A stretch of DNA of 64,000 nt from Ulota crispa. Taxonomy: Eukaryota > Streptophyta > Bryopsida > Orthotrichales > Orthotrichaceae. A program made the position numbers and the translations under genes. Of the stretch, positions 1-64,000 are shown piece by piece. The stretch covers positions 5,038,727 through 5,102,726 of the forward strand of contig OY987245.1 of the NCBI GenBank assembly GCA_963920765.1, read 5' to 3'. Within the stretch, counting starts at the first letter, position 1; each line of letters begins with the position of its first letter. The notes below the pieces were generated by a model. The model had not been told where the DNA came from, did not search any database, and was given only the letters and a program-made list of their open reading frames with translations.

Positions 1-101
1 ATTTTAGCATCAGTCAGGTGTAGGGTTTCTTGTTTATTGCTTCAGCGTATGCAATCTAAAGCAGTCCTTGATATGGAAAAAAGTTGTGCTGCAGAAAGTA
101 C

Positions 102-2174
102 CTAATCACTCCAGTAGTGAGTGTGTGATCCAGCCCAAACTGCACCAAAAATATGAAAGATTTATAGAGTAAGTACTGCAAGAACACGATCAAGGCGACT
201 GCAAAGACAAAGCTCAAAACTAAACCTAAATGGTAAGTAGGAAGGAAGTGTGGGTACCGGATTGCCAATGGCGAACACTTTTTGCCCCACAAGTAAGTCA
301 GAAGAGCTGCCAACAGGCAACGGTCGCAAATCATCCCTTGGTGCATCGATATGCAATACTGCTACGTCCTTGTCCTCATCATACCCAACCACATCCGCTT
401 CATACACAGACTGGTCGCCCAGTGTCACCCTGTTACAAAAAACCCTTACTCTTTAGAGATTACCATGCCACTAAAAAGAACTTACATTCTCAAAAGCAGG
501 GCAATGCCAATGCTCACAGCATAACACAAAGTTAGTCACATCGTTTGTTACATAATCCTACTTTTTCTAGGTTGTACATGCCTTCAGTTATCTTAATCAA
601 ATGTTTCCGTGGACATAAGGTAAGTCACCGATTGAACTGACAAAGGAAGGCCTTCTTGGTTTTTAGACCACTTAGCCCTAAAATTCTAATCAAAGATATT
701 GACGAGGGGAGAAAGACAAAAGCTAACGCAGAAAAAAAAAAACAAGACTCTGAGAAAGATGTAAATTGTACCTAAGGTCTGACGCGCCTCGGATGACGTG
801 GTAGTTCGTTACAACGTGACCCTTCCTGTCCCAGATGAACCCTGAGCCTGAGCCTTGCGGCACTGACATCACATCCAAAGTAAAAACATCTCGCCTGCAC
901 GCACAAACACCCGAAGTATGAAAATTAAAGTAACTGGCTCTTCATCAATACGTTTTCATCAGATTTTCCATTGATTCTGATTCACTAGTCCATCCAAACG
1001 AATTAGATGTACTCGTCATTCTTGAGGTGTGAGTTTCTGGCAGCTCTAGAACGATGAGAAGTAACTTTTACACACACCTGTCTTTTATCTTGAAGGCCAC
1101 AAAAATATGTTCACAATGACATAGTTTGATTATGTGACAGAAGTGTTATAGTAAAGTGATAGAGTATGCCAAGTGTGTAGTATATTCTAAAAAGTCAGTT
1201 CAGAGAACGTCATACTGAAGAGCATTGACATCGGTTACACGTGCATTTTCTCCTGTTTCTTCCAGTACGATCCAATGAATGCTCCAATTTGCGAGAGTAC
1301 CAGCTAAACCCTAAACGCGGTGAGAGGATAGATATAGTAGTGTCTGGAAAAGGCAAAACCTAGAACGAGCTGAACAGAGTATTCAAACAAGAATTTGCCG
1401 GGTGTCTAGACGCTACAAGCAGATTTTAATAGGCATGCACATATACGAGAATTTGTCTCTGGTTCACGAAATCTTAAGCTCTCTGAGATCAGACATGCAC
1501 AATTGCATTCCCTATCGCAAATCTGGATAATGGCGATTCCGAATTGAACGGACGTTAGAAAGAAAGCGAGTTCTGGTACGACAGGGGACGCACCGCACAG
1601 CGAGATTGGTGATGTAAACAACGGAAGGCGTGTTGTCCTGGAACAGCTGCACGGTGGCGAGCTCATCCCCTTGGAGCTTGCGAGGGGCTAAAGTGAGAGC
1701 AGCGGCATCCCGGGGTTCCGACATCACCAACAACACCACAATCGCAGCTGAAGTCACCCACACCGCAGCCGCAGACGACGCCGTGACCAATTTCGCCACC
1801 CAAGAACTCCATCGCTGACCCCCGAACACTCTCTCCCCGACTCCCTGCCACAAATTCTCCCGACCACTCGATGAAGCCACACCTCTGTCCTCGAATTCCC
1901 GACCGCCATTCCCCCTCGCCACAATCCGCACCGACCTCAATCTCAACTCACGATTGATGATCCCTAGCTTCGGATTCAATCGAGTGTTCCTCTGGTGCTT
2001 CAAAGGCGAGAATGGAGCAGGATTATAAACGATAATGCGAGCCACGGACGTGTGATGATGTCTGGACGGGGAAACACGAGGTAAGCTTAGAACTGAATAC
2101 GTAGCGAGAGAAAGCGCCATTTCTGAGGGGGTTTCTGGAAACGGAGATGTCTGTGAAATGGCTGCATTCAGCAA
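102..2174 (-). CDS. DEG1: DEG1-type thylakoid lumen serine protease (5' part, runs off the window)
   Basis: Trypsin-like DegP/HtrA protease of the chloroplast lumen, where DEG1 degrades damaged photosystem proteins such as photodamaged D1 (family knowledge). Coding exons on the minus strand are 2174-1594, 894-772, 429-258 and 139-102; phases agree at each GT-AG junction. The roughly 305 residues visible hold a long N-terminal transit region with a hydrophobic, Ala-rich lumenal-targeting stretch near residues 130-160, then the mature start with the motif NTPSVVYITNLAVR. The catalytic His is in TNYHVIRG (about residue 226) and the Asp in DKDVAVL (about 256). The Ser exon and the PDZ domain lie beyond base 1. 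Exon 4 ends in AG, fitting the Ser codon of the family's GVISG motif, but the matching acceptor is not in the window. A second in-frame ATG (MALSLATY) at 2120 is an alternative start. DEG5 and DEG8 fit less well. Confidence 0.9.
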
Positions 2175-2889
2175 CAGACAAGCAGATTCATGATCGAAAC
2201 GAGAGAGATGGGAATTTGACGCCTCCCTCCGTCGTCGTCTTCGTCTTGCGATGGCTTGTGGAGAGAAGGGGCCAGAAGCTGGCTGGCCGTGCTCAGCTTG
2301 TAGCGATGAAGATGGTTTGAATGGAATCGATGGATGATAAGGAATTAAAGTGGATGATTGTTGGACTCGTTCATCCGATCCCGACTCATCCAGAACGTGC
2401 CTTTCCTGGTGTCACACTTGGCATTGGTCGAGGAGCTCTCGCCTTTGTATCAATTCTGGAGGTGGAAAAGCATCTAAGGTAGTCTATTCCGCTCAGGTTC
2501 TAAAACCGCTCACCTCACCAAATGTACTCTGTACTCTGATGGTACATACTGTTTTTCATAGCCTTTTAACAGAGTACACAAGATGTACAGTACATTTGAG
2601 GAGGTGGGTGGTTTTAGAGACATATGGTTTTTCCACTTCAAAATTTCATAACTAATTCTACAAAATTTCAAAAAATATGAAACAACTTGGGTTAGATGTC
2701 AATTCTTCTTGTTTTTGAAGGAAAATTTACTAAAATATAGTTCAAGAAGTTTCACCTTTCCAAAATTTAGTTTGAGCCCTTAGATGGACAGTTTATGAGC
2801 ACACTACCTTATGAAAATCGTGACTTTTCCTTAACTCTAGCAAAGTGGTCGCCTATTGATTTGTCCCGGTTACCCCCTTCGTTATTGTT

Positions 2890-3231
2890 GGGAAAATTTT
2901 ATGGATATCCTTGAAGTTTGTAATATTTTCATGGATACCCCTGAGGTTTGCAATATTTTCATAAATGCCCCTGTTTTTTCAGAAGTATCACAAATATCCT
3001 TGGACGAGAAAACTTAGGCGTTTCTTTTGTTGTGCATGTCACTTCACTTCTTCATTTGTACGCATGCACAACGACAAAGAAATAATGTATGCACAAAGGG
3101 AGAAGGAAGTGACGTGCACAACAAAACAAACGCCTAAATTTTTTGGCACAAAGGTATTTGTGATATTTCTGAAAAAGCAAGAGTATCTATGAAAATATTG
3201 CAAACTTCAAGGGTGTTCATGAAATTTTCCC
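2890..3231. mobile_element. Foldback miniature element, family B, copy 1
   Basis: Starts GGGAAAATTTTATGGAT and ends with the inverted counterpart ATGAAATTTTCCC. The two halves mirror each other over most of the length: the phrase GTTTGTAATATTTTC is answered by GAAAATATTGCAAAC, and AAACGCCTAA by TTAGGCGTTT. There is no coding capacity. Flanks show only a weak 9-bp resemblance. Family B also occurs at 20462-21211. Confidence 0.75.
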
Positions 3232-3335
3232 TTTATTTTATTCTAAATGTATTTAGAAATGAATTTTAACTATAAGCTCTAGACATTTATGGCACAAATA
3301 ATTATTTCTAAAAGGTACCATGTAGGAATTAGTAA

Positions 3336-3485
3336 TGCTACAAGGAAAACTGTCCAAAATGACAAAAATTTGTCCAAATCAACATGGCTAAATCTACAAA
3401 AATTGTCCAATTTGATAGTTTTTTGTCATTTTGGACACATATAGTCAATTTTGACATGTCAATTAGGACACAATTTCTTGTAGTG
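3336..3485. mobile_element. CACTA-like miniature element, family D, copy 1
   Basis: Imperfect terminal inverted repeats: left TGCTACAAGGAAAACTGTCC against right GACACAATTTCTTGTAGTG. The 150-bp interior repeats the word TTGTCCAA in both orientations. It is closely related to the copy at 45882-46033. The CACTAC...GTAGTG ends are those of the CACTA superfamily. Confidence 0.7.
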
Positions 3486-5573
3486 TATAACCATGTATGT
3501 CACTTGTAAGGTCATCTCATGTCACTTGCTAAATGAGTTCCATGTGTTCAGCATGTAACGTGCACATTTCCATTATGTTCTTTCTATGGAAGTTTTTTTT
3601 GCTTTATTTGCAAGATTCTACTATTGGATAGAGAAAATAATTAGTCTTCAATATCTAGAGACTTTAGGTCAAATTCATTTTTGGATCACTTTCTTTGGTG
3701 TGAACTTGACTTTTTTTCCTATGCATTTTTAGGTCTTGCAAGTATATATGCCACGTCTCATTCTAAATTATCTAGATAGCTTCTTTGTTTCAAGTCTCCA
3801 ACAGCACTATAGTTGTGGATGTGTGTAGGTGCAAGATTTTTCAGGCTGAGCCTCATTCATGGCAAATTCCAACTTTGTACAAGTCCCCTTCATAACCCCT
3901 GACATGCACATGGAAGCAAAAACAAGGAAATTAGAGCTGCAAGCTCCCTAGCGCGATATTGCAAGGGACTTTAGGCCGAGTTGCAAGGGAACTTCACGCC
4001 TTGCTTCATTACTTTGTGCTATAATCCCCTCAAAACCTTCCAAGTGGGTGGCAAAAGATACTCTAACATGTCATGTGGCACCTTCACATGTAGGTACTCC
4101 TTGTTTGAATGAATTATGCCTAAACCTATGCAAGTTATTTCAATTCATGCTAGAGATATAATCTTAGTAACTTGGATGAGACTCAGGTTAACTAGGTCTA
4201 ATTAGTGTGAATGCCTCTTGTTTATTCTCCAAGTAGGGTTTTTGCTACAATTTTTGCTACTTTTTATGTGTGACCATTGTAGTGTGGTATTTTTGGTGTA
4301 AGTTACTTCTTAGTTGAGATGTATTTGAGATGCAAACTCAAAACCTCTTTCAAATTTTGGCCGCTTAAGTCACAAAAAGATGGCATTTAAATTTTTCTAT
4401 TCCACTCTATGGTGCATTTATCTAAAATATTTTGAATCACTTTATTAATGCAACTTGCAAACTCACTTCTTTCTTGAATTGCTATGATTAATTAGCATAA
4501 TTATTGCAAGGCATAGTGATTTTAAAAAATCACTATTTGTAACCCTATCTTTTCTACATGGTTCACTTATTAATACAAACATTGTAAACTACATAGAAAT
4601 TTGCATCATGTTTTATTTATTTATATATCTTTGGTCCAACTTTTTGATTTGATGATATTTTATTGTATTGTGCAATATAGTTATTTGAAAATTTACACCA
4701 AATCACTTTGTTAAGAGTAAGTTTCCAATTAAAATTTTGATTAGAATTGGAGCTAACAGGTTTAAAATCTAAAAACAGAATCACCAAAATTGTTATATTT
4801 TGTTGAAATATATTTTGTTGTGGAAATTTTTAAGTTTTATCTAGTAATTAGGGCATGTTCAGCCAACTTCCTTTATACTATCAATTAAAAACCATTATCA
4901 AACATTACTTTTGCTTTGTGGTATGAAGCTTGAGCTAAAATTTCTTATAAACAAAGACTAACCTAATATCAAATATGCCTTGTTAATATCAAATATGCCT
5001 TGTTAAGCTTACAAGTGAATGATGTTATTAGGAAAAAAATATTAAACTAAAATCATATTTTTGAAAATAATAACACACTAAAATACATCGGTTCTCAAGT
5101 TTTCTAATTATGTAAAGGTTAATTTCACATAATAGCTATGAAACAAAATAAATGGCCTACTTTATCAATTATCCGACCAATAAGAAATTTTGTTCAAATC
5201 CGTTCTCAAATTCATGATAAATCATCCCAATCAACTCATTAATAATACATTACAGTTGCCAACGCTAACATCTAATGATATAATTTGATGTTAACATCTA
5301 ATGCTATGATTGGATGTTTACTTTGAAAGATAATCTTGAAATAACACATGTCAATTTTGAATCCTGAATAATTTCCATAGTCCCAAAACAAACCTAAAAC
5401 TGCTTGGCTTCAATAGAAGGTATTCACGTTCAAGGGTTAAGTTACTTATCCCATCCCTTTCTCTTTCTATTGTTTTTCCAGGGCTGGAAGGGTTGTCGTT
5501 ACCGTGACTATTCAAAGTTACTACTGAAACAACAGAGGAGCTTGAGCGTCGGTGCTTTTTGAGTCTTACGAGG

Positions 5574-5675
5574 ATGAAAGTTTGTTGATCACGTCGGCTA
5601 TGGCGTCCCGAGGTGGTGCAAAATGACGCTGCGATGTCGGAGACGATGAACAAGCTTAGGCCGACGGAGGAGTAA
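5574..5675 (+). promoter_or_regulatory. Cluster of short upstream ORFs in the CABIN1-like leader
   Basis: If transcription starts before about 5570, the leader carries four short ORFs: 5574-5588 (4 codons plus stop), 5600-5626 (8), 5623-5649 (8) and 5634-5675 (13). The second and third overlap in the sequence AAATGA. A further out-of-frame ATG at 5746 lies five bases before the chosen start. Such leaders commonly reduce translation of the main frame. The transcription start itself cannot be seen, so their presence in the mRNA is inferred. Confidence 0.5.
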
Positions 5676-5750
5676 GCTTATCGTATCTGCGTGCTGTCGT
5701 AACTCGCCGAGGATTTTAGGGCGCTCGATTTGAAACCTGGAGATTATGCC

Positions 5751-8700
5751 ATGGTATAACTGCTGTTGCTTTTCTCTCTCTCGCTCTCTTTTTTTCTTTC
5801 CCTCCTTTGTTATCACTCCGGAGCTCGTTCCTTCGAATTTTGGCTTGTTAGGATTATTACAGGAAGCGATGAATCGTTGCAATGATTCTCAAGGGTTTTG
5901 GTATGCATACAGTTTCACATTGCGGCTATCAACGATGTCGACACCTCGCGGGACTTCTCAGAACCCCTGGCTCCCACAAAAGAAGCTCAGGTTCGGTCGT
6001 ACTCTTGGACGTGCATCTCCTTTTTGTTTTCCATGTAGAGAACATTATATAAGTAATGGTTGTGACGACGACGTGAGAGAGAGTGTGGAGCTGATCGAGT
6101 TTGTTCGAAATTTTAATCAGGAATCCCGGTTAACGCAAATGTATGGAGAGGCGCTGTCTTGTTTGCAACATGGCCAAATTGAGAATGCACAGAGTCTTTT
6201 CCAGAGCATATTGCAAGATCCTATATCAATTAAGGCTCAGGTACGATTGAAGACTGATCTCTAAGACGCTCGTGAATTGTTGTTACTACCTCTCTTTGCT
6301 TATATTGGAGAGAAGCTGTATTTGATAAAGGAGAATGAGGATTGAATTTTTTTCGTAACAGGTCGAACCGGTGTCGGGCTCCAATACTATGCTGCAATTA
6401 CGGTTAGTGACTCTTCTTAATTGCTCATGTGGAAAGCTCTTCTTTTCTGTGTTTTGTTTGAGTCTGTGGACGGTTCATGGTGGAGTGGTTTGAAATCAGA
6501 AATGCTGTTCCTTTCTTTGGCTCCGAATGAGATCCTTACGTGAAAGTTGTTTTTGTAATTGTAAGGGATGTTTATCCTCTTGTGAAACTTCAACAGATGG
6601 CCTGTTGATGCTGGAGGTACTTTTATCGGTTTCCATTGTGATGTTCGCTGAAGGCTAGTGTTGTTTTGATCTCAGATACTCGGCCTTGAAGAACCTTGCG
6701 GAAACGTTTTCCATGCAGGGCAGTGACCACCATAGCGAAGCTGTAGATTGCTTTCTACAAGCATCTGCTATTGACGGGAAGGATGTGGTTTTATGGCATC
6801 GGCTTGGAACTCTTTCCTGTGCGCTCGGCGATCTTAATATAGCTCGTCGAGCCTTTGAGGAGGGTTTGCGTTGCAGCCCGCGCCATTGTGAGCTTTGATT
6901 TTCCCTTATGCTTAGTTGGTTACGAAATAGGAAATGTTTTAGTTGAATCTCTTTGAGCTTTATACACATGCTACGTATCATGTTCATTTCTGTGTTTCTA
7001 TTGCACTGTATTCACCCAAACAAGAGTCTTTTCTTTGCAAGTCACATAAAACATTCAGAAGCAGAACTTTTTGAATCTGTTTAAGTTGACTCCTTTTAAA
7101 ATTTACTTTATAGGGAGTTGCATGGAGAAGCTGGTAGAGATTCTGATTGCTGTTGGAGACGAGTCAGCTTGTCTCTCTGTGGCCAAACAATTGCTGAAGC
7201 TGTCACCGTCTCACCCCAGGGCGTTGCAGATTCAGCAGGCAATTCAACAAGGGGTTAGTACTCGTTCATTTGAGAGCTCTAGAAGTGAACAAGAATCTTC
7301 TCCTGCTCTAAAAATATCTCCAAGAGGATTTGACTTACTTCAACCAAAGTACGTCAGTCTTTCTTTTCTCAATAAACGGAAGCTCGAAAATGCTCATGAA
7401 TTGGAGCGGCAGCAGAAAAAAAGGAAGGTGCACGTCATTGATGTGAATCTTCCAGAAGCTTCTTGGTTTGCCCTTGTGAATGCAGTAACAGACGTTCTCA
7501 AGGGGGATAGATTTTGGAATGACCGTGAATCAATACTCAACTCCCAAATTCTAGTTCCACCCGGAGTATATCAGCCTGAACAGCAGAAGGCTGTATCTGC
7601 TGGCGGTTCAGCTGGACTTGTAAATGCCGCAGTGAAGTTCTCCATCCAAAAAAGCAACCCCCTCATCGTGGATCTCAACAGTGAGTATAAAGAGGTGGGA
7701 GCAGGCGAAGAGGATGACATTCAAAATGAGGATTTTCAAAATGATTCTGTTATTAAGACACCAGAAGAAGTAAATAGAGAAGGATCCGGAGTGTCAACAT
7801 TATTGGTTGAACCGAGAACCGAAATAGCTGCAGAAATCCGCATGGAAGGGCACAAGGACGTAGAGAATGCTTCCGCACAGCAGAAACGTCAGATCTCCGG
7901 GGAGAAAATGGAAGCTTCCAAACTCCCAGATTCATCGAAACCACCAGATCCAGTTACTGATTGGGACCAACCGTCGCAGGAACGTCGTAGTACTCGGCTT
8001 GAAAAACTGCGTAGCGGCAGGAGGCTCGACAAGGAGGGAGATTGTTTAATCCACTGCAACGATCCCGCCAGAGCATTGAAGAAGACTTTGGAGCCGTTTG
8101 TGATTCCTAGAGTTAATTCTTCAACCACTAATTCTGCAGTTGAGATGATCACAAAAGAGGAGCCTTTTTCAGCAGTGAATTCCACATCTGCCTGTGGCCC
8201 TAGTAGGCCTGCACAAGAAGAGGGCTATCGGAAGGGAAATGTTGGACAAAATAATAACGAGGGTGAGGAGAAAGTAGTACTCCGTTTTTTGAAAGAGGTT
8301 GCAAAAAACAGTGGCATCTTTCACGTCGCACAATTGCTGTTGGAAAGAGTTGTGGCCTCCGGTCCAAGTCAAAGAAAATCTTTGTCATGGCTTCTTTTCC
8401 TTGAAAAATTGACACGAATGTGGGCAGCTGATCGAAGCGCTGCGTGCAGCCTATTTCTTGCCGAGGTTTACATGGATATGGCTACTTCAGCCACGAACGA
8501 TACAACCGCTTCTCAGTGTTTCCGGGACTGTAATTACAATGTCTGCTGTCTTGTTGAAAGCGCCACTGCGCATGGATCAGATGAGAAGGATAGGAGTCCA
8601 GCACGTTTTGATGCAGGCAGAAGTAAGGTTGGAGCCTCTGAAATTTTCGGAGATGTTTCCAGGGAACACGCTTCAGGGGCATATTCGATTTTCGAAAATA

Positions 8701-11700
8701 TGCTTCTCCACAGGCACAGCATCCCAGAGTGTTCTCCTTTGGATGAGAGGTATGATTGGTCATTTTGGACTCGGTTTCATTGGTTGAGTGGCAGGCTTTG
8801 GGTGCATTCTGGCCAGTGGGAGCAGGCTCATAGAGAATTCGAAAGATGTCAAAGGATACTGGAGTTTCAAGAACGCAGGGGTTCTTGTACGCTTATTGTA
8901 CTGCCCCACTGTAAGCTGGACAAAGAAATTTCTCTGGACCGTGTGCATGGAAAGCTTCACGAGTTGCGGGTGGAGAATATTTTGAAACAGTCGGCAGCTA
9001 AATTGCTAGAGAAGGGCCAGTATGAAGATCTTATTCATTTACTTAAACCAGTACTACTGGAGGTAAATGGTCGGTGTTCAAATATAGCAACTTCTGGAAG
9101 CGATGATCTCAAGAGAGGTGACGCTGCGGTTTCTTCTCACGAATTGAAAGGGCTGGAAATGCTAATTACAGCATGTGACAACACGAAACCTCCAAACCTT
9201 GTTCTCGCTCTTCAATGTCGTGAGCTTAGGCTTAGACTATTATGTCGTGCAGCGGGATTAGCAGAGGTGAAGATTGGGGACGATAATGATGGCTCTTTCA
9301 GTACATTGGATACGGAAGTCGATGTAACACAAGCTACTCCGAGTGGGCCTTGGATCAAACTTATTGCGGAGGAAATCCATCACATCTCCCTCTGCGCAGC
9401 TCTTCTAAGTGAGGCATTGGAGGGGTCAGAGGGATACAAGTCACTGTCACCAGTTTTAGGGCGTGCTCAGGTGCTCGTGCTTACCTTGATGTGCCACTTT
9501 GTACAGACGCTGTCACATCGCAAGGGCAATACAGGAGTAGCGAACCTTAGCCTGAATTCTCAAGCTTACAGCAACTGCTTTGTAGATTCCGCAGTTGCAT
9601 TTTGCCGTCTTCAGCATCTGCACCCTGCTATCCCAATGGAACATCAGGTATTTTAATCTTTTTGTTAAATAGCATGTCCTTGATTGTCCTGTAAGTACTT
9701 TTTTTCACCTTTCAATTTAGATGCACTCGTTAGAAACATCCTAGGCGCAAGTACAACTTCTACTTGTACAGCAAGATGTCCGAGAGTCGCACTGTTGAAA
9801 ACATGTTAAATTGCGCTTCTTCTGATTCTTGCTGACTGCTGTAATGCTCAGATGTATAAGGCTCTGTTTGTTGTTTGAAACCTCGTAATCTGGCTAGCAC
9901 CGCATCACTGCCTCCCACTATGGGTGGAGTTTATCGCCTTCATGCACTATGTTAGGAACTATCGTTGTACTCTTCTACAGCCTGATTCCTTTGTGCCTAG
10001 CTCAAGGCCTGGCTGTTTCCTTATGTATGTGTACCTCTGCGCAATTTGTTGCACAGGTAGCTTTATTGGTTACCCTCCACGACATACTTGCAGAGTATGG
10101 GCTTTGCTGTGCTGGAAAAGATTCTGAAGGTGGAGAAGGTGCATTCCTTAAACTGAGCATTAAGCATCTTGGAGCACTTGAGTCCCGCTTGAGGCCTCAG
10201 ATCACGAATAAGTCTCCTGTCAAGGCACGTTCAACTGGACCACTTGAAAAGGAGATAGTAATTGATGAAGATGTGATGATTATTGAGAAACCCAACTCTC
10301 GGCTAGTGGACGTAAACGATGCTGCAGCAAACGAGAAATCTGTCAAAGAAAGCGAAGAGATCACGTGCGATGACGATGAGAGCCAAGATGTAGATGGAAT
10401 AGACATTGAAAAGAAACGGGTTGAACTTGGTATAGATTATGCACTTGATCAAAGTTTCTTTTGTCTTTACGGACTTAATTTGCGTGGAGAGACTACTGGC
10501 CCTGAAGGTCTTATGGAGCACCAGCACACTAGCAGAGGGGATTATAAGACAATGGAGCAGTGTGCTGGCGTCTTGCAGTATATACTACCTTATGCAAAAG
10601 CTTGCTCGGTACAAAGCCCACATCCACACCAAATTGGCTTTGCATCTCATCTCTCTGTGAACGTCGCGGTGGTCTAGATGTCCGACGGAGAGTCTATAAA
10701 CACCAAAATTGCCACTCCTGTTTCAATGCTCTCTAGTATCCATCCATGAAATTCCTAGTTCAGTATTCCGATTTGGGGTCTCGCTGCTACACATGAACAT
10801 TATTGTGCTATTTTATTGTGCAGAGAGCTGGATTGGTGAAGCTAAAGAAAGTTTTGCGTGCGGTTTATAAGCAATTTTCCTATCCCCCACCAGAAGTTCT
10901 TTCGGAGAAGTCAGTGGATTTATATCTAGAAGATCCAGATTTTGATGAAGACAAGCTTCGGGATATGATGAAATCTGGCACAAGTACTGAGCAGATTGTT
11001 AATTATGCTCTGCATTCTAGAAGAAAAGAGGGCTCCGCTAACTTGAAGGCAGGAGCTTTGGTAAAAATTGAAAGCGACGCTCCGGTTGCGTCTTCTACGT
11101 CATCTAGGTGTAAAGTATCAGACAGATATCTTCCAGGAGCAGGCGTTGAATCTGAGAACGGTCCCTACATCACAGTTTATGAAAATTTGTACTACCTTGT
11201 TGCTCAGGTCTCGTATCTTCCTGCACTGTGCCTTTTCTGAACACCTTGATAGCCCAGCAGGCGCATCATATTCTCGTAGTTGTTTGTACTTTGGAATTTA
11301 AGGTTGTACTGGCGTGCCGTATTTCTTCAGTTCTTCAATATTGATACTGGTTACTCTTCTTGATTGTCTTTTGGTGAAAGATGGAGTGGGATGACATAGA
11401 CGTGAGCAGTGGCTCATATATCTTTATTTTTCTTTATATGTTATTGCGTACAAGTTTGGATTTGTAAGATGATTTCATGCTTAGAAATATCTTCCTGCTG
11501 TTCAGGTTGAGGATATGAGTGCTAGTGATAAGTGGCCCGGGTTTGTGCTTACCAAAGAAGGCGAAGAGTTTGTCCAGACCAATGCAAACTATTTTAAGTA
11601 TGATCTTTGTTACAATCCAATGCGCTTTGAGAGTTGGTTGAAGCTGGCCAAGATTTTAGACGAGGTAAGATTATCGGAGGAACGGATTTTAAATGAAACA

Positions 11701-14700
11701 TCCGCATCAAACTTCTGCAATCAATTCATGGCTTCGTTTTAGTTTTGTTCTAGTATGTATTGTCATTGAAACTCATATTATTTCTTTATGCCCTCACTGA
11801 TGCGGTGAAGCTCTTCCGATGCTAATTTTGGGGGTTTATGCTCACTTCAGGAAGTTGATTTGCTTCTGAATGATGGAAGTAAGAACATCAACGTTGTTGA
11901 ATGGCGTAAAACTGGACTCTTAGCATCTCGCGTGGAATTAAGTCGACGTCAAAGTAGACGGAGCTTGTTGATGGCTCTTATACTTGCTGTTACTCCTGAT
12001 CAAAAGGTGCAACTAGAGCTATCATTTTATGCTTTTTGTCGATGTTCGCGTTTTCTTTCTATCTTTCGTAGATCATTAAGATCATTGGCCTACTCAAGGT
12101 ATATGGAATTGAAGTTTTTTCTTAAAAATATTGCTCCCCTCAATTATATATATTAACATTGATTTGGTCCTTAATTGCAGAGTGAGGTAAACGAGCTGCT
12201 GGCTCTGGTTTACTATGATTCTATTCAGAATGTCGTACCTTCGTATGATCAAAGGCGGCACGTTCCAATCCCCGATGCGTCTTGGATCGGTGCTTGTAAA
12301 TACTCTTTCAGCCATTTCGAGGTGGCTTATTCTGTCAAGTATGAATCACTACCACTGCATTTCTTCTCAATGTGAGTATGATTTGAGAGGTTTGATGCAA
12401 CTTTTCTAGTGAAATTTTTAACATAGGATAAAATCGGCTGACCTCTTTTGCAGACCGCACTGGACCCATGTATTTTATTGTGGAAAACTTGGCGAAAAAA
12501 TGGATCATCCCTACTCTGAGTCTCTTGCCTACTACAAGAAGGGAATAGACATGAATCCGACTGCTGTCGACCCACTATATCGGCTTCATGCATCTCGTTT
12601 TAAGCTATTGTGTTGTAGCAGACACAACGACAAAAGTATTCTACAGGTTATTTCTGATCCTTGTTTTTATCTGATCGCTATACCCTCTATTGGAGGTCCT
12701 CATCCTCTAAAAGATGCCCACATTTTCCTTGCGTCTTCTCTGTCATAGCCAGATGCGCTTCCATGGGTTTTCTTGGTAATCTATTGCATACTTTGTATGG
12801 GTAGAGGTGGTAGCATGATTTTTGTATCACAACGTCAGAAACTGTACCAGTTCTTAGATTTTTTGCCTTTCAATTGTGGTTCCCCTTAAGAATCTACCCA
12901 AGTTTGCAGTTGGATAAGAGTATTATGTATTGTGGTCCCTAATGAGTCCTCCTCGGTCATGCTGCAGACTGTTGGAAGATATTGTTATCTTCCTTCTACC
13001 CTAGAAAAAGTGGAGAAGATCTGTGATGCTGCCGTTGGAGTTCTTCCTGACACAACAGATGCAGTAGGGGAGTCAGCAGTTGTGCTTGGTGAGGGTGCTG
13101 TGCGGGAAGGCTCGAATTTGCAAGATGAAGTGACAGGAAAGGTGTGGTTTGCGTCGTCTGCCATGTTAATTAAAAATCTGTGCTCTTGCATATTGTCTTA
13201 CACGTTTATTTTAGTAATATTTGAACTATTGCTGGCTGAGCGGGACAATAATATTGTTTCGATAAGAAATATTCAATGCCAACGATCATCAAATTTAAGT
13301 TCGTGAAAGATTTGATGATTTGCGGTACAGTTTAAATTTAAGCAGCATTGTGGCTGAAACACCAGTTTCTATTGAAACTCCTGAAGTGCAAACTTGGAAC
13401 TTTTGGTCACCTTCGAATTTAACATGCATCTTTTGTCTATGAATGATAGGCAATCGAAAAGTTCTGTGTTGGAGACCTAAAGGACGTTGTTGACAAGGAG
13501 TTTCTCAAGCAGATCTGGAATGCACTCTTTGATGACTGTGCAGCAGCGTTACAATCATGTTTTGATGGAGAACTCAAGCATTTTCACAAGGCTCGGTATA
13601 GATTGGCAGTAGGCTTGCATTGCCGTGGTGACGATCACGACCTTGAAAAAGCCAAGGAAGAACTAGCTTTCTGTTTCAAGACGCACAGATCCTTATTCAC
13701 AATCAATATGTGGGAGATCGATGAAAGTCACTTAAGAAAGTCCAGGTATCTCCTTCTCTAGAATTTTAGCCAACTTTTCAGACAAAAGAAACGCTCAAAC
13801 CGTGATGCTGCTAAAGTAAGTAGGTTCGTCACAAGGCACCCCAAATTGACTAAGGATGATGCTTTTGATCGATTCAAATCGATTCAATCATCTAAATTTT
13901 CTGAAAACGACCCTTGATTTGGTTATACCCCAGAAATACATTCTACAGGGACAGTAAATGTTCAAATTGTCGGAATCTGTTATGTTGTCCTAAATATTAT
14001 TAGAGGACTAGAAACTCTTGATTGTGGGCAACTGTATCTATTCCAATTTATCTAAAATTTCTTTTCTCCTGCATGCTTAAGTTGGTGCATGGCATACACT
14101 GACATCGACGCCTGCCTTTATTTCAGGAAAAAACCTGCACACCAGCGAGTTTTGGAACTGGGGATGCCTGAAAGCTCCCGCAAATTCATCTCTTGTGTGC
14201 GGAAATATCTGATATTTTACTTGACGTTATGTGAAGAAACTGAAGATCTTTGTACCCTTGAACGGGCTTACACGTGCCTGAAAGCCGACAGGAAGGTAAC
14301 AGCTTTCGTCTTATTTCATTTTGTCTGTCACTATTAAGCTTGAAAGTGTTTCCTGTTTGTTTATGTACACCATTCTCTCAAGGAGAATGATCTGGCATGC
14401 TCTAGTTAATAATAGACGTGTTGGGAGCATCACTCATACATCTTCATAACTTGTGGAACTCTCATGATGAATTGCAGTTTTCTTTGTGCTTGGAGGATAT
14501 TTCTCGTGTAGCACTGGGAAAATACATTTTATCCCTGGCACGAGCAATTTGCCAAGCAGACTCTGAAGGACCGTCTTCTCAGACACGCTTACAACCTCTT
14601 TTGGAGAAAATGTTCAGCTTGTACATGGATTATGGAATCTCTTGGTCTGATTCAGCCGGTTTAAGTTTGGCAGAAGCAGGAATTATGAACTCACCAGAAG

Positions 14701-16842
14701 TTGCTGAAAGTGCTATATATAGGTACGTAAATTCTGTCGGCTGAGCTACTTTTGAAAACCCATTTCACATATCACCACATCTTCAGCAAATCGTTATCAG
14801 CATATCTAGTGGAGACGTCATAAATCTATGCATTTTTGTGGATAATACATAGGGTTAGCCATATGTTTTTACTTGCTCTGATTCTGACATAGCTCATGAA
14901 CCGTATGCAGTTATACCCACCGTTATATCCAATTACTTGAGGCTGACCTGCGTATAGATGCTCTTGAGATTGTGAACGAACGCATCAGGAAACGGTTCAA
15001 GAACCCTAGACTTGTCGGTGCACAGTCTGGACAAGTTTGCAAGCATGCCAGCTTTGCATGGTGCCGTGCTTTATGCACTGCCCTTTGTTCCATTACCACT
15101 GTTTGTCAAGAAACTCTTCTGACAACTGCATGGAATGTGGAACAAGCAGCAGACAAAAGCAAGGATTATTCAATTTTTGTTAACTTGCAGGTTATGCTCT
15201 TGCAATGATTCTCTTGATCTTTTGTAGCAGAGCATCTCTTCTTGTTTGTCTTTTATTGCTGAGCATTATTAAGGGCTTTATACAGTTCTCAAGGCAAGTA
15301 TGTTTGTGCTCTCCACGCAAATGATCCTTCGCGTTTCATGATCTTCCCATCAACTAGGATGTCTTAGTAGAGTCATTTGGAAATCTTTACTGCTGAGGTA
15401 GCTGCCTGTATTTTACATTCGCCATTCTTTTGTCTCATTATAACCGATGAAAGCTACAATTTCAATCCTGCATGGTTCTGAAAGAAAGGATTGATCTACC
15501 AAGGGTTTCTGAGTCTTTCATAAAATCCCCGTCATGATTGATTCTTTCTATTTATATTTAACCTTAATCTCGTTGATTTTTTTGTGGATTACAGGATGAT
15601 TTCCTTGCAACAAGTTCGTACGAAATGCACACTCTTCCCACACTAAGTCAGCATCCTCTAGTACCCCAAGACGATACAGCGCTTGGTGCTGAACCATCAA
15701 GCTCAACGGTTGGCACTGGCACCTCTGCAACTCTAAGTGGGTCATATTCTTTGATCAAGAGTATGAAGAGCGTGTTGGTTAAGCAAGCAAGTCCTGAAAA
15801 GCTGGACAAGGCGACTGCATTGTTGCGTTCTGCTTACGTCTTCTACAGAGACAGCTTCTCCGGGCCATTTCCTAGTGGAATAAATCTGTACCTCATAAAG
15901 GAAGGAAGAATGCCCACTCGAATAGAAGCTGCAACCTCATCATTGCCTGGAGGATCTTTGTTTGGATATGATCCAATGGATATTAGCACTCCCAGAAAGT
16001 TACTAATTTGGGCTTTTACTCTCGTGTTTGGGCGTGCCGGGGGAGTAGCAGAAGCTGTGAAATATTGCGAAGACCAGGCCAAGGTTCGCTTGAACTAACC
16101 CTTGTACCTCTCATAACTTTCCTCTGCATCTGTATTCTGTTCTCAGGCCCAAGAAGCAGTGAATTAGAGAGCTGTTATTGATCTTAAATCTGGACTTACA
16201 GCCTCGTCCTAAGAAGGGGCCTGCTTCCGTCTTGCAAGCAACTACCGCCACCGTTCCAATCTCCTCTAGTACACAAGGTATGTACCCTAATCTCCGACTG
16301 CTACTTATCCGCTACTCGTGGTGCTGTGTATAATTTTGAGCACTCTGGTTGTAATATAGTGTATTCTGCAAAGAAACTCAATTTCTAGTTTGTTGAGTTC
16401 TGCCACAGAAACTAAAGCTTGGAAGCTGCCCACAGTTATCTAGTGCGTCCAGCTGTGGCATTTTCGTATGTGTTTCTCAGGCTCTGCTGTTCGTTTGTCT
16501 ATTCGATTGCAGTATAACCAATGCATTGCTCGTGTGTTTCTTTGGCTCTTAGAGAAGTCGTTCTACTCCGAAAAAACGAATATTGTATCGAGCAACCATC
16601 CGGTGTCGCACTCACCTCTCCCTGCTGAAGTTGACCGAAGTTGGGCACCCATGGATGTGGAGCATTCAACAGCGCCGGCATCATCAACTGTCGCACTTCC
16701 AGCCCAAACAACTCACGAGGGACAAGGTGGGCTAGTCTATGCTGTCGGAGGAAATGTACAAAACTCTGTTGCAAGTGTGTCTCTTTCTCCCAGACCCTTG
16801 AGCGCAAATGCAAGTCCTTCGGGTCAAGTGAGAGAATCTTGA
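5751..16842 (+). CDS. CABIN1: CABIN1-like TPR protein, HIRA histone-chaperone complex subunit
   Basis: Orthologue of Arabidopsis AT4G32820 (annotated calcineurin-binding protein cabin-1-like), part of the HIRA complex that deposits histone H3.3 outside replication. Coding exons: 5751-5753, 5913-5990, 6121-6240, 6362-6402, 6676-6887, 7114-9647, 10057-10608, 10824-11207, 11506-11664, 11851-12006, 12181-12338, 12454-12646, 12968-13141, 13450-13745, 14127-14295, 14478-14722, 14911-15190, 15595-16083, 16202-16277, 16553-16842. They sum to 6609 nt, 2202 residues, with no phase conflict; the Arabidopsis protein is somewhat shorter. Tetratricopeptide-like helices lie near residues 80-180, followed by a basic cluster (KKRK, about 253-256) that may be a nuclear signal and an acidic stretch. 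Landmarks shared with the orthologue include [44 protein letters not shown] and PESSRKFI. The start is the ATG alone in exon 1, followed by FHIAAIND in exon 2. The last two exons are weakly conserved and least certain. Confidence 0.88.
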
Positions 16843-17340
16843 TGGAGTACGAGGATGATGCTCACGTAGTAACTAAACCACCTCACGCATAAATCAATTG
16901 AGAAAGCCGAGTGTCAAATCTATGTGAGGACTTTAGAGAACATCTTCAGTTCTTGTTCTCATTATTTGAATGTCTTCTCGAAAAGCACGACTTCGTGAAC
17001 TTCTCAAATGATCAAATCATTTGCAGTTCATATTTATTGTCTATTGTGCCAGATTTCTGCGTTTGGCCAGAGTACTGCACAAGTGAGTGTAATTAGCTAA
17101 TCAAAAGTGCCAATATGTAGCCAGATAGACATCTTGGCAGCACTGTTCACTCGTAGGTTTAGTTTATTGGTAGCAATTAGTGTTCGGTGTACGTACCTGT
17201 TCGATTTTGAAGCTATTTTGCGTACAGTGTTCTCAATTGTTGCACCGCAGGTTGGTGCTGCTTTTTTAATGACTTCAGATGCAGAGACCTGTAATGAACC
17301 TAAAACTTTCTGATGAGGTCATTAAGCCATTTTAGTTACG
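16843..17340 (+). other. Probable 3' untranslated region of the CABIN1-like gene
   Basis: Mixed-composition sequence directly after the stop codon at 16840-16842. No long reading frame fits the preceding gene. Composition drops to the AT-rich intergenic level after about 17400, so the transcript probably ends between 17000 and 17600. The exact poly(A) site is not evident. Confidence 0.4.
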
Positions 17341-18039
17341 TGCTCATGCGTTGCACATGACATTCATGAAATCTTTCATGAAAAGACTAGTGGTTGCGTT
17401 TAAGCACTAGAATTAGTCTTAATTATAAATGCAGTTCAAGATAACCGTAGGAAGGGAGAGGAATCCAATGCAGATGTTCTATTTTCTACTTGTTACATAG
17501 TCGTCTGCCCGAAGACTTTAGCTTATATAAGAGCGGAGAAATAGCTCTAACCTCTTTTGTGAAGAGAGTTTAGGAGTTTGTTCATCTTGGGTCCTGTGTC
17601 AAATCTTGTGACTTTAATCAAACCCTACGGAGCAAATGTGTTTATTGCGGAATTCACTCTGGTCTTTCATTCACACTTTGCACATTTTGTTATGTCACAA
17701 AAAATTTGTATACAAATGTGACAAATACTGCACTACGTTACGTCCCAATAAACAGTATTCAAATGTAATGAGAAAACATTTGAGAAGTGTGAAAAACGTT
17801 TGAAGTTATCTACCTGCTTCCTGCGATTTAAAGTGTTTTTCAACCTTATAAGGTTGCAAAGAGTTAAAAGATGGCTTTTAAATTGGTAAACACTTCTAAT
17901 CAGTACTGAAATAAAATGCAAAATTTCCATCCAATTTATTTGGCTAAAACTCTAATAATTGTATATCTTCATCATTGAGTTGGGTTCAAAATTTAAAATT
18001 TATTTTTTCAAAAGTTTATAGAGTGCTCCTTTATTAAAA

Positions 18040-18464
18040 GGGGATTGATATCTGTACCATACCCTTTGTACCATACCCTTTCTATTACTGTACCACACCC
18101 TAGAGTAAATTTAGGATTTCTACCATCAAAAAGCTGAATTTGAGAATTTGGATTCAGATTTGGACTTACAGACCATGATTTAGTCTAGAACCACAAAAAA
18201 AGTTGCAATTGAACAACACCCAATGAAAAAGCTTATCTTTTTTTACAAATAAAAGTAAAAGTAACACTTTTCTCCCTAACTAAACTTTCTCATTGGGTGT
18301 TGTTGAATTGCAACTTTTTTTTATGGTTCTAGACTAAATCATGGTCTCTAAGTCCAGAGTTGAATTCCAAATTCTCAAATTCAGCTTTTTGATGGTAGAA
18401 ATCTATAATTTACTTTGGAATGTGGTACAGTAATTGAAAGGGTGTGATACACATATCAATTCCC
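18040..18464. mobile_element. Foldback miniature element, family A, copy 1, with 9-bp target duplication
   Basis: Ends GGGGATTGATATCTGTACCA and TACACATATCAATTCCC. The arms mirror each other through the whole element: TACCATCAAAAAGCTGAAT is answered by ATTCAGCTTTTTGATGGTA, and CAACACCCAATGA by its complement near the centre. TTATTAAAA occurs on both sides (18031-18039 and 18465-18473), a perfect 9-bp duplication. That length is typical of Mutator-like elements. No coding frame is present. Confidence 0.85.
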
Positions 18465-20461
18465 TTATTAAAATGGTGTATATGCATAGTTTGCTAGCAC
18501 CTTTGGCTTTTTGTGTTTAGAGTTTAACTTTGGAGTTTAGTTTAGTTTTTTTTTTCTTCTACCTTTGAGGAAGACAAAGAATCAAAGGTTTCCCAAGTTT
18601 GATTTTTTTCCTTCACAAAATAATTTTAAATTTTTTTTCTAAGGAGAATTGTATGTCCACTTTAAAATTGAGAGTCTTGTATCCACTCTTTCTTCTGTAA
18701 AGTAACATACGCATTTGGCCTTTGTCACAATGCACACTCGTAGTGAAATTTCTATACATTTGAAACAAAGTCTGCATTTTGATGTGAATTTTTTTCACTT
18801 TTCTTCAAGTAGTTGTGGTATTTCAAATCTTCTCGTCAAAATGATGTACATACTTTTATCTAAATTTGGCACTATTATCCATTATTTTATGAGGAATGTG
18901 AGTTCATTCGATGATGGTAGTTAGATTATATTTGATTGGTGTAACCTAACATGATTTTGCCCTTAGTTTGATGTCCAACCGAAGATCATTCTAATTTTAC
19001 CTCCAATTTTATAACTTTAAAAGAAATGATTTGGTTTAAATTCTTGTGTAAAATTTATGTATTAGATACTTGTCAACATGCGTAGCAATAAGTTGGTTAT
19101 AATTGATTTTAACTTGTGAATCTTCAAAAAAAATTAGACATCTAAATATGTTTGTAATTTGCAATGTTCAAGAAGGGATATGGTCAATAATCCTTGTTTT
19201 GCAATGAAGGCAATCTAGAGATGCATAGATCTTTTATCAAAAAATTTCACTTTGAAAAAAATGCAAGACAATTATAAATTTTACCACCAATAGATCAAAT
19301 TTAGAAATATTGGTTCTCATATTTGGATTTGCATATCTAAAATTAGTCTAGAAGTATGAAAAAGCAATTAAATTGACCGACCACAAAATGGGGGGTAGAT
19401 TTTTTACTTTTACTCTTGTTTGCAAACTAAATAATCAATTCCAAATTGACTCTAAAGGTTGCATAATCCTTGAGCCCAAGTCCAGTGAGATGATGCCAAT
19501 TTAGTAAGACAATTTTGGTAGCCACAATTAAGTTGTAACTAGATCAATCACAACAAAGTCATGCTAATAAATAACTAAATTGACCTTATCTAGGCATTTA
19601 CAACCAATTATGTGACAATTTTTTTTTTTTTGATTCATATTGTTGATTGCCACAGCTAAGATACAACAAAAAATAATTAGATTAATCTTGCTTGGACATT
19701 CCCTACAAGAGAGGCATCCCACCCATAGTTAGAGTTCTCATTTTCCCATCAAACCAATTGGACTAGTAGGAACTAAACCGTAGATTGGAGAATGGAATAT
19801 TGTGAACAAGGATCCGTGAGCCATTGGTTGTGAGCCTACTTTCTTTTGTCAAAACACTCAATTTCACTTATAATCGTACACATACAGCCTTAAAATTATG
19901 CATTTTAAACTTTATAATCCAAAAATGATTCTTACTCACCAAATCTTGGCTCACGGCTCACAAGCTCACCATTTTACGCTCAGCATTGTCCCGCAGATTT
20001 ACCAACTACGGTAAATAAGTGGGGTAATTTAAGGATACTGGTCCAGATATGAGATAGTTTTCAAAGAGCTTTCAAAGGGAGTCAGGTCTACTCGCATCTA
20101 CCAAAGCTCGCATCTACCAAAGCTCGCATCTACCAAAGTATGCATATAAAACAGACAATGCTTCCATCAGCAGCCAAAGTGGACTGACCCTGCAGGAAGT
20201 GGACTTTCGTTGAGAAAGGATGAGGGACCTACTCCCCAAAGGGACAAGTGATGACGTCCCCTAATTCCAAACAAATGGTAAGTCCTCCGTAGTCTAGGTT
20301 GGACCGGGGGCTTGAGGGCTGCCACCATGCAAGGTGGATGACTCAATAAAATGAATTTCTAGGTAGAGTGCACCGGTGTTGTGTGGGTGTTGATTTATTT
20401 AGTTTAACCCAATTTTGTAATTCTCCATGTTAGTGCAAGAAGACGGGGTATTTTTTAAAAA

Positions 20462-21211
20462 GGGAGATTTTAATAGACACCCCTAAAGTTGAGTTGCCAT
20501 ATTTTTTTTAGATAACCCTGGTTTTTCAGAAATTGCACAAATACCCTTGGATCATAATTTTTAAGCATTTGTTTTAGGAAATTGATACGTGCACACTTGG
20601 GGTTTGATATATGCACACTCCCGAGGGAGGGGTGAATTTTAGATATTTACCATTAACAAGTTGAATTTTGAAAATTTGAATTCAAATTTGGATTTGGAGA
20701 CCTTGATTTAATGTAAAACCATATAGGAGGTTGCAATTAAAGAATGCCTAGTGAAAAAGCTTGGCCTCTTTTATAAACAAGGGTAAGAGTAATATTTTGC
20801 TCCTTAGCTAAGCTTTTCCACTAGGTGTTGTTTATTTGAAACCTCCTTTGTGATTCTAGACTAAATCAAGGTCTCTAAATCCAAATCTAAATCCAAATTT
20901 TCCAAATTTAATTTGTTGATGGTAAACATCTTAAAATTTTCCCCCCCAAAGTGTGCATATATCAAACACCAGGTGTGCACGTATCAATTCCCTTGTTTTA
21001 TTGTGCATGTCACTTCTTTCTCCCTTGTGAGCACGTTGCTTCTTTTTTGTTCTATTGCACTCCTTGCTTTAACATTGGTCATGAAGGAAGTAGCTTGCAT
21101 AACATAACAAATTCCTGAAAATTATGGTCTAAGGGTGTTTGTGCAAATTCTGAAAAACCAAGAATATCTATACAAACATGTCAAAATTTAGGGCATCCAT
21201 AAAATTCTCCC
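20462..21211. mobile_element. Foldback miniature element, family B, copy 2, split by a nested family A element
   Basis: Begins GGGAGATTTTAATAGACACCC and ends ATCCATAAAATTCTCCC. Inner phrases match copy 1 at 2890, including TTTTTCAGAAATTGCACAAA and the mirrored CTGAAAAACCAAGAATATC. The central part is displaced by the family A element at 20578-20992. Flanks show an imperfect 9-bp match (TTTTAAAAA / TTACAAAAA). Confidence 0.75.
20578..20992. mobile_element. Foldback miniature element, family A, copy 3, nested inside family B
   Basis: Ends GAAATTGATACGTGCACAC and GTGTGCACGTATCAATTCCC, with the family A interior (ACCATTAACAAGTTGAAT and its mirror). The duplicated target is TTGTTTTA plus G or T, at 20569-20577 and 20993-21001. 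This shows that the element inserted into an already present family B copy. The terminal sequence is diverged from the other family A copies. Confidence 0.8.
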
Positions 21212-22667
21212 TTACAAAAATGTTTGTTTTGAGATTTTATATACAAACCACAAAAAGCTTTCAAGAAGGTGCATCTTTTTGTACACTGAGAAAATTTAAG
21301 TGCTTAAATCTATGTAGATACAGAGATTTGGTTGTCTTTCCAACCATATAGTTGGGCAATTTTCATACCTTTAATCCAATATAAGTGAAAAAATTATGAA
21401 TTCGATACGAAGCCTTGTTGTGATACCACTAAAATATAATCCCTAAAAGAGTGCATCTACTAATTCGATGTTGGGGATGAATGAACACTTTCAAAAAAAA
21501 TTGAGCTAGTTGGGTTGGATGGATTTTGTTGATTCCAAACCGCCAAGGAGGAGATTTTGCGGAAAAGGAAACTACCTTTGACAAAATTGAGGAGGTACCT
21601 TACTTGAAGGCTATTGTGTGAAACAAGGACAAAACCTCTTGTAGCATAGTTGCTTGTTCATCCACCTTTCTACTTGTCATTGATTGGTGATAAGTTTTGA
21701 GTGCTACCAAATATAAACAAGTGCCATGCATATGAAAAACTTGATTTTTCATTCATCCACATGTTATTAGATTCTTATGGTAGTTTTTAGTGCTTGCTCC
21801 ATAAAATTCTTCAAAAAAACATATTTTGACATACTTTACATTTTGAAGTGTATGAGTGCATATCAATCCAAAAACTATTTGTGTACTTTAGAAAATTAGC
21901 TCTTCAAAACCAACTTCAAAAATTAATTATTCTAAAGAAAATAACCCCTTAGAAAAACACCAGAAACAGAATTCCTCACTATGAATTCAACTAAAAATTT
22001 CTTCTGAAAGAGGATTAATTTGAATCTATGATCAAGTTTAGAAGGAATTTGATAATTATCAGTTCATAAAATAGTGATTCACTTCCAAACGTATGGTTTT
22101 GTGATTATACACTTTACATATTTGTTGGAAACTCACCTTTTGTATGTTCTTCTAGATTGCACTTTATAAAATGTCCTCAAGTTTTTGAATCCAAAATATT
22201 TAAGGTCTATAAGAGGTTGAAAATATGGAATTTAATATGATTCTTACTTAACATTTTAAATCTATACTAGCGGTTGGAGCTTGCTACACTATGCATTCCC
22301 CATTATAATTTTATTAGAATTTTCATGTGTTCAATAGAATACAAAGTAAAAAATTAGTAAGTGTTCAAGTTGTATACATGTGATAATATCATAGAGACTC
22401 AAGATGTGATATTATAGAGGTCAGGATTTGACAATACAAAGGGCCTTGTGATTTTGTAGTATGATTAGTACTTCATAGATAAAAAAGTACATTAAAGAAG
22501 TTTCATAAAACATAAAAATCAGATCAATAGTAATTTTCCACTAATATTTAGTACATACATTTCTAATTTGGACAAATTTTACTAGAAAAACAATGATAAT
22601 GTTTGTCATTATAGTCATCACTCTAAAATTTCACAACTTTGCATAAACTGTAGATGTAACAAATATA

Positions 22668-23076
22668 GGGAATTACTACAACAACACCCTAAATTGCTAA
22701 CGGGACACCCCCTATGATCATGAAAATGTGATTTTTAATGCTGATTTTGCTGATTTTTAATTCAAATCATAATATTTGTTTCACCTTTATCATTCTAAGG
22801 TTATACTAACAAAAAAATAGGTGTGCTCAAATTTCAAACTAAAAATATAGGACTTTTGAGTTACTTAAAGCAAAAATACATCAAAGAATAGTATTGGTGC
22901 AATAATTTTTCAACAAAAATTTGTATATGTCATGCTCTCTTTCAAGGAGATGGTAATATTGTGATTGAATGAATGATAGTCCACTTAATAAACAAAAAAA
23001 TAGCACTAAATTATCAAATTTCATGCTTAGAGGGGGTGTCCCTTTAGCAATTTAAGGTGTTGATGTAGTAATTCCC
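22668..23076. mobile_element. Foldback element with GGGAATTACTACA termini
   Basis: Left end GGGAATTACTACAACAACAC and right end GTTGATGTAGTAATTCCC are inverted copies. The inverted repeat continues through CTAAATTGCTAACGGGACAC, answered by GTCCCTTTAGCAATTTAAG. The arms are about 60 bp and the interior is AT-rich without coding capacity. It ends four bases before the family A element that follows. Only one copy is seen in the window. Confidence 0.75.
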
Positions 23077-23080
23077 CAAA

Positions 23081-23536
23081 GGGAATTGATATGTGTACCA
23101 CACCCTTTCAATTACTGTACCACACCCTTTCAATTACTGTACCACATCCTAGAGTAAAATTTTGATTTCTACCATCAAAAAGCTAAATTTGAGAATTTAG
23201 AATCCAAATTTGGACTTAGAGATCATGATTTAGTCTAGAACCATGAAAAAAAGTTGCAATTTAACAACACCCAATGAAAAAGCTTATTTTTTTTTTACAA
23301 AAAAAGTAAAAGTAACACTTTTCTCCCTAACTAATTTTTTTCATTGGGTATTGTTGAATTGCAACTTTTTTTATGGTTTTAGACTAAATCATGATCTCTA
23401 AGTCCAAATCCAAATTCCAAATTCTCAAGTTTAACTTTTTGATGGTAGAAATCTAAATTTTACTCCGGGGTGTGGTACAATAATTGAAAGGGTGTGGTAT
23501 AGTAATTGAAAGGGTGTGGTACACATATCAATTCCC
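23081..23536. mobile_element. Foldback miniature element, family A, copy 2
   Basis: Ends GGGAATTGATATGTGTACCA and TGGTACACATATCAATTCCC are a perfect inverted pair. The interior matches the copy at 18040. Both ends carry an internal duplication of the phrase CACACCCTTTCAATTACTGT. Flanks TTCCCCAAA (23072-23080) and TTCCTCAAA (23537-23545) form a 9-bp target duplication with one difference. Confidence 0.85.
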
Positions 23537-25642
23537 TTCCTCAAATATGTACGTTATATACTTACAATTTCAAGACTTGTTGTATTTGCGTTTGAAAATT
23601 TTGATGGGGTGCACTTTTACAATGTAAAAACAATATTATCAGCTCAACTTAGAACTATTGCAAGGTTTTCAATTATAACTTTTTTTTTCAATTGTAAGAT
23701 AAATTAAAGATTGAAGTAGACAAAATTTGTTGTATCAAATATAAAAAGTCACATCTCTCTAAAAACCGAATAAAAAAACCAAACGTTATCCAAAAATCTA
23801 AAAAATCTTACCTTGTATACATGCAACTATCATGCATTAACTTCAAATTTGCATTCTTTCTAGGTTCAAGTGGTTTGTCATTTGTAGACTGAGTTGGTAA
23901 TGACAATATAGTGGCATTCAGATATGTAAGGAGTAACAAAACTAACATATGGAAATATTTCTTGAACTTCTCTCAACCATCTTCCATTTTTCATGTTTGA
24001 ATGGTCTTTCATCCTACTTTGCTAATTGCCTTTATACTAGGTTTCAAAAACAATTGTTAAAAATTGTGTATTTCCATAACCATATCCTTTTTTATCCGTT
24101 TGCAAGACAACAATTAGATGTCCTTTTTAGTCACTCACAATGCTAAATAAAATATTTGAAATCTAAACAACCTTTGAAACTTGAAATTATGTCTTGATTT
24201 TAGTAGTTGAGTTACCAATATGCAAATTTGCTCAAAACAAGCAAACATATTGAGATGGTTCTTATTGAAAATATTAGCTAAATCAAAGATGACCATGCCC
24301 CCATGTAAATTACAATTTTTTTTAGAGATGCTCAATGAATCCAACCTAAACTTTTGCAAAATTCTAAATGAAATCATTTGCCATGGTTTTTGAGAGCAAT
24401 GTAAAAATCATCAACAAAGTTGTTGAAGAGTGCTGACGGCAAAAATACCTTAATATAGCAAGGTTATTACATCACAAGGATTCAAGGAAATATCTAGCAA
24501 CTAAAGCACACTTAGTGGTGTGTTGAAGTTAAAATAGGAGTTAAAATTGGTACTTCAAACATTACCTAGCCAAGCCTAAAGCGTCACCATTCCCAAACTC
24601 AAACACAACAAAAATTAACTTCTCCAACCTAAATTACAAGAAAGGCACCTACAATACAACATGGCAAGGTGTTAATGGATTTAATTTTGGAAAGGACCTT
24701 AGTTGCAAACAACACCCACAAGTGCCTAAGATTGCCCTATAAAACTTGTCAAGTTGATTAGATTTTATTAAACCACTAGTAATTGGAACACTTTGCATAT
24801 GTTGTAATATACAAGGAGTTCCAAAAAAACAAATAGAAAGTTAGCCAAATGAAATGGCAAATAGATTGGTCAAATTTTGAATCTACCAAATAAAAATTAC
24901 CAAATTTCAAAAAATTGTTTAGCTATATAAGTACAAGTCTTTTTTTACTAGTCATACCTAACAGCGTGATGCAAGAGACATTCTCATCCATGAACAAAGT
25001 TTCAAAAAATGGACCTCCACACAAAGTGTCCTCCTTTCCCTACTTATCCAATGGTTTGAAATATTGAATTTTCACAACTCCAATGACTTTTCACACCTCT
25101 CCATTCCCCTCTCTATTAGATCTTGTGGTGTTAATAGAGTTTTAGCCAATGAGACATATATGAGACAACCAATTTTCAAAATTGTATTCTATCTAACATA
25201 TATAAAAAACTACACATTTGGACTTGTCCGTTTGATAATTTGTGATTGGTTGATGAGCATGGGATGGGCATGGGATGGGCATGGAAACATATATAAATAA
25301 TTACATGGCATTTGGTTTTCATTTAGCTTGCTAAGTAGGTCAAACTGGATTAAATTTATACTTCACTAATTACTAAAAAAAATTATAAGTTCTTTTCAAA
25401 AACATCATTTAAAAGAAAACTAAATAAAGTCTCTCATTACTTGTACATTGTCACTACTAGAAAATGAAATCCAAATTAACATTATTATGTTGATTTGGAT
25501 ATATTGATCTAAAAGTTTTTAACAAGGTTGTGATGATTAGGACGTGCTTGTGGTAGTTGGGACTGCATAATTTGGATTCGTTTTTTACCAACAGCGTATT
25601 GAGGTGGATACAAAAAAGAGGGTTAGTTTTTAATTTTAATAA

Positions 25643-26045
25643 CCCCTAAACGTTGGGGTGGTCACCGTGCCTGCCCATCTACAGTGTTGCATAATGAATA
25701 GTGACATTTACAGTGGTGCTCTCTTGTTAAATATTATTTTTAAAAATTGCAAAAGTCCATAGTGCATGGTGCCCTCATAAAAATTGCAAAAGTCCATAGT
25801 GCATGGTGCCCTCATAAAAATTACAATAAGAGTAGCTTGGTACCTAATACCATGACTTAGAATTTTTTCACAATTTGAGCTACTTAAAAATATGAGTGCA
25901 TTTAACGAGATAATTTTTTGCCTTCTCTTATGGACCATGTGTATTTGATCACTTCTAAAAAAATTAAGTAAAAAACTACTCTTTTTGGCTCACAGAATGT
26001 TTTTTTAATTCCCAGCGAACGATAATCGTCTACGGCGTTTAAGAG
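25643..26045. mobile_element. TTAA-bounded element, family T1, copy 1
   Basis: Left end CCCCTAAACGTTGGGGTGGT follows ATAA (a likely mutated TTAA); the right end CGGCGTTTAAGAG precedes TTAA at 26046-26049. The interior shares TGCAAAAGTC, GTGCATGGTGCCCTCAT and the near-terminal GAACGATAATCGTC with the other T1 copies. Unlike them, it has a 37-bp tandem duplication at about 25744-25817. Confidence 0.75.
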
Positions 26046-26462
26046 TTAATAAATCTCATATTACCGATAACAAAACAAAATATGGGATATTCTCTCCCAT
26101 ACTGTTTTTTCTCCCGAGGCTTCATTCTTTATACTTTGCATTAAAATTGACATAATATATAAAATTACTATGACTTCGATGGGACTGAGAAAAGATCTAC
26201 AAAGTATCCAAAACAAAAAGATAAATAGAGTACCCAGAAGAAAAAGACGGTGGAGCCGCCAGGAGTCGATCCCGGGACCTGCTCGCACCGAAACGCCTGC
26301 TGAGGGTTTATACGAACTCTTCATTGGGGGTTTTTATTATTTTTGCTAAAAACCCTTGAAAACAGGGTAAAAAACGGTTCACTGGAGAAGCAGAGCAAGC
26401 GTGATGAGGGAGAAATAAGGCAGTGACTTGGTCACAAAATAACTTGTAAAACCTGATTACGT

Positions 26463-26584
26463 TATGGAACGTTCGTTGGTCAGAGTGTCACAGGATATAA
26501 TTTGCCGTTCCCACTCGCGGCTCCCGTTGCTGGTTACAACCAGCAAATTATATCTTGCAATGCTCCTCCCAACGTCCATTCCAT
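26463..26584. repeat. Long hairpin with 43-base arms
   Basis: Arms 26463-26505 and 26542-26584 are near-complementary: TATGGAACG at the left is answered by CATTCCATA at the right, and GGATATAATTTGC by GCAAATTATATC. The loop is GC-rich and contains the short palindrome GCTGGTTACAACCAGC. It could be a miniature element or a small-RNA precursor; the sequence does not decide. Confidence 0.6.
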
Positions 26585-26586
26585 AG

Positions 26587-27696
26587 TACATTTAGGTTGT
26601 CCCATACTAATTTCTTGACATTTCACGTTATTTAAATATTTATCAAGACTACAATAATTTTTGCTCGGGGGTCACACCTCTTTACGATTGGATACCACTT
26701 GCAATAATAGGGTAATTAAATGGGGGGTATTTAGATTTTTTAAGGTAAATTTTTCCTCCATTTCTTTAGATAAAAAGCTACTTTAGTGTATTTTAAGGTA
26801 TCCTATGCTTATTTCTAAACGGTTATATGACCTAATTTTTCAAACCCTATTTTTTTTACAAACACAAAAGTATCATAAGAAAAAAATATGTGCATACAAT
26901 GGGTTTATAAAAGACTTTGGCCCTTACAAGCATTTGAATTACAAAAAAACACTTTTGAAAGAGAAAACACAACAAACAACATGAAGCTAAAACAAAGAAC
27001 CAATCAGTCCTACACCACACACAATCTTATGCAGACAACCAATTACACTTCCCCACCACACAGAAGCTTAAGAAAAGAACCTATCACAATTCCACATCAC
27101 ATACAAGCTTGTATGCTCTTGCCGAGTTGTCCAAGTAATTTTGAACAAATTTCCCTCCATTCTTTTCAAAACTTGGACAGAACGTACTTAATTTTTCATT
27201 CAAACTTGTCAAACAATAATAATTAAACTCATCCTACTAAACACTTTCTAGATGATCCTATATTTCCTTACCTATTTTTTTCTACAAAATTCTAAATAAA
27301 GGCATTATTCACCGCCCTATTTTACATATAATGAAGTAAGAGACATTTTTTTGATGCTATGGTATTTCTAACAAAAATATAAAATCTACTTCCAATGAAT
27401 AAAATTAACCTTATTTTTAACTCACGTAGTTTACTAAAAATTGGAGAGTAACCTCCCTGAGAATTTTTGGCAATAATTAATGTGATAAACAATGGAGGAA
27501 GCAAGCAGATGTTGGCACAGCAACAAGCACCAAAGCTAAAGAGTAAGAAAGTTGAAGCTTTACACAAAATCAAGAATTATTGTAGCATAAAAAGAGTTGC
27601 ATGCCCCTCCATGTGGCTAAGGGTAAGTCATGAGGTAACTTTGCCAAAGTAAGGCAACCTAATTGTTAAGGCAATTTAAATGCACTATTTGGTATA
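26587..27696. mobile_element. Family C element, diverged copy with extra internal sequence
   Basis: Left part CATTTAGGTTGTCCCATACT and right part GGTAACTTTGCCAAAGTAAG match the ends of the family C copies at 27723 and 44456. The distance between them is about 1.1 kb rather than 300 bp, which suggests an internal insertion or a longer parent form. The extra DNA is AT-rich with no recognisable protein. Confidence 0.5.
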
Positions 27697-27722
27697 GTGA
27701 AGCTCAAAATCTTCCTAGTACC

Positions 27723-28024
27723 TACACTAAATATTGTGTTTAGGTTGCCCCATACTAATTTCTTGACCTTTTACACATTTTTTAAATACTTATTGCTGCT
27801 ACAATAATCTTCATTAGTAATTACTACAATTTTTTTTAAAGGTTTAGCAACAACAACAAAGCTCTAGAACAACAAAATAATGCCTTCCAAGTTGTAAATC
27901 ATGTGAAATCAAGTTTTGAGAGGGTTAAATGCACCTAGAAGTGCCCAAGTGATGAGTCACAAGGTAATTTTCCAAGGTAAGGCAACCTGATTGTCAAGGC
28001 AACCTAAATGCAATATTTAATGTA
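27723..28024. mobile_element. Family C miniature element, copy 2
   Basis: Left TACACTAAATATTGTGTTTA and right ATGCAATATTTAATGTA are inverted repeats that extend inward through GGTTGCC/GGCAACC. The right arm carries two successive copies of AAGGCAACCT. The interior (GCTACAATAATCTTC, AGTGATGAGTCACAAGGTAA) is shared with the copy at 44456-44760. There is no coding frame. Confidence 0.75.
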
Positions 28025-28162
28025 GTATGGATTGTAGTAAGGTAGACACACCCAATTCCAACCAATAAACCTAATGTCGTTCAAATGTTCCTAAACTTTA
28101 CATTTGGGTTCTAAAATCTAGGGACATCGCAGATGTTTTATTTTTGGGTATGTCTACCTTAA

Positions 28163-28506
28163 CCCTTGAAAGATGGATGGGTGGCCATGCCTACCTTCTA
28201 CAGTGGTTTCTACTATGGTGTGGCACATGCCCACCCATTAAAATTTTGTTTCTTAAAATTGCAAAAGTCAACAGTGCATGGTGCCCTCATGAAAAGTGCA
28301 AGATGGGCAGCATGGGACTTAACACCATATCTCTTAATCTTCTCACAATTTGGGTTATCAAAAATATGAGTGCATTTGCTGAGATCGTTTTTTACCTTCC
28401 ATAATACATCACTTACAAAAAAAATTAACTGAAAAACAATTTTTTTCTATAACTGAGCTTTTTTAATGACCAAAGGACGATTTTTGTCCTTGTCGACATT
28501 TAAGGG
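28163..28506. mobile_element. TTAA-bounded element, family T1, copy 2
   Basis: TTAA stands at both borders (28159-28162 and 28507-28510). The ends are CCCTTGAAAGATGG and CGACATTTAAGGG. It shares TGCAAAAGTCAACAGTGCAT and GGTGCCCTCATGAAAA with the copies at 37644 and 44825. A near-terminal GGACGATTTTTGTCC hairpin is present. Confidence 0.8.
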
Positions 28507-28560
28507 TTAAGGAGATTTGACACATGCCTAATGCACTAGGCCTCCACATGACCAAACAAT

Positions 28561-29713
28561 GGGAATTACTGAACCCCGGTCAACGTTTGGAATACAAGGT
28601 CCCTAGACGCCACTTTTATGGCCTTTGGTTGACTCAATAAGCCCACGGCTGCTTTGACCGGAGTCACCGGGGCACCCCGTTGGAAAGTCAATCCCAAGCA
28701 GCCTTTGGGAGAATTGGCAAGTCCACCTTTGGGGATTCTTTTCTGGGCCAGCGGAAAGAAAAGGTTACCCGCCCCCGCGCCCCGGTGTTGTTTATTGAAC
28801 CCCACCCCTACAGCTTCGGCCCGAGCCTCCGTCCGAGCCTCGTCAGTCATCTCTCCCTAGGAGACTCTGCTGCACGCTCAAAGCTCTTTGCAGCTTCACA
28901 GCGTCCGGCATTCGGCTCGTTGCAGATTGCATCTCATGTGAATGTCACACACTATATCGCCTCTTTGTTAGCCGGACCAGATTTTCCATCATTTCAGCTT
29001 TCGCATGCGGTAAGCGATGCTTGATTTGGTGGAGTATTGCGGAAATAGGACGAGAACACGATCGGGAGTGGTTTGCGACGTGCAGGTGGAGCGGTGTGGT
29101 CGATTTAGAGATAATCATTTGTTTTTTGATGCTTCTTTTGCAAAAACTGCGGTGATGTGACGATTAGATGTTTTCTTTAGAAGTCGGACTCGTGTGATTG
29201 GAACTAGAGAAGAGTGGCGTGGCAGTGGCGATGGCGGTTGTGCTGCATTGGAATGGCGTGAAGTATGAGTAGAAGAAAGAGTAGAGTGATGCACGAGGTT
29301 GATTGTGTAAATTATATAATGAATTTGGATGTTTGTATAGTTGCTGACGCATTCGCTGATGCTCCTTTTGTAAAAACTTTGGTGATGTGACGATTAGGTG
29401 CTTTCTTTAGGAATCGGACTCGTGTGATTGGAACTAGAGAAGAGTGGCGTGGCAGTGGCGATGGCGGTTGTGCTGCGTTGGAATGGCGTGACTTATGATT
29501 AGGAGAAAGAGTAGAGTGATTGATTGCGTAAATTATCTAATGGATTTGGATGTTTGTATAGTTGCTGACGCACTCGCTGATCGCGTGTGTTTGGTTACTT
29601 TATTGTAGATCTAATTTGAGCTCTGCTATTGAAAGAGGAAAAAGATAAGCTGGTAGAATATTGGAGGACGGACGAGTGATTTTGATTGCACCGCGCTTTT
29701 GTCGTTAAGCGCC
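28561..29713 (+). promoter_or_regulatory. ACLB promoter and leader with a 5' UTR intron
   Basis: Composition turns GC-rich at 28570-28900, as expected of a promoter and first untranslated exon. A donor at 29009/29010 (GCATGCG|GTAAGC) and an acceptor at about 29608 (TTATTGTAG|ATC) would remove a 600-base leader intron. The second leader exon, 29609-29713, contains no ATG before the start codon, which fits an efficiently translated mRNA. The transcription start is not visible, so the leader structure is inferred from splice signals only. Confidence 0.5.
29128..29585 (+). repeat. 230-bp tandem duplication in the ACLB leader intron
   Basis: Two copies begin at 29128 (GATGCTTCTTTTGC) and 29358 (GATGCTCCTTTTGT) and run into each other. 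Long stretches are identical, for example GGAACTAGAGAAGAGTGG and GGCAGTGGCGATGGCGGTTG. The second copy has a short deletion before GATTGCGTAAATTAT. The duplication lies wholly inside the proposed leader intron. Confidence 0.85.
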
Positions 29714-32700
29714 ATGGCGACGGGGCAATTGTTCTCGCGCACAACGCAGGCTCTTTTTTATAATTACAAGCAGAGTCCTGTGCAGCGCATGCTCGATTTC
29801 GACTTCCTTTGTGGTATGTTCGCTGCTTTTTCATTATACACTACTTTACTTCACTTTCGTAATCGAGTTCTCACTCCTTTTTGTCGCCAAGTTATGTTGA
29901 TTACACCAATTAGAATTATATAATGGTTTCCTTAATTTTTTACAACGCCCTTTTTTTGAACATTTAGACTTGCTTAGCCGGTGAATGCTTCAGCATTTTC
30001 TGTGATAAATTGTATTTTGGACTGTAATAGTCTATTTTACCTTTTTCTCTGTAGAGCAGGTCCAAATTTTTAAGCTTTTTCTTCCGGTTCTTGTAGCCAG
30101 AATTTATTTTTATTATCCTCTTCTCACCATTTACTTGGATCATTTAAAAGCAGTATATACTTCTATAGCAATGTTTCTGTTTCTATCACCACTACCGCGT
30201 GTTCACCTTATTTAAATTTACTTGCTCCACGTGAACTCGAAACTGTCAGATAATCGAAGCTGTCTCTTTCTCAATTCACCTGTCGTCGAAGCTTTGTTGT
30301 AGTGCATGCATATCCAATTGTTAGTGTTGAGTACCCTGATTTCTTCCTATGAAGTTCGGGAAATGTCGCTTATGTATTGTGTACGAATGCTCGCGAAAAA
30401 CTATGCACTTTGAACACAATCAGCAATCGAGCGCTCGAACTCTAGGTTTAGTCCTGGAGGTTTTCGGATCACCATGGTTGACACCATTGTAATCGTCCCG
30501 AATGTACAGGAAGAGAGACCCCATCTGTGGCTGGTGTGATCAACCCGGGATCTGATGGTTTCCAGAAACTCTTTTTTGGACAAGACGAAATCGCTGTTCC
30601 TGTTCATGGCAGGTGTGTTCGACACCCGTGAGATTGACCAATTCTCCTCTAGAGCGGTCTCTGAAGTAGTGATTAAATTTTCATTTACAACGCCTACGTA
30701 ACCATTAATGCTTTCTGATAAATATCCCTGGAAAGTTTTCATTCGTGTAAATGTAAAAATAGTGATTTATATGTAACCATTGTGTGAAGTGATTACTGTG
30801 CTTTCTATGCCCTGAATGCTGTCAACACCGAACTTGTGAAGATTAAATTACTTCTGGAGCTAGATTCAGGTTATTTGCAAATTTTAAGCCAGTCTTGAAT
30901 GAGATTGGGTAAACGAAAAGGCTAAACTGTTATTGTTTTTGGTCCTGCAGCATCCCTTCGGCTTGTAAGCGCCATCCAACAGCCGATGTTTTCATCAACT
31001 TTGCATCATTCCGCAGGTGTGTAATATCACGTAGTGCGCAAATGATTGATGTGTTGTCGTTGTTTAGTATTGCTCGGATTTACTGCCCACGCGTTTAATT
31101 GTGCTACTATTGAGAAGCCTCCTCTATTTAGTATCTTATAGAACGTCCATATCTCATTGTAAGAAGCAGTACGCTGCTGTCCCAAAAAGACGTCGTGATT
31201 TGGAGTTATAAGGTTTAAGGAAACCACGACATTTTTTTGGGACATGAACATTCGTTGCACTACACAGAACTAAATCTTTGTTCGCAATGGTTGCATTTCA
31301 GCTTCTTTTCAGTTTCTTTAAAATTCGTTGAGTATAGTCACTGACTTGAATGAAAACTCTCATTTAGTGCCTATGCTTCATCTATGGAAGCTCTTAAGCA
31401 GCCGACAATCAGAGTGATCGCAATCATTGCTGAAGGAGTTCCCGAAGCAGACGCCAAGAGACTCATTGCGTATGCTCGGGCCAATAATAAGGTATATTGG
31501 ACTTTCCCTTTTCCAAATTAGAGAATTCGTAATACTAGGATGTACAGCATCATCGCCGCCAATAATAGGAGTTGGATTGGATTAAGATCAATTTAAGAGG
31601 TCTTTTAAATGCGTCACCTTGTGACATAAGACGTCTTATCGAAACACCATAATATCTCGAAACGCGTAATTCCTAGAATTTCTATTTATGTAGCTTGGAA
31701 GTGCAATTTGTCCTTGGAGCCCTTGGCCTATCTATTGTGAATTAGCTTTCTGCTTGTTTATTGGCATACATTTTAGTACGACATCTGTAGAAGTGTTTTC
31801 ATTAAGTTGCCCTCATCGCTTCTGTTTTCAGGTCGTAATTGGCCCTGCCACTGTAGGAGGCATTCAGGCTGGTGCTTTCAAAATTGGCGATACTGCAGGC
31901 ACATTGGACAATATCATTCATTGCAAGCTTTACAGACCAGGATCTGTAGGATTTGTGTCCAAATCTGTAAGAAAACTGTCATAACAGAACCTATGTTTGA
32001 TTTATAGTTGCTTCCTGCGTTTTTCCCAAGAACTTTTATTTATGTGCTACAACCTTTTTTTGAGAATCGGTCTATGTGTATCGCTTTTGAAATATCCAAA
32101 TCAGAATTATCTGGATTCCTCGGTAGAGGCCCAGCACATGGCCAACATCAGCTTTCATGTTCGGAGAGCTGTTAAAGTGCAGCAAATGCATGCATTAGTA
32201 GTGTGCCTGACTGGACTTGGATTATGTGAACAGGGGGGTATGTCAAATGAGATGTACAATGTCCTCGCTCGTGTTACTGATGGTCTCTACGAAGGCATCG
32301 CCATTGGTGGAGATGTCTACCCTGGGTCCACGCTTTCAGATCACGTGTTGCGCTTCAATAACATTCCGCAGGTACCTACTACTGCCAACTTCTAAGAATA
32401 GTCTTTGGCAGGCTTCAAGAGCCAAGTGCAGAATTATTGACTTTCTCCAAAATATTTTGAATCCCGCGTGGTAAAGTATCTTGATTATGTACCCTGGACT
32501 GCTACCGTTTAGTTTTTTTTCCCTTGAATATCTGTAATGATGTTATTCTTTGGTACACAGGTTAAGATGATTGTTGTGCTGGGAGAGCTGGGAGGAAAAG
32601 ACGAGTACTCTCTTGTTGATGCCCTGAAACAAGGGAAGGTCAGCAAGCCAGTGGTGGCTTGGGTTAGTGGCACTTGTGCCCGCCTTTTCAAGTCAGAGGT

Positions 32701-34932
32701 CCAGTTCGGCCATGCTGTAAGTTCTTTCGATACTTTATTCATTCCCGGCTTCTATAAAAATAGAGGATCATATAGGAGCATTATTTTTCTTATGTGCTCG
32801 TGTTACTGATATGTCTCGGGTTTGACTGTAGGGCGCAAAGAGTGGTGGTGATGAGGAATCTGCTCAAACTAAAAACAAAGCTTTGGCTGATGCTGGAGCT
32901 ATCGTACCTACCTCTTTTGAAGGTTTGGAAGCTACCATAAAAGCTACATACGATTCACTGGTATATCTTCAACGGAAACCATGATTCTTATCTTGTGGAG
33001 TTGAAGGCGTGATTTATGATACAGTCGGATATTTGGAAGAGGTGTCAAAAAGATACTGATAAATTAGTTGAATCTCAATGGCAGGTAGAGAAGAAAACTA
33101 TCATTCCAGTGAAGAATTTTGTTCCTCCCACGGTTCCAGAAGACCTTAATTCCGCTATCAAGAGTGGAAAAGTGCGGGCGCCCACACACATCGTGTCTAC
33201 CATCTGTGATGACCGAGGTATCTTGAAACGGAAATCATTTTATTTTTATTATGTGCTTTGTTAGTTGCTAAAATTTGTTGCTCCAGGTTTCCTTTTTCTC
33301 TTTGACAGCACTTCTCCACTTGTTACTTGTGCTACTTTGAAAGCTTTGGTTTTTTTAATGCTGTTCCTATTTTATACGATCACATACTCTTCCTGTTAAC
33401 TGATTGAGTACTAATAGTAAAGTATACGAAGATTGTTTTTTGGCGTGTCCGAAATATTGACTATGCATGTTTGCATACCGCAGGTGAAGAGCCAACATAT
33501 GCTGGTGTGGCAATGTCCACAATTATTGAGAAAGACTACAGTGTCGGTGATGTTATTTCACTTCTTTGGTTCAAGCGCAGTTTGCCTCGCTACTGTACCA
33601 AGTTCATTGAGGTACAAGTTCTGTCATCTAAATCTTCTATGATTTTTCGTTGAGAAAGCAAAGATTATGAGCGTTGGGAGCCTTGATTTTAGGTGCACGT
33701 TTGGCCGTTGCAAATGTGAAGCCCGATCGTTCTTCTATTTTCTGTACTGTCATTAAATGAAACTATTTTATTGCTGATAACTTGTCCTTTGTTTACAGAT
33801 GTGCATTATGCTATGTGCGGACCATGGTCCCGCTGTATCTGGTGCACACAACACAATTGTCACAGCTCGTGCTGGAAAGGATTTGGTATCCAGTCTTGTC
33901 TCCGGTATGTGCTCCAACAAGCGTTTTAGTGGTTGACTGCTTCTTGAATTATTCATTTTGTTCTGATACAACTGGAGTACAGTGGATCCGATTTTCTCGA
34001 ATTTGGGCACTAAAGTTGTGCTGTCTCAAATGTAAATAGGTCTGCTTACTATCGGTCCACGTTTTGGTGGAGCTATCGATGATGCTGCTCGCTATTTCAA
34101 GGATGCTCAAGACAGGGGTTTGTCTCCTTATGAGTTTGTGGAGAGCATGAAGAAGAAAGGCATCCGGGTTCCCGGAATCGGCCACAGGTATAGCACCTTC
34201 TTGTATGAGTTCTTCAGCTTCCTTCATATGATGCGGTGTTTTAATCACGCAGTGTAAAGAGCAGAGCTTCTTCCCACCTTTTTCATCTCTGATCAACAGG
34301 ATTATTGGCTAACCTTTTCTTATACTACTCGTGCTCATATTTCATGCTGCTCGGTTCTGTCTGGACAGCAAATACTCACCACATCGATCCCCAATTCAAA
34401 GCTTATAGTACTGCTGTCCCATTTGCAGGATCAAGAGCCGCGATAACAGGGACAAGAGAGTTGAGCTATTGCAGAAATACGCACGCACGCATTTCCCAAA
34501 CGTGAAGTACATGGAATATGCTGTGACTGTGGAGACTTACACATTGACCAAAGCGAGCAACCTCGTCTTAAACGTTGATGGGTGCATTGGATCTCTGTTT
34601 CTGGATCTGCTGTCAAGTTGCCAAATGTTCACCGCACAAGAAATCACTGAAATCATCGACATCGGTTATCTCAATGGACTTTTTGTTCTGGCAAGGAGCA
34701 TCGGTTTAATTGGGTATGTTTTCACACCCAACTTCATGATCAAGGACCTTCGGACTCACTTTTTTGTACCTCTTGATTGTGGTGTATTATTTTTCCAGCA
34801 TAAACAACTGCCAGTTTTTTTCTGACGTGCGGGCTCTTGCTGCTCTGCAGACATACATTTGATCAGAAGCGCTTGAAGCAGCCTCTGTACCGCCACCCAT
34901 GGGAGGATGTGCTGTACGCAAAATACTCATGA
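29714..34932 (+). CDS. ACLB: ATP-citrate lyase subunit B
   Basis: Catalytic subunit that, with ACLA, makes cytosolic acetyl-CoA and oxaloacetate from citrate, CoA and ATP. Coding exons: 29714-29813, 30510-30612, 30951-31016, 31368-31491, 31832-31966, 32234-32371, 32561-32716, 32832-32960, 33085-33217, 33484-33611, 33799-33904, 34040-34187, 34429-34713, 34851-34932. The 1833 nt encode 610 residues, close to the 608 of Arabidopsis ACLB. It begins [20 protein letters not shown] and ends HPWEDVLY plus a short tail. The CoA-ligase part has GPATVGG, SKSGGMSNEM and the phosphohistidine motif FGHAGAKSGG (His about 273), which spans an exon junction. The citrate-synthase-like part has GIGHRIKS (catalytic His about 488) and NVDG (Asp about 539). 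All junction phases agree. The ATG lies in GCGCCATGG, a good initiation context. The gene looks intact. Confidence 0.95.
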
Positions 34933-36299
34933 ATTCTGAACAAGCATAGAGGCCTGTCAAGAGTGTGCATGTAGTGTGAAGAAATCGTCAACAATTTTCG
35001 TATTAGGTCACACAAATCCATGGTTTAGCAGTAGCACACAATGGAATACCACATACAGGTGTATACATTGCCAAACACCTATTCTTTTAGGGCTTCAATA
35101 GGTCAGCCCTGATGAAGTTCGCCCTTTCGAGACCAGTGACTGGAGGTCTTTGTTGAAGCCTCTTGCTTCACAGCCGTCAGCTATTGTTTATTCGCGACGT
35201 ATTATTTGTATTTCGATCACCATCACCGACTGCTACGTGACCATTTGTTAAAATATTGATTAGGAAATAAGCACAAGTTTGAATAGAAGTGGTACTTCTA
35301 GTTGAAATCTTACGAGGTGATATTTAAAGTGGGGACGTTTGGATCTGTCAACATTGAAATGAAAATAAGTTGATTTTCAAAGGAAGGAGGAGTTGTGACT
35401 GTGGTGATATTCAAGTGGTTTTTACTAATGCACTACTCTTGCATGCAACGTGTTTCAAGTTTAGTTTTGAATACAATGGTGGTGGCCCCTTTCCTTGGCT
35501 TTCAGCTGCTTTTGTGCAGAGACCTGAAGAATTCTATGTACAAAACTCATGTCGAAGGTTCAATCAGTTGTAGATTCACACCACCAATCTTTCACCAAAA
35601 ACATCAAGAATTCAAGGTAGGATTCAAGAACTGATTTCACATCTGTGTTTGTTTGTTTTGGCATGGTTCAATCAACCTCTAATTAAAAGAATTAACTAGC
35701 AAATTTGTGTTTCTTGGTAAGTTTTTTTTTGTGGGTTCATTTATCTAGTGGTATCTACTCACTTATAAGATGTTGAGTGAAGTGAGGCAGAATTGGCATT
35801 ATGGGACTAATTTTGGGAAAGAATTAGATATAGTTGCTCTTTTGATGAAAGGTAAAAGCACAATTGAGGTTGTAAAATATCTTTGTTTCTTACAATTCAT
35901 AATGAACAAAGTGAATAGAGTGAAGAACAAACATTGTGGTAGTTTAGGATTGTTAAGAAGAGGTTGTCAAGAGATCTTAACCATTTTTAGAAAAACAAAA
36001 TGAAGTGCATTTTGGTTGTTAGAAGGCTAGAAACAATTGTTGAGGCAACAACAGTTTTGGAAGTGGATAGCAAAGTAGGATTTTGTAATAACACACTTAC
36101 AAACTACTTTGAGATATGTTGAATTGGGGGTTCGTGAAAAGGTGTTAACTTTGTTTTTCCACAAAATAATATACAATAGAAGCTAGGTTTTGTTACATTT
36201 CACAAACCAGCTGGTTTGTAAAAGATTGGAATAGGGTAATATATGATGGCAAGACAAGGATAAACCATTTCAATGATGGGAAGACTTAACCCCTGAGTG

Positions 36300-36529
36300 C
36301 CTAGCACAAGTTTGCTCAAACCCAAACCCTTTGGAATTCATTACTATCAAACTTTCACCTAAAAGGAATCCACATAAATTGATTGTACCGATTGGTAGGG
36401 AACATATACTTGGAGCTCCGTGGAAAGGGACATGTCTTTACACTGTACCATTGAAAAGATTATAATTGTCAAACCTTGAATTTTTTCAAAATTGAGAAGC
36501 CATATTCTGGACCCTTGGGAGCTCAGGGG
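36300..36529. mobile_element. TTAA-bounded element, family T5
   Basis: The perfect terminal inverted repeat CCCCTGAG/CTCAGGGG is flanked by TTAA at 36296-36299 and 36530-36533. The 230-bp interior has no coding frame and no similarity I can see to the other TTAA families beyond the termini. Confidence 0.65.
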
Positions 36530-37643
36530 TTAACTAGCTCACCAGTGCGCCTTGCACGCAAGATTCCACAAAAACATTTGCGAGCACAAAGACTTGAAAC
36601 ATTGAAAGAGCGAGAGAGAAACAAACGCAATGGAAGAGAAAGAGAAACAAACAAATCTAGCTATGAAAATCAATCAGCTTGTGTAAAAACCAAGGCTGAG
36701 ACACTCTCGAGTAGCAGAGGAGAGCAGCAATGAAAGCAGGAGTTGCTCCCGAGACGAGATGGAGGAAGAGCCGTGGCCATGCCTCATCACGTGACGCCTG
36801 GTCCCTCGCCAATAGCGCTTTTCAGTGCAAAGCGGTAGTCACGGTTGGTTTGAAACTGAATTTTCTGTGAAGATTGAGAAATGGTTGAGTGAATGTAGGA
36901 GCCAATGGAAGCACTTCTCCATGAAAGGAAGTGTGACACCTCTTTTGTGGGTGATGGAGAATGAAGAATGAAGAATGGAGAATATTTTACTTAGAGGAAG
37001 GCAACACAACCACCAACTAGAGGAGCAGAATAAGCAAGGGTAAACAGCAACTCACGAGCTAGTAAACATGCAAACCATGGTAAGAGTTCCCACTCAAATA
37101 ATATTCTTCGGCCATTTCTCCACCCTTGGGGGAGGAGAATTTTTTTCTAAATCTCCACGGAACTACACTCGCGCGGGTTGCAGAGAAATCGCCACAACGA
37201 TTTTCCGTGAAGATTGAGAATGCAAAAATGCAGCTGTGACTACCCCTACTGTATCAGCGATGGGCAGTAAAGTTCCAGTACGAGCACGGTAATTGGCCCT
37301 GAAACGCGGTGAAACAAGGGTCTTCAGCTGAATGTGATTGGCCGTGGCTACCCCGCGCTTCTGCTAGCCTGCCACATGTTTTGCCCAACCCCCATTGATG
37401 CGAACGTGACGCTTCTTGCTCGGGAGCCCCACATTAAGTTAGCACTTTTTTTGTGTAGCTTACTTTTGCCACCTGTCATTATATGGGTGGGAAAACATCG
37501 AGTGGGTTCTTCATATGTGATTATTTTTAGCATACCGAATTACAAAGCAGAAAGTTGTTTCATGATTTATTGAAATCCAAAGATCGTCAAAAAGGAGAGG
37601 TTGAAAAGTGGATGTGTACAAAACTTGTGATTTTACTACTTAA

Positions 37644-37991
37644 CCCTTAAAGGACAGATGGATCACCGTGACTTGCACTGCTTGTAGCATTCTACAGTGT
37701 TTTGCACATGGGCTCCAATAGTATTGCTTCAAAAAATTGAAAAAGTCAACAGTGCATGGTGCCCTCATGAAAATTGCAAGAAGGGGAGCTTGGGAGCTAA
37801 TACCATGTATCACAATTTGGGTTACAAAACAAAATGAATGTATCTCAAGAGGTAATTTTTGCCTTCCATGATGCACTACACATTGATGATCACTTCTGAA
37901 AAAAAATCAGATCAAAATCAGTCTTTTTCTAAGATATAGAGTCGTTTTTCTAGGGCAAAGGACGTGTTTCGTCCGTGCTGACGTTTAGGGG
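37644..37991. mobile_element. TTAA-bounded element, family T1, copy 3
   Basis: Flanked by TTAA at 37640-37643 and 37992-37995. The ends are CCCTTAAAGGACAG and GCTGACGTTTAGGGG. It shares TCTACAGTGTTTTGCA, GTCAACAGTGCATGGTGCCC and the near-terminal GGACGTGTTTCGTCC hairpin with its relatives. The right-hand TTAA is also the left border of the next element. Confidence 0.85.
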
Positions 37992-37995
37992 TTAA

Positions 37996-38718
37996 CCCCT
38001 AAAAGACCACTTGTCCCCACGGGGGATAAATGAGATTTTGGGCATGTACTTATGGCTAAACAACTTTGTGTATTTTTTTGAAACTTTTTTTATGGAAGAT
38101 GGGGAATTCAAAGATCTGTGTAGGCATCTAATTTTTACCTCATTTCAACGTTTACTAAAGAAGTTAAAAATGAATTTATGAGAATTTTAGTTCAGTGGGC
38201 ATCCCAAAAACTTTTTTAAAATTTGATTTTTTTTAAAATAAAAATTTGAGTATAGTTCTTTAAACTTACATATATGTGGGAAGCTTTGAATTATTCAATT
38301 CTAATTGATGAGATGAAAGTTATGAGAAGTTTTAGTTTGCGAGTGGGTGTGGAAAATATCAAAACTATGCCTACATGCAAACTAAAACTTCTTATAACTT
38401 TTATCTCATAAATTAGAATTGAACAATTCAAAGCTTCTCACATATACGTAAGTCTAAAGAACTAACCTTAAATTTTTATTTAAAAAAAATTTAATTTTAA
38501 AAAAAGTTTTTGGGTTGCCCGCTGAACTAAACTTCTCATAAATTCATTTTTAACCTCTTCAATAAATGCCGGAATGAGGAAAAAATTAGATGCCTACACA
38601 AATCTTTGAATTCCCCATCTCCCATAAAAGTTTCAAAAAATCAAATAAAGTAGTTTAGCCATAAGTACATGTCCAAAATCTCATTTGTCCCCCGTAGGGA
38701 CAAGTGGTCCTTTATGGG
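37996..38718. mobile_element. TTAA-bounded giant palindrome, family T2, copy 1
   Basis: Bounded by TTAA at 37992-37995 and 38719-38722. The two halves are inverted copies of about 330 bases each: ACCACTTGTCCCCACGGGGG is answered by CCCCCGTAGGGACAAGTGGT, and CTTATGGCTAAAC by GTTTAGCCATAAG. Only about 40 bases at the centre (near 38350) are unpaired. No protein is encoded. Transcription across it would give a long double-stranded RNA. Confidence 0.85.
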
Positions 38719-40683
38719 TTAAAAGATTGAGAACATTGTAAATTCTTAATAAGAAGAGTTATAAGGTGTAATATACAAGAGTATTTAAATGATGATCTTC
38801 AAACATTGGTTTAGAGTAAGATTCTTACATCATATCCTTCAACCGTATTTGAAATTGCACTTATTGTTGTTTATTAATTACTGTGGAAACAAATAATGCA
38901 AGATTCCTTTTAAAGTTGATTATAAATTGAAATTCTTGTTTTTCGGAAGTCACATTCTTTCACGATTTCAATGTTAGATTATGTCTTGTAGTAATTTTTT
39001 AAGATTTTTAATGAGGTTTGTTACTTGAAGCTAAGCTTAAAATATTATTTTGTGAACTCTAGAAAATGGGTTTTCACAATGAACTAAATTTGCACCTCAT
39101 TGAATTACATATTGATTGCAATTTTTTTTTGGAGATTTATACAATCAAACACTAAAATTTTAAACAAAATCTAATAACATGTGAATGAATAAACGATTGA
39201 GTTTATATGTGCATAGGGTTTGTTTGATTTTATTGATTGTTTCAAATTTAAACATCATGTCAAAGCACCCACTCACATTCATTGTCTTTCCATCTTATCT
39301 TAGTTAGTTCACTTTCAGATGGAAGACCAGTAAGATAATTCAATACACTATAAGGGAAAGGGCTCTTAATTGATATAAAGTTGACATAAAATTCTCCAAA
39401 GTGATACTATGACACATTTGGTTCCCTCATTGTGTTAATTTTTGAGATTTTCATAAGTTTGTGTTAGATTTTTGTTAATTACTTCAACGCCAAAATTACA
39501 TTTGTAAATGTTTGTATAAAAGATCATCCATCCAACACTAATTTCATTTGCTTACAAGCTTAGGATGAAAAGAGGAAAAAAAAGAAAAATTACTTAACCC
39601 TGTTCTTCTCCTCAACCATTCTCCAAAACCCTACCATGCTCCCTGTTGCCATTCTCCAAAACCCTAACCTACTCCCCGCCGCTACAACACAAGCATGAGT
39701 GTTGCAGTATCCGCAGCAGCTCTCCTCATCGCTCTTCCTCTTGTGTTTTTTTCTGAGAGTTTACATTTTTTGTTGCTTCTACACCTTACAACAAGCCAAT
39801 TTGCTTTCGATTTGGTAAGCTTTCTCCCACGGTTGTTCCTCCGCGCTCTGCCTAGGGTTTGCTCTTTGTCACACATGCCATAATGTTTTGATGGCAGCTA
39901 AGTTATGTTGTAAGAGATTGTGTTCATGTTTGATCACTAGTTGGTGAATTCCAAGAACTAGGACAAGACTGCCCCTTTTCATGGAACATTCCTAAACTTG
40001 TATGAAAAGGAGAGAAAACAAGTTAGCAATCTCAATTGCACTGTTGGTAAGGTATTTCTTAGCAAAGTCCATTATGAATGTAACACATTGTCTGTTTTCA
40101 GTAGAATGTGATCATGCAATTGTAAGTTGAAAATGTAAGTTTATTGTGAACATAGGGAAGTATTTTCAATGTTCCATCTCGTGCTTAAGGGTTAATGTAA
40201 ATTGCAAATTTCAAGTAGTTTTGATTGTGACACCAAACAATCTATCACGCCCTCTTGTTTTTGAATGGGTACTATTAGTATTACACATAGTTTTTATCAA
40301 CAAGAGAATTTTTGCCTGAAGCCATTTTCTCTGGGTTGCCTAACTTGATCCAACCTTTGGAAGTAGATACCATACCCTCTATATAGCATAGTCGTTTTTG
40401 TCTCACTGGCTGATGATGGAGTTCAATATGTTGAAGATCTGATGAACTCAATGGAGCTCAGGCATTGGATGGCAAAACTACCTCCAATCAAGGTTGCCAG
40501 TTTACCTTGCGGTATATAAGTGTAACTTGAAGTGCCTGGTTGTTGCCCTTTGTGTTGACGATAGACACCACATGAGAAGGACTCAAAGAGAGGAATCTAG
40601 TTTCAACTCCTTTTCTGCCCAATTGCAAGGATGTCCAAGATCTAACTAACTAGCTTGCATAACAGGAGTTGTCAGTTTGGTAT

Positions 40684-40813
40684 ACTAGTAGAAAACTTTG
40701 TTATAGTCAACATAAACTACATGGTGTTTTCTTGTTTCTAAAAGAAAAATTTGCATTAGAAGCAAGAAAACATCATGTAGTTTATGTTAACTTTAACAAA
40801 GTTTTCTTCTAAA
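40684..40813. repeat. Long hairpin with 57-base arms
   Basis: Arms 40684-40740 and 40757-40813 are nearly complementary: GAAAACTTTGTTATAGT is answered by CTTTAACAAAGTTTTC, and CATAAACTACATGGTG by CATCATGTAGTTTATG. The loop is only about 16 bases. The form fits a very short transposable element or a hairpin RNA precursor; there is no target duplication I could assign. Confidence 0.65.
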
Positions 40814-41697
40814 GCTGCTAAAGATCTTGGACCACCAAATTTACAAGGAGACCTAGTGTTGTATTGTTGTGGTGATGCAGGTGCGTGTACACTTGGGTAG
40901 GTATGTTTCAACTATCTCTCCAATTCCTTACGTTCAATGCTGATGATTTCAACTAAGCATTTGTGTCATACAAAGTAGATCGGTGTGAGAATTTATATTA
41001 TAACTTTGATAGAGTTGTTGAGTCAGTGATAGGATTATCCAACAAATTTCTGGCAACTAAAGGTCAAAGATAGTGTATGTAGTTGTATTTACATACTTAT
41101 TTCAGTTTTTGTAGAGTGTTAGTAGTTGTAATTGTGTGTAGAGGAGTTGTCAATTTTGTATGCTTTTTCATTGCACAGCTATCAGTGTTGTCTACTACAC
41201 GTATGTGTGATACATGAAATCCAAAAAGTGAATAGAGTGGAAGCAATTTGTTATATTCAATTACTGTACTTGCAAGTGTTATGTGTGTGCAGAAATGGAC
41301 GATGTAACATTTTATGTAGCCCATGTAATACAAGATCGACTTTTCTCATTGCATATGGAACAATAATTTGTTTTTCTAGAAGTGCATTGCCTTTAGAGTA
41401 TGCAGCTATGCAACAGAATGCATTCCAATTTGGGAGAGGAGCACTCTTAAATGGACCCTTCATAAATTCATGTACTTGCAAACTACACGCATGGGAGACC
41501 TAAACTGGCAACTGCATTGGCCATGGTTCACAAGTGTACTATAAACTTGACAATAGCATGTCAACTATCAACACAGAATTGACATAATTTATGTCAAAAA
41601 GGATGTCCTAGTCACCACATCCTAATCAACACAATATTTGACACAATAATGTTAACTTTGTATGAATTAGGACCATATTCTCCTTGTAATGGCTATC

Positions 41698-41862
41698 ATG
41701 TGGGAGACCCATTGGCTAATTCATTGTCACATGGGAGATTGTTTGGCTAATTCATTGTCACGTGGGAGACCTGTTGTCTAATTCACTATCACGTGGGAGA
41801 CTTGTTGTTTAAATCACTCGCTAATTCATTGTCATGTGGGAGACTTGTTGGTTATTATGTTT
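41698..41862. repeat. Degenerate 31-bp tandem repeat
   Basis: About five units of the pattern CACGTGGGAGACTTGTTG followed by TCTAATTCATTGT, with the first base pairs varying between CATGTG, CACATG and CACGTG. The fourth unit is lengthened. Each unit carries or nearly carries a CACGTG palindrome. Confidence 0.8.
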
Positions 41863-43774
41863 TATTGTTAATACATGTGAATAGCTTGTTCCTTTCAAAA
41901 ATACAGTGATGTGACATACTTAAAGTGAATCTTTTATTTTTCTCTCATTAAGGTAAGAACATCAACAATTGCAACAAAATTTTAGAATATCCATGAATAA
42001 AAAATTTGAATTTGTAATATTTATGTTAACAAACCATAAAATGTTTGTATCACATGTGGTTGTTTTGATTGATGATTATTGTACCTTTGTGGTATTGGAA
42101 TTGCCATTGCAACACTTCCTTATTTTGCTCAAGAAGTATTTTAAATTTAATAATAGATATTTTATTCTCTCTTTTTCTTGAGTGAACATTTATATTTTCT
42201 TATATGATTTTTCTTAATAGTCTATTTTTAATAAATTACTATTTCCTCTGGTTGTGCTCAAAGTTTTTGTAAATGTCTTTTTGAAAACTCTTTAGACAAT
42301 TACAGGGTTGTTCACGACAAAAAAAAAAAAAAAAAAAGATAAAAGGTGTAAAGCATGGCTTTTTTTCTTTTCTTTTTTTCTTGTAAGGCCTTCATCAAAT
42401 CTTTATGAAAACAATTCAATTAACCATTGAGGCACTTAGCGATTAAACAAAAATATCATATTTGCATGTATCTAGCCATGGAAGTTGATAACGTTCTTGA
42501 AGAGCCACACTTTGTTTTATTGACAATTACTTAAAATTTCCAAAATGTCACTTAGATTGAGTATAAATATTGCAATTTATACAAACTATAAACGGCCTTG
42601 TTTCATTCTTGTGGTTCAGTTATTTAAAAGTAGATAGCCAATTAAGCACTTTACTTTGCCAAACTGAATTTTCACATTTACTTTTCAGAGTAATAGCCAA
42701 TAAAGTGATGTCATGTAGCACTATTTGAGCAAAAATTGATATTTTTATACAAAACATACTATCAAGCAACAAACATGTTTTTTCCATTTTCTGTATTAGA
42801 TTTAAGATTTGCATTATAAGTGCTTGTCTCCTTTGCATTAAAGGAGTCAAATTTTTATCTATGCTCAAACTTGAAAATTATTCAATGGTGGTTCCTGAAT
42901 AGAATCAAAGTGGATTGTTTTTCCATTTCTAAGGCAAATATAAAATCTGAAATCAATTTATAACATCAACATGAAGAAAGAGCTATATTTTTCAAATAAA
43001 TTCTATCATCATCTTATATTAATTATAGTTTTTTTTCACATATATATAAAAAAAACTAATAAGACTACATAGGACAATATGTTTGTGATATATAAGTTAC
43101 AGCTATCTGAAATAATATAATATAATAGTGATTTTACTAAATATGTTTATCATGCCAAAAACTAATTTTCATGAAGAAATATGTATTTTACTAAATTTGG
43201 TCATGATCACCCTAACATTAAAATCTCTATAGAAGGAATTTTGAAACTTTTTGGAAATGTTTATTTGAAAGAGGGATGTGCGTATGGATGTCTCCTACGC
43301 AATCAAATCTCAAAACTTCATCATCAATGTTTATTAATCAACTTTCTTGTAAAACTATGATTTTGACACAAAACCATTTACCAAAATAAGATTTTGATTT
43401 TTAGTAACTAAAATTTGATATGCTTAATCAAGATTGCATGAGGATCACATTCTAACAATGTGAGAATGAAATGTCAATATATAATCTTTGTTATACATAC
43501 TTCTTTGAATGCCATAAAAAGGTGGTATGTAGACTTTCTTGATGGTGCTGTATAGGTACATCAAATTTATAACATTCTCAATCTTTATTTCTGATATGAT
43601 AAGATGAATTGTTTAAAACCTTTGATGTGTTTTGATTTGCAATGGCTGAAAAATGGCCCTCTTGAACACAATAAATTGCATAGTTTTTTAAAGTTTCTTG
43701 AACCTGTTTTTATTGCCGCACTTACATTTTACAACATTATTTTACCACAATCACAATTTTGGTAATATATTTAA

Positions 43775-44310
43775 CCCCTAAACGCCCAAGGGGTAAGGGT
43801 AGAACATAGATGCCTTAAAAATTGTTTTTGTAACTACAATGAGGTTTGCTTCAAAAAAGAAAACTAGAATCATGATGTTTAGTAATTCCCCATACGGTCA
43901 AACATACAAAAAAAAAATTCAACTCTTATTTAATGAATTTAGAAACATTCATCATTTAATATTCATCAAAATTACAAATTCTATTCATATAATTTAAAAT
44001 TGGTATGATTGGTTAAAAATAGACATTCTATTCTAAAACCCAAAAATGCAATCTTCTCGAAGGAGTGGACATCATTAGTTTCCCAAAATAGTAAATCTTG
44101 TAATACTAGCAAATACTGAAGTGTTTATTTTTGAAAAAAATTCCTTGATGGAGTTTCACTTGGATTGACATGATTCAAATTGGGTTATGAAGTAGAGTTG
44201 CTTTCCTATTTAATTTTAATTTTAATTTTTTCAAAAAAAGTTCTTTTTTCATTTTGGGCAGACTGCAAAAAGGGCAACAACTAGAAAATGGTTGGTTGGG
44301 CGCTTAGGGG
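43775..44310 (+). mobile_element. TTAA-bounded element, family T6, copy 1
   Basis: TTAA at 43771-43774 on the left and TTGA (a one-base change) at 44311-44314 on the right. The ends are CCCCTAAACGCCCAAGGGG and GGGCGCTTAGGGG. The interior includes CCCATACGGTCAAACAT and TTTAATGAATTTAG, which recur in reverse at 57797-58326. Confidence 0.75.
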
Positions 44311-44455
44311 TTGAATGATGGCATTTTGAAATGTTGCTATATTATACTAACTTTCATATATGTGATTTTTTTCTAAAGCAAAATAATTTTCACATATGTT
44401 TTTTTTTCCCAAAGTGACTGATTCAAATTTTGCTTCCTAATTAGAGAAATCAATG

Positions 44456-44760
44456 TACACTAAATATTGCGTTTAGGTTGCCCCACACTAATTTCTCAAC
44501 TTTTCACACTATATAAATATTTCCAGGTGCTACAGTATTTTTCATCAAATATTGCTGGAGCAAACCATTTTAAAGGGCCTATCAACAGCAATGAAGCTGA
44601 AAAAAGTCAAACTAGTGGCTTCCAAGTCATAAACCATGTGAAAGCTAAATAATTAGTGAGTTGAATAGGCTTCCAAGTGACCAAGTGATGAGTCATGAGG
44701 TAACTCACCAAGGTAAGGCAACCTAATTGTCAAGGCAACCTAAATGCAATATTTTGTGTA
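44456..44760. mobile_element. Family C miniature element, copy 1
   Basis: Left TACACTAAATATTGCGTTTA and right ATGCAATATTTTGTGTA are inverted repeats extending through GGTTGCC/GGCAACC, 27 bases with few mismatches. The interior matches the copy at 27723. Target duplication is not obvious. Confidence 0.8.
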
Positions 44761-44824
44761 ATTAATATGCTTATTTTTCGATGTTTTCTCCTATTCAAAA
44801 CCCCCAAACCTAGTACCCCTTTAA

Positions 44825-45170
44825 CCCTTAAGTGTTGGGTGGGTCACCGTGGCCTGCCCTGAGTTTGGCTTCTACAGTATTTTGCAACTGGTCACCAATA
44901 ATATTGCCTCAGAAAATTGCAAAAGTCAACAGTACATGCTGATTCCATGAAAATTGCAATAAGGACAACTTGAAACTTAACGAGTGATTATGAATTTGGG
45001 TTTTGAAAATTATGAGTGTATTTGATGAATTTTATTTTTGCTTTCCGTGATGCACTATGCATTTATGATCACTTCTGAAAAGAAATCAGATCAAAACCAG
45101 TTTTTTTCAGGGATATAGTGACTTTTTTCGGAGGCAAAGGACATTTTTCGTCCGGGCCTACGTTTAGGGG
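44825..45170. mobile_element. TTAA-bounded element, family T1, copy 4
   Basis: TTAA at both borders (44821-44824 and 45171-45174). The ends are CCCTTAAGTGTTGGG and GCCTACGTTTAGGGG. It shares GGGTCACCGTGGCCTGCCC with copy 1 and has the near-terminal GGACATTTTTCGTCC hairpin. It is not coding. Confidence 0.85.
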
Positions 45171-45443
45171 TTAAGCTTGGAGATAAGCGTTGCTATTTCA
45201 TTTCATTGACCTGACCTGGAAGTTACAGTAAGAATAAATAGTTTCCTTTTTTGGAAAAGCCAATTGCTGCTGTGGCCTGAGCTGACTTGGATGATTGTGG
45301 GGTGAACACGTGGCCACGCAGCCAAACTTTTCCACCATGAGGGTCCTGTTTTACCGCGGTCAACTTCTTTTTTGTGTACCTCACTGTGCCAGAAAAAAAA
45401 GGGCTGCTCACCAGTGAAAGTATTTTGGATGAAGTGGCCTTAA

Positions 45444-45566
45444 GGTATGTTCACACTTGGCGTTAAGAGGGGTAATAGCAAGGGAAAATTAGATGTATTT
45501 GGACATATCTTTAGATTACATTCATATTGCTAATATCTCTCCTAACATCAAGTGTGAACATATCAT
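45444..45566. mobile_element. Short miniature element with TATGTTCACACTTG ends
   Basis: The left GGTATGTTCACACTTGGCG is mirrored by CATCAAGTGTGAACATATC. The whole is about 120 bp; the inner arms also pair partly (AGCAAGGGA, AATATCTCTCC are unpaired). No target duplication could be assigned with certainty. Confidence 0.65.
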
Positions 45567-45881
45567 TAGCTTTTTTTTCTAACTAAAAAATGGTTGAGTA
45601 GCAAGTATAGCTATATTTTTTTACATGTGTAAAGTTGGATGCTTTCAACCTTCTATCAAAACTAAATCTCATGATTGCTTTGTGAGAAATTAGAATATTG
45701 CACTAGTAGGATGAGGTGACATCAAGTGGAACCCTAAAAATCGGGCTCCTACTCCCAAACCCATGTATAAAAGTTGACTAAACATTTTACATCTTTTCAA
45801 AAAACACTATAGAACAATAAGCCACAGCAATTTTGATGTAGCAAAAAAGCGGTAATTAGCACAAAACGTTTTCACTGCTGG

Positions 45882-46033
45882 CACTATAAGGAAAATTGTC
45901 CAAAATGACAAAAGTATGTCCTAACCAACGTGGCTAAATCTACATAAATTGTCCAATTTGACAACCTTTTTTGTTATTTTGGACACATTTAATCAATTTG
46001 AACATGTCAATTAAGACACAATTTTTTGTAGTG
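45882..46033. mobile_element. CACTA-like miniature element, family D, copy 2
   Basis: Ends CACTATAAGGAAAATTGTCC and ACACAATTTTTTGTAGTG. The trinucleotide TGG stands on both sides (45879-45881 and 46034-46036), the 3-bp duplication expected of CACTA elements. It is a relative of the copy at 3336. Confidence 0.8.
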
Positions 46034-46369
46034 TGGTCACCACAGTGTCTCTCTGCATTTTAAAATTGTTGGGTTTTTAAAGTACAAAAACAAATATTAA
46101 AATACATTTTCATGTGCCGTTGCGGATGTTTTTGTTTGATGGATGACAAAATCATATTTTGTAGGACGGAAAAGTCATTTTTTATTTAATTTTAAAAAAG
46201 TGACCTTAGAGATGTCATCCATCGAGGAAGGTAAAAAATAAACTCACTAATGTGTTCATATTAAATTCATAAAAGGGGTGTTTGGCCTCACTTTGTCTTC
46301 TTGTAATTTTCATGAGGGCATGGAGCAACAATGCATGCTAATTTTGCAATTCTTGGCAAATAGTATTAA

Positions 46370-47293
46370 CCCGTAAACACTCAAGTGGTCTCTTGGGGCC
46401 AAGTAGAGTTTTGGGCATGTACTTAGAGCTAAACTATTTTGTGTGATTTTTTGAAACTTTTGTGAAAGATGGGGAGTTCAAAGATCTGCATGGGCATCTA
46501 TTTTTTTCTTCATTTTGACATTTATTGAAGAAGTTATGCATGAATTTCTGAAAATTAGGGGAGAATCAAGGAGCCCAAAAAAATGCATTTAAAATAATAA
46601 TAATCTAAAAATTGGTTCTTTAGTTTTACGTACACGTGGGAAGCTTTGAATCACTCAATTTTGATTGATGAGGTGAAAGTTATGAGAACTTTTGGTTTGT
46701 TGGTAGGTATGGGACTCCCAAATCTTCATCCTTTTGCCCCTTGTAAGATTTGGTGCTTTACTTTTTTAAGCTCTTAGTGTATTTGTTTTTTGACTTTTTT
46801 TTCCCAACTGTTGTAGCCTTGGTCTTCACCGTTTGGATCAAGGCAATTCAAATTTCTCAATTTTACACAAATCCTTCAATTTTGCCTAGTGTATATGCAA
46901 ATTTCATGACCTTATGGCATTGCAAGATTTTACAAAGTATGATTCACACATCCAATTCATTCAAAAATTCTCCCACACTTACCTAACTTGATCTTCTACA
47001 TGGGAAAAATAAACCTCAACTTTGCATAGAGCAATTTTTTTGATATAGGAGCGGTTAAAGGCTTTTGAAATTTTTGTGTAGCACAGAAAAAACTATATTT
47101 TTCTCTTCAAATGTCAATATCTCACTCCTCTACATCTAGAATGAGCCAATTTTTTTCTCACAAGTACCTCCCATAGTCTAGGGCAAGATCCTATGGTTGG
47201 ATTTCCAAAAAAGATTTTTTTCCTACCTTCATTCCCCCAAAAGTGGCAGTTTTTAGTGAATTTCGCAGAAAAAAGGGCTTGGACCTTCAGGGG
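46370..47293. mobile_element. TTAA-bounded element, family T2, copy 2 (longer form)
   Basis: TTAA at 46366-46369 and 47294-47297. The first 340 bases follow the left arm of the 37996 copy, sharing GTTTTGGGCATGTACTTA and TTCAAAGATCTGC. The remainder is unrelated and ends CCTTCAGGGG. It is therefore not a full palindrome. It appears to lie inside a reversed T1 fragment. Confidence 0.65.
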
Positions 47294-47455
47294 TTAAATT
47301 TTGTGAGCACTTTCCTACAATTGCCTTACGCCACAATGACCGTCTTATTGTCCATGGGTTAAAAATAATTGTTGGAACTTGACTCCAAATTGAAATGGTT
47401 GTTTTAGGTAAATCTAAGGCTACATAATCTTACTGCCTAGGTCCACTTCATTTAA

Positions 47456-48121
47456 CCCTTAAAATTTTCACCCAAAATGGGTTGATCATTTTTTAGATGG
47501 TCATTTATGAACTTAGGAATGTAAAGAGTCACTTGAAATTTGACTCATTTGAAAGAGAAACAAATTAGCTTTGTAGTGGTGTTTTCAATTTTCAAAGAAG
47601 AGTCACTATTGAATTTAAAAAAAATTCAAACCATGGGTGGTCTTGGAGTTGTAGTGTTAATTAAATTTTGGCCCTAGATTTGTGAAAATCTTCTATTTTG
47701 CTCACAATTTTTGAAATTTAAGGGTGAAGTGGTCACTATTGCAAGACCATTTTCTCACCTATTTTTTACCTTAAAAATACAAGACTTGTTTCTATGCATC
47801 TGGAACTTGGTTACCTTGAGAATGAGCATAAGATGCCAACTTTTTAAATGTTACGTGTCCAAAAGAGCCAATCAAAGCACAATTTCAACTACTCCAAAAT
47901 ATTGGTTTCCTTGTAGTACGTTTTACATTTCTTCAATAATTTTCCAATCTAACTCTTGGATTGAAACCAAACTTTGTAGAGATGATAAGGACTTGGCTTT
48001 CTACAAGATATTACAGTTACTTTGGCCTAAAAATGACTCATTGTACTTCAAGCTTTCACCCTTTCACAACTTACAAAATCAAGATTCTAAACACTTTCAA
48101 AGTGGTTGAAAAATTTAAGGG
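47456..48121. mobile_element. TTAA-bounded element, family T3
   Basis: Ends CCCTTAAAATTTTCACCC and GGTTGAAAAATTTAAGGG form an 18-base terminal inverted repeat with few mismatches. TTAA lies at 47452-47455 and 48122-48125. The interior has an open frame at 47711-48109 without any recognisable domain, so I do not call it a gene. Confidence 0.7.
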
Positions 48122-48125
48122 TTAA

Positions 48126-48361
48126 CCCTTGAATGACCAAGCAGCCCTTTGCGACCAATACAATATGGAATATTTTTCTTGTATTTGGAATGCATCTACA
48201 CCTTTATTACATTTGAGATCAACAAAAAAATTAGAGTATAGATCAATGCTATTCTAATGAGGTAGTCAAGGTCCCAAATTAAAACTTTTTATTGGTAGCA
48301 AATGCCACTTATATAGTAGCATACATACTATGTATTGTGTAGTAGCTAGGTATTTTAAGGG
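48126..48361. mobile_element. TTAA-bounded element, family T4
   Basis: Ends CCCTTGAATGACC and GGTATTTTAAGGG, with TTAA at 48122-48125 (shared with the element before it) and 48362-48365. It is 236 bp long and non-coding. Confidence 0.6.
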
Positions 48362-48798
48362 TTAAAGTTGGCCCAATGCTCAATCCAATGGACCATCGAA
48401 TTTACCATCAAAAATTGAATCAATTCCCAACTTGATTCTGTTTGACCCAAATTTTTTTTTTTGTCATGAATTCACATTTTGGTATCAAAAATTTGATACA
48501 CAAGCAACCACGTCATCACCAAAACCTAATCGTGCTAGCTCTTAATATAAAACCTTGAGACTCAATTGATGTCCCAATCCTATGCTTTTTAGCAATCCTA
48601 TTGCTTCATTTTTAGGTTTTTAAAATTGAAGAATCACAAATCATTTTTAAAAAAAAAACCCCTTATTCTTGAAACAAATTCCCACTTTCTCGACACCTAG
48701 ATTTCTAAAAAGTTTGGTCATGTGACTTTTCAAAAGCAATCCTTGAATTAGGATTTGGGACACGAAATAGAACTAAAGACAAATTTCAGTGCTTTCTG

Positions 48799-49188
48799 GA
48801 AATTGATATGTCTATCACACCCTTTTAGCTATTCTACCACACCCCTGAGGTGAATTTTAGATTTCTACCATCAAAAAGCTGAATTTGAGAATTTGGAATT
48901 CAGATTTAGATTGAGAGACCGTGATATAGTCTAGAATCATAAAAAGGTTCTAATTGAATAACACTCAATGAAAAGCTTATTTTTTTTATTAACGAAAGTA
49001 AAAAGTAATAATTTTCCCCAAACTAAGCTTTTTCATTGGGTGTTGTTCAATTACAACCTTTTTTCTGTGGTCATGACAAAATCAAGGTTTCTAAGTTCAA
49101 ACTTGAATTCCAAATTCTCAAATTCAGCTTTTCAATGGTAGAAATCTAAAATTTACCCCAGGGATGTGTGGTAGATATATCAATCCCC
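48799..49188. mobile_element. Foldback miniature element, family A, copy 4
   Basis: Begins GAAATTGATATGTCTATCAC and ends GTAGATATATCAATCCCC. The interior has TACCATCAAAAAGCTGAAT and its mirror, and ACACTCAATGAAAAGCTT with its mirror. Flanking 9-mers agree only in part, suggesting an older insertion. It lies just upstream of the RVE8-like gene leader. Confidence 0.75.
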
Positions 49189-49400
49189 ATAGTTTCTGAA
49201 TTATAAGAATTCCGGGCATCAACGCCACCTGTCACATTTCGGGAATATAGTGAGACTTCGAACACAGGGTGAATTGCTGCCCGTAAGATAAGTGTAAACA
49301 AGTTTACTGGGCTGGAGGGGGGCCAGCTGGACTGACGCCAGGCGTCAGGCTGTAAGCCATAGCCACACCTGCGGTGATGCCCTTGCGTATGGCCATGTGT

Positions 49401-50724
49401 GTCATCCTCCACATCGCCCGCTGGTGCGTCCTGCCTCGGAACCAGCGAAGCTCGCATTCTTCCGGCACTCGCCAACCCTGCGTTCTCTCACGACACTCTC
49501 CTTTGAGTCCTTTCTATGCTGATTGATTCTCACTGCTAAGCTTAGATTTGCTTTTTCCTCTTTCCCCTTCTATTGTGTATCTTTCTCTTTCACTTTCGAT
49601 GTTTCAAGCCGTTGTGTTTGCGTATGTTTCTGTCGAATCTCGCGTGCACGGCGCACCGGTGGTGACCGAGTGGACGTTTGCGCACCATTTGGCGCGGCTG
49701 TCAGCTCATTTGTGCAGCTGGCAATTCTAGGTGCGTGCGTGGCTTTGCCGTGATGCTGGATTGTGTTGTTGTTGTTGTTGGGGTGGGATTGTGGAGATTG
49801 ATGGTGATGGTTTGGGTGCCTGATGGTTAGAATTGCAGCGAATGGGTGGGCGGGAGGGCAGCAAGGGCAGAGCTTTGGTAGGGAGGTTTGGTTCCGGGTA
49901 GATGGTTGGAAATTTTAGGTCTTGATTGGTGGGTGGGAGAGATTGTGGTCGAATCTGGTGGCCCGGGTAGGAGGTGTCGTCCGAGCGTGAAATTGGGAGT
50001 GGATCTGGTGGGGGCTTGGCAGGCGGGGAGGTGGTGTTAGAGGTGTGTGGATATGAGGTGTGGGTGGACGTACGCAAGGGATGTGCGTGGTGCGGGCTAT
50101 GGCGGCATGCGGCCTGTTTGGGAGTCATTTGGCAGAGGCTTGGGAGGGGATGATGAGCGGGCGGTGACTGTGAGTCGTGGCAATGGGCGGGAGGGGATGG
50201 TTGTGGCGCGTGTGTGGTAGAGGATGGGATTGGAGTGTGCTGGAGAGTAGTAGTCCGACGTGGTGCAGAATTGGCCGAGGCGTAGACAGTGTGTGATAAT
50301 GGAGTGGTTCAGTGGCCAGGCAGGCGCACTGAGTCAGTGGATTGGGTCAGTAGTAGTCGGGAGATTAGGTCCAGTGGAATGGTGCGCGTGGTTGCAGTAG
50401 GCTAGGACTGACTGTTGGTACTGTGGCGCGGGATGCTCGCGGGACATGCAAGGTGGGCTTTTTTTTTGGAGGGGAGGAGGTCGTTGAAGGCGTGGGTGGT
50501 TGTGATGCAGGGAATTGGCGGCTGTGGCAGAGCGTGGGACAGCGAGAGATCTGTTGGTGGAAGGAGGTGGCTGGTTGTCGGGGACGCCGTCGCGGAAGCG
50601 CGAGGGAGCTAGATAGATAGAGGACACAGGCACAGGGGTACGAAGAAGGCGTGGTGCGGGCATCAGAAGGTGGCGGAGGTGTGGAGCGGAGAGCAGAGCA
50701 GGAGGCGTGGGGGAGAGGGAGCAC
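49401..50724 (+). promoter_or_regulatory. Promoter and long leader region of the RVE8-like gene
   Basis: GC content rises sharply from about 49300 and stays high and G/T-rich on the plus strand up to the start codon. There is a GTT microsatellite at about 49763-49780. A candidate leader donor is CTAG|GTGCGTGCG at about 49730. Open frames on the minus strand here are proline- and serine-rich shadows of the G-rich strand and not genes. The leader may therefore be long and spliced, but its limits are not visible. Confidence 0.4.
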
Positions 50725-53700
50725 ATGAATGCGGCGAGTGCGGAGATGATGGGGGTGATGGTGGCGGGGTGTACGGTACCGGGAATGAGCTCAGTGTCAG
50801 TGTCGGAGGACGGGTCGAAGAAGATCCGGAAGCCATACACGATCACGAAGTCTCGGGAGAGCTGGACGGAGCAGGAGCACGACAAGTTTCTGGAGGCGCT
50901 GCAACTGTGAGTGCGTGCGTGGATTTGGGTGTGAGAGGTGAGGTGAGGTGGAGGGTGAAGTGAGGAGGGAGATGCAGCGTGGCGAGGGTGGGGCGTGGGC
51001 TTAGCTAGCGTGGTGGTGGTCTGGTCGAGCGGCGTAGTTGGGTAGGCTTTGAGAGCTTTCGTGTGTGAGGGACGGTGATGTATTTGTAAGGTGTATGGAC
51101 ATTCTTGGGCATGCTGGTTACTGCAGTCGCGGAATTGGGAGGACGTTTGGCGAAAACGGTGTGGTCAGGTATCGAGATTGTTGAAGCCGAGCCGTTGTGT
51201 GCATCATTCATTCATTCATGGATGAGCAGGGCTTCCTGGAATGGTCTCTACAGCCATGGGTAGTATGATATTGCGTTGTATTTCGAAGTGGGAAGGTTAA
51301 TCAGGGAGAGGTTGCTGGGGTCGACTCAGGCGGGGTGTGTCATTTTTTGTGTTGCCTGCGAATGAACTCTTAACTTAATTCTAGACGGGAAGCTTGTCCT
51401 CATCTGGTGTGAGGCGGGAAGTGGCTGCGTCCAGTTTTAGGAGCGATTTGTAGGAGTTGCTAAGCGAGTCGGAGAACGTGTTGGAAGAGGGTCCTTTTGA
51501 TCAGGTAGTTTGAGTTCTAGTTTGATAATGATGTGCGTTTGTTTTGGTTTTGTAGATTCGACCGCGACTGGAAAAAGATTGAAGCTTTCGTGGGGTCTAA
51601 GACAGTAATACAGGTACAGCAGCAAGTGCAATATCCTTCTCGTATTGACTAGCTCTTTCTGCCTGGATAACAGCACGAGGCATTGAAGGTGGGCCGACTA
51701 GACAAAGATGTTGAGTTAGTTGTGGTCCTGACGGATTTTGATTGCGCAGATTCGAAGTCATGCGCAGAAGTACTTCTTGAAGGTGCAGAAGAATGGGACT
51801 GGCGAGCATGTTCCTCCGCCTCGTCCGAAACGGAAGTCAGCTCAGCCGTATCCGCAGAAAGCACCAAAATCTGGTGAGTTCTTTGACACTCTAACCGACA
51901 GGTGGAGTGAGTGTCTTAATATTTTTACGGGTGGGTTGGAAAGTGGTGGATTGTAAAGTACATGGCAGGCAAGATGAAGACTTTTAGGTATGTGTTCACG
52001 ACGGAGAGCTAGTCTAGCTGTAGCAGTTCGTTTAAACGTTTCAGTAGAGCCGCGGTGGTTTTTGCTCTATAGGTCACAATGATTTGCAGATGCTTTGAGC
52101 ATGTTTTGGTGCTTGGATCCTGCTGCTGAGGTCTCGTCCATGACGTTACCGTAGAACGTTGCGACCTCAAGGCTTATTACCAAGTGCCCTACCACCGAGG
52201 AACTGACAAGTAGTGCTTCATTGTATTCGATAGTGGGTTTCATGGAAATGGGGAGTGCACTTAGTTAATGTTGGAGAACTGGTGCCATGGTCTTGAGCTT
52301 AATCGCGAAACACGGGCTGGTCTGGAAATGTTGAGCGGGCTGGTCAGTGACGATATACTTTTGACGTTTCTGTTAGGTGATTAGACTCAGGTGTGCGTTG
52401 GGCTGGTTAGGTGGAACGTGCAGCATGTACTCACAGAAGTAGTGTAGTGACAGTGGTATATGGATTTCTGGGCTGGTGACGAATGTGTGGCTAAGGACTG
52501 ACATTAACATATACTTCGTTGAGATGTGGACTAGCAGCACAACTGCAGGCGTCGGATGGATTACGAACTCAGGCTGTTCAGGCGGAGACTAGCTATGGCA
52601 CAGGTTCTCAAGGACCTGCGATGTCCGTGGCTAGCCCGTCCGTGTCAGCCTGGGTTCAGCATTCAGTGTCTCCTAATGCAAGTATTTCGTATGATGCGTC
52701 CGGTGAGTGCTCGGCCCTGAGCTCCTTCGAGTCTGGGGTGTTTCTCGGCGGGATCTCGGCGTGCAAAGTAGGATATTCGTGTCCTGAATCGGTGGACTCT
52801 GGAGCACATGTGGTACTCTGCGTTCATGAGGGGGGATGACCGGGGGAATGGAGTTGCTTTTGTCAGACTCTTTTGGTTATTTTGCATGAATGGATGGTCA
52901 CACTTGGTTTGGAGAAGAAGGGAATTTGAGGGCTGGTTGATGTGCAACGATGCGTCCCAGTAGAGTTCGCAGCGGATGTGATCGTTCGTTTAGTGGTTTT
53001 AATGGCTCCCGCGTTGTTGGACCTAGGTCTGTGAGGTTGATAAGCGCTACTGTTGCAATGTGGGATGGATGTGGATCCGCGAGTTGCATGTTGAGGGAGG
53101 GGGTAGCGAGGTCCGTCTGGATCGAAGACGAACAGATCGATGTTTGGGTCGCCGGTTTGAAAAGAGCGGTGACGGAACAAGCAGCGTCGTAATCTGCACG
53201 GCTCTGGGGCGTGGAACGTGCTCTCTAGAATGGTCGCACTCGGTTTTGGGTTTGAGTTGGTTTATAAGCAATTGTCGTAGTGTTCACCGTGGAAATGATG
53301 TCTGGGTTTTTGTGCACGTCACACCGTTGCAACGGATAACTTTTTGGTGTGAGGGTGCATGTAGAATTGTGTATCTCTCGATGCAGAGAGGGATGAGAGG
53401 GATGCAGGGAATGAGCGAACGGGCGAGGGGTGGTGTTCTGAGAAGCGATGCATGCGGGCAAAGTAGTGAACGGAGTGGGTGTTGGTGTGGTGCAGGCATC
53501 AAAGCAGAAGTGGGAGACGTGGGCTTGACGGCGGTGCGCGCGTCAAGTAACAGCATCAGTGGAAGTTCTCCCGGCGGGTGGCCGCAACAGCTGCTGCCTG
53601 CAAGTCAGGCGGCGCCCGAGTCATGCATACGAGGTGAGCACTCTTTTGGTGGTTTCTTTTTCTTTGTGGTGGTCATGTACGATCGAAGTGGATGCACAAG

Positions 53701-55134
53701 GTGGTGCAAGTGTCGCTGTGTATACGGGCGTGAAGTGACGTGATGAATCTGTTCGTCGTGTTGGGAGCAGCTGCACCTGATTTCGCGGAGGTTTACAAGT
53801 TCATCGGCAGCGTGTTCGACCCTGGCGTGTCTGGGCACCTTCGAAAGCTGAAGGAAATGGCTGCCGTCGATCGGGAAACGGTGAGTTGGAAGTGGAGATT
53901 GGCTTGGATTTTTGTGTGGAAGGAGGGATTATCCCGCGAACTAAGGAGATGTGGGGTTAAATAGTAGTAGGAGTGTGCCTGGGCTTCTTCCTGCGACGTG
54001 GATGTCGTGGGAGCGAGGAATTGAATGGCCGGGGTGAAATGAAATGAAAGGTGACTGTTTAAGTTGGTGCCGATTAGAATGGGCAGTGTCGTGTTGTGTG
54101 ACGTGATTTGGTGGGCGCCTTGCAGGTACTGCTTCTAATGCGCAACTTGTCCATCAACCTGGCCAGCCCCGACTTCGACGAACGGGTAAGTGCAAGGACC
54201 GGACTTTGCACCAGCAGGAGTGATGGAAGGGTTGAGGGAGAGTGGTAGTGGTAGGCTCGTGCAGTTTGGTCTTTGCGAAGTAGTACGGCGCATGCGGTTT
54301 GTGGGAATGTGTGGACGCGGTGCATGGTGGGTGGGGTGGGGTGGGGTGGGCGGAAATTGAAGAAGATGGAGGATCTGATAAGCCGTTATGCTTTGATCTT
54401 CGTGTTTGGTGGAACAGAAACTGTGGTTGTCAATGTGTGACGAGAGTGGAATAAAAGGAATATCTAGTGAGGCAGAGGACCTGACGAGTAACGCGGACGC
54501 CTTCGTCTTGCGTGTCTGGTATGGCATCGATGATCCCCGGCTGGTTTAAGCGGATGGCATTTGAGGAGGCGAAGCGTGTGTTGCATAGGAGATGTTACGT
54601 AGGTGGTGAGGTAGGACGGCGTGGTGGGGTGAGTAGAGCATGCAGGAGTGTGGGGGGTGCGAAGTGGGAGCTGAGCAGGTGGGTGTGGGGGTGCAGCAGA
54701 ACGCGGGCGACGACAGGACGTCGGTCTCGGGGCAGGCGGAAGGAACGACGGCGCCATCGACGCCGGTGCTGGTGAGCCCGAGGAGCGTGGAGTCGGAGGC
54801 GAGGCAGCAGCGAGCGTTGGCGTTGCAGGCGTACGTGGAGAAGAGCGCGGACGGAGGAATGGCTGGAAGGCCGGCATACGATGGCGGTGGAGAAGGGGGA
54901 GTAGGGGGGGACGTTTCGGCGCCGATCACGAGCGGCGGCGTGTCTGCAGCGTCTGGCGGGGTTCCGGAGGCGGGGTCGTCACCACTGGCGAGCGCTGGCG
55001 CAGCGGCTGGCGCGAGCGTGGGGTTGGCGTCGAGAGCAGAGAGCATGTACTTGATGCCGAGCCTGAGCAGCCTGCCAAGCTTGCCGGCGGGGCTGGTCGG
55101 GGAGGAGGGCGGTGTAGATACGTGGTGGAGCTGA
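50725..55134 (+). CDS. RVE8: REVEILLE8-type (LCL clade) SHAQKYF-MYB transcription factor
   Basis: Nuclear single-repeat MYB factor of the LHY/CCA1-like clade; Arabidopsis RVE4/6/8 activate evening genes of the circadian clock. Coding exons: 50725-50906, 51556-51613, 51750-51873, 52538-52702, 53496-53633, 53771-53880, 54126-54185 and about 54697-55134, giving 424 residues. The MYB domain runs from [17 protein letters not shown] (about residue 32) through [19 protein letters not shown] to [13 protein letters not shown] (81-93), then the clade signature [20 protein letters not shown]. The second clade domain, [16 protein letters not shown], is at about 225-240, followed by [11 protein letters not shown]. 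Phases agree at every junction. The last exon is rich in Gly, Ala and Ser; its acceptor could instead be at 54678, adding six residues in frame. Upstream ATGs in the same frame were not found near the start. The exact paralogue (4, 6 or 8) cannot be decided. Confidence 0.88.
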
Positions 55135-57796
55135 AGAGCAGAACCAGGAGTTTTGATCGACGACTGTAGGAGTAGCAGCGTGGGCGCGAGACGCGAGGCG
55201 GATGCGAGTGGTCCGACCGTGTGGAGAGTGCAGTAATAGCTTGCGGTATTTGTTGTTTTTTCTGTTTCCCTGCCGGCCCGATTTGTGATGTAAACATTTG
55301 TTGAGAGACGCTGGTGGGAGATGGTGGGAGCTTGTAGTGCAGGAGAGTGGCGTGTACATGAACGGGAGACGTGACAGTCTCGAAAGAGAAGCACGGTGAT
55401 TTGGATTGCGAGGGGTTTTTGAGCAGCTTTTGATTGTATTTCGAGGCTATGCCGATGTAAACTAGAGAGAAGTGAAGCTTTTGGGTAAATTCCTGTGGTT
55501 GAGACGAGGAGCTGGTAGCAAGTGCAGGCTTTGGTAAGTCTTTTCCTTGACCCTCGTTTTTACTTGATCCCGTTTGATCTTGCTAATGCAATGCCTCCTT
55601 GTGTGGATTGTGAGTGTTTGATTGTCATCTTGTGAACGCTGCTTGTTTGAAGAAGCACTTTGTTCAAACTCCTTATCTTAATTGCAGCTAGTATTTTGAT
55701 TTCGATGTGACTGCTGAATTTTTTTTGACTGTAATTGTTGTTATAAATTTAGCCCAGGTTTGGAGGGTAGTATATTGGTTGTTGCTGATGAGTTCTTATT
55801 GAAGTTTTGCTGACTTGCAATGCGAATTGGATCATTTGTGCAGAAATGTTGATGAATGTTACCATTTTCTGGTAATTAAAGAAATACATTACTTGCTAGT
55901 GTACATGGTTACCGTACCTACAGGTGTCCAAATTTGCATTTGAGCATGGCTCCGACTGTTCAATTTTCATAGTTTTTTTGTCGGGTCTTTTTTATAACCA
56001 GTAGAGGAATACCGTGTCTTTTTTGTCATTGCTATGGAACTAGCAATGATTTTTCGAAGTGCTGATTTTAGGTGAAAAAAACTCATTTAAGATCTTATTT
56101 TGAGACAACGGTTACGTATGCTACTGTGCAATAAAGTATTGTATAATAGGTCATTGAATTGAAATTGGTTTGGTTTGCATTACATTTCTTAGAGTTGTGT
56201 TGGGATGTGAGAATATCTGAGCATTTTTTTGTTTATAATGTGAAATATGTTTGTGACAAGATTTAAAAGTCTTGTATCTTGTGGCCTTTAGAAATGGAGT
56301 TTGTTGGATACTATGTTTTTTGCTCTATTATTTATGTTAACTTTCTTTATGGAATTCTTAAATTAAAAGCATCATATTCTATCTTTGTATTCTGGTGTTC
56401 TTTTCTTTTCTTTTCATTGCCAATTTTAATCTCCAATGTTCACTAAAACATTTTATGTAGTACAAAGTGAATTTCAAGGGGATTTAGAAAGAACTTCAAG
56501 AGATTTATAAAGAAACTCAAGAGGATTTATAAAATTGATGTTGCAAGAAGGATATGAGGTATAGCATACCATGTATTGTTGGAAAGTTTAAGAGCTTTGA
56601 ATCCTTACAAGATCACTAATTTTGTATTATCTTGCCAAATAATACAATTTTTTTGAGAAATTAGGTAGTTTGCTCCATTTGTATATGTGAGCTAAAAAGA
56701 AATCATAGAATTTTTTTTGAACTCATTTTGTAATAAAGACAAGCTGATAGGTAACCTGGATCTTAAAAATTCCCTAACCAAAAAAATGGAGAATTTATTG
56801 AAAGAGTGCAAAAATTATTATAGGAAGAATTGGTCTCTTTCATTATTTCTAATGTCATGTTAAGACATTAAGTTGCAATAGCCAATAGGTGGTGTTGGTG
56901 TTGGGACCTCACGGCCACCTTCATTCCATAATATAATGTCCATGTACAGTACTGTACATTACAACTCTCAACATGAGTTTGATGGTGTATTTTTTCTTGC
57001 TAGGATGATGCCAGTAAGTTTGGATGAGTTAAAAGTAGTGAATTGCCATTGTGTGATTGTGCAAATGAATTTGGTCAAAATTGAGCTTTTTGTAAGAATT
57101 GCTTTGCAAAAAAATTAACTTCTGTATATTGAAATCAAAATATAATGAAGTGGAAATTCATTAAGTTCATACTTTTATAAAAATTGTTGATGTAATACTT
57201 GATCCACTTATTAGGTAGATACTATGATCAAAAATAGGTTGTTGCAATGATCAATAGTCTAGTTTACCAATGTTGAGTTCTTAATTATACCATAAACATA
57301 AAAAAAATTGGTTATTATCTTCAACAAAAACTATAGAAGTGCATGAGGGGTCCAAGCTAACATACTACATCATCAATAACACCCATTAGCTTAAAATAAG
57401 CACATGCTTGCATGAGACTTACATAAGTTGTCATAATTTCATTGCGTAGTTTTGTTCTTGATCATTTTTTTGTCATAAAGTTATTTGCTTGCCACCTTGC
57501 TTTGTTCCTCCTTGACAACAAATAATGTTCATCTAATCATCATTCAATCATTAGTCTAAAGCCAACCTTCACTCTAGCATGGTTGTTCACTTTATTGTAT
57601 AAATTTGCAATGTATAGGCTTGTGTGCTCTTACATGTATACATCTTCTTTACAATCATGTAGCCTCTTTCACAATTGCTCACTTGTTGGTGAGTGCACTA
57701 GCTTGTGTGCAATGGCTATTTTGCTACATAAGTTGCTAGTGGAATCAAGTACAAGTTGGAAAATCTTTGAGTTTTTGATATTATGACATATCTAAA

Positions 57797-58326
57797 CCCC
57801 CACTCAACCATTTTCTTGTTGCTACCCTGTTTTATAGGCTGCCCAAAATGAAAAAATAAAAGATTTGAAAAAATAAAAAATATATTCATATAGAAAAGCA
57901 AGTCTACTTTCCAACCTAGTTTGAATCATGTTAATCCAGGTTAAATTCCATGAAGGAGAATTTTTTAAAGACAAACACTTCAATATTTGCTAGTATTACA
58001 AAATTTACTATTTCAGGAAATTAATGATGCTTCTCTCCTTCAAAAATAATGCATTTTTGGAGTTTTGAATAGAATGTCTACTTTCAACCAATCATATCAA
58101 ATTTTAAATTCTATGAATAATTTTTTAAATTTTGATGAATAATGGTAAATGCTTCTAAATTCATTAAATAAGAGTCCAAAACATTTTTTGAATGTTTGAC
58201 CGTATGGATAATTACTAAAGATCATGATTCTTGTTTTCTCTTTTGAATCAACCTTCATTAAAGTTACAAAAACATCATTTTATAACTCATCTATGTTTTG
58301 CCCTTACCCCCTTGGGCATTTAGGGG
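57797..58326 (-). mobile_element. TTAA-bounded element, family T6, copy 2 (inverted)
   Basis: Reverse-orientation relative of the element at 43775. It ends GGGCATTTAGGGG just before TTAA at 58327-58330. The other end, near CCCCCACTCAACCATTTTC, lacks a clean TTAA (TCTAA is present), so that border is approximate. Shared inner words include TGTTTGACCGTATGG and CTAAATTCATTAAAT. Confidence 0.7.
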
Positions 58327-58345
58327 TTAAGCAAGCAAGTCATGA

Positions 58346-58476
58346 CACTACAAGAAAAAGACGTTTTTTTGACTCAACACTATGACTACCATGAGTTATT
58401 TTAGAGTCATTTTGGATACAAAATGACTCATGGCAATCGTAGTGCTGAGTCAAAAAAGTGTCATTTTCTTGTAGTA
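58346..58476. mobile_element. CACTA-like miniature element, family D type, copy 3
   Basis: Ends CACTACAAGAAAAAGACG and GTGTCATTTTCTTGTAGTA. The inverted repeat continues through TTTTTTTGACTCA and CATGAGT, so the 131-bp element is nearly a full hairpin. TGA is duplicated on both sides (58343-58345 and 58477-58479). It sits 16 bases after the T6 element's TTAA. Confidence 0.85.
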
Positions 58477-60777
58477 TGATAGTAATTGAAATCTACACAT
58501 TTGAATTTGAAATATTTTTTTCTATTGAGATGTTTGTAGTGCTCTAAACTTAAACTTAAATCTTGCTTTTTAATTTGAATTCAATGTAATGCATACATTG
58601 ATTCAAGAGTGTTCAAAATAGGTTAATGGTATGTGTAATATACTATACAAGGCCTCTAAAAGAAATAACTAAATCTCAATTTTATTGAAGAGTTCAAAAG
58701 TGAGGAAGGAACATGTGTAGGTAGGTGAGATATTGATTGTGAGTTCCCCATAGTTTGTGATACATGGACTCACTTCTTTATTGAGCAAAATAATTAGTCA
58801 AAACTGTTTAAATTTAGCACATTGTTTACATTGTGACCTTAAGCAGGGAATGACTTGAAGAATATGTCTCAAAACATTTAGATTAAGGGAAATATCCATA
58901 ATAGTCCACGTATAAATTCAACAATTCCTAGGTTATCACCAAATCTCAACTTCAGTTGAAAAAGAGTTAAATGGTTCAATGTTAAAAAAAAAAAAAACCA
59001 TATATCTTGCAAAATTCGATGATGGAGAACTTTTGTAACTTATCAAGTGATAAAGAAAAGTGATTAGCTTGGCCTCAATGACTTAATTTTATGGACCACA
59101 TTTCCTCACTTCTTGGAGGTGAGAAAACACTTTCCAAAACATGCAAGCTTGTTGCAACATAGACCTTTGAGAGCAAGAAACCTTGCATATGCACAATCAT
59201 GACATTATTTTTTTGTTCCTGGCTCCAAAACACTAACTCTCTTGCAGAAATTTACTTCCACAACAAAATTTGTTCTATTATGGTAAAAGTTGGCAGGTCA
59301 AGAATTTGAGGGGATAACTACAAACATTGAAAATTTCACGAAGGAAACATTGAACAAAGAGATCAAGGAGTGTTTTTGAGATTTTTGTTCCATCCCAGTG
59401 TAGATTATCCAAAAATAAATATTTTTGATGATAAGATTTGTATTGTAATGAAATTTGGCAATTGCTGCAAGGAAACAAACTAGCCTTATTCTTCATAAAT
59501 CTAAGATTTGGATTTAAGAACTTCATAAATCTTGTCTTTTTGAACATAGTTCAAAATTTTGACCTTCACTCCTTGAGATAAAGACATTGGGCTTGATTTA
59601 AAAACTTGAATCAATGAGAATCAAGTATTAGGATTGTTATGGGCTCTATATCTATCTATCTATCCACACACATGCTAAAATAGATAAGTACAAGTGCCTT
59701 GCAGGCTTGGAAGAGTGTCTCTCATAATTTCGTGTGACTTTTTCCTATCTTTTCCTCTAACTCCCCCACTTGAATTTCAAATTTTGGTTGACAAATAGAC
59801 AATGCATGACACCTAATATTTTACAACAAAGAATTTCAAACTTATAGTAAAAAAATTAGAAAAACATCCAATGACTTTTCACACTCCCTTTTGATGTCTT
59901 TTCCTCTCCCTTCCCCTCTCTTATAGAACTTGTGCTGTTAATAGAGAATTATATCGTGTGACACGAACATTTTGAGGCTTTATATTATAGACATACATGT
60001 GCCTCAACTTGTAGGAGTGAGCAAGCGATGCTTAAGGTAGCCAGTGTCAAAACGAGGTACAGTTTTGACCCAAAAAATCCCGTTTGCCTTGGATATGGAT
60101 CACACCATTATTCATCAATTTTTCTGTGGGAGAGAAACCTGGAATAGCTTGGTAGTACTCAGGTGCACTATTCTAGTACTGTTCAAAATGCATATGATAC
60201 ATGCCTGGAGTACTCTCTTGAAAGTGAGTAGTGGGATATCAGAACACCATGTAACCATTCCACCCTGAGCTCATAGACATCCGCTTACGCAAACTTCAAG
60301 CTCACAAAATAAACAAAATAAACAGAAAACGGAACCCAAAAAAACGCAACAACAGAACAATGAACTGAAACAAATTGATTTCATAAGAATTTAAGAAACC
60401 TGTCCGATTACAAATGACTTCACACTGGGAATAATCTACAACAGCTAAAACGCAGGTCAAGGTCACTCACAATTCTACTCTCTAAGTAGAGTCAAGTACC
60501 AGGTGTCTCTCTATTCTACAATTAGTAAGCCTGCCGCTACTCATTTGAGTATGAAAAAATTGGAAAAAATTCCTCTACAATAAGACATGCCTCGATCCCA
60601 ATGAGCAAATGAAACTGAGACTATCATGGGCAAGAATTGAATTATTTATAAATGCCTACAAGAATTATCATGTTAGTGAAAGAATTCCATGGGGAGGGGG
60701 AAAGTAGTCACAATTGGGCGCTACCTTCCCCATGGTCCCCATCCAATGAATGGATCCAAAGTTCAGAGTTCTAAAAT

Positions 60778-63580
60778 CTACAGGGGCTGATCATCTGGGA
60801 ATTGGAACAGAGATGGAAAGGTACTTGATGAAGGCTCCTCAGGCGGACTCCACAGCACAGATGACGACCCGTCTTGCTCGAAGATCTGCTCATACGAAAA
60901 CAATTCCACATCCGAGCTGCTCATCCCAGCAAACAAATTGCTGCCACCGCTTGTTGTTGTTGTTGCCGAATTTGCTCCAAAAGGTGCAGACGTAGTAATG
61001 CAAGAGCTCATTGCCAAGTCCTGATATGAGTACCTCCCGGGCTCTTCAGCCATCACGACTCCGGCGCTACCTTGTTGGTGAATCTGCGCATACGGGTTCT
61101 GAAATGGCTGTGTCGATGCCTCAGAGTTGTACGAAGTTCCAGCTAGATGATCGTAGTTGTAGTGCACGTTTTGAAAATTGAGCACCTCGAGAAGGGGGTT
61201 GGGCAGCCCGGTTGTCCGCGTTCTTGAGGATGCCTCTGGATAGTACGAAGTTCTGGGGATGGGCTCGTAGCTGGTGTGAGTATTTTGAAAATGGAGCGCC
61301 ACCTCGGGAAGGGGGTTGCTGGAGGGCTGTTGCTGCTGCTGCCATGGCTGGTGCTGCTGCGGCGACTGGGGAATCGCCAGCGGTGACGGTGGGATGAGAG
61401 CCCGTGACGACCATAAGCTGCTTCGGGATTGGGATTGGGATCGGGATTGGGGTTGGGATTGGGATTGTGGGGGTGCGTCGGGGATGGCCATGTCGATGAC
61501 GTTGAAGGTGGCGGCTTGCAGCAAGTGGTGCGCGAAAGGATCCATAGAGGACGAGGTGTAGAGCGACGCGCTGGAGGGCGGGATGATGGTGAGCTCGGAA
61601 TGTTGCGTGGTGACGATGTCGGAGTTCGTCGTTGTGCTGGTCCAGGAAAATTGCGATGAAGAGGGAGCTCGGGATGGTGACGCCGTCCACGTGGACGAAG
61701 TGATGGCGGGAATTGGTGAAGAAGCCGCCACGGGCACGGGAGCGCTGCTTGTGCTGGTGGTGGTCGAGGTGGCGATGGCAGTGGCGATGGAGGTGGATGG
61801 AGGAGGTTTGGTAGACGGGGTAATGTTTGGGGGGAGCTTGCCGTCGGGGAAGTTGAGCTTCGCTCGGACGCCGCGGAACTTGGTGGCGGCGACATCGTAC
61901 GCCATGGCGGCCTCCTCGGCGGTGTCGAAGGTGCCCAGCCAGACGCGCGCCGCTTTCTTTGGGTCGCGTATCTCCGCGGCCCACTTGCCCCACGGCCGCT
62001 GCCGCACGCCGCGAAACCTCTGCTTCCTCACTCGCCCGGTGCTCGTGGTGGTGACGCTGCCCTCGCCAACAGCAGCAGTCGCTGCTGCTGCTGCCTCTCT
62101 CGTCACACTCCCTAGCCCTCGCTCCGATTCATCTCGACCGCTGCTCATCTGCGGATCTGCACCAGCAACCATGTGACACGTCCTTTCAAAGTTAGCGATC
62201 GATGCACACACTGCGTATCCAATAAGCCTAAACCCAAATGCCTTCCACTTGCTTTATACATGAGAGCACCTGCAGCCATGACAAGGCATGACTACTCTTA
62301 CACGGACGACCCTACCAAAAAATGAGTAGAAAATAGCGAAAGCGCACTGTTGACGGCCCCTCAACTCCGACTACCGCCCTTAGGGAAGTTGCACCACCAC
62401 TGCTGATAAGCGCGAATACCCTAACAACGTAAACTTGATCAAGGAAACATTGGAGGTAGCCCGCCAGTCGGGTTGATTAGAAGATTCACAGGAGCATTCG
62501 CTTACTTAAAACCCAAGTCGAAAAGGGCAATTGTTTTTGGTTACTAGAATTCTGAGTTCATAACTACCAGTCTACTAATACTACAGTATAACCGTAAACG
62601 GCAGAGACCGTGCTAGCTTTTCTCCAAACGACAGCATACTCCATGCGTGCGATTCGTTAAACCCAGAACCATTAAACCCTGCACTGGTCAGGAACCGCCG
62701 AAGCCTCATTTCAGGCTATGGTCACGAACAGTTGAGCTAAGCTCTTTATTTGGTAGCTTTGTCTTCTACCTGCTCCAGACTATCTGCTTTGAAAGCTCCA
62801 AATAGAAATAAAAGGAACGAATTTTAAGCACCGCCTTCGATTCTAAACATATATCTTGGCCTGTTGCCACTTAATTGCTAGTTCAACTGGGACGTAATTC
62901 AACATTTTATTATTTTCTTACTACAGCAAGATGCAAGTGTGGAACCTCGTAAGTGGAAAGAGGTAGAATCAAGCCTGATCGAGATGGTTGTAGGAATGGG
63001 GTGTACCTGGATTGCTGCGAGGAGGCGAGAAGTAAGGTTTGCAGCAGATGTCGGAGTGTTGGATTCCGGAGTCCGAGCTGCAGCTGCTGATCCAGCTGGG
63101 GCTGCTGCTGTACGCCGCCGCTCCGGGTGACGACCGCAGCTCCGTGGCCTTAGTCACCACTTCTCCGAGCGGGCCGTGACTAATCACAGCGGCAGCTGGT
63201 TGCCACGACTGCGTGACCACTTCGGTCGCGCGTGCCTGAACCTCCATGTCCCGCGCCAGACTCGCTATCACACTGGGATCCATCCAAGCACTCGCCAGGA
63301 ACTCGTCGCGGGGGCGCTTGTGCCCCGCGAGCGCAGCGCTCAACCCCTCGTCACGGTCGCTTGACAGGGTTCTCCAGGGTCCGGAATTCATGTACTGCTG
63401 CGCCTCCGAGGTCGCGAAGAATGCTTGTGGAGGATTTTCCACTGCTCCTGTCGTGGACGGTACTTCCAGGAAATCAGCGACCTCCTCCACTCGGCTGCGC
63501 GAGCGAGGGATGTAATCGGGAGGGCCTGTCGCTGGTTCCAGCTTGTCGATTCTTCTCGGATTCATCCGCATACAAATCAT
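60778..63580 (-). CDS. ERF-type AP2/ERF transcription factor
   Basis: Nuclear DNA-binding protein of the ethylene response factor family. Two exons on the minus strand: 63580-63007 and 62156-60778, joined in phase (CCAG|GTACAC donor, GGTGCAG|AT acceptor), giving 650 residues. The AP2 domain is at about residues 238-296: [20 protein letters not shown], then [15 protein letters not shown] and [11 protein letters not shown], ending KLNFPDG. Ala and Asp in WAAEIRDP mark the ERF rather than the DREB subfamily. The RKQR context resembles group X (ABR1/ERF109-like), but this is tentative. The N-terminal exon has a basic HKRPRDE patch; the C-terminal half is rich in Ser, Gln and Pro, with [14 protein letters not shown] and QQQQQ runs, as in activation regions. 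An ATG at 62211, upstream of the acceptor and in frame with exon 2, could start a shorter 477-residue form. Confidence 0.82.
62157..63006 (-). other. Proposed ERF intron with possible internal promoter
   Basis: An 850-base stretch between the two ERF exons. No exon with plant-family similarity is visible inside. It contains an in-frame ATG at 62211 that would feed into exon 2 if transcription began here. If exon 1 is not used, this stretch would be the promoter of the shorter form. Confidence 0.45.
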
Positions 63581-64000
63581 GACCTGGCGAGCTCGAAATA
63601 TTGTATTCGGTGACTATTCTCCGAACGGTTCCTGCTGGATTGATGCAACACCACCGATCTTCAGCTCCAATGCGGCAGCATCAAATCACGGTGATTCCCA
63701 CTGGAATGAGCTGTCGATCGCCCGTCACTGCCGATCACTTCGATTCAATTCAAATGTACTCATTCGCTCAAAGCCCGCCATTCACAAAATAACCATCGCG
63801 GCCAAAAAACCGCAACAACCTGGATCCCCAGCAGCTGAATTGAGCATTCACGAATCCGTCTTTAAGCCCACAACCCGAATCAATCCACCGTCTTGATTCC
63901 TGCCAGTGCTAATTCCGAACCCGTTCAATCCGTCGCGCTCAATCAGTCCGAAAAATCCAACGGAATTCCCAATTTCGATAAACCCACAGCGCGCGAGGCT
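63581..64000 (-). promoter_or_regulatory. Upstream region of the ERF gene
   Basis: Moderately GC-rich DNA with no similarity to a known protein in any frame. Its position upstream of the first ERF ATG suggests leader and promoter. No TATA box or stress element stands out clearly. Confidence 0.35.

Follow-up and report, generated by a model that had tools for sequence, protein, structure and literature searches.

The short TTAA-bounded elements found in a 64-kb stretch of the genome of the moss Ulota crispa (hereinafter the window, meaning the whole stretch of DNA analysed) are very probably piggyBac-superfamily elements of the non-autonomous MITE type, native to this genome. The plastid proteins of the assembly have their best matches among PDB chains of the moss Physcomitrella, which points to a probable moss and fits the land-plant host named in an earlier note. 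The piggyBac reading had been advanced in an earlier note on this DNA, and it is supported by TTAA at the element borders, related empty sites with a four-base target, resident transposases, with three catalytic aspartates in the two aligned, and the link provided by one transposase-bearing element, here termed the C7 element. The piggyBac superfamily is best known from animals, with ‘plants’ being named among its hosts in older reviews.

Ten such elements, 236–924 bp in size and falling into seven families (A–G), lie within the interval 25643..48365, bearing out the claim of at least ten TTAA-bounded elements with CCC(C/T)T ends. In line with the further claim that common ends enclose unrelated interiors, CCC(C/T)TNAA inverted ends are found on different interiors. 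The features of the window are:

25643..26045, no strand assigned: MITE of family A, 403 bp, 67–73% over the longer stretches to the three remaining A copies in the window.
28163..28506, no strand assigned: MITE of family A, 344 bp, flanks TTAA/TTAA.
36290..36529, no strand assigned: MITE of family B, 240 bp, flanks TTAA/TTAA, 82% to the copy at L017 6303–6537 and 66% to that at L020 6707–6947.
37644..37991, no strand assigned: MITE of family A, 348 bp, flanks TTAA/TTAA, 92% over its full length to its nearest other genomic copy (the best of 40 scored among 2,864 first-look candidates).
37996..38718, no strand assigned: MITE of family C, 723 bp, with long inverted repeats (fold-back).
43775..44310, no strand assigned: MITE of family D, 536 bp, flanks TTAA/TTGA, 73–82% to seven other copies.
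44825..45170, no strand assigned: MITE of family A, 346 bp, flanks TTAA/TTAA, 77% to 37644–37991.
46370..47293, no strand assigned: non-autonomous element of family G, 924 bp, both termini like those of the transposase-bearing C7 element.
47456..48121, no strand assigned: putative element of family E, 666 bp, flanks TTAA/TTAA, inverted ends CCCTTAAAWTTTTC.
48126..48361, no strand assigned: MITE of family F, 236 bp, 74–82% to six other loci.
57797..58326, minus strand: MITE of family D outside the interval, 82% to 43775–44310.
40187..40191, minus strand: solo right-type end, TTAACCCTTAAGC read inward, partner not found.
5432..5436, minus strand: solo right-type end, TTAACCCTTGAACG read inward, partner not found.

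TTAA is present at both flanks in eight of the ten interval elements, the exceptions being 43775–44310 and 25643–26045, the latter with ATAA directly at its left end. Here three extra bases (TAA) precede the left end, and the inferred duplication is the TTAA at 25636–25639 and 26046–26049; because of the related empty sites of this element (L043–L045, with TTGA at the joint in all three and TTAA in none), we suggest that its target would have been the more distal TTAA, set off from the end by those three bases. Read inward, three of the 20 ends depart from CCC(C/T)T, namely 46370 (CCCGT), 38718 (CCCAT) and 26045 (CTCTT), and the eleventh element (57797–58326) shows TTAA on one side and TTTA with a decayed end on the other. 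The window contains 18 occurrences of the motif TTAACCCYT, as compared to a mean of 1.48 and a maximum of 4 in 100 dinucleotide shuffles; 15 of these occurrences are ends of the ten interval elements, one (58322) is an end of the eleventh, and the remaining two (5432 and 40187) are the solo ends.

The family C element matches its reverse complement at 86% in a 730-column alignment, and further copies are found in L024, L021, L014 and L026, with one L021 copy being split by a family D element. The left part of the family G element is 74% like family C. Adjacent to the C7 element lies a copy that is 83% like the family F element. A single TTAA is common to the left side of the family C element and the preceding A copy (37644–37991), and likewise to the F element and the preceding E element. 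A second copy of family E was not found in the sequence compared, and hence this family rests on its own ends. Overall, the copies look old.

The same ends are found in great numbers genome-wide: TTAACCCYTNAANG occurs 40,141 times as against 158 for its reversed form, and TTAACCCCTAAACG 2,002 times as against one. TTAA precedes 2,002 of the 2,529 exact genomic matches to CCCCTAAACG (313 reversed), and is found at 59 of 70 borders that were set by homology alone in a motif-free fashion, against a background of 0.65% of positions; thus, the coincidence of borders with TTAA that the earlier note had proposed to check is observed. When TTAA itself was used in choosing the border, it was present on both sides in 26 of 44 cases and on at least one side in 43. 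An end matrix built from 144 ends yields the consensus CCCYTAAANGNCCAAG, wherein TTAACCCYT is the rule by which the ends were selected and the rest was not selected. These short inverted ends start with CC[C/T]T like those of the piggyBac superfamily, for which CC[C/T]T termini of 12–19 bp together with TTAA are given as the hallmark in the available text of PMC2872659, and CCCTT as the most conserved start in that of PMC10813416.

A search with PF13843 (the piggyBac transposase domain, DDE_Tnp_1_7), in which 116 of 528 candidates were scored, recovered at least 120 matches in the genome (best E-value 1.3e-73), distributed over contigs C1 to C11, of which C1 spans 41 Mb. None of the 120 matches listed falls in the window, consistent with the earlier observation that it holds no transposase, and a piggyBac transposase of the DDD type, predicted to lie elsewhere, is present many times over in the rest of the genome. 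The L030 protein matches the bat piggyBat (9c0f) with an E-value of 2.6e-24 and the T. ni piggyBac (6x67) with 7.6e-20, and the catalytic D268, D346 and D447 of 6x67 are aspartates in both proteins aligned, L030 and L033. The transposase lineages show 34–62% mutual identity in their open segments, with one group having a probable intron. The C-terminus of L033 has, by eye, a Cys-rich tail, for which a Pfam zinc-domain match was absent up to an E-value of 0.1. We also considered L017 as a single-copy domesticated gene, and rejected this because 43 further rows match it at 65–74%, some of them being two pieces of one copy.

A link between short elements and these genes is provided by the C7 element, on contig C7 (11814408–11822432; 8,025 bp), which has TTAA-CCCCTAAA ends and carries the interrupted L033 transposase gene. 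On the left, its terminus can be aligned to families C and G; on the right, its last ~65 bp align to family G, the window element 46370–47293 among the copies matched. TTAA is present in all four of its empty sites (E-values 3e-24 to 1.5e-34). L036 and L037 match it at 66–70% in both coding and non-coding parts. Among the eight transposase loci examined (L017, L029–L033, L036 and L037), the C7 element is the only one for which two termini as well as empty sites were identified. In L037, an AGGGG-TTAA end lies at 6418; a left end was not detected after extension by a further 3 kb, and its local alignment with the left terminus of the C7 element stayed at shuffle level. L017 has a right end only, L032 degenerate ends only, and no flanking end pair was found for L036. 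No recognisable end pair was found within 4 kb of L029 and L030, with the extension of L030 to 10 kb yielding one right-type end only (16.6), 2.5 kb away. The C3 locus (L041 and L031) has a strong left end at 3266 (21.7) and a weak right end at 8284 (14.1), alike at 12 of 14 bases; the border of 3266–8284 is uncertain because the sequence flanking it on the right bears a weak likeness to the interior of a MITE.

TTAA is also the target of Sola3. The short elements could accordingly be of the Sola type (Sola3), or of another TTAA-targeting superfamily, with the piggyBac genes being unrelated residents. Sola is named on the plant superfamily list in the available text of PMC10741241; moreover, the ends fully enclose just one transposase locus, and the link to a transposase was drawn for families C and G and not for A, B, D, E and F. 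However, a piggyBac gene lies within the C7 element, both ends of which are in common with family G, and the termini and TTAA fit the above-mentioned hallmark and CCCTT start (PMC2872659; PMC10813416), leaving this alternative improbable. The TTAA borders would likewise suit Kolobok elements, which target the same four bases, but their 5′-RR and YY-3′ termini, as described in the accessible portion of PMC9587614, are the opposite of the CCC...GGG seen here, and we regard such an affinity as scarcely credible.

The structure of related empty sites offers further evidence for piggyBac-type insertion. The earlier note had called for empty sites with a single TTAA in related strains. In 46 related empty sites we found a single four-base target without a gap, and that part of the expectation stands; TTAA itself is seen in 18 of them, with 20 showing a one-base variant and eight other sequences, and the sites are related repeats of the same genome rather than other strains. 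Most came from 20 sampled stretches, a non-random set in which eight adjoin the window and twelve were selected for occurrences of TTAACCCCTAAACG. The empty sites of the family G element at 46370–47293 show TTAA in five of six and TTAT in one, and those of family D in family C show TTAA in seven of 19, the nearest relatives (85–92%) among them. Related empty sites often differ from TTAA, it being present in two of seven for L009 8676–9633 and in none of seven for L024 7631–8349, where the nearest has TTGA. Because of the palindromic nature of TTAA, even a perfect empty site is, taken on its own, compatible also with a 2-bp TA duplication and ends of the form ACCC...GGGT.

PIF/Harbinger MITEs of the Tourist type form a class common in plants, being found in many of them according to the part of PMC10741241 at hand, and have TAA/TTA targets that overlap TTAA in letters and might be misread as such. 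Yet, a 3-bp duplication would not leave a CCC...GGG element with TTAA at each flank, as against its presence at 59/70 borders, and the empty-site joints fit four bases with no gap, making this extremely unlikely. Animals being the best-known piggyBac hosts, contamination of the assembly from an animal or fungus could be invoked, but with PF13843 on contigs C1 to C11, scattered plastid fragments on those same contigs and the ends occurring ~40,000 times, it carries next to no weight.

Under the favored piggyBac reading, we posit that the transposase would recognize the common terminal 12–16 bp, excise the element and integrate it at TTAA, duplicating the four target bases. The short elements may have arisen by internal deletion or through other DNA being captured within functional ends, and would be mobilized in trans. 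Each insertion would leave TTAA at both ends, and therefore elements could come to lie back to back on one TTAA or become nested.

These elements resemble those of the T. ni piggyBac and the bat piggyBat in their TTAA target, CCC-starting ends, PF13843 transposase and three catalytic aspartates, and differ from them in their moss host, the probable intron of one transposase group and the very large non-autonomous population. As described in the available text of PMC2872659, the coral CMITEs and other piggyBac/TTAA MITEs are likewise short and non-coding, with CCCTT/CCCCT ends, TTAA duplication, a resident piggyBac-like transposase with common ends and TTAA insertions within other elements; however, the CMITEs are ~100 bp, whereas the moss elements are 236–924 bp, form seven families and are in a plant. 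Among land plants, the fern Ceratopteris has repeats labeled PiggyBac (1,230 pieces, 122 kb), which, in the portion of PMC6890710 at hand, are a line in a repeat table without transposase, ends or target, unlike the moss elements. The opening summary of PMC10813416 lists ‘plants’ among piggyBac hosts without a species, and piggyBac is not named in the available text of the plant transposon reviews PMC9033089 and PMC10741241. A further lead, PMC10619864, was dropped as ‘piggybac’ in its accessible text is the word piggybacking. A description of native land-plant piggyBac elements was not found in the open-licence literature searched.

Thus, a known superfamily is seen at very high abundance in an unexpected host. 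We consider it an evenly balanced proposition that, among the cut-and-paste superfamilies of mosses, and perhaps of bryophytes, piggyBac is an ancient native and a dominant one, in which several deep transposase lineages have coexisted, each having a distinct end variant (e.g., TNAA versus TCAT), and have jointly seeded on the order of 20,000 short elements, with plant catalogues omitting the superfamily. Should this moss prove typical, plant annotation would lack an entire superfamily, and the elements to which the ~40,000 TTAA-CCC ends belong may be listed among unknown repeats. Whether piggyBac spread by old vertical inheritance or by transfer into bryophytes is now directly testable with other moss genomes.

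The short TTAA-bounded elements with CCC...GGG ends in the window are members of the piggyBac superfamily, as indicated by their target, their ends, a transposase domain, its catalytic triad and one element in which gene and ends are physically joined. The window contains 18 copies of the motif TTAACCCYT as compared to 1.48 expected: 15 occurrences fall in ten elements between 25643 and 48365, one in an eleventh element (57797-58326), and two are solo. The ten constitute seven families, A to G, upholding the earlier note's claim of at least ten elements whose interiors form unrelated groups; families C and G have a common left part. Adjoining elements have a single TTAA in common at two places:

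37992-37995, TTAA common to adjoining elements
48122-48125, TTAA common to adjoining elements

Across the genome (157 contigs, 274.8 Mb; the window is C4:5038727-5102726), TTAACCCCTAAACG is found 2,002 times versus once for its reversed control, and the looser pattern TTAACCCYTNAANG 40,141 times versus 158. With two ends per element, the latter count roughly implies an element number on the order of 20,000. Elsewhere in the window, a dispersed repeat with AAGGCAACCTAATTGTCAAGGCAACC (27724-27988 and 44457-44726) matches a fetched copy (L041:197-468) at 74–78%; a 477-aa ORF with an AP2 domain lies at 60778-62211 on the minus strand (E 6.5e-15); and 50001-56000 is GC-rich (0.52–0.55) with a strong G over C skew (0.30–0.45), GC being mostly below 0.46 elsewhere up to 50000. 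The plastid contig (C157, 112.5 kb) encodes PsaB and PsaA, whose best PDB chains are 7ksq, 6l35 and 8htu (1681 and 1642 bits), which we take to be Physcomitrella photosystem I, followed by 9lut (1643 and 1610) and a block from 1603 and 1572 downward. A moss is hence the most probable host. Fragments of psaA/psaB are numerous on nuclear contigs C1–C10 as nuclear plastid DNA.

The coincidence of borders with TTAA does not depend on the end motif: TTAA is present at 59 of 70 borders placed solely by the end of homology between copies, against a TTAA frequency of 0.65% over all positions of that sequence. Here eight window elements were compared with the window and fetched stretches L001–L028, leaving out hits starting inside the query's own place; as L001–L008 and L017–L028 were chosen at TTAACCCCTAAACG places, element density there is not representative. 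TTAA precedes 2,002 of the 2,529 CCCCTAAACG sites in the genome.

A transposase of the kind that the earlier note placed elsewhere in the genome was found. The piggyBac transposase profile PF13843 gave at least 120 matches (best 1.3e-73; 116 of 528 candidates scored), more than the number of genes as a few match twice; by our count ten are stop-free among the matches listed. Fourteen control genomes yielded no PF13843 match, a weak control because at least one is bacterial. For the main open segments of five loci (L029 to L033), E values against PF13843 range from 3e-44 to 4e-67, and open segments from different loci share 34–62% identity. Against solved structures, L030 recovers piggyBat at 2.6e-24 (9c0f) and T. 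ni piggyBac at 7.6e-20 (6x67), and L033 the same pair (6x67, 1.8e-17; 9c0f, 1.2e-11); D268, D346 and D447 of 6x67, the catalytic triad, align to aspartates in both. A further piggyBac-type gene, L017:656-2337 (C1:1180656-1182337; PF13843 E 1.2e-25), probably contains an intron at about 1139-1419. Relatives at 65–74% DNA identity show this gap between their matched parts too, and hence the lineage is probably intron-bearing with many members.

Transposase and ends are linked in one element:

contig C7, 11814408-11822432 (L035+L033 908-8932), 8,025-bp element with the transposase gene inside

Its ends are CCCCTAAAAGCCCACTTGTCCC and CCCCTAAAGGCCCAAGCCC, flanked outside by TTAA. Families C and G align with its left end, and family G, including the window copy 46370-47293, also with its right ~65 bases. 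It carries other inserted repeats, such as a TTAA-bounded element at 2920-3837, and the frame of its transposase gene is interrupted. Stretches L036 and L037 match it at 66–70% in both coding and non-coding parts, and we take an AGGGG-TTAA at 6418 of L037 to mark where that copy ends, a palindromic repeat having split it. This repeat (~170 bp; L037:6234-6407, also L021 6771-6940), near a piggyBac element end, is perhaps a different kind of MITE. Separately, about 2.7 kb at L019:6169-8917 is open in six frames simultaneously and is presumably a tandem repeat.

Empty sites were read by joining an element's two flanks. For 171 candidate end pairs compared with fetched sequence, matches crossed the joint in eight, of which three were examined further; the other five were excluded (a longer L021 pairing, a weak L014 hit, two L022 self-hits and a second L024 pairing). 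A family D element inside family C (L021 7772-8311) gave 19 hits, some being both arms of one palindromic copy, with TTAA in 7, ATAA in 8 and other letters in 4; the five hits at 85–92% identity all have TTAA. TTAA is present in two of seven relatives for L009 8676-9633 and none of seven for L024 7631-8349, the nearest having TTGA. The joined flanks of the C7 element have four matches (L018, L020 and L021 twice), all with a single TTAA. One genome search with eight joined window flanks returned joint-crossing places for 46370-47293 (six fetched: TTAA 5, TTAT 1) and 25643-26045 (three fetched, all TTGA, shifting the inferred target three bases outward), and none for the other six. The single-TTAA empty sites that the earlier note proposed to look for in related strains are borne out among related repeats of this genome in the constant four-base joint but only partly in its letters: the 46 sites comprise 18 TTAA, 20 one-base variants and 8 others. 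These are diverged relatives rather than the pre-insertion state of the same site, and their letters may therefore have changed.

Relatives of the family A element 37644-37991 are 89–92% identical over nearly its full length, none being closer among the best 40 of 2,864 candidates scored, and the C7 transposase has its nearest long relatives at 70%. For these two, such values fit a past burst without recent amplification.

The seven plant TIR superfamilies listed in PMC10741241 do not include piggyBac; six are counted in land plants in PMC9033089, where the word piggyBac has no occurrence in the portion of text available, and a fern repeat table in PMC6890710 contains an entry for PiggyBac. 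The novelty lies in the host and the scale.
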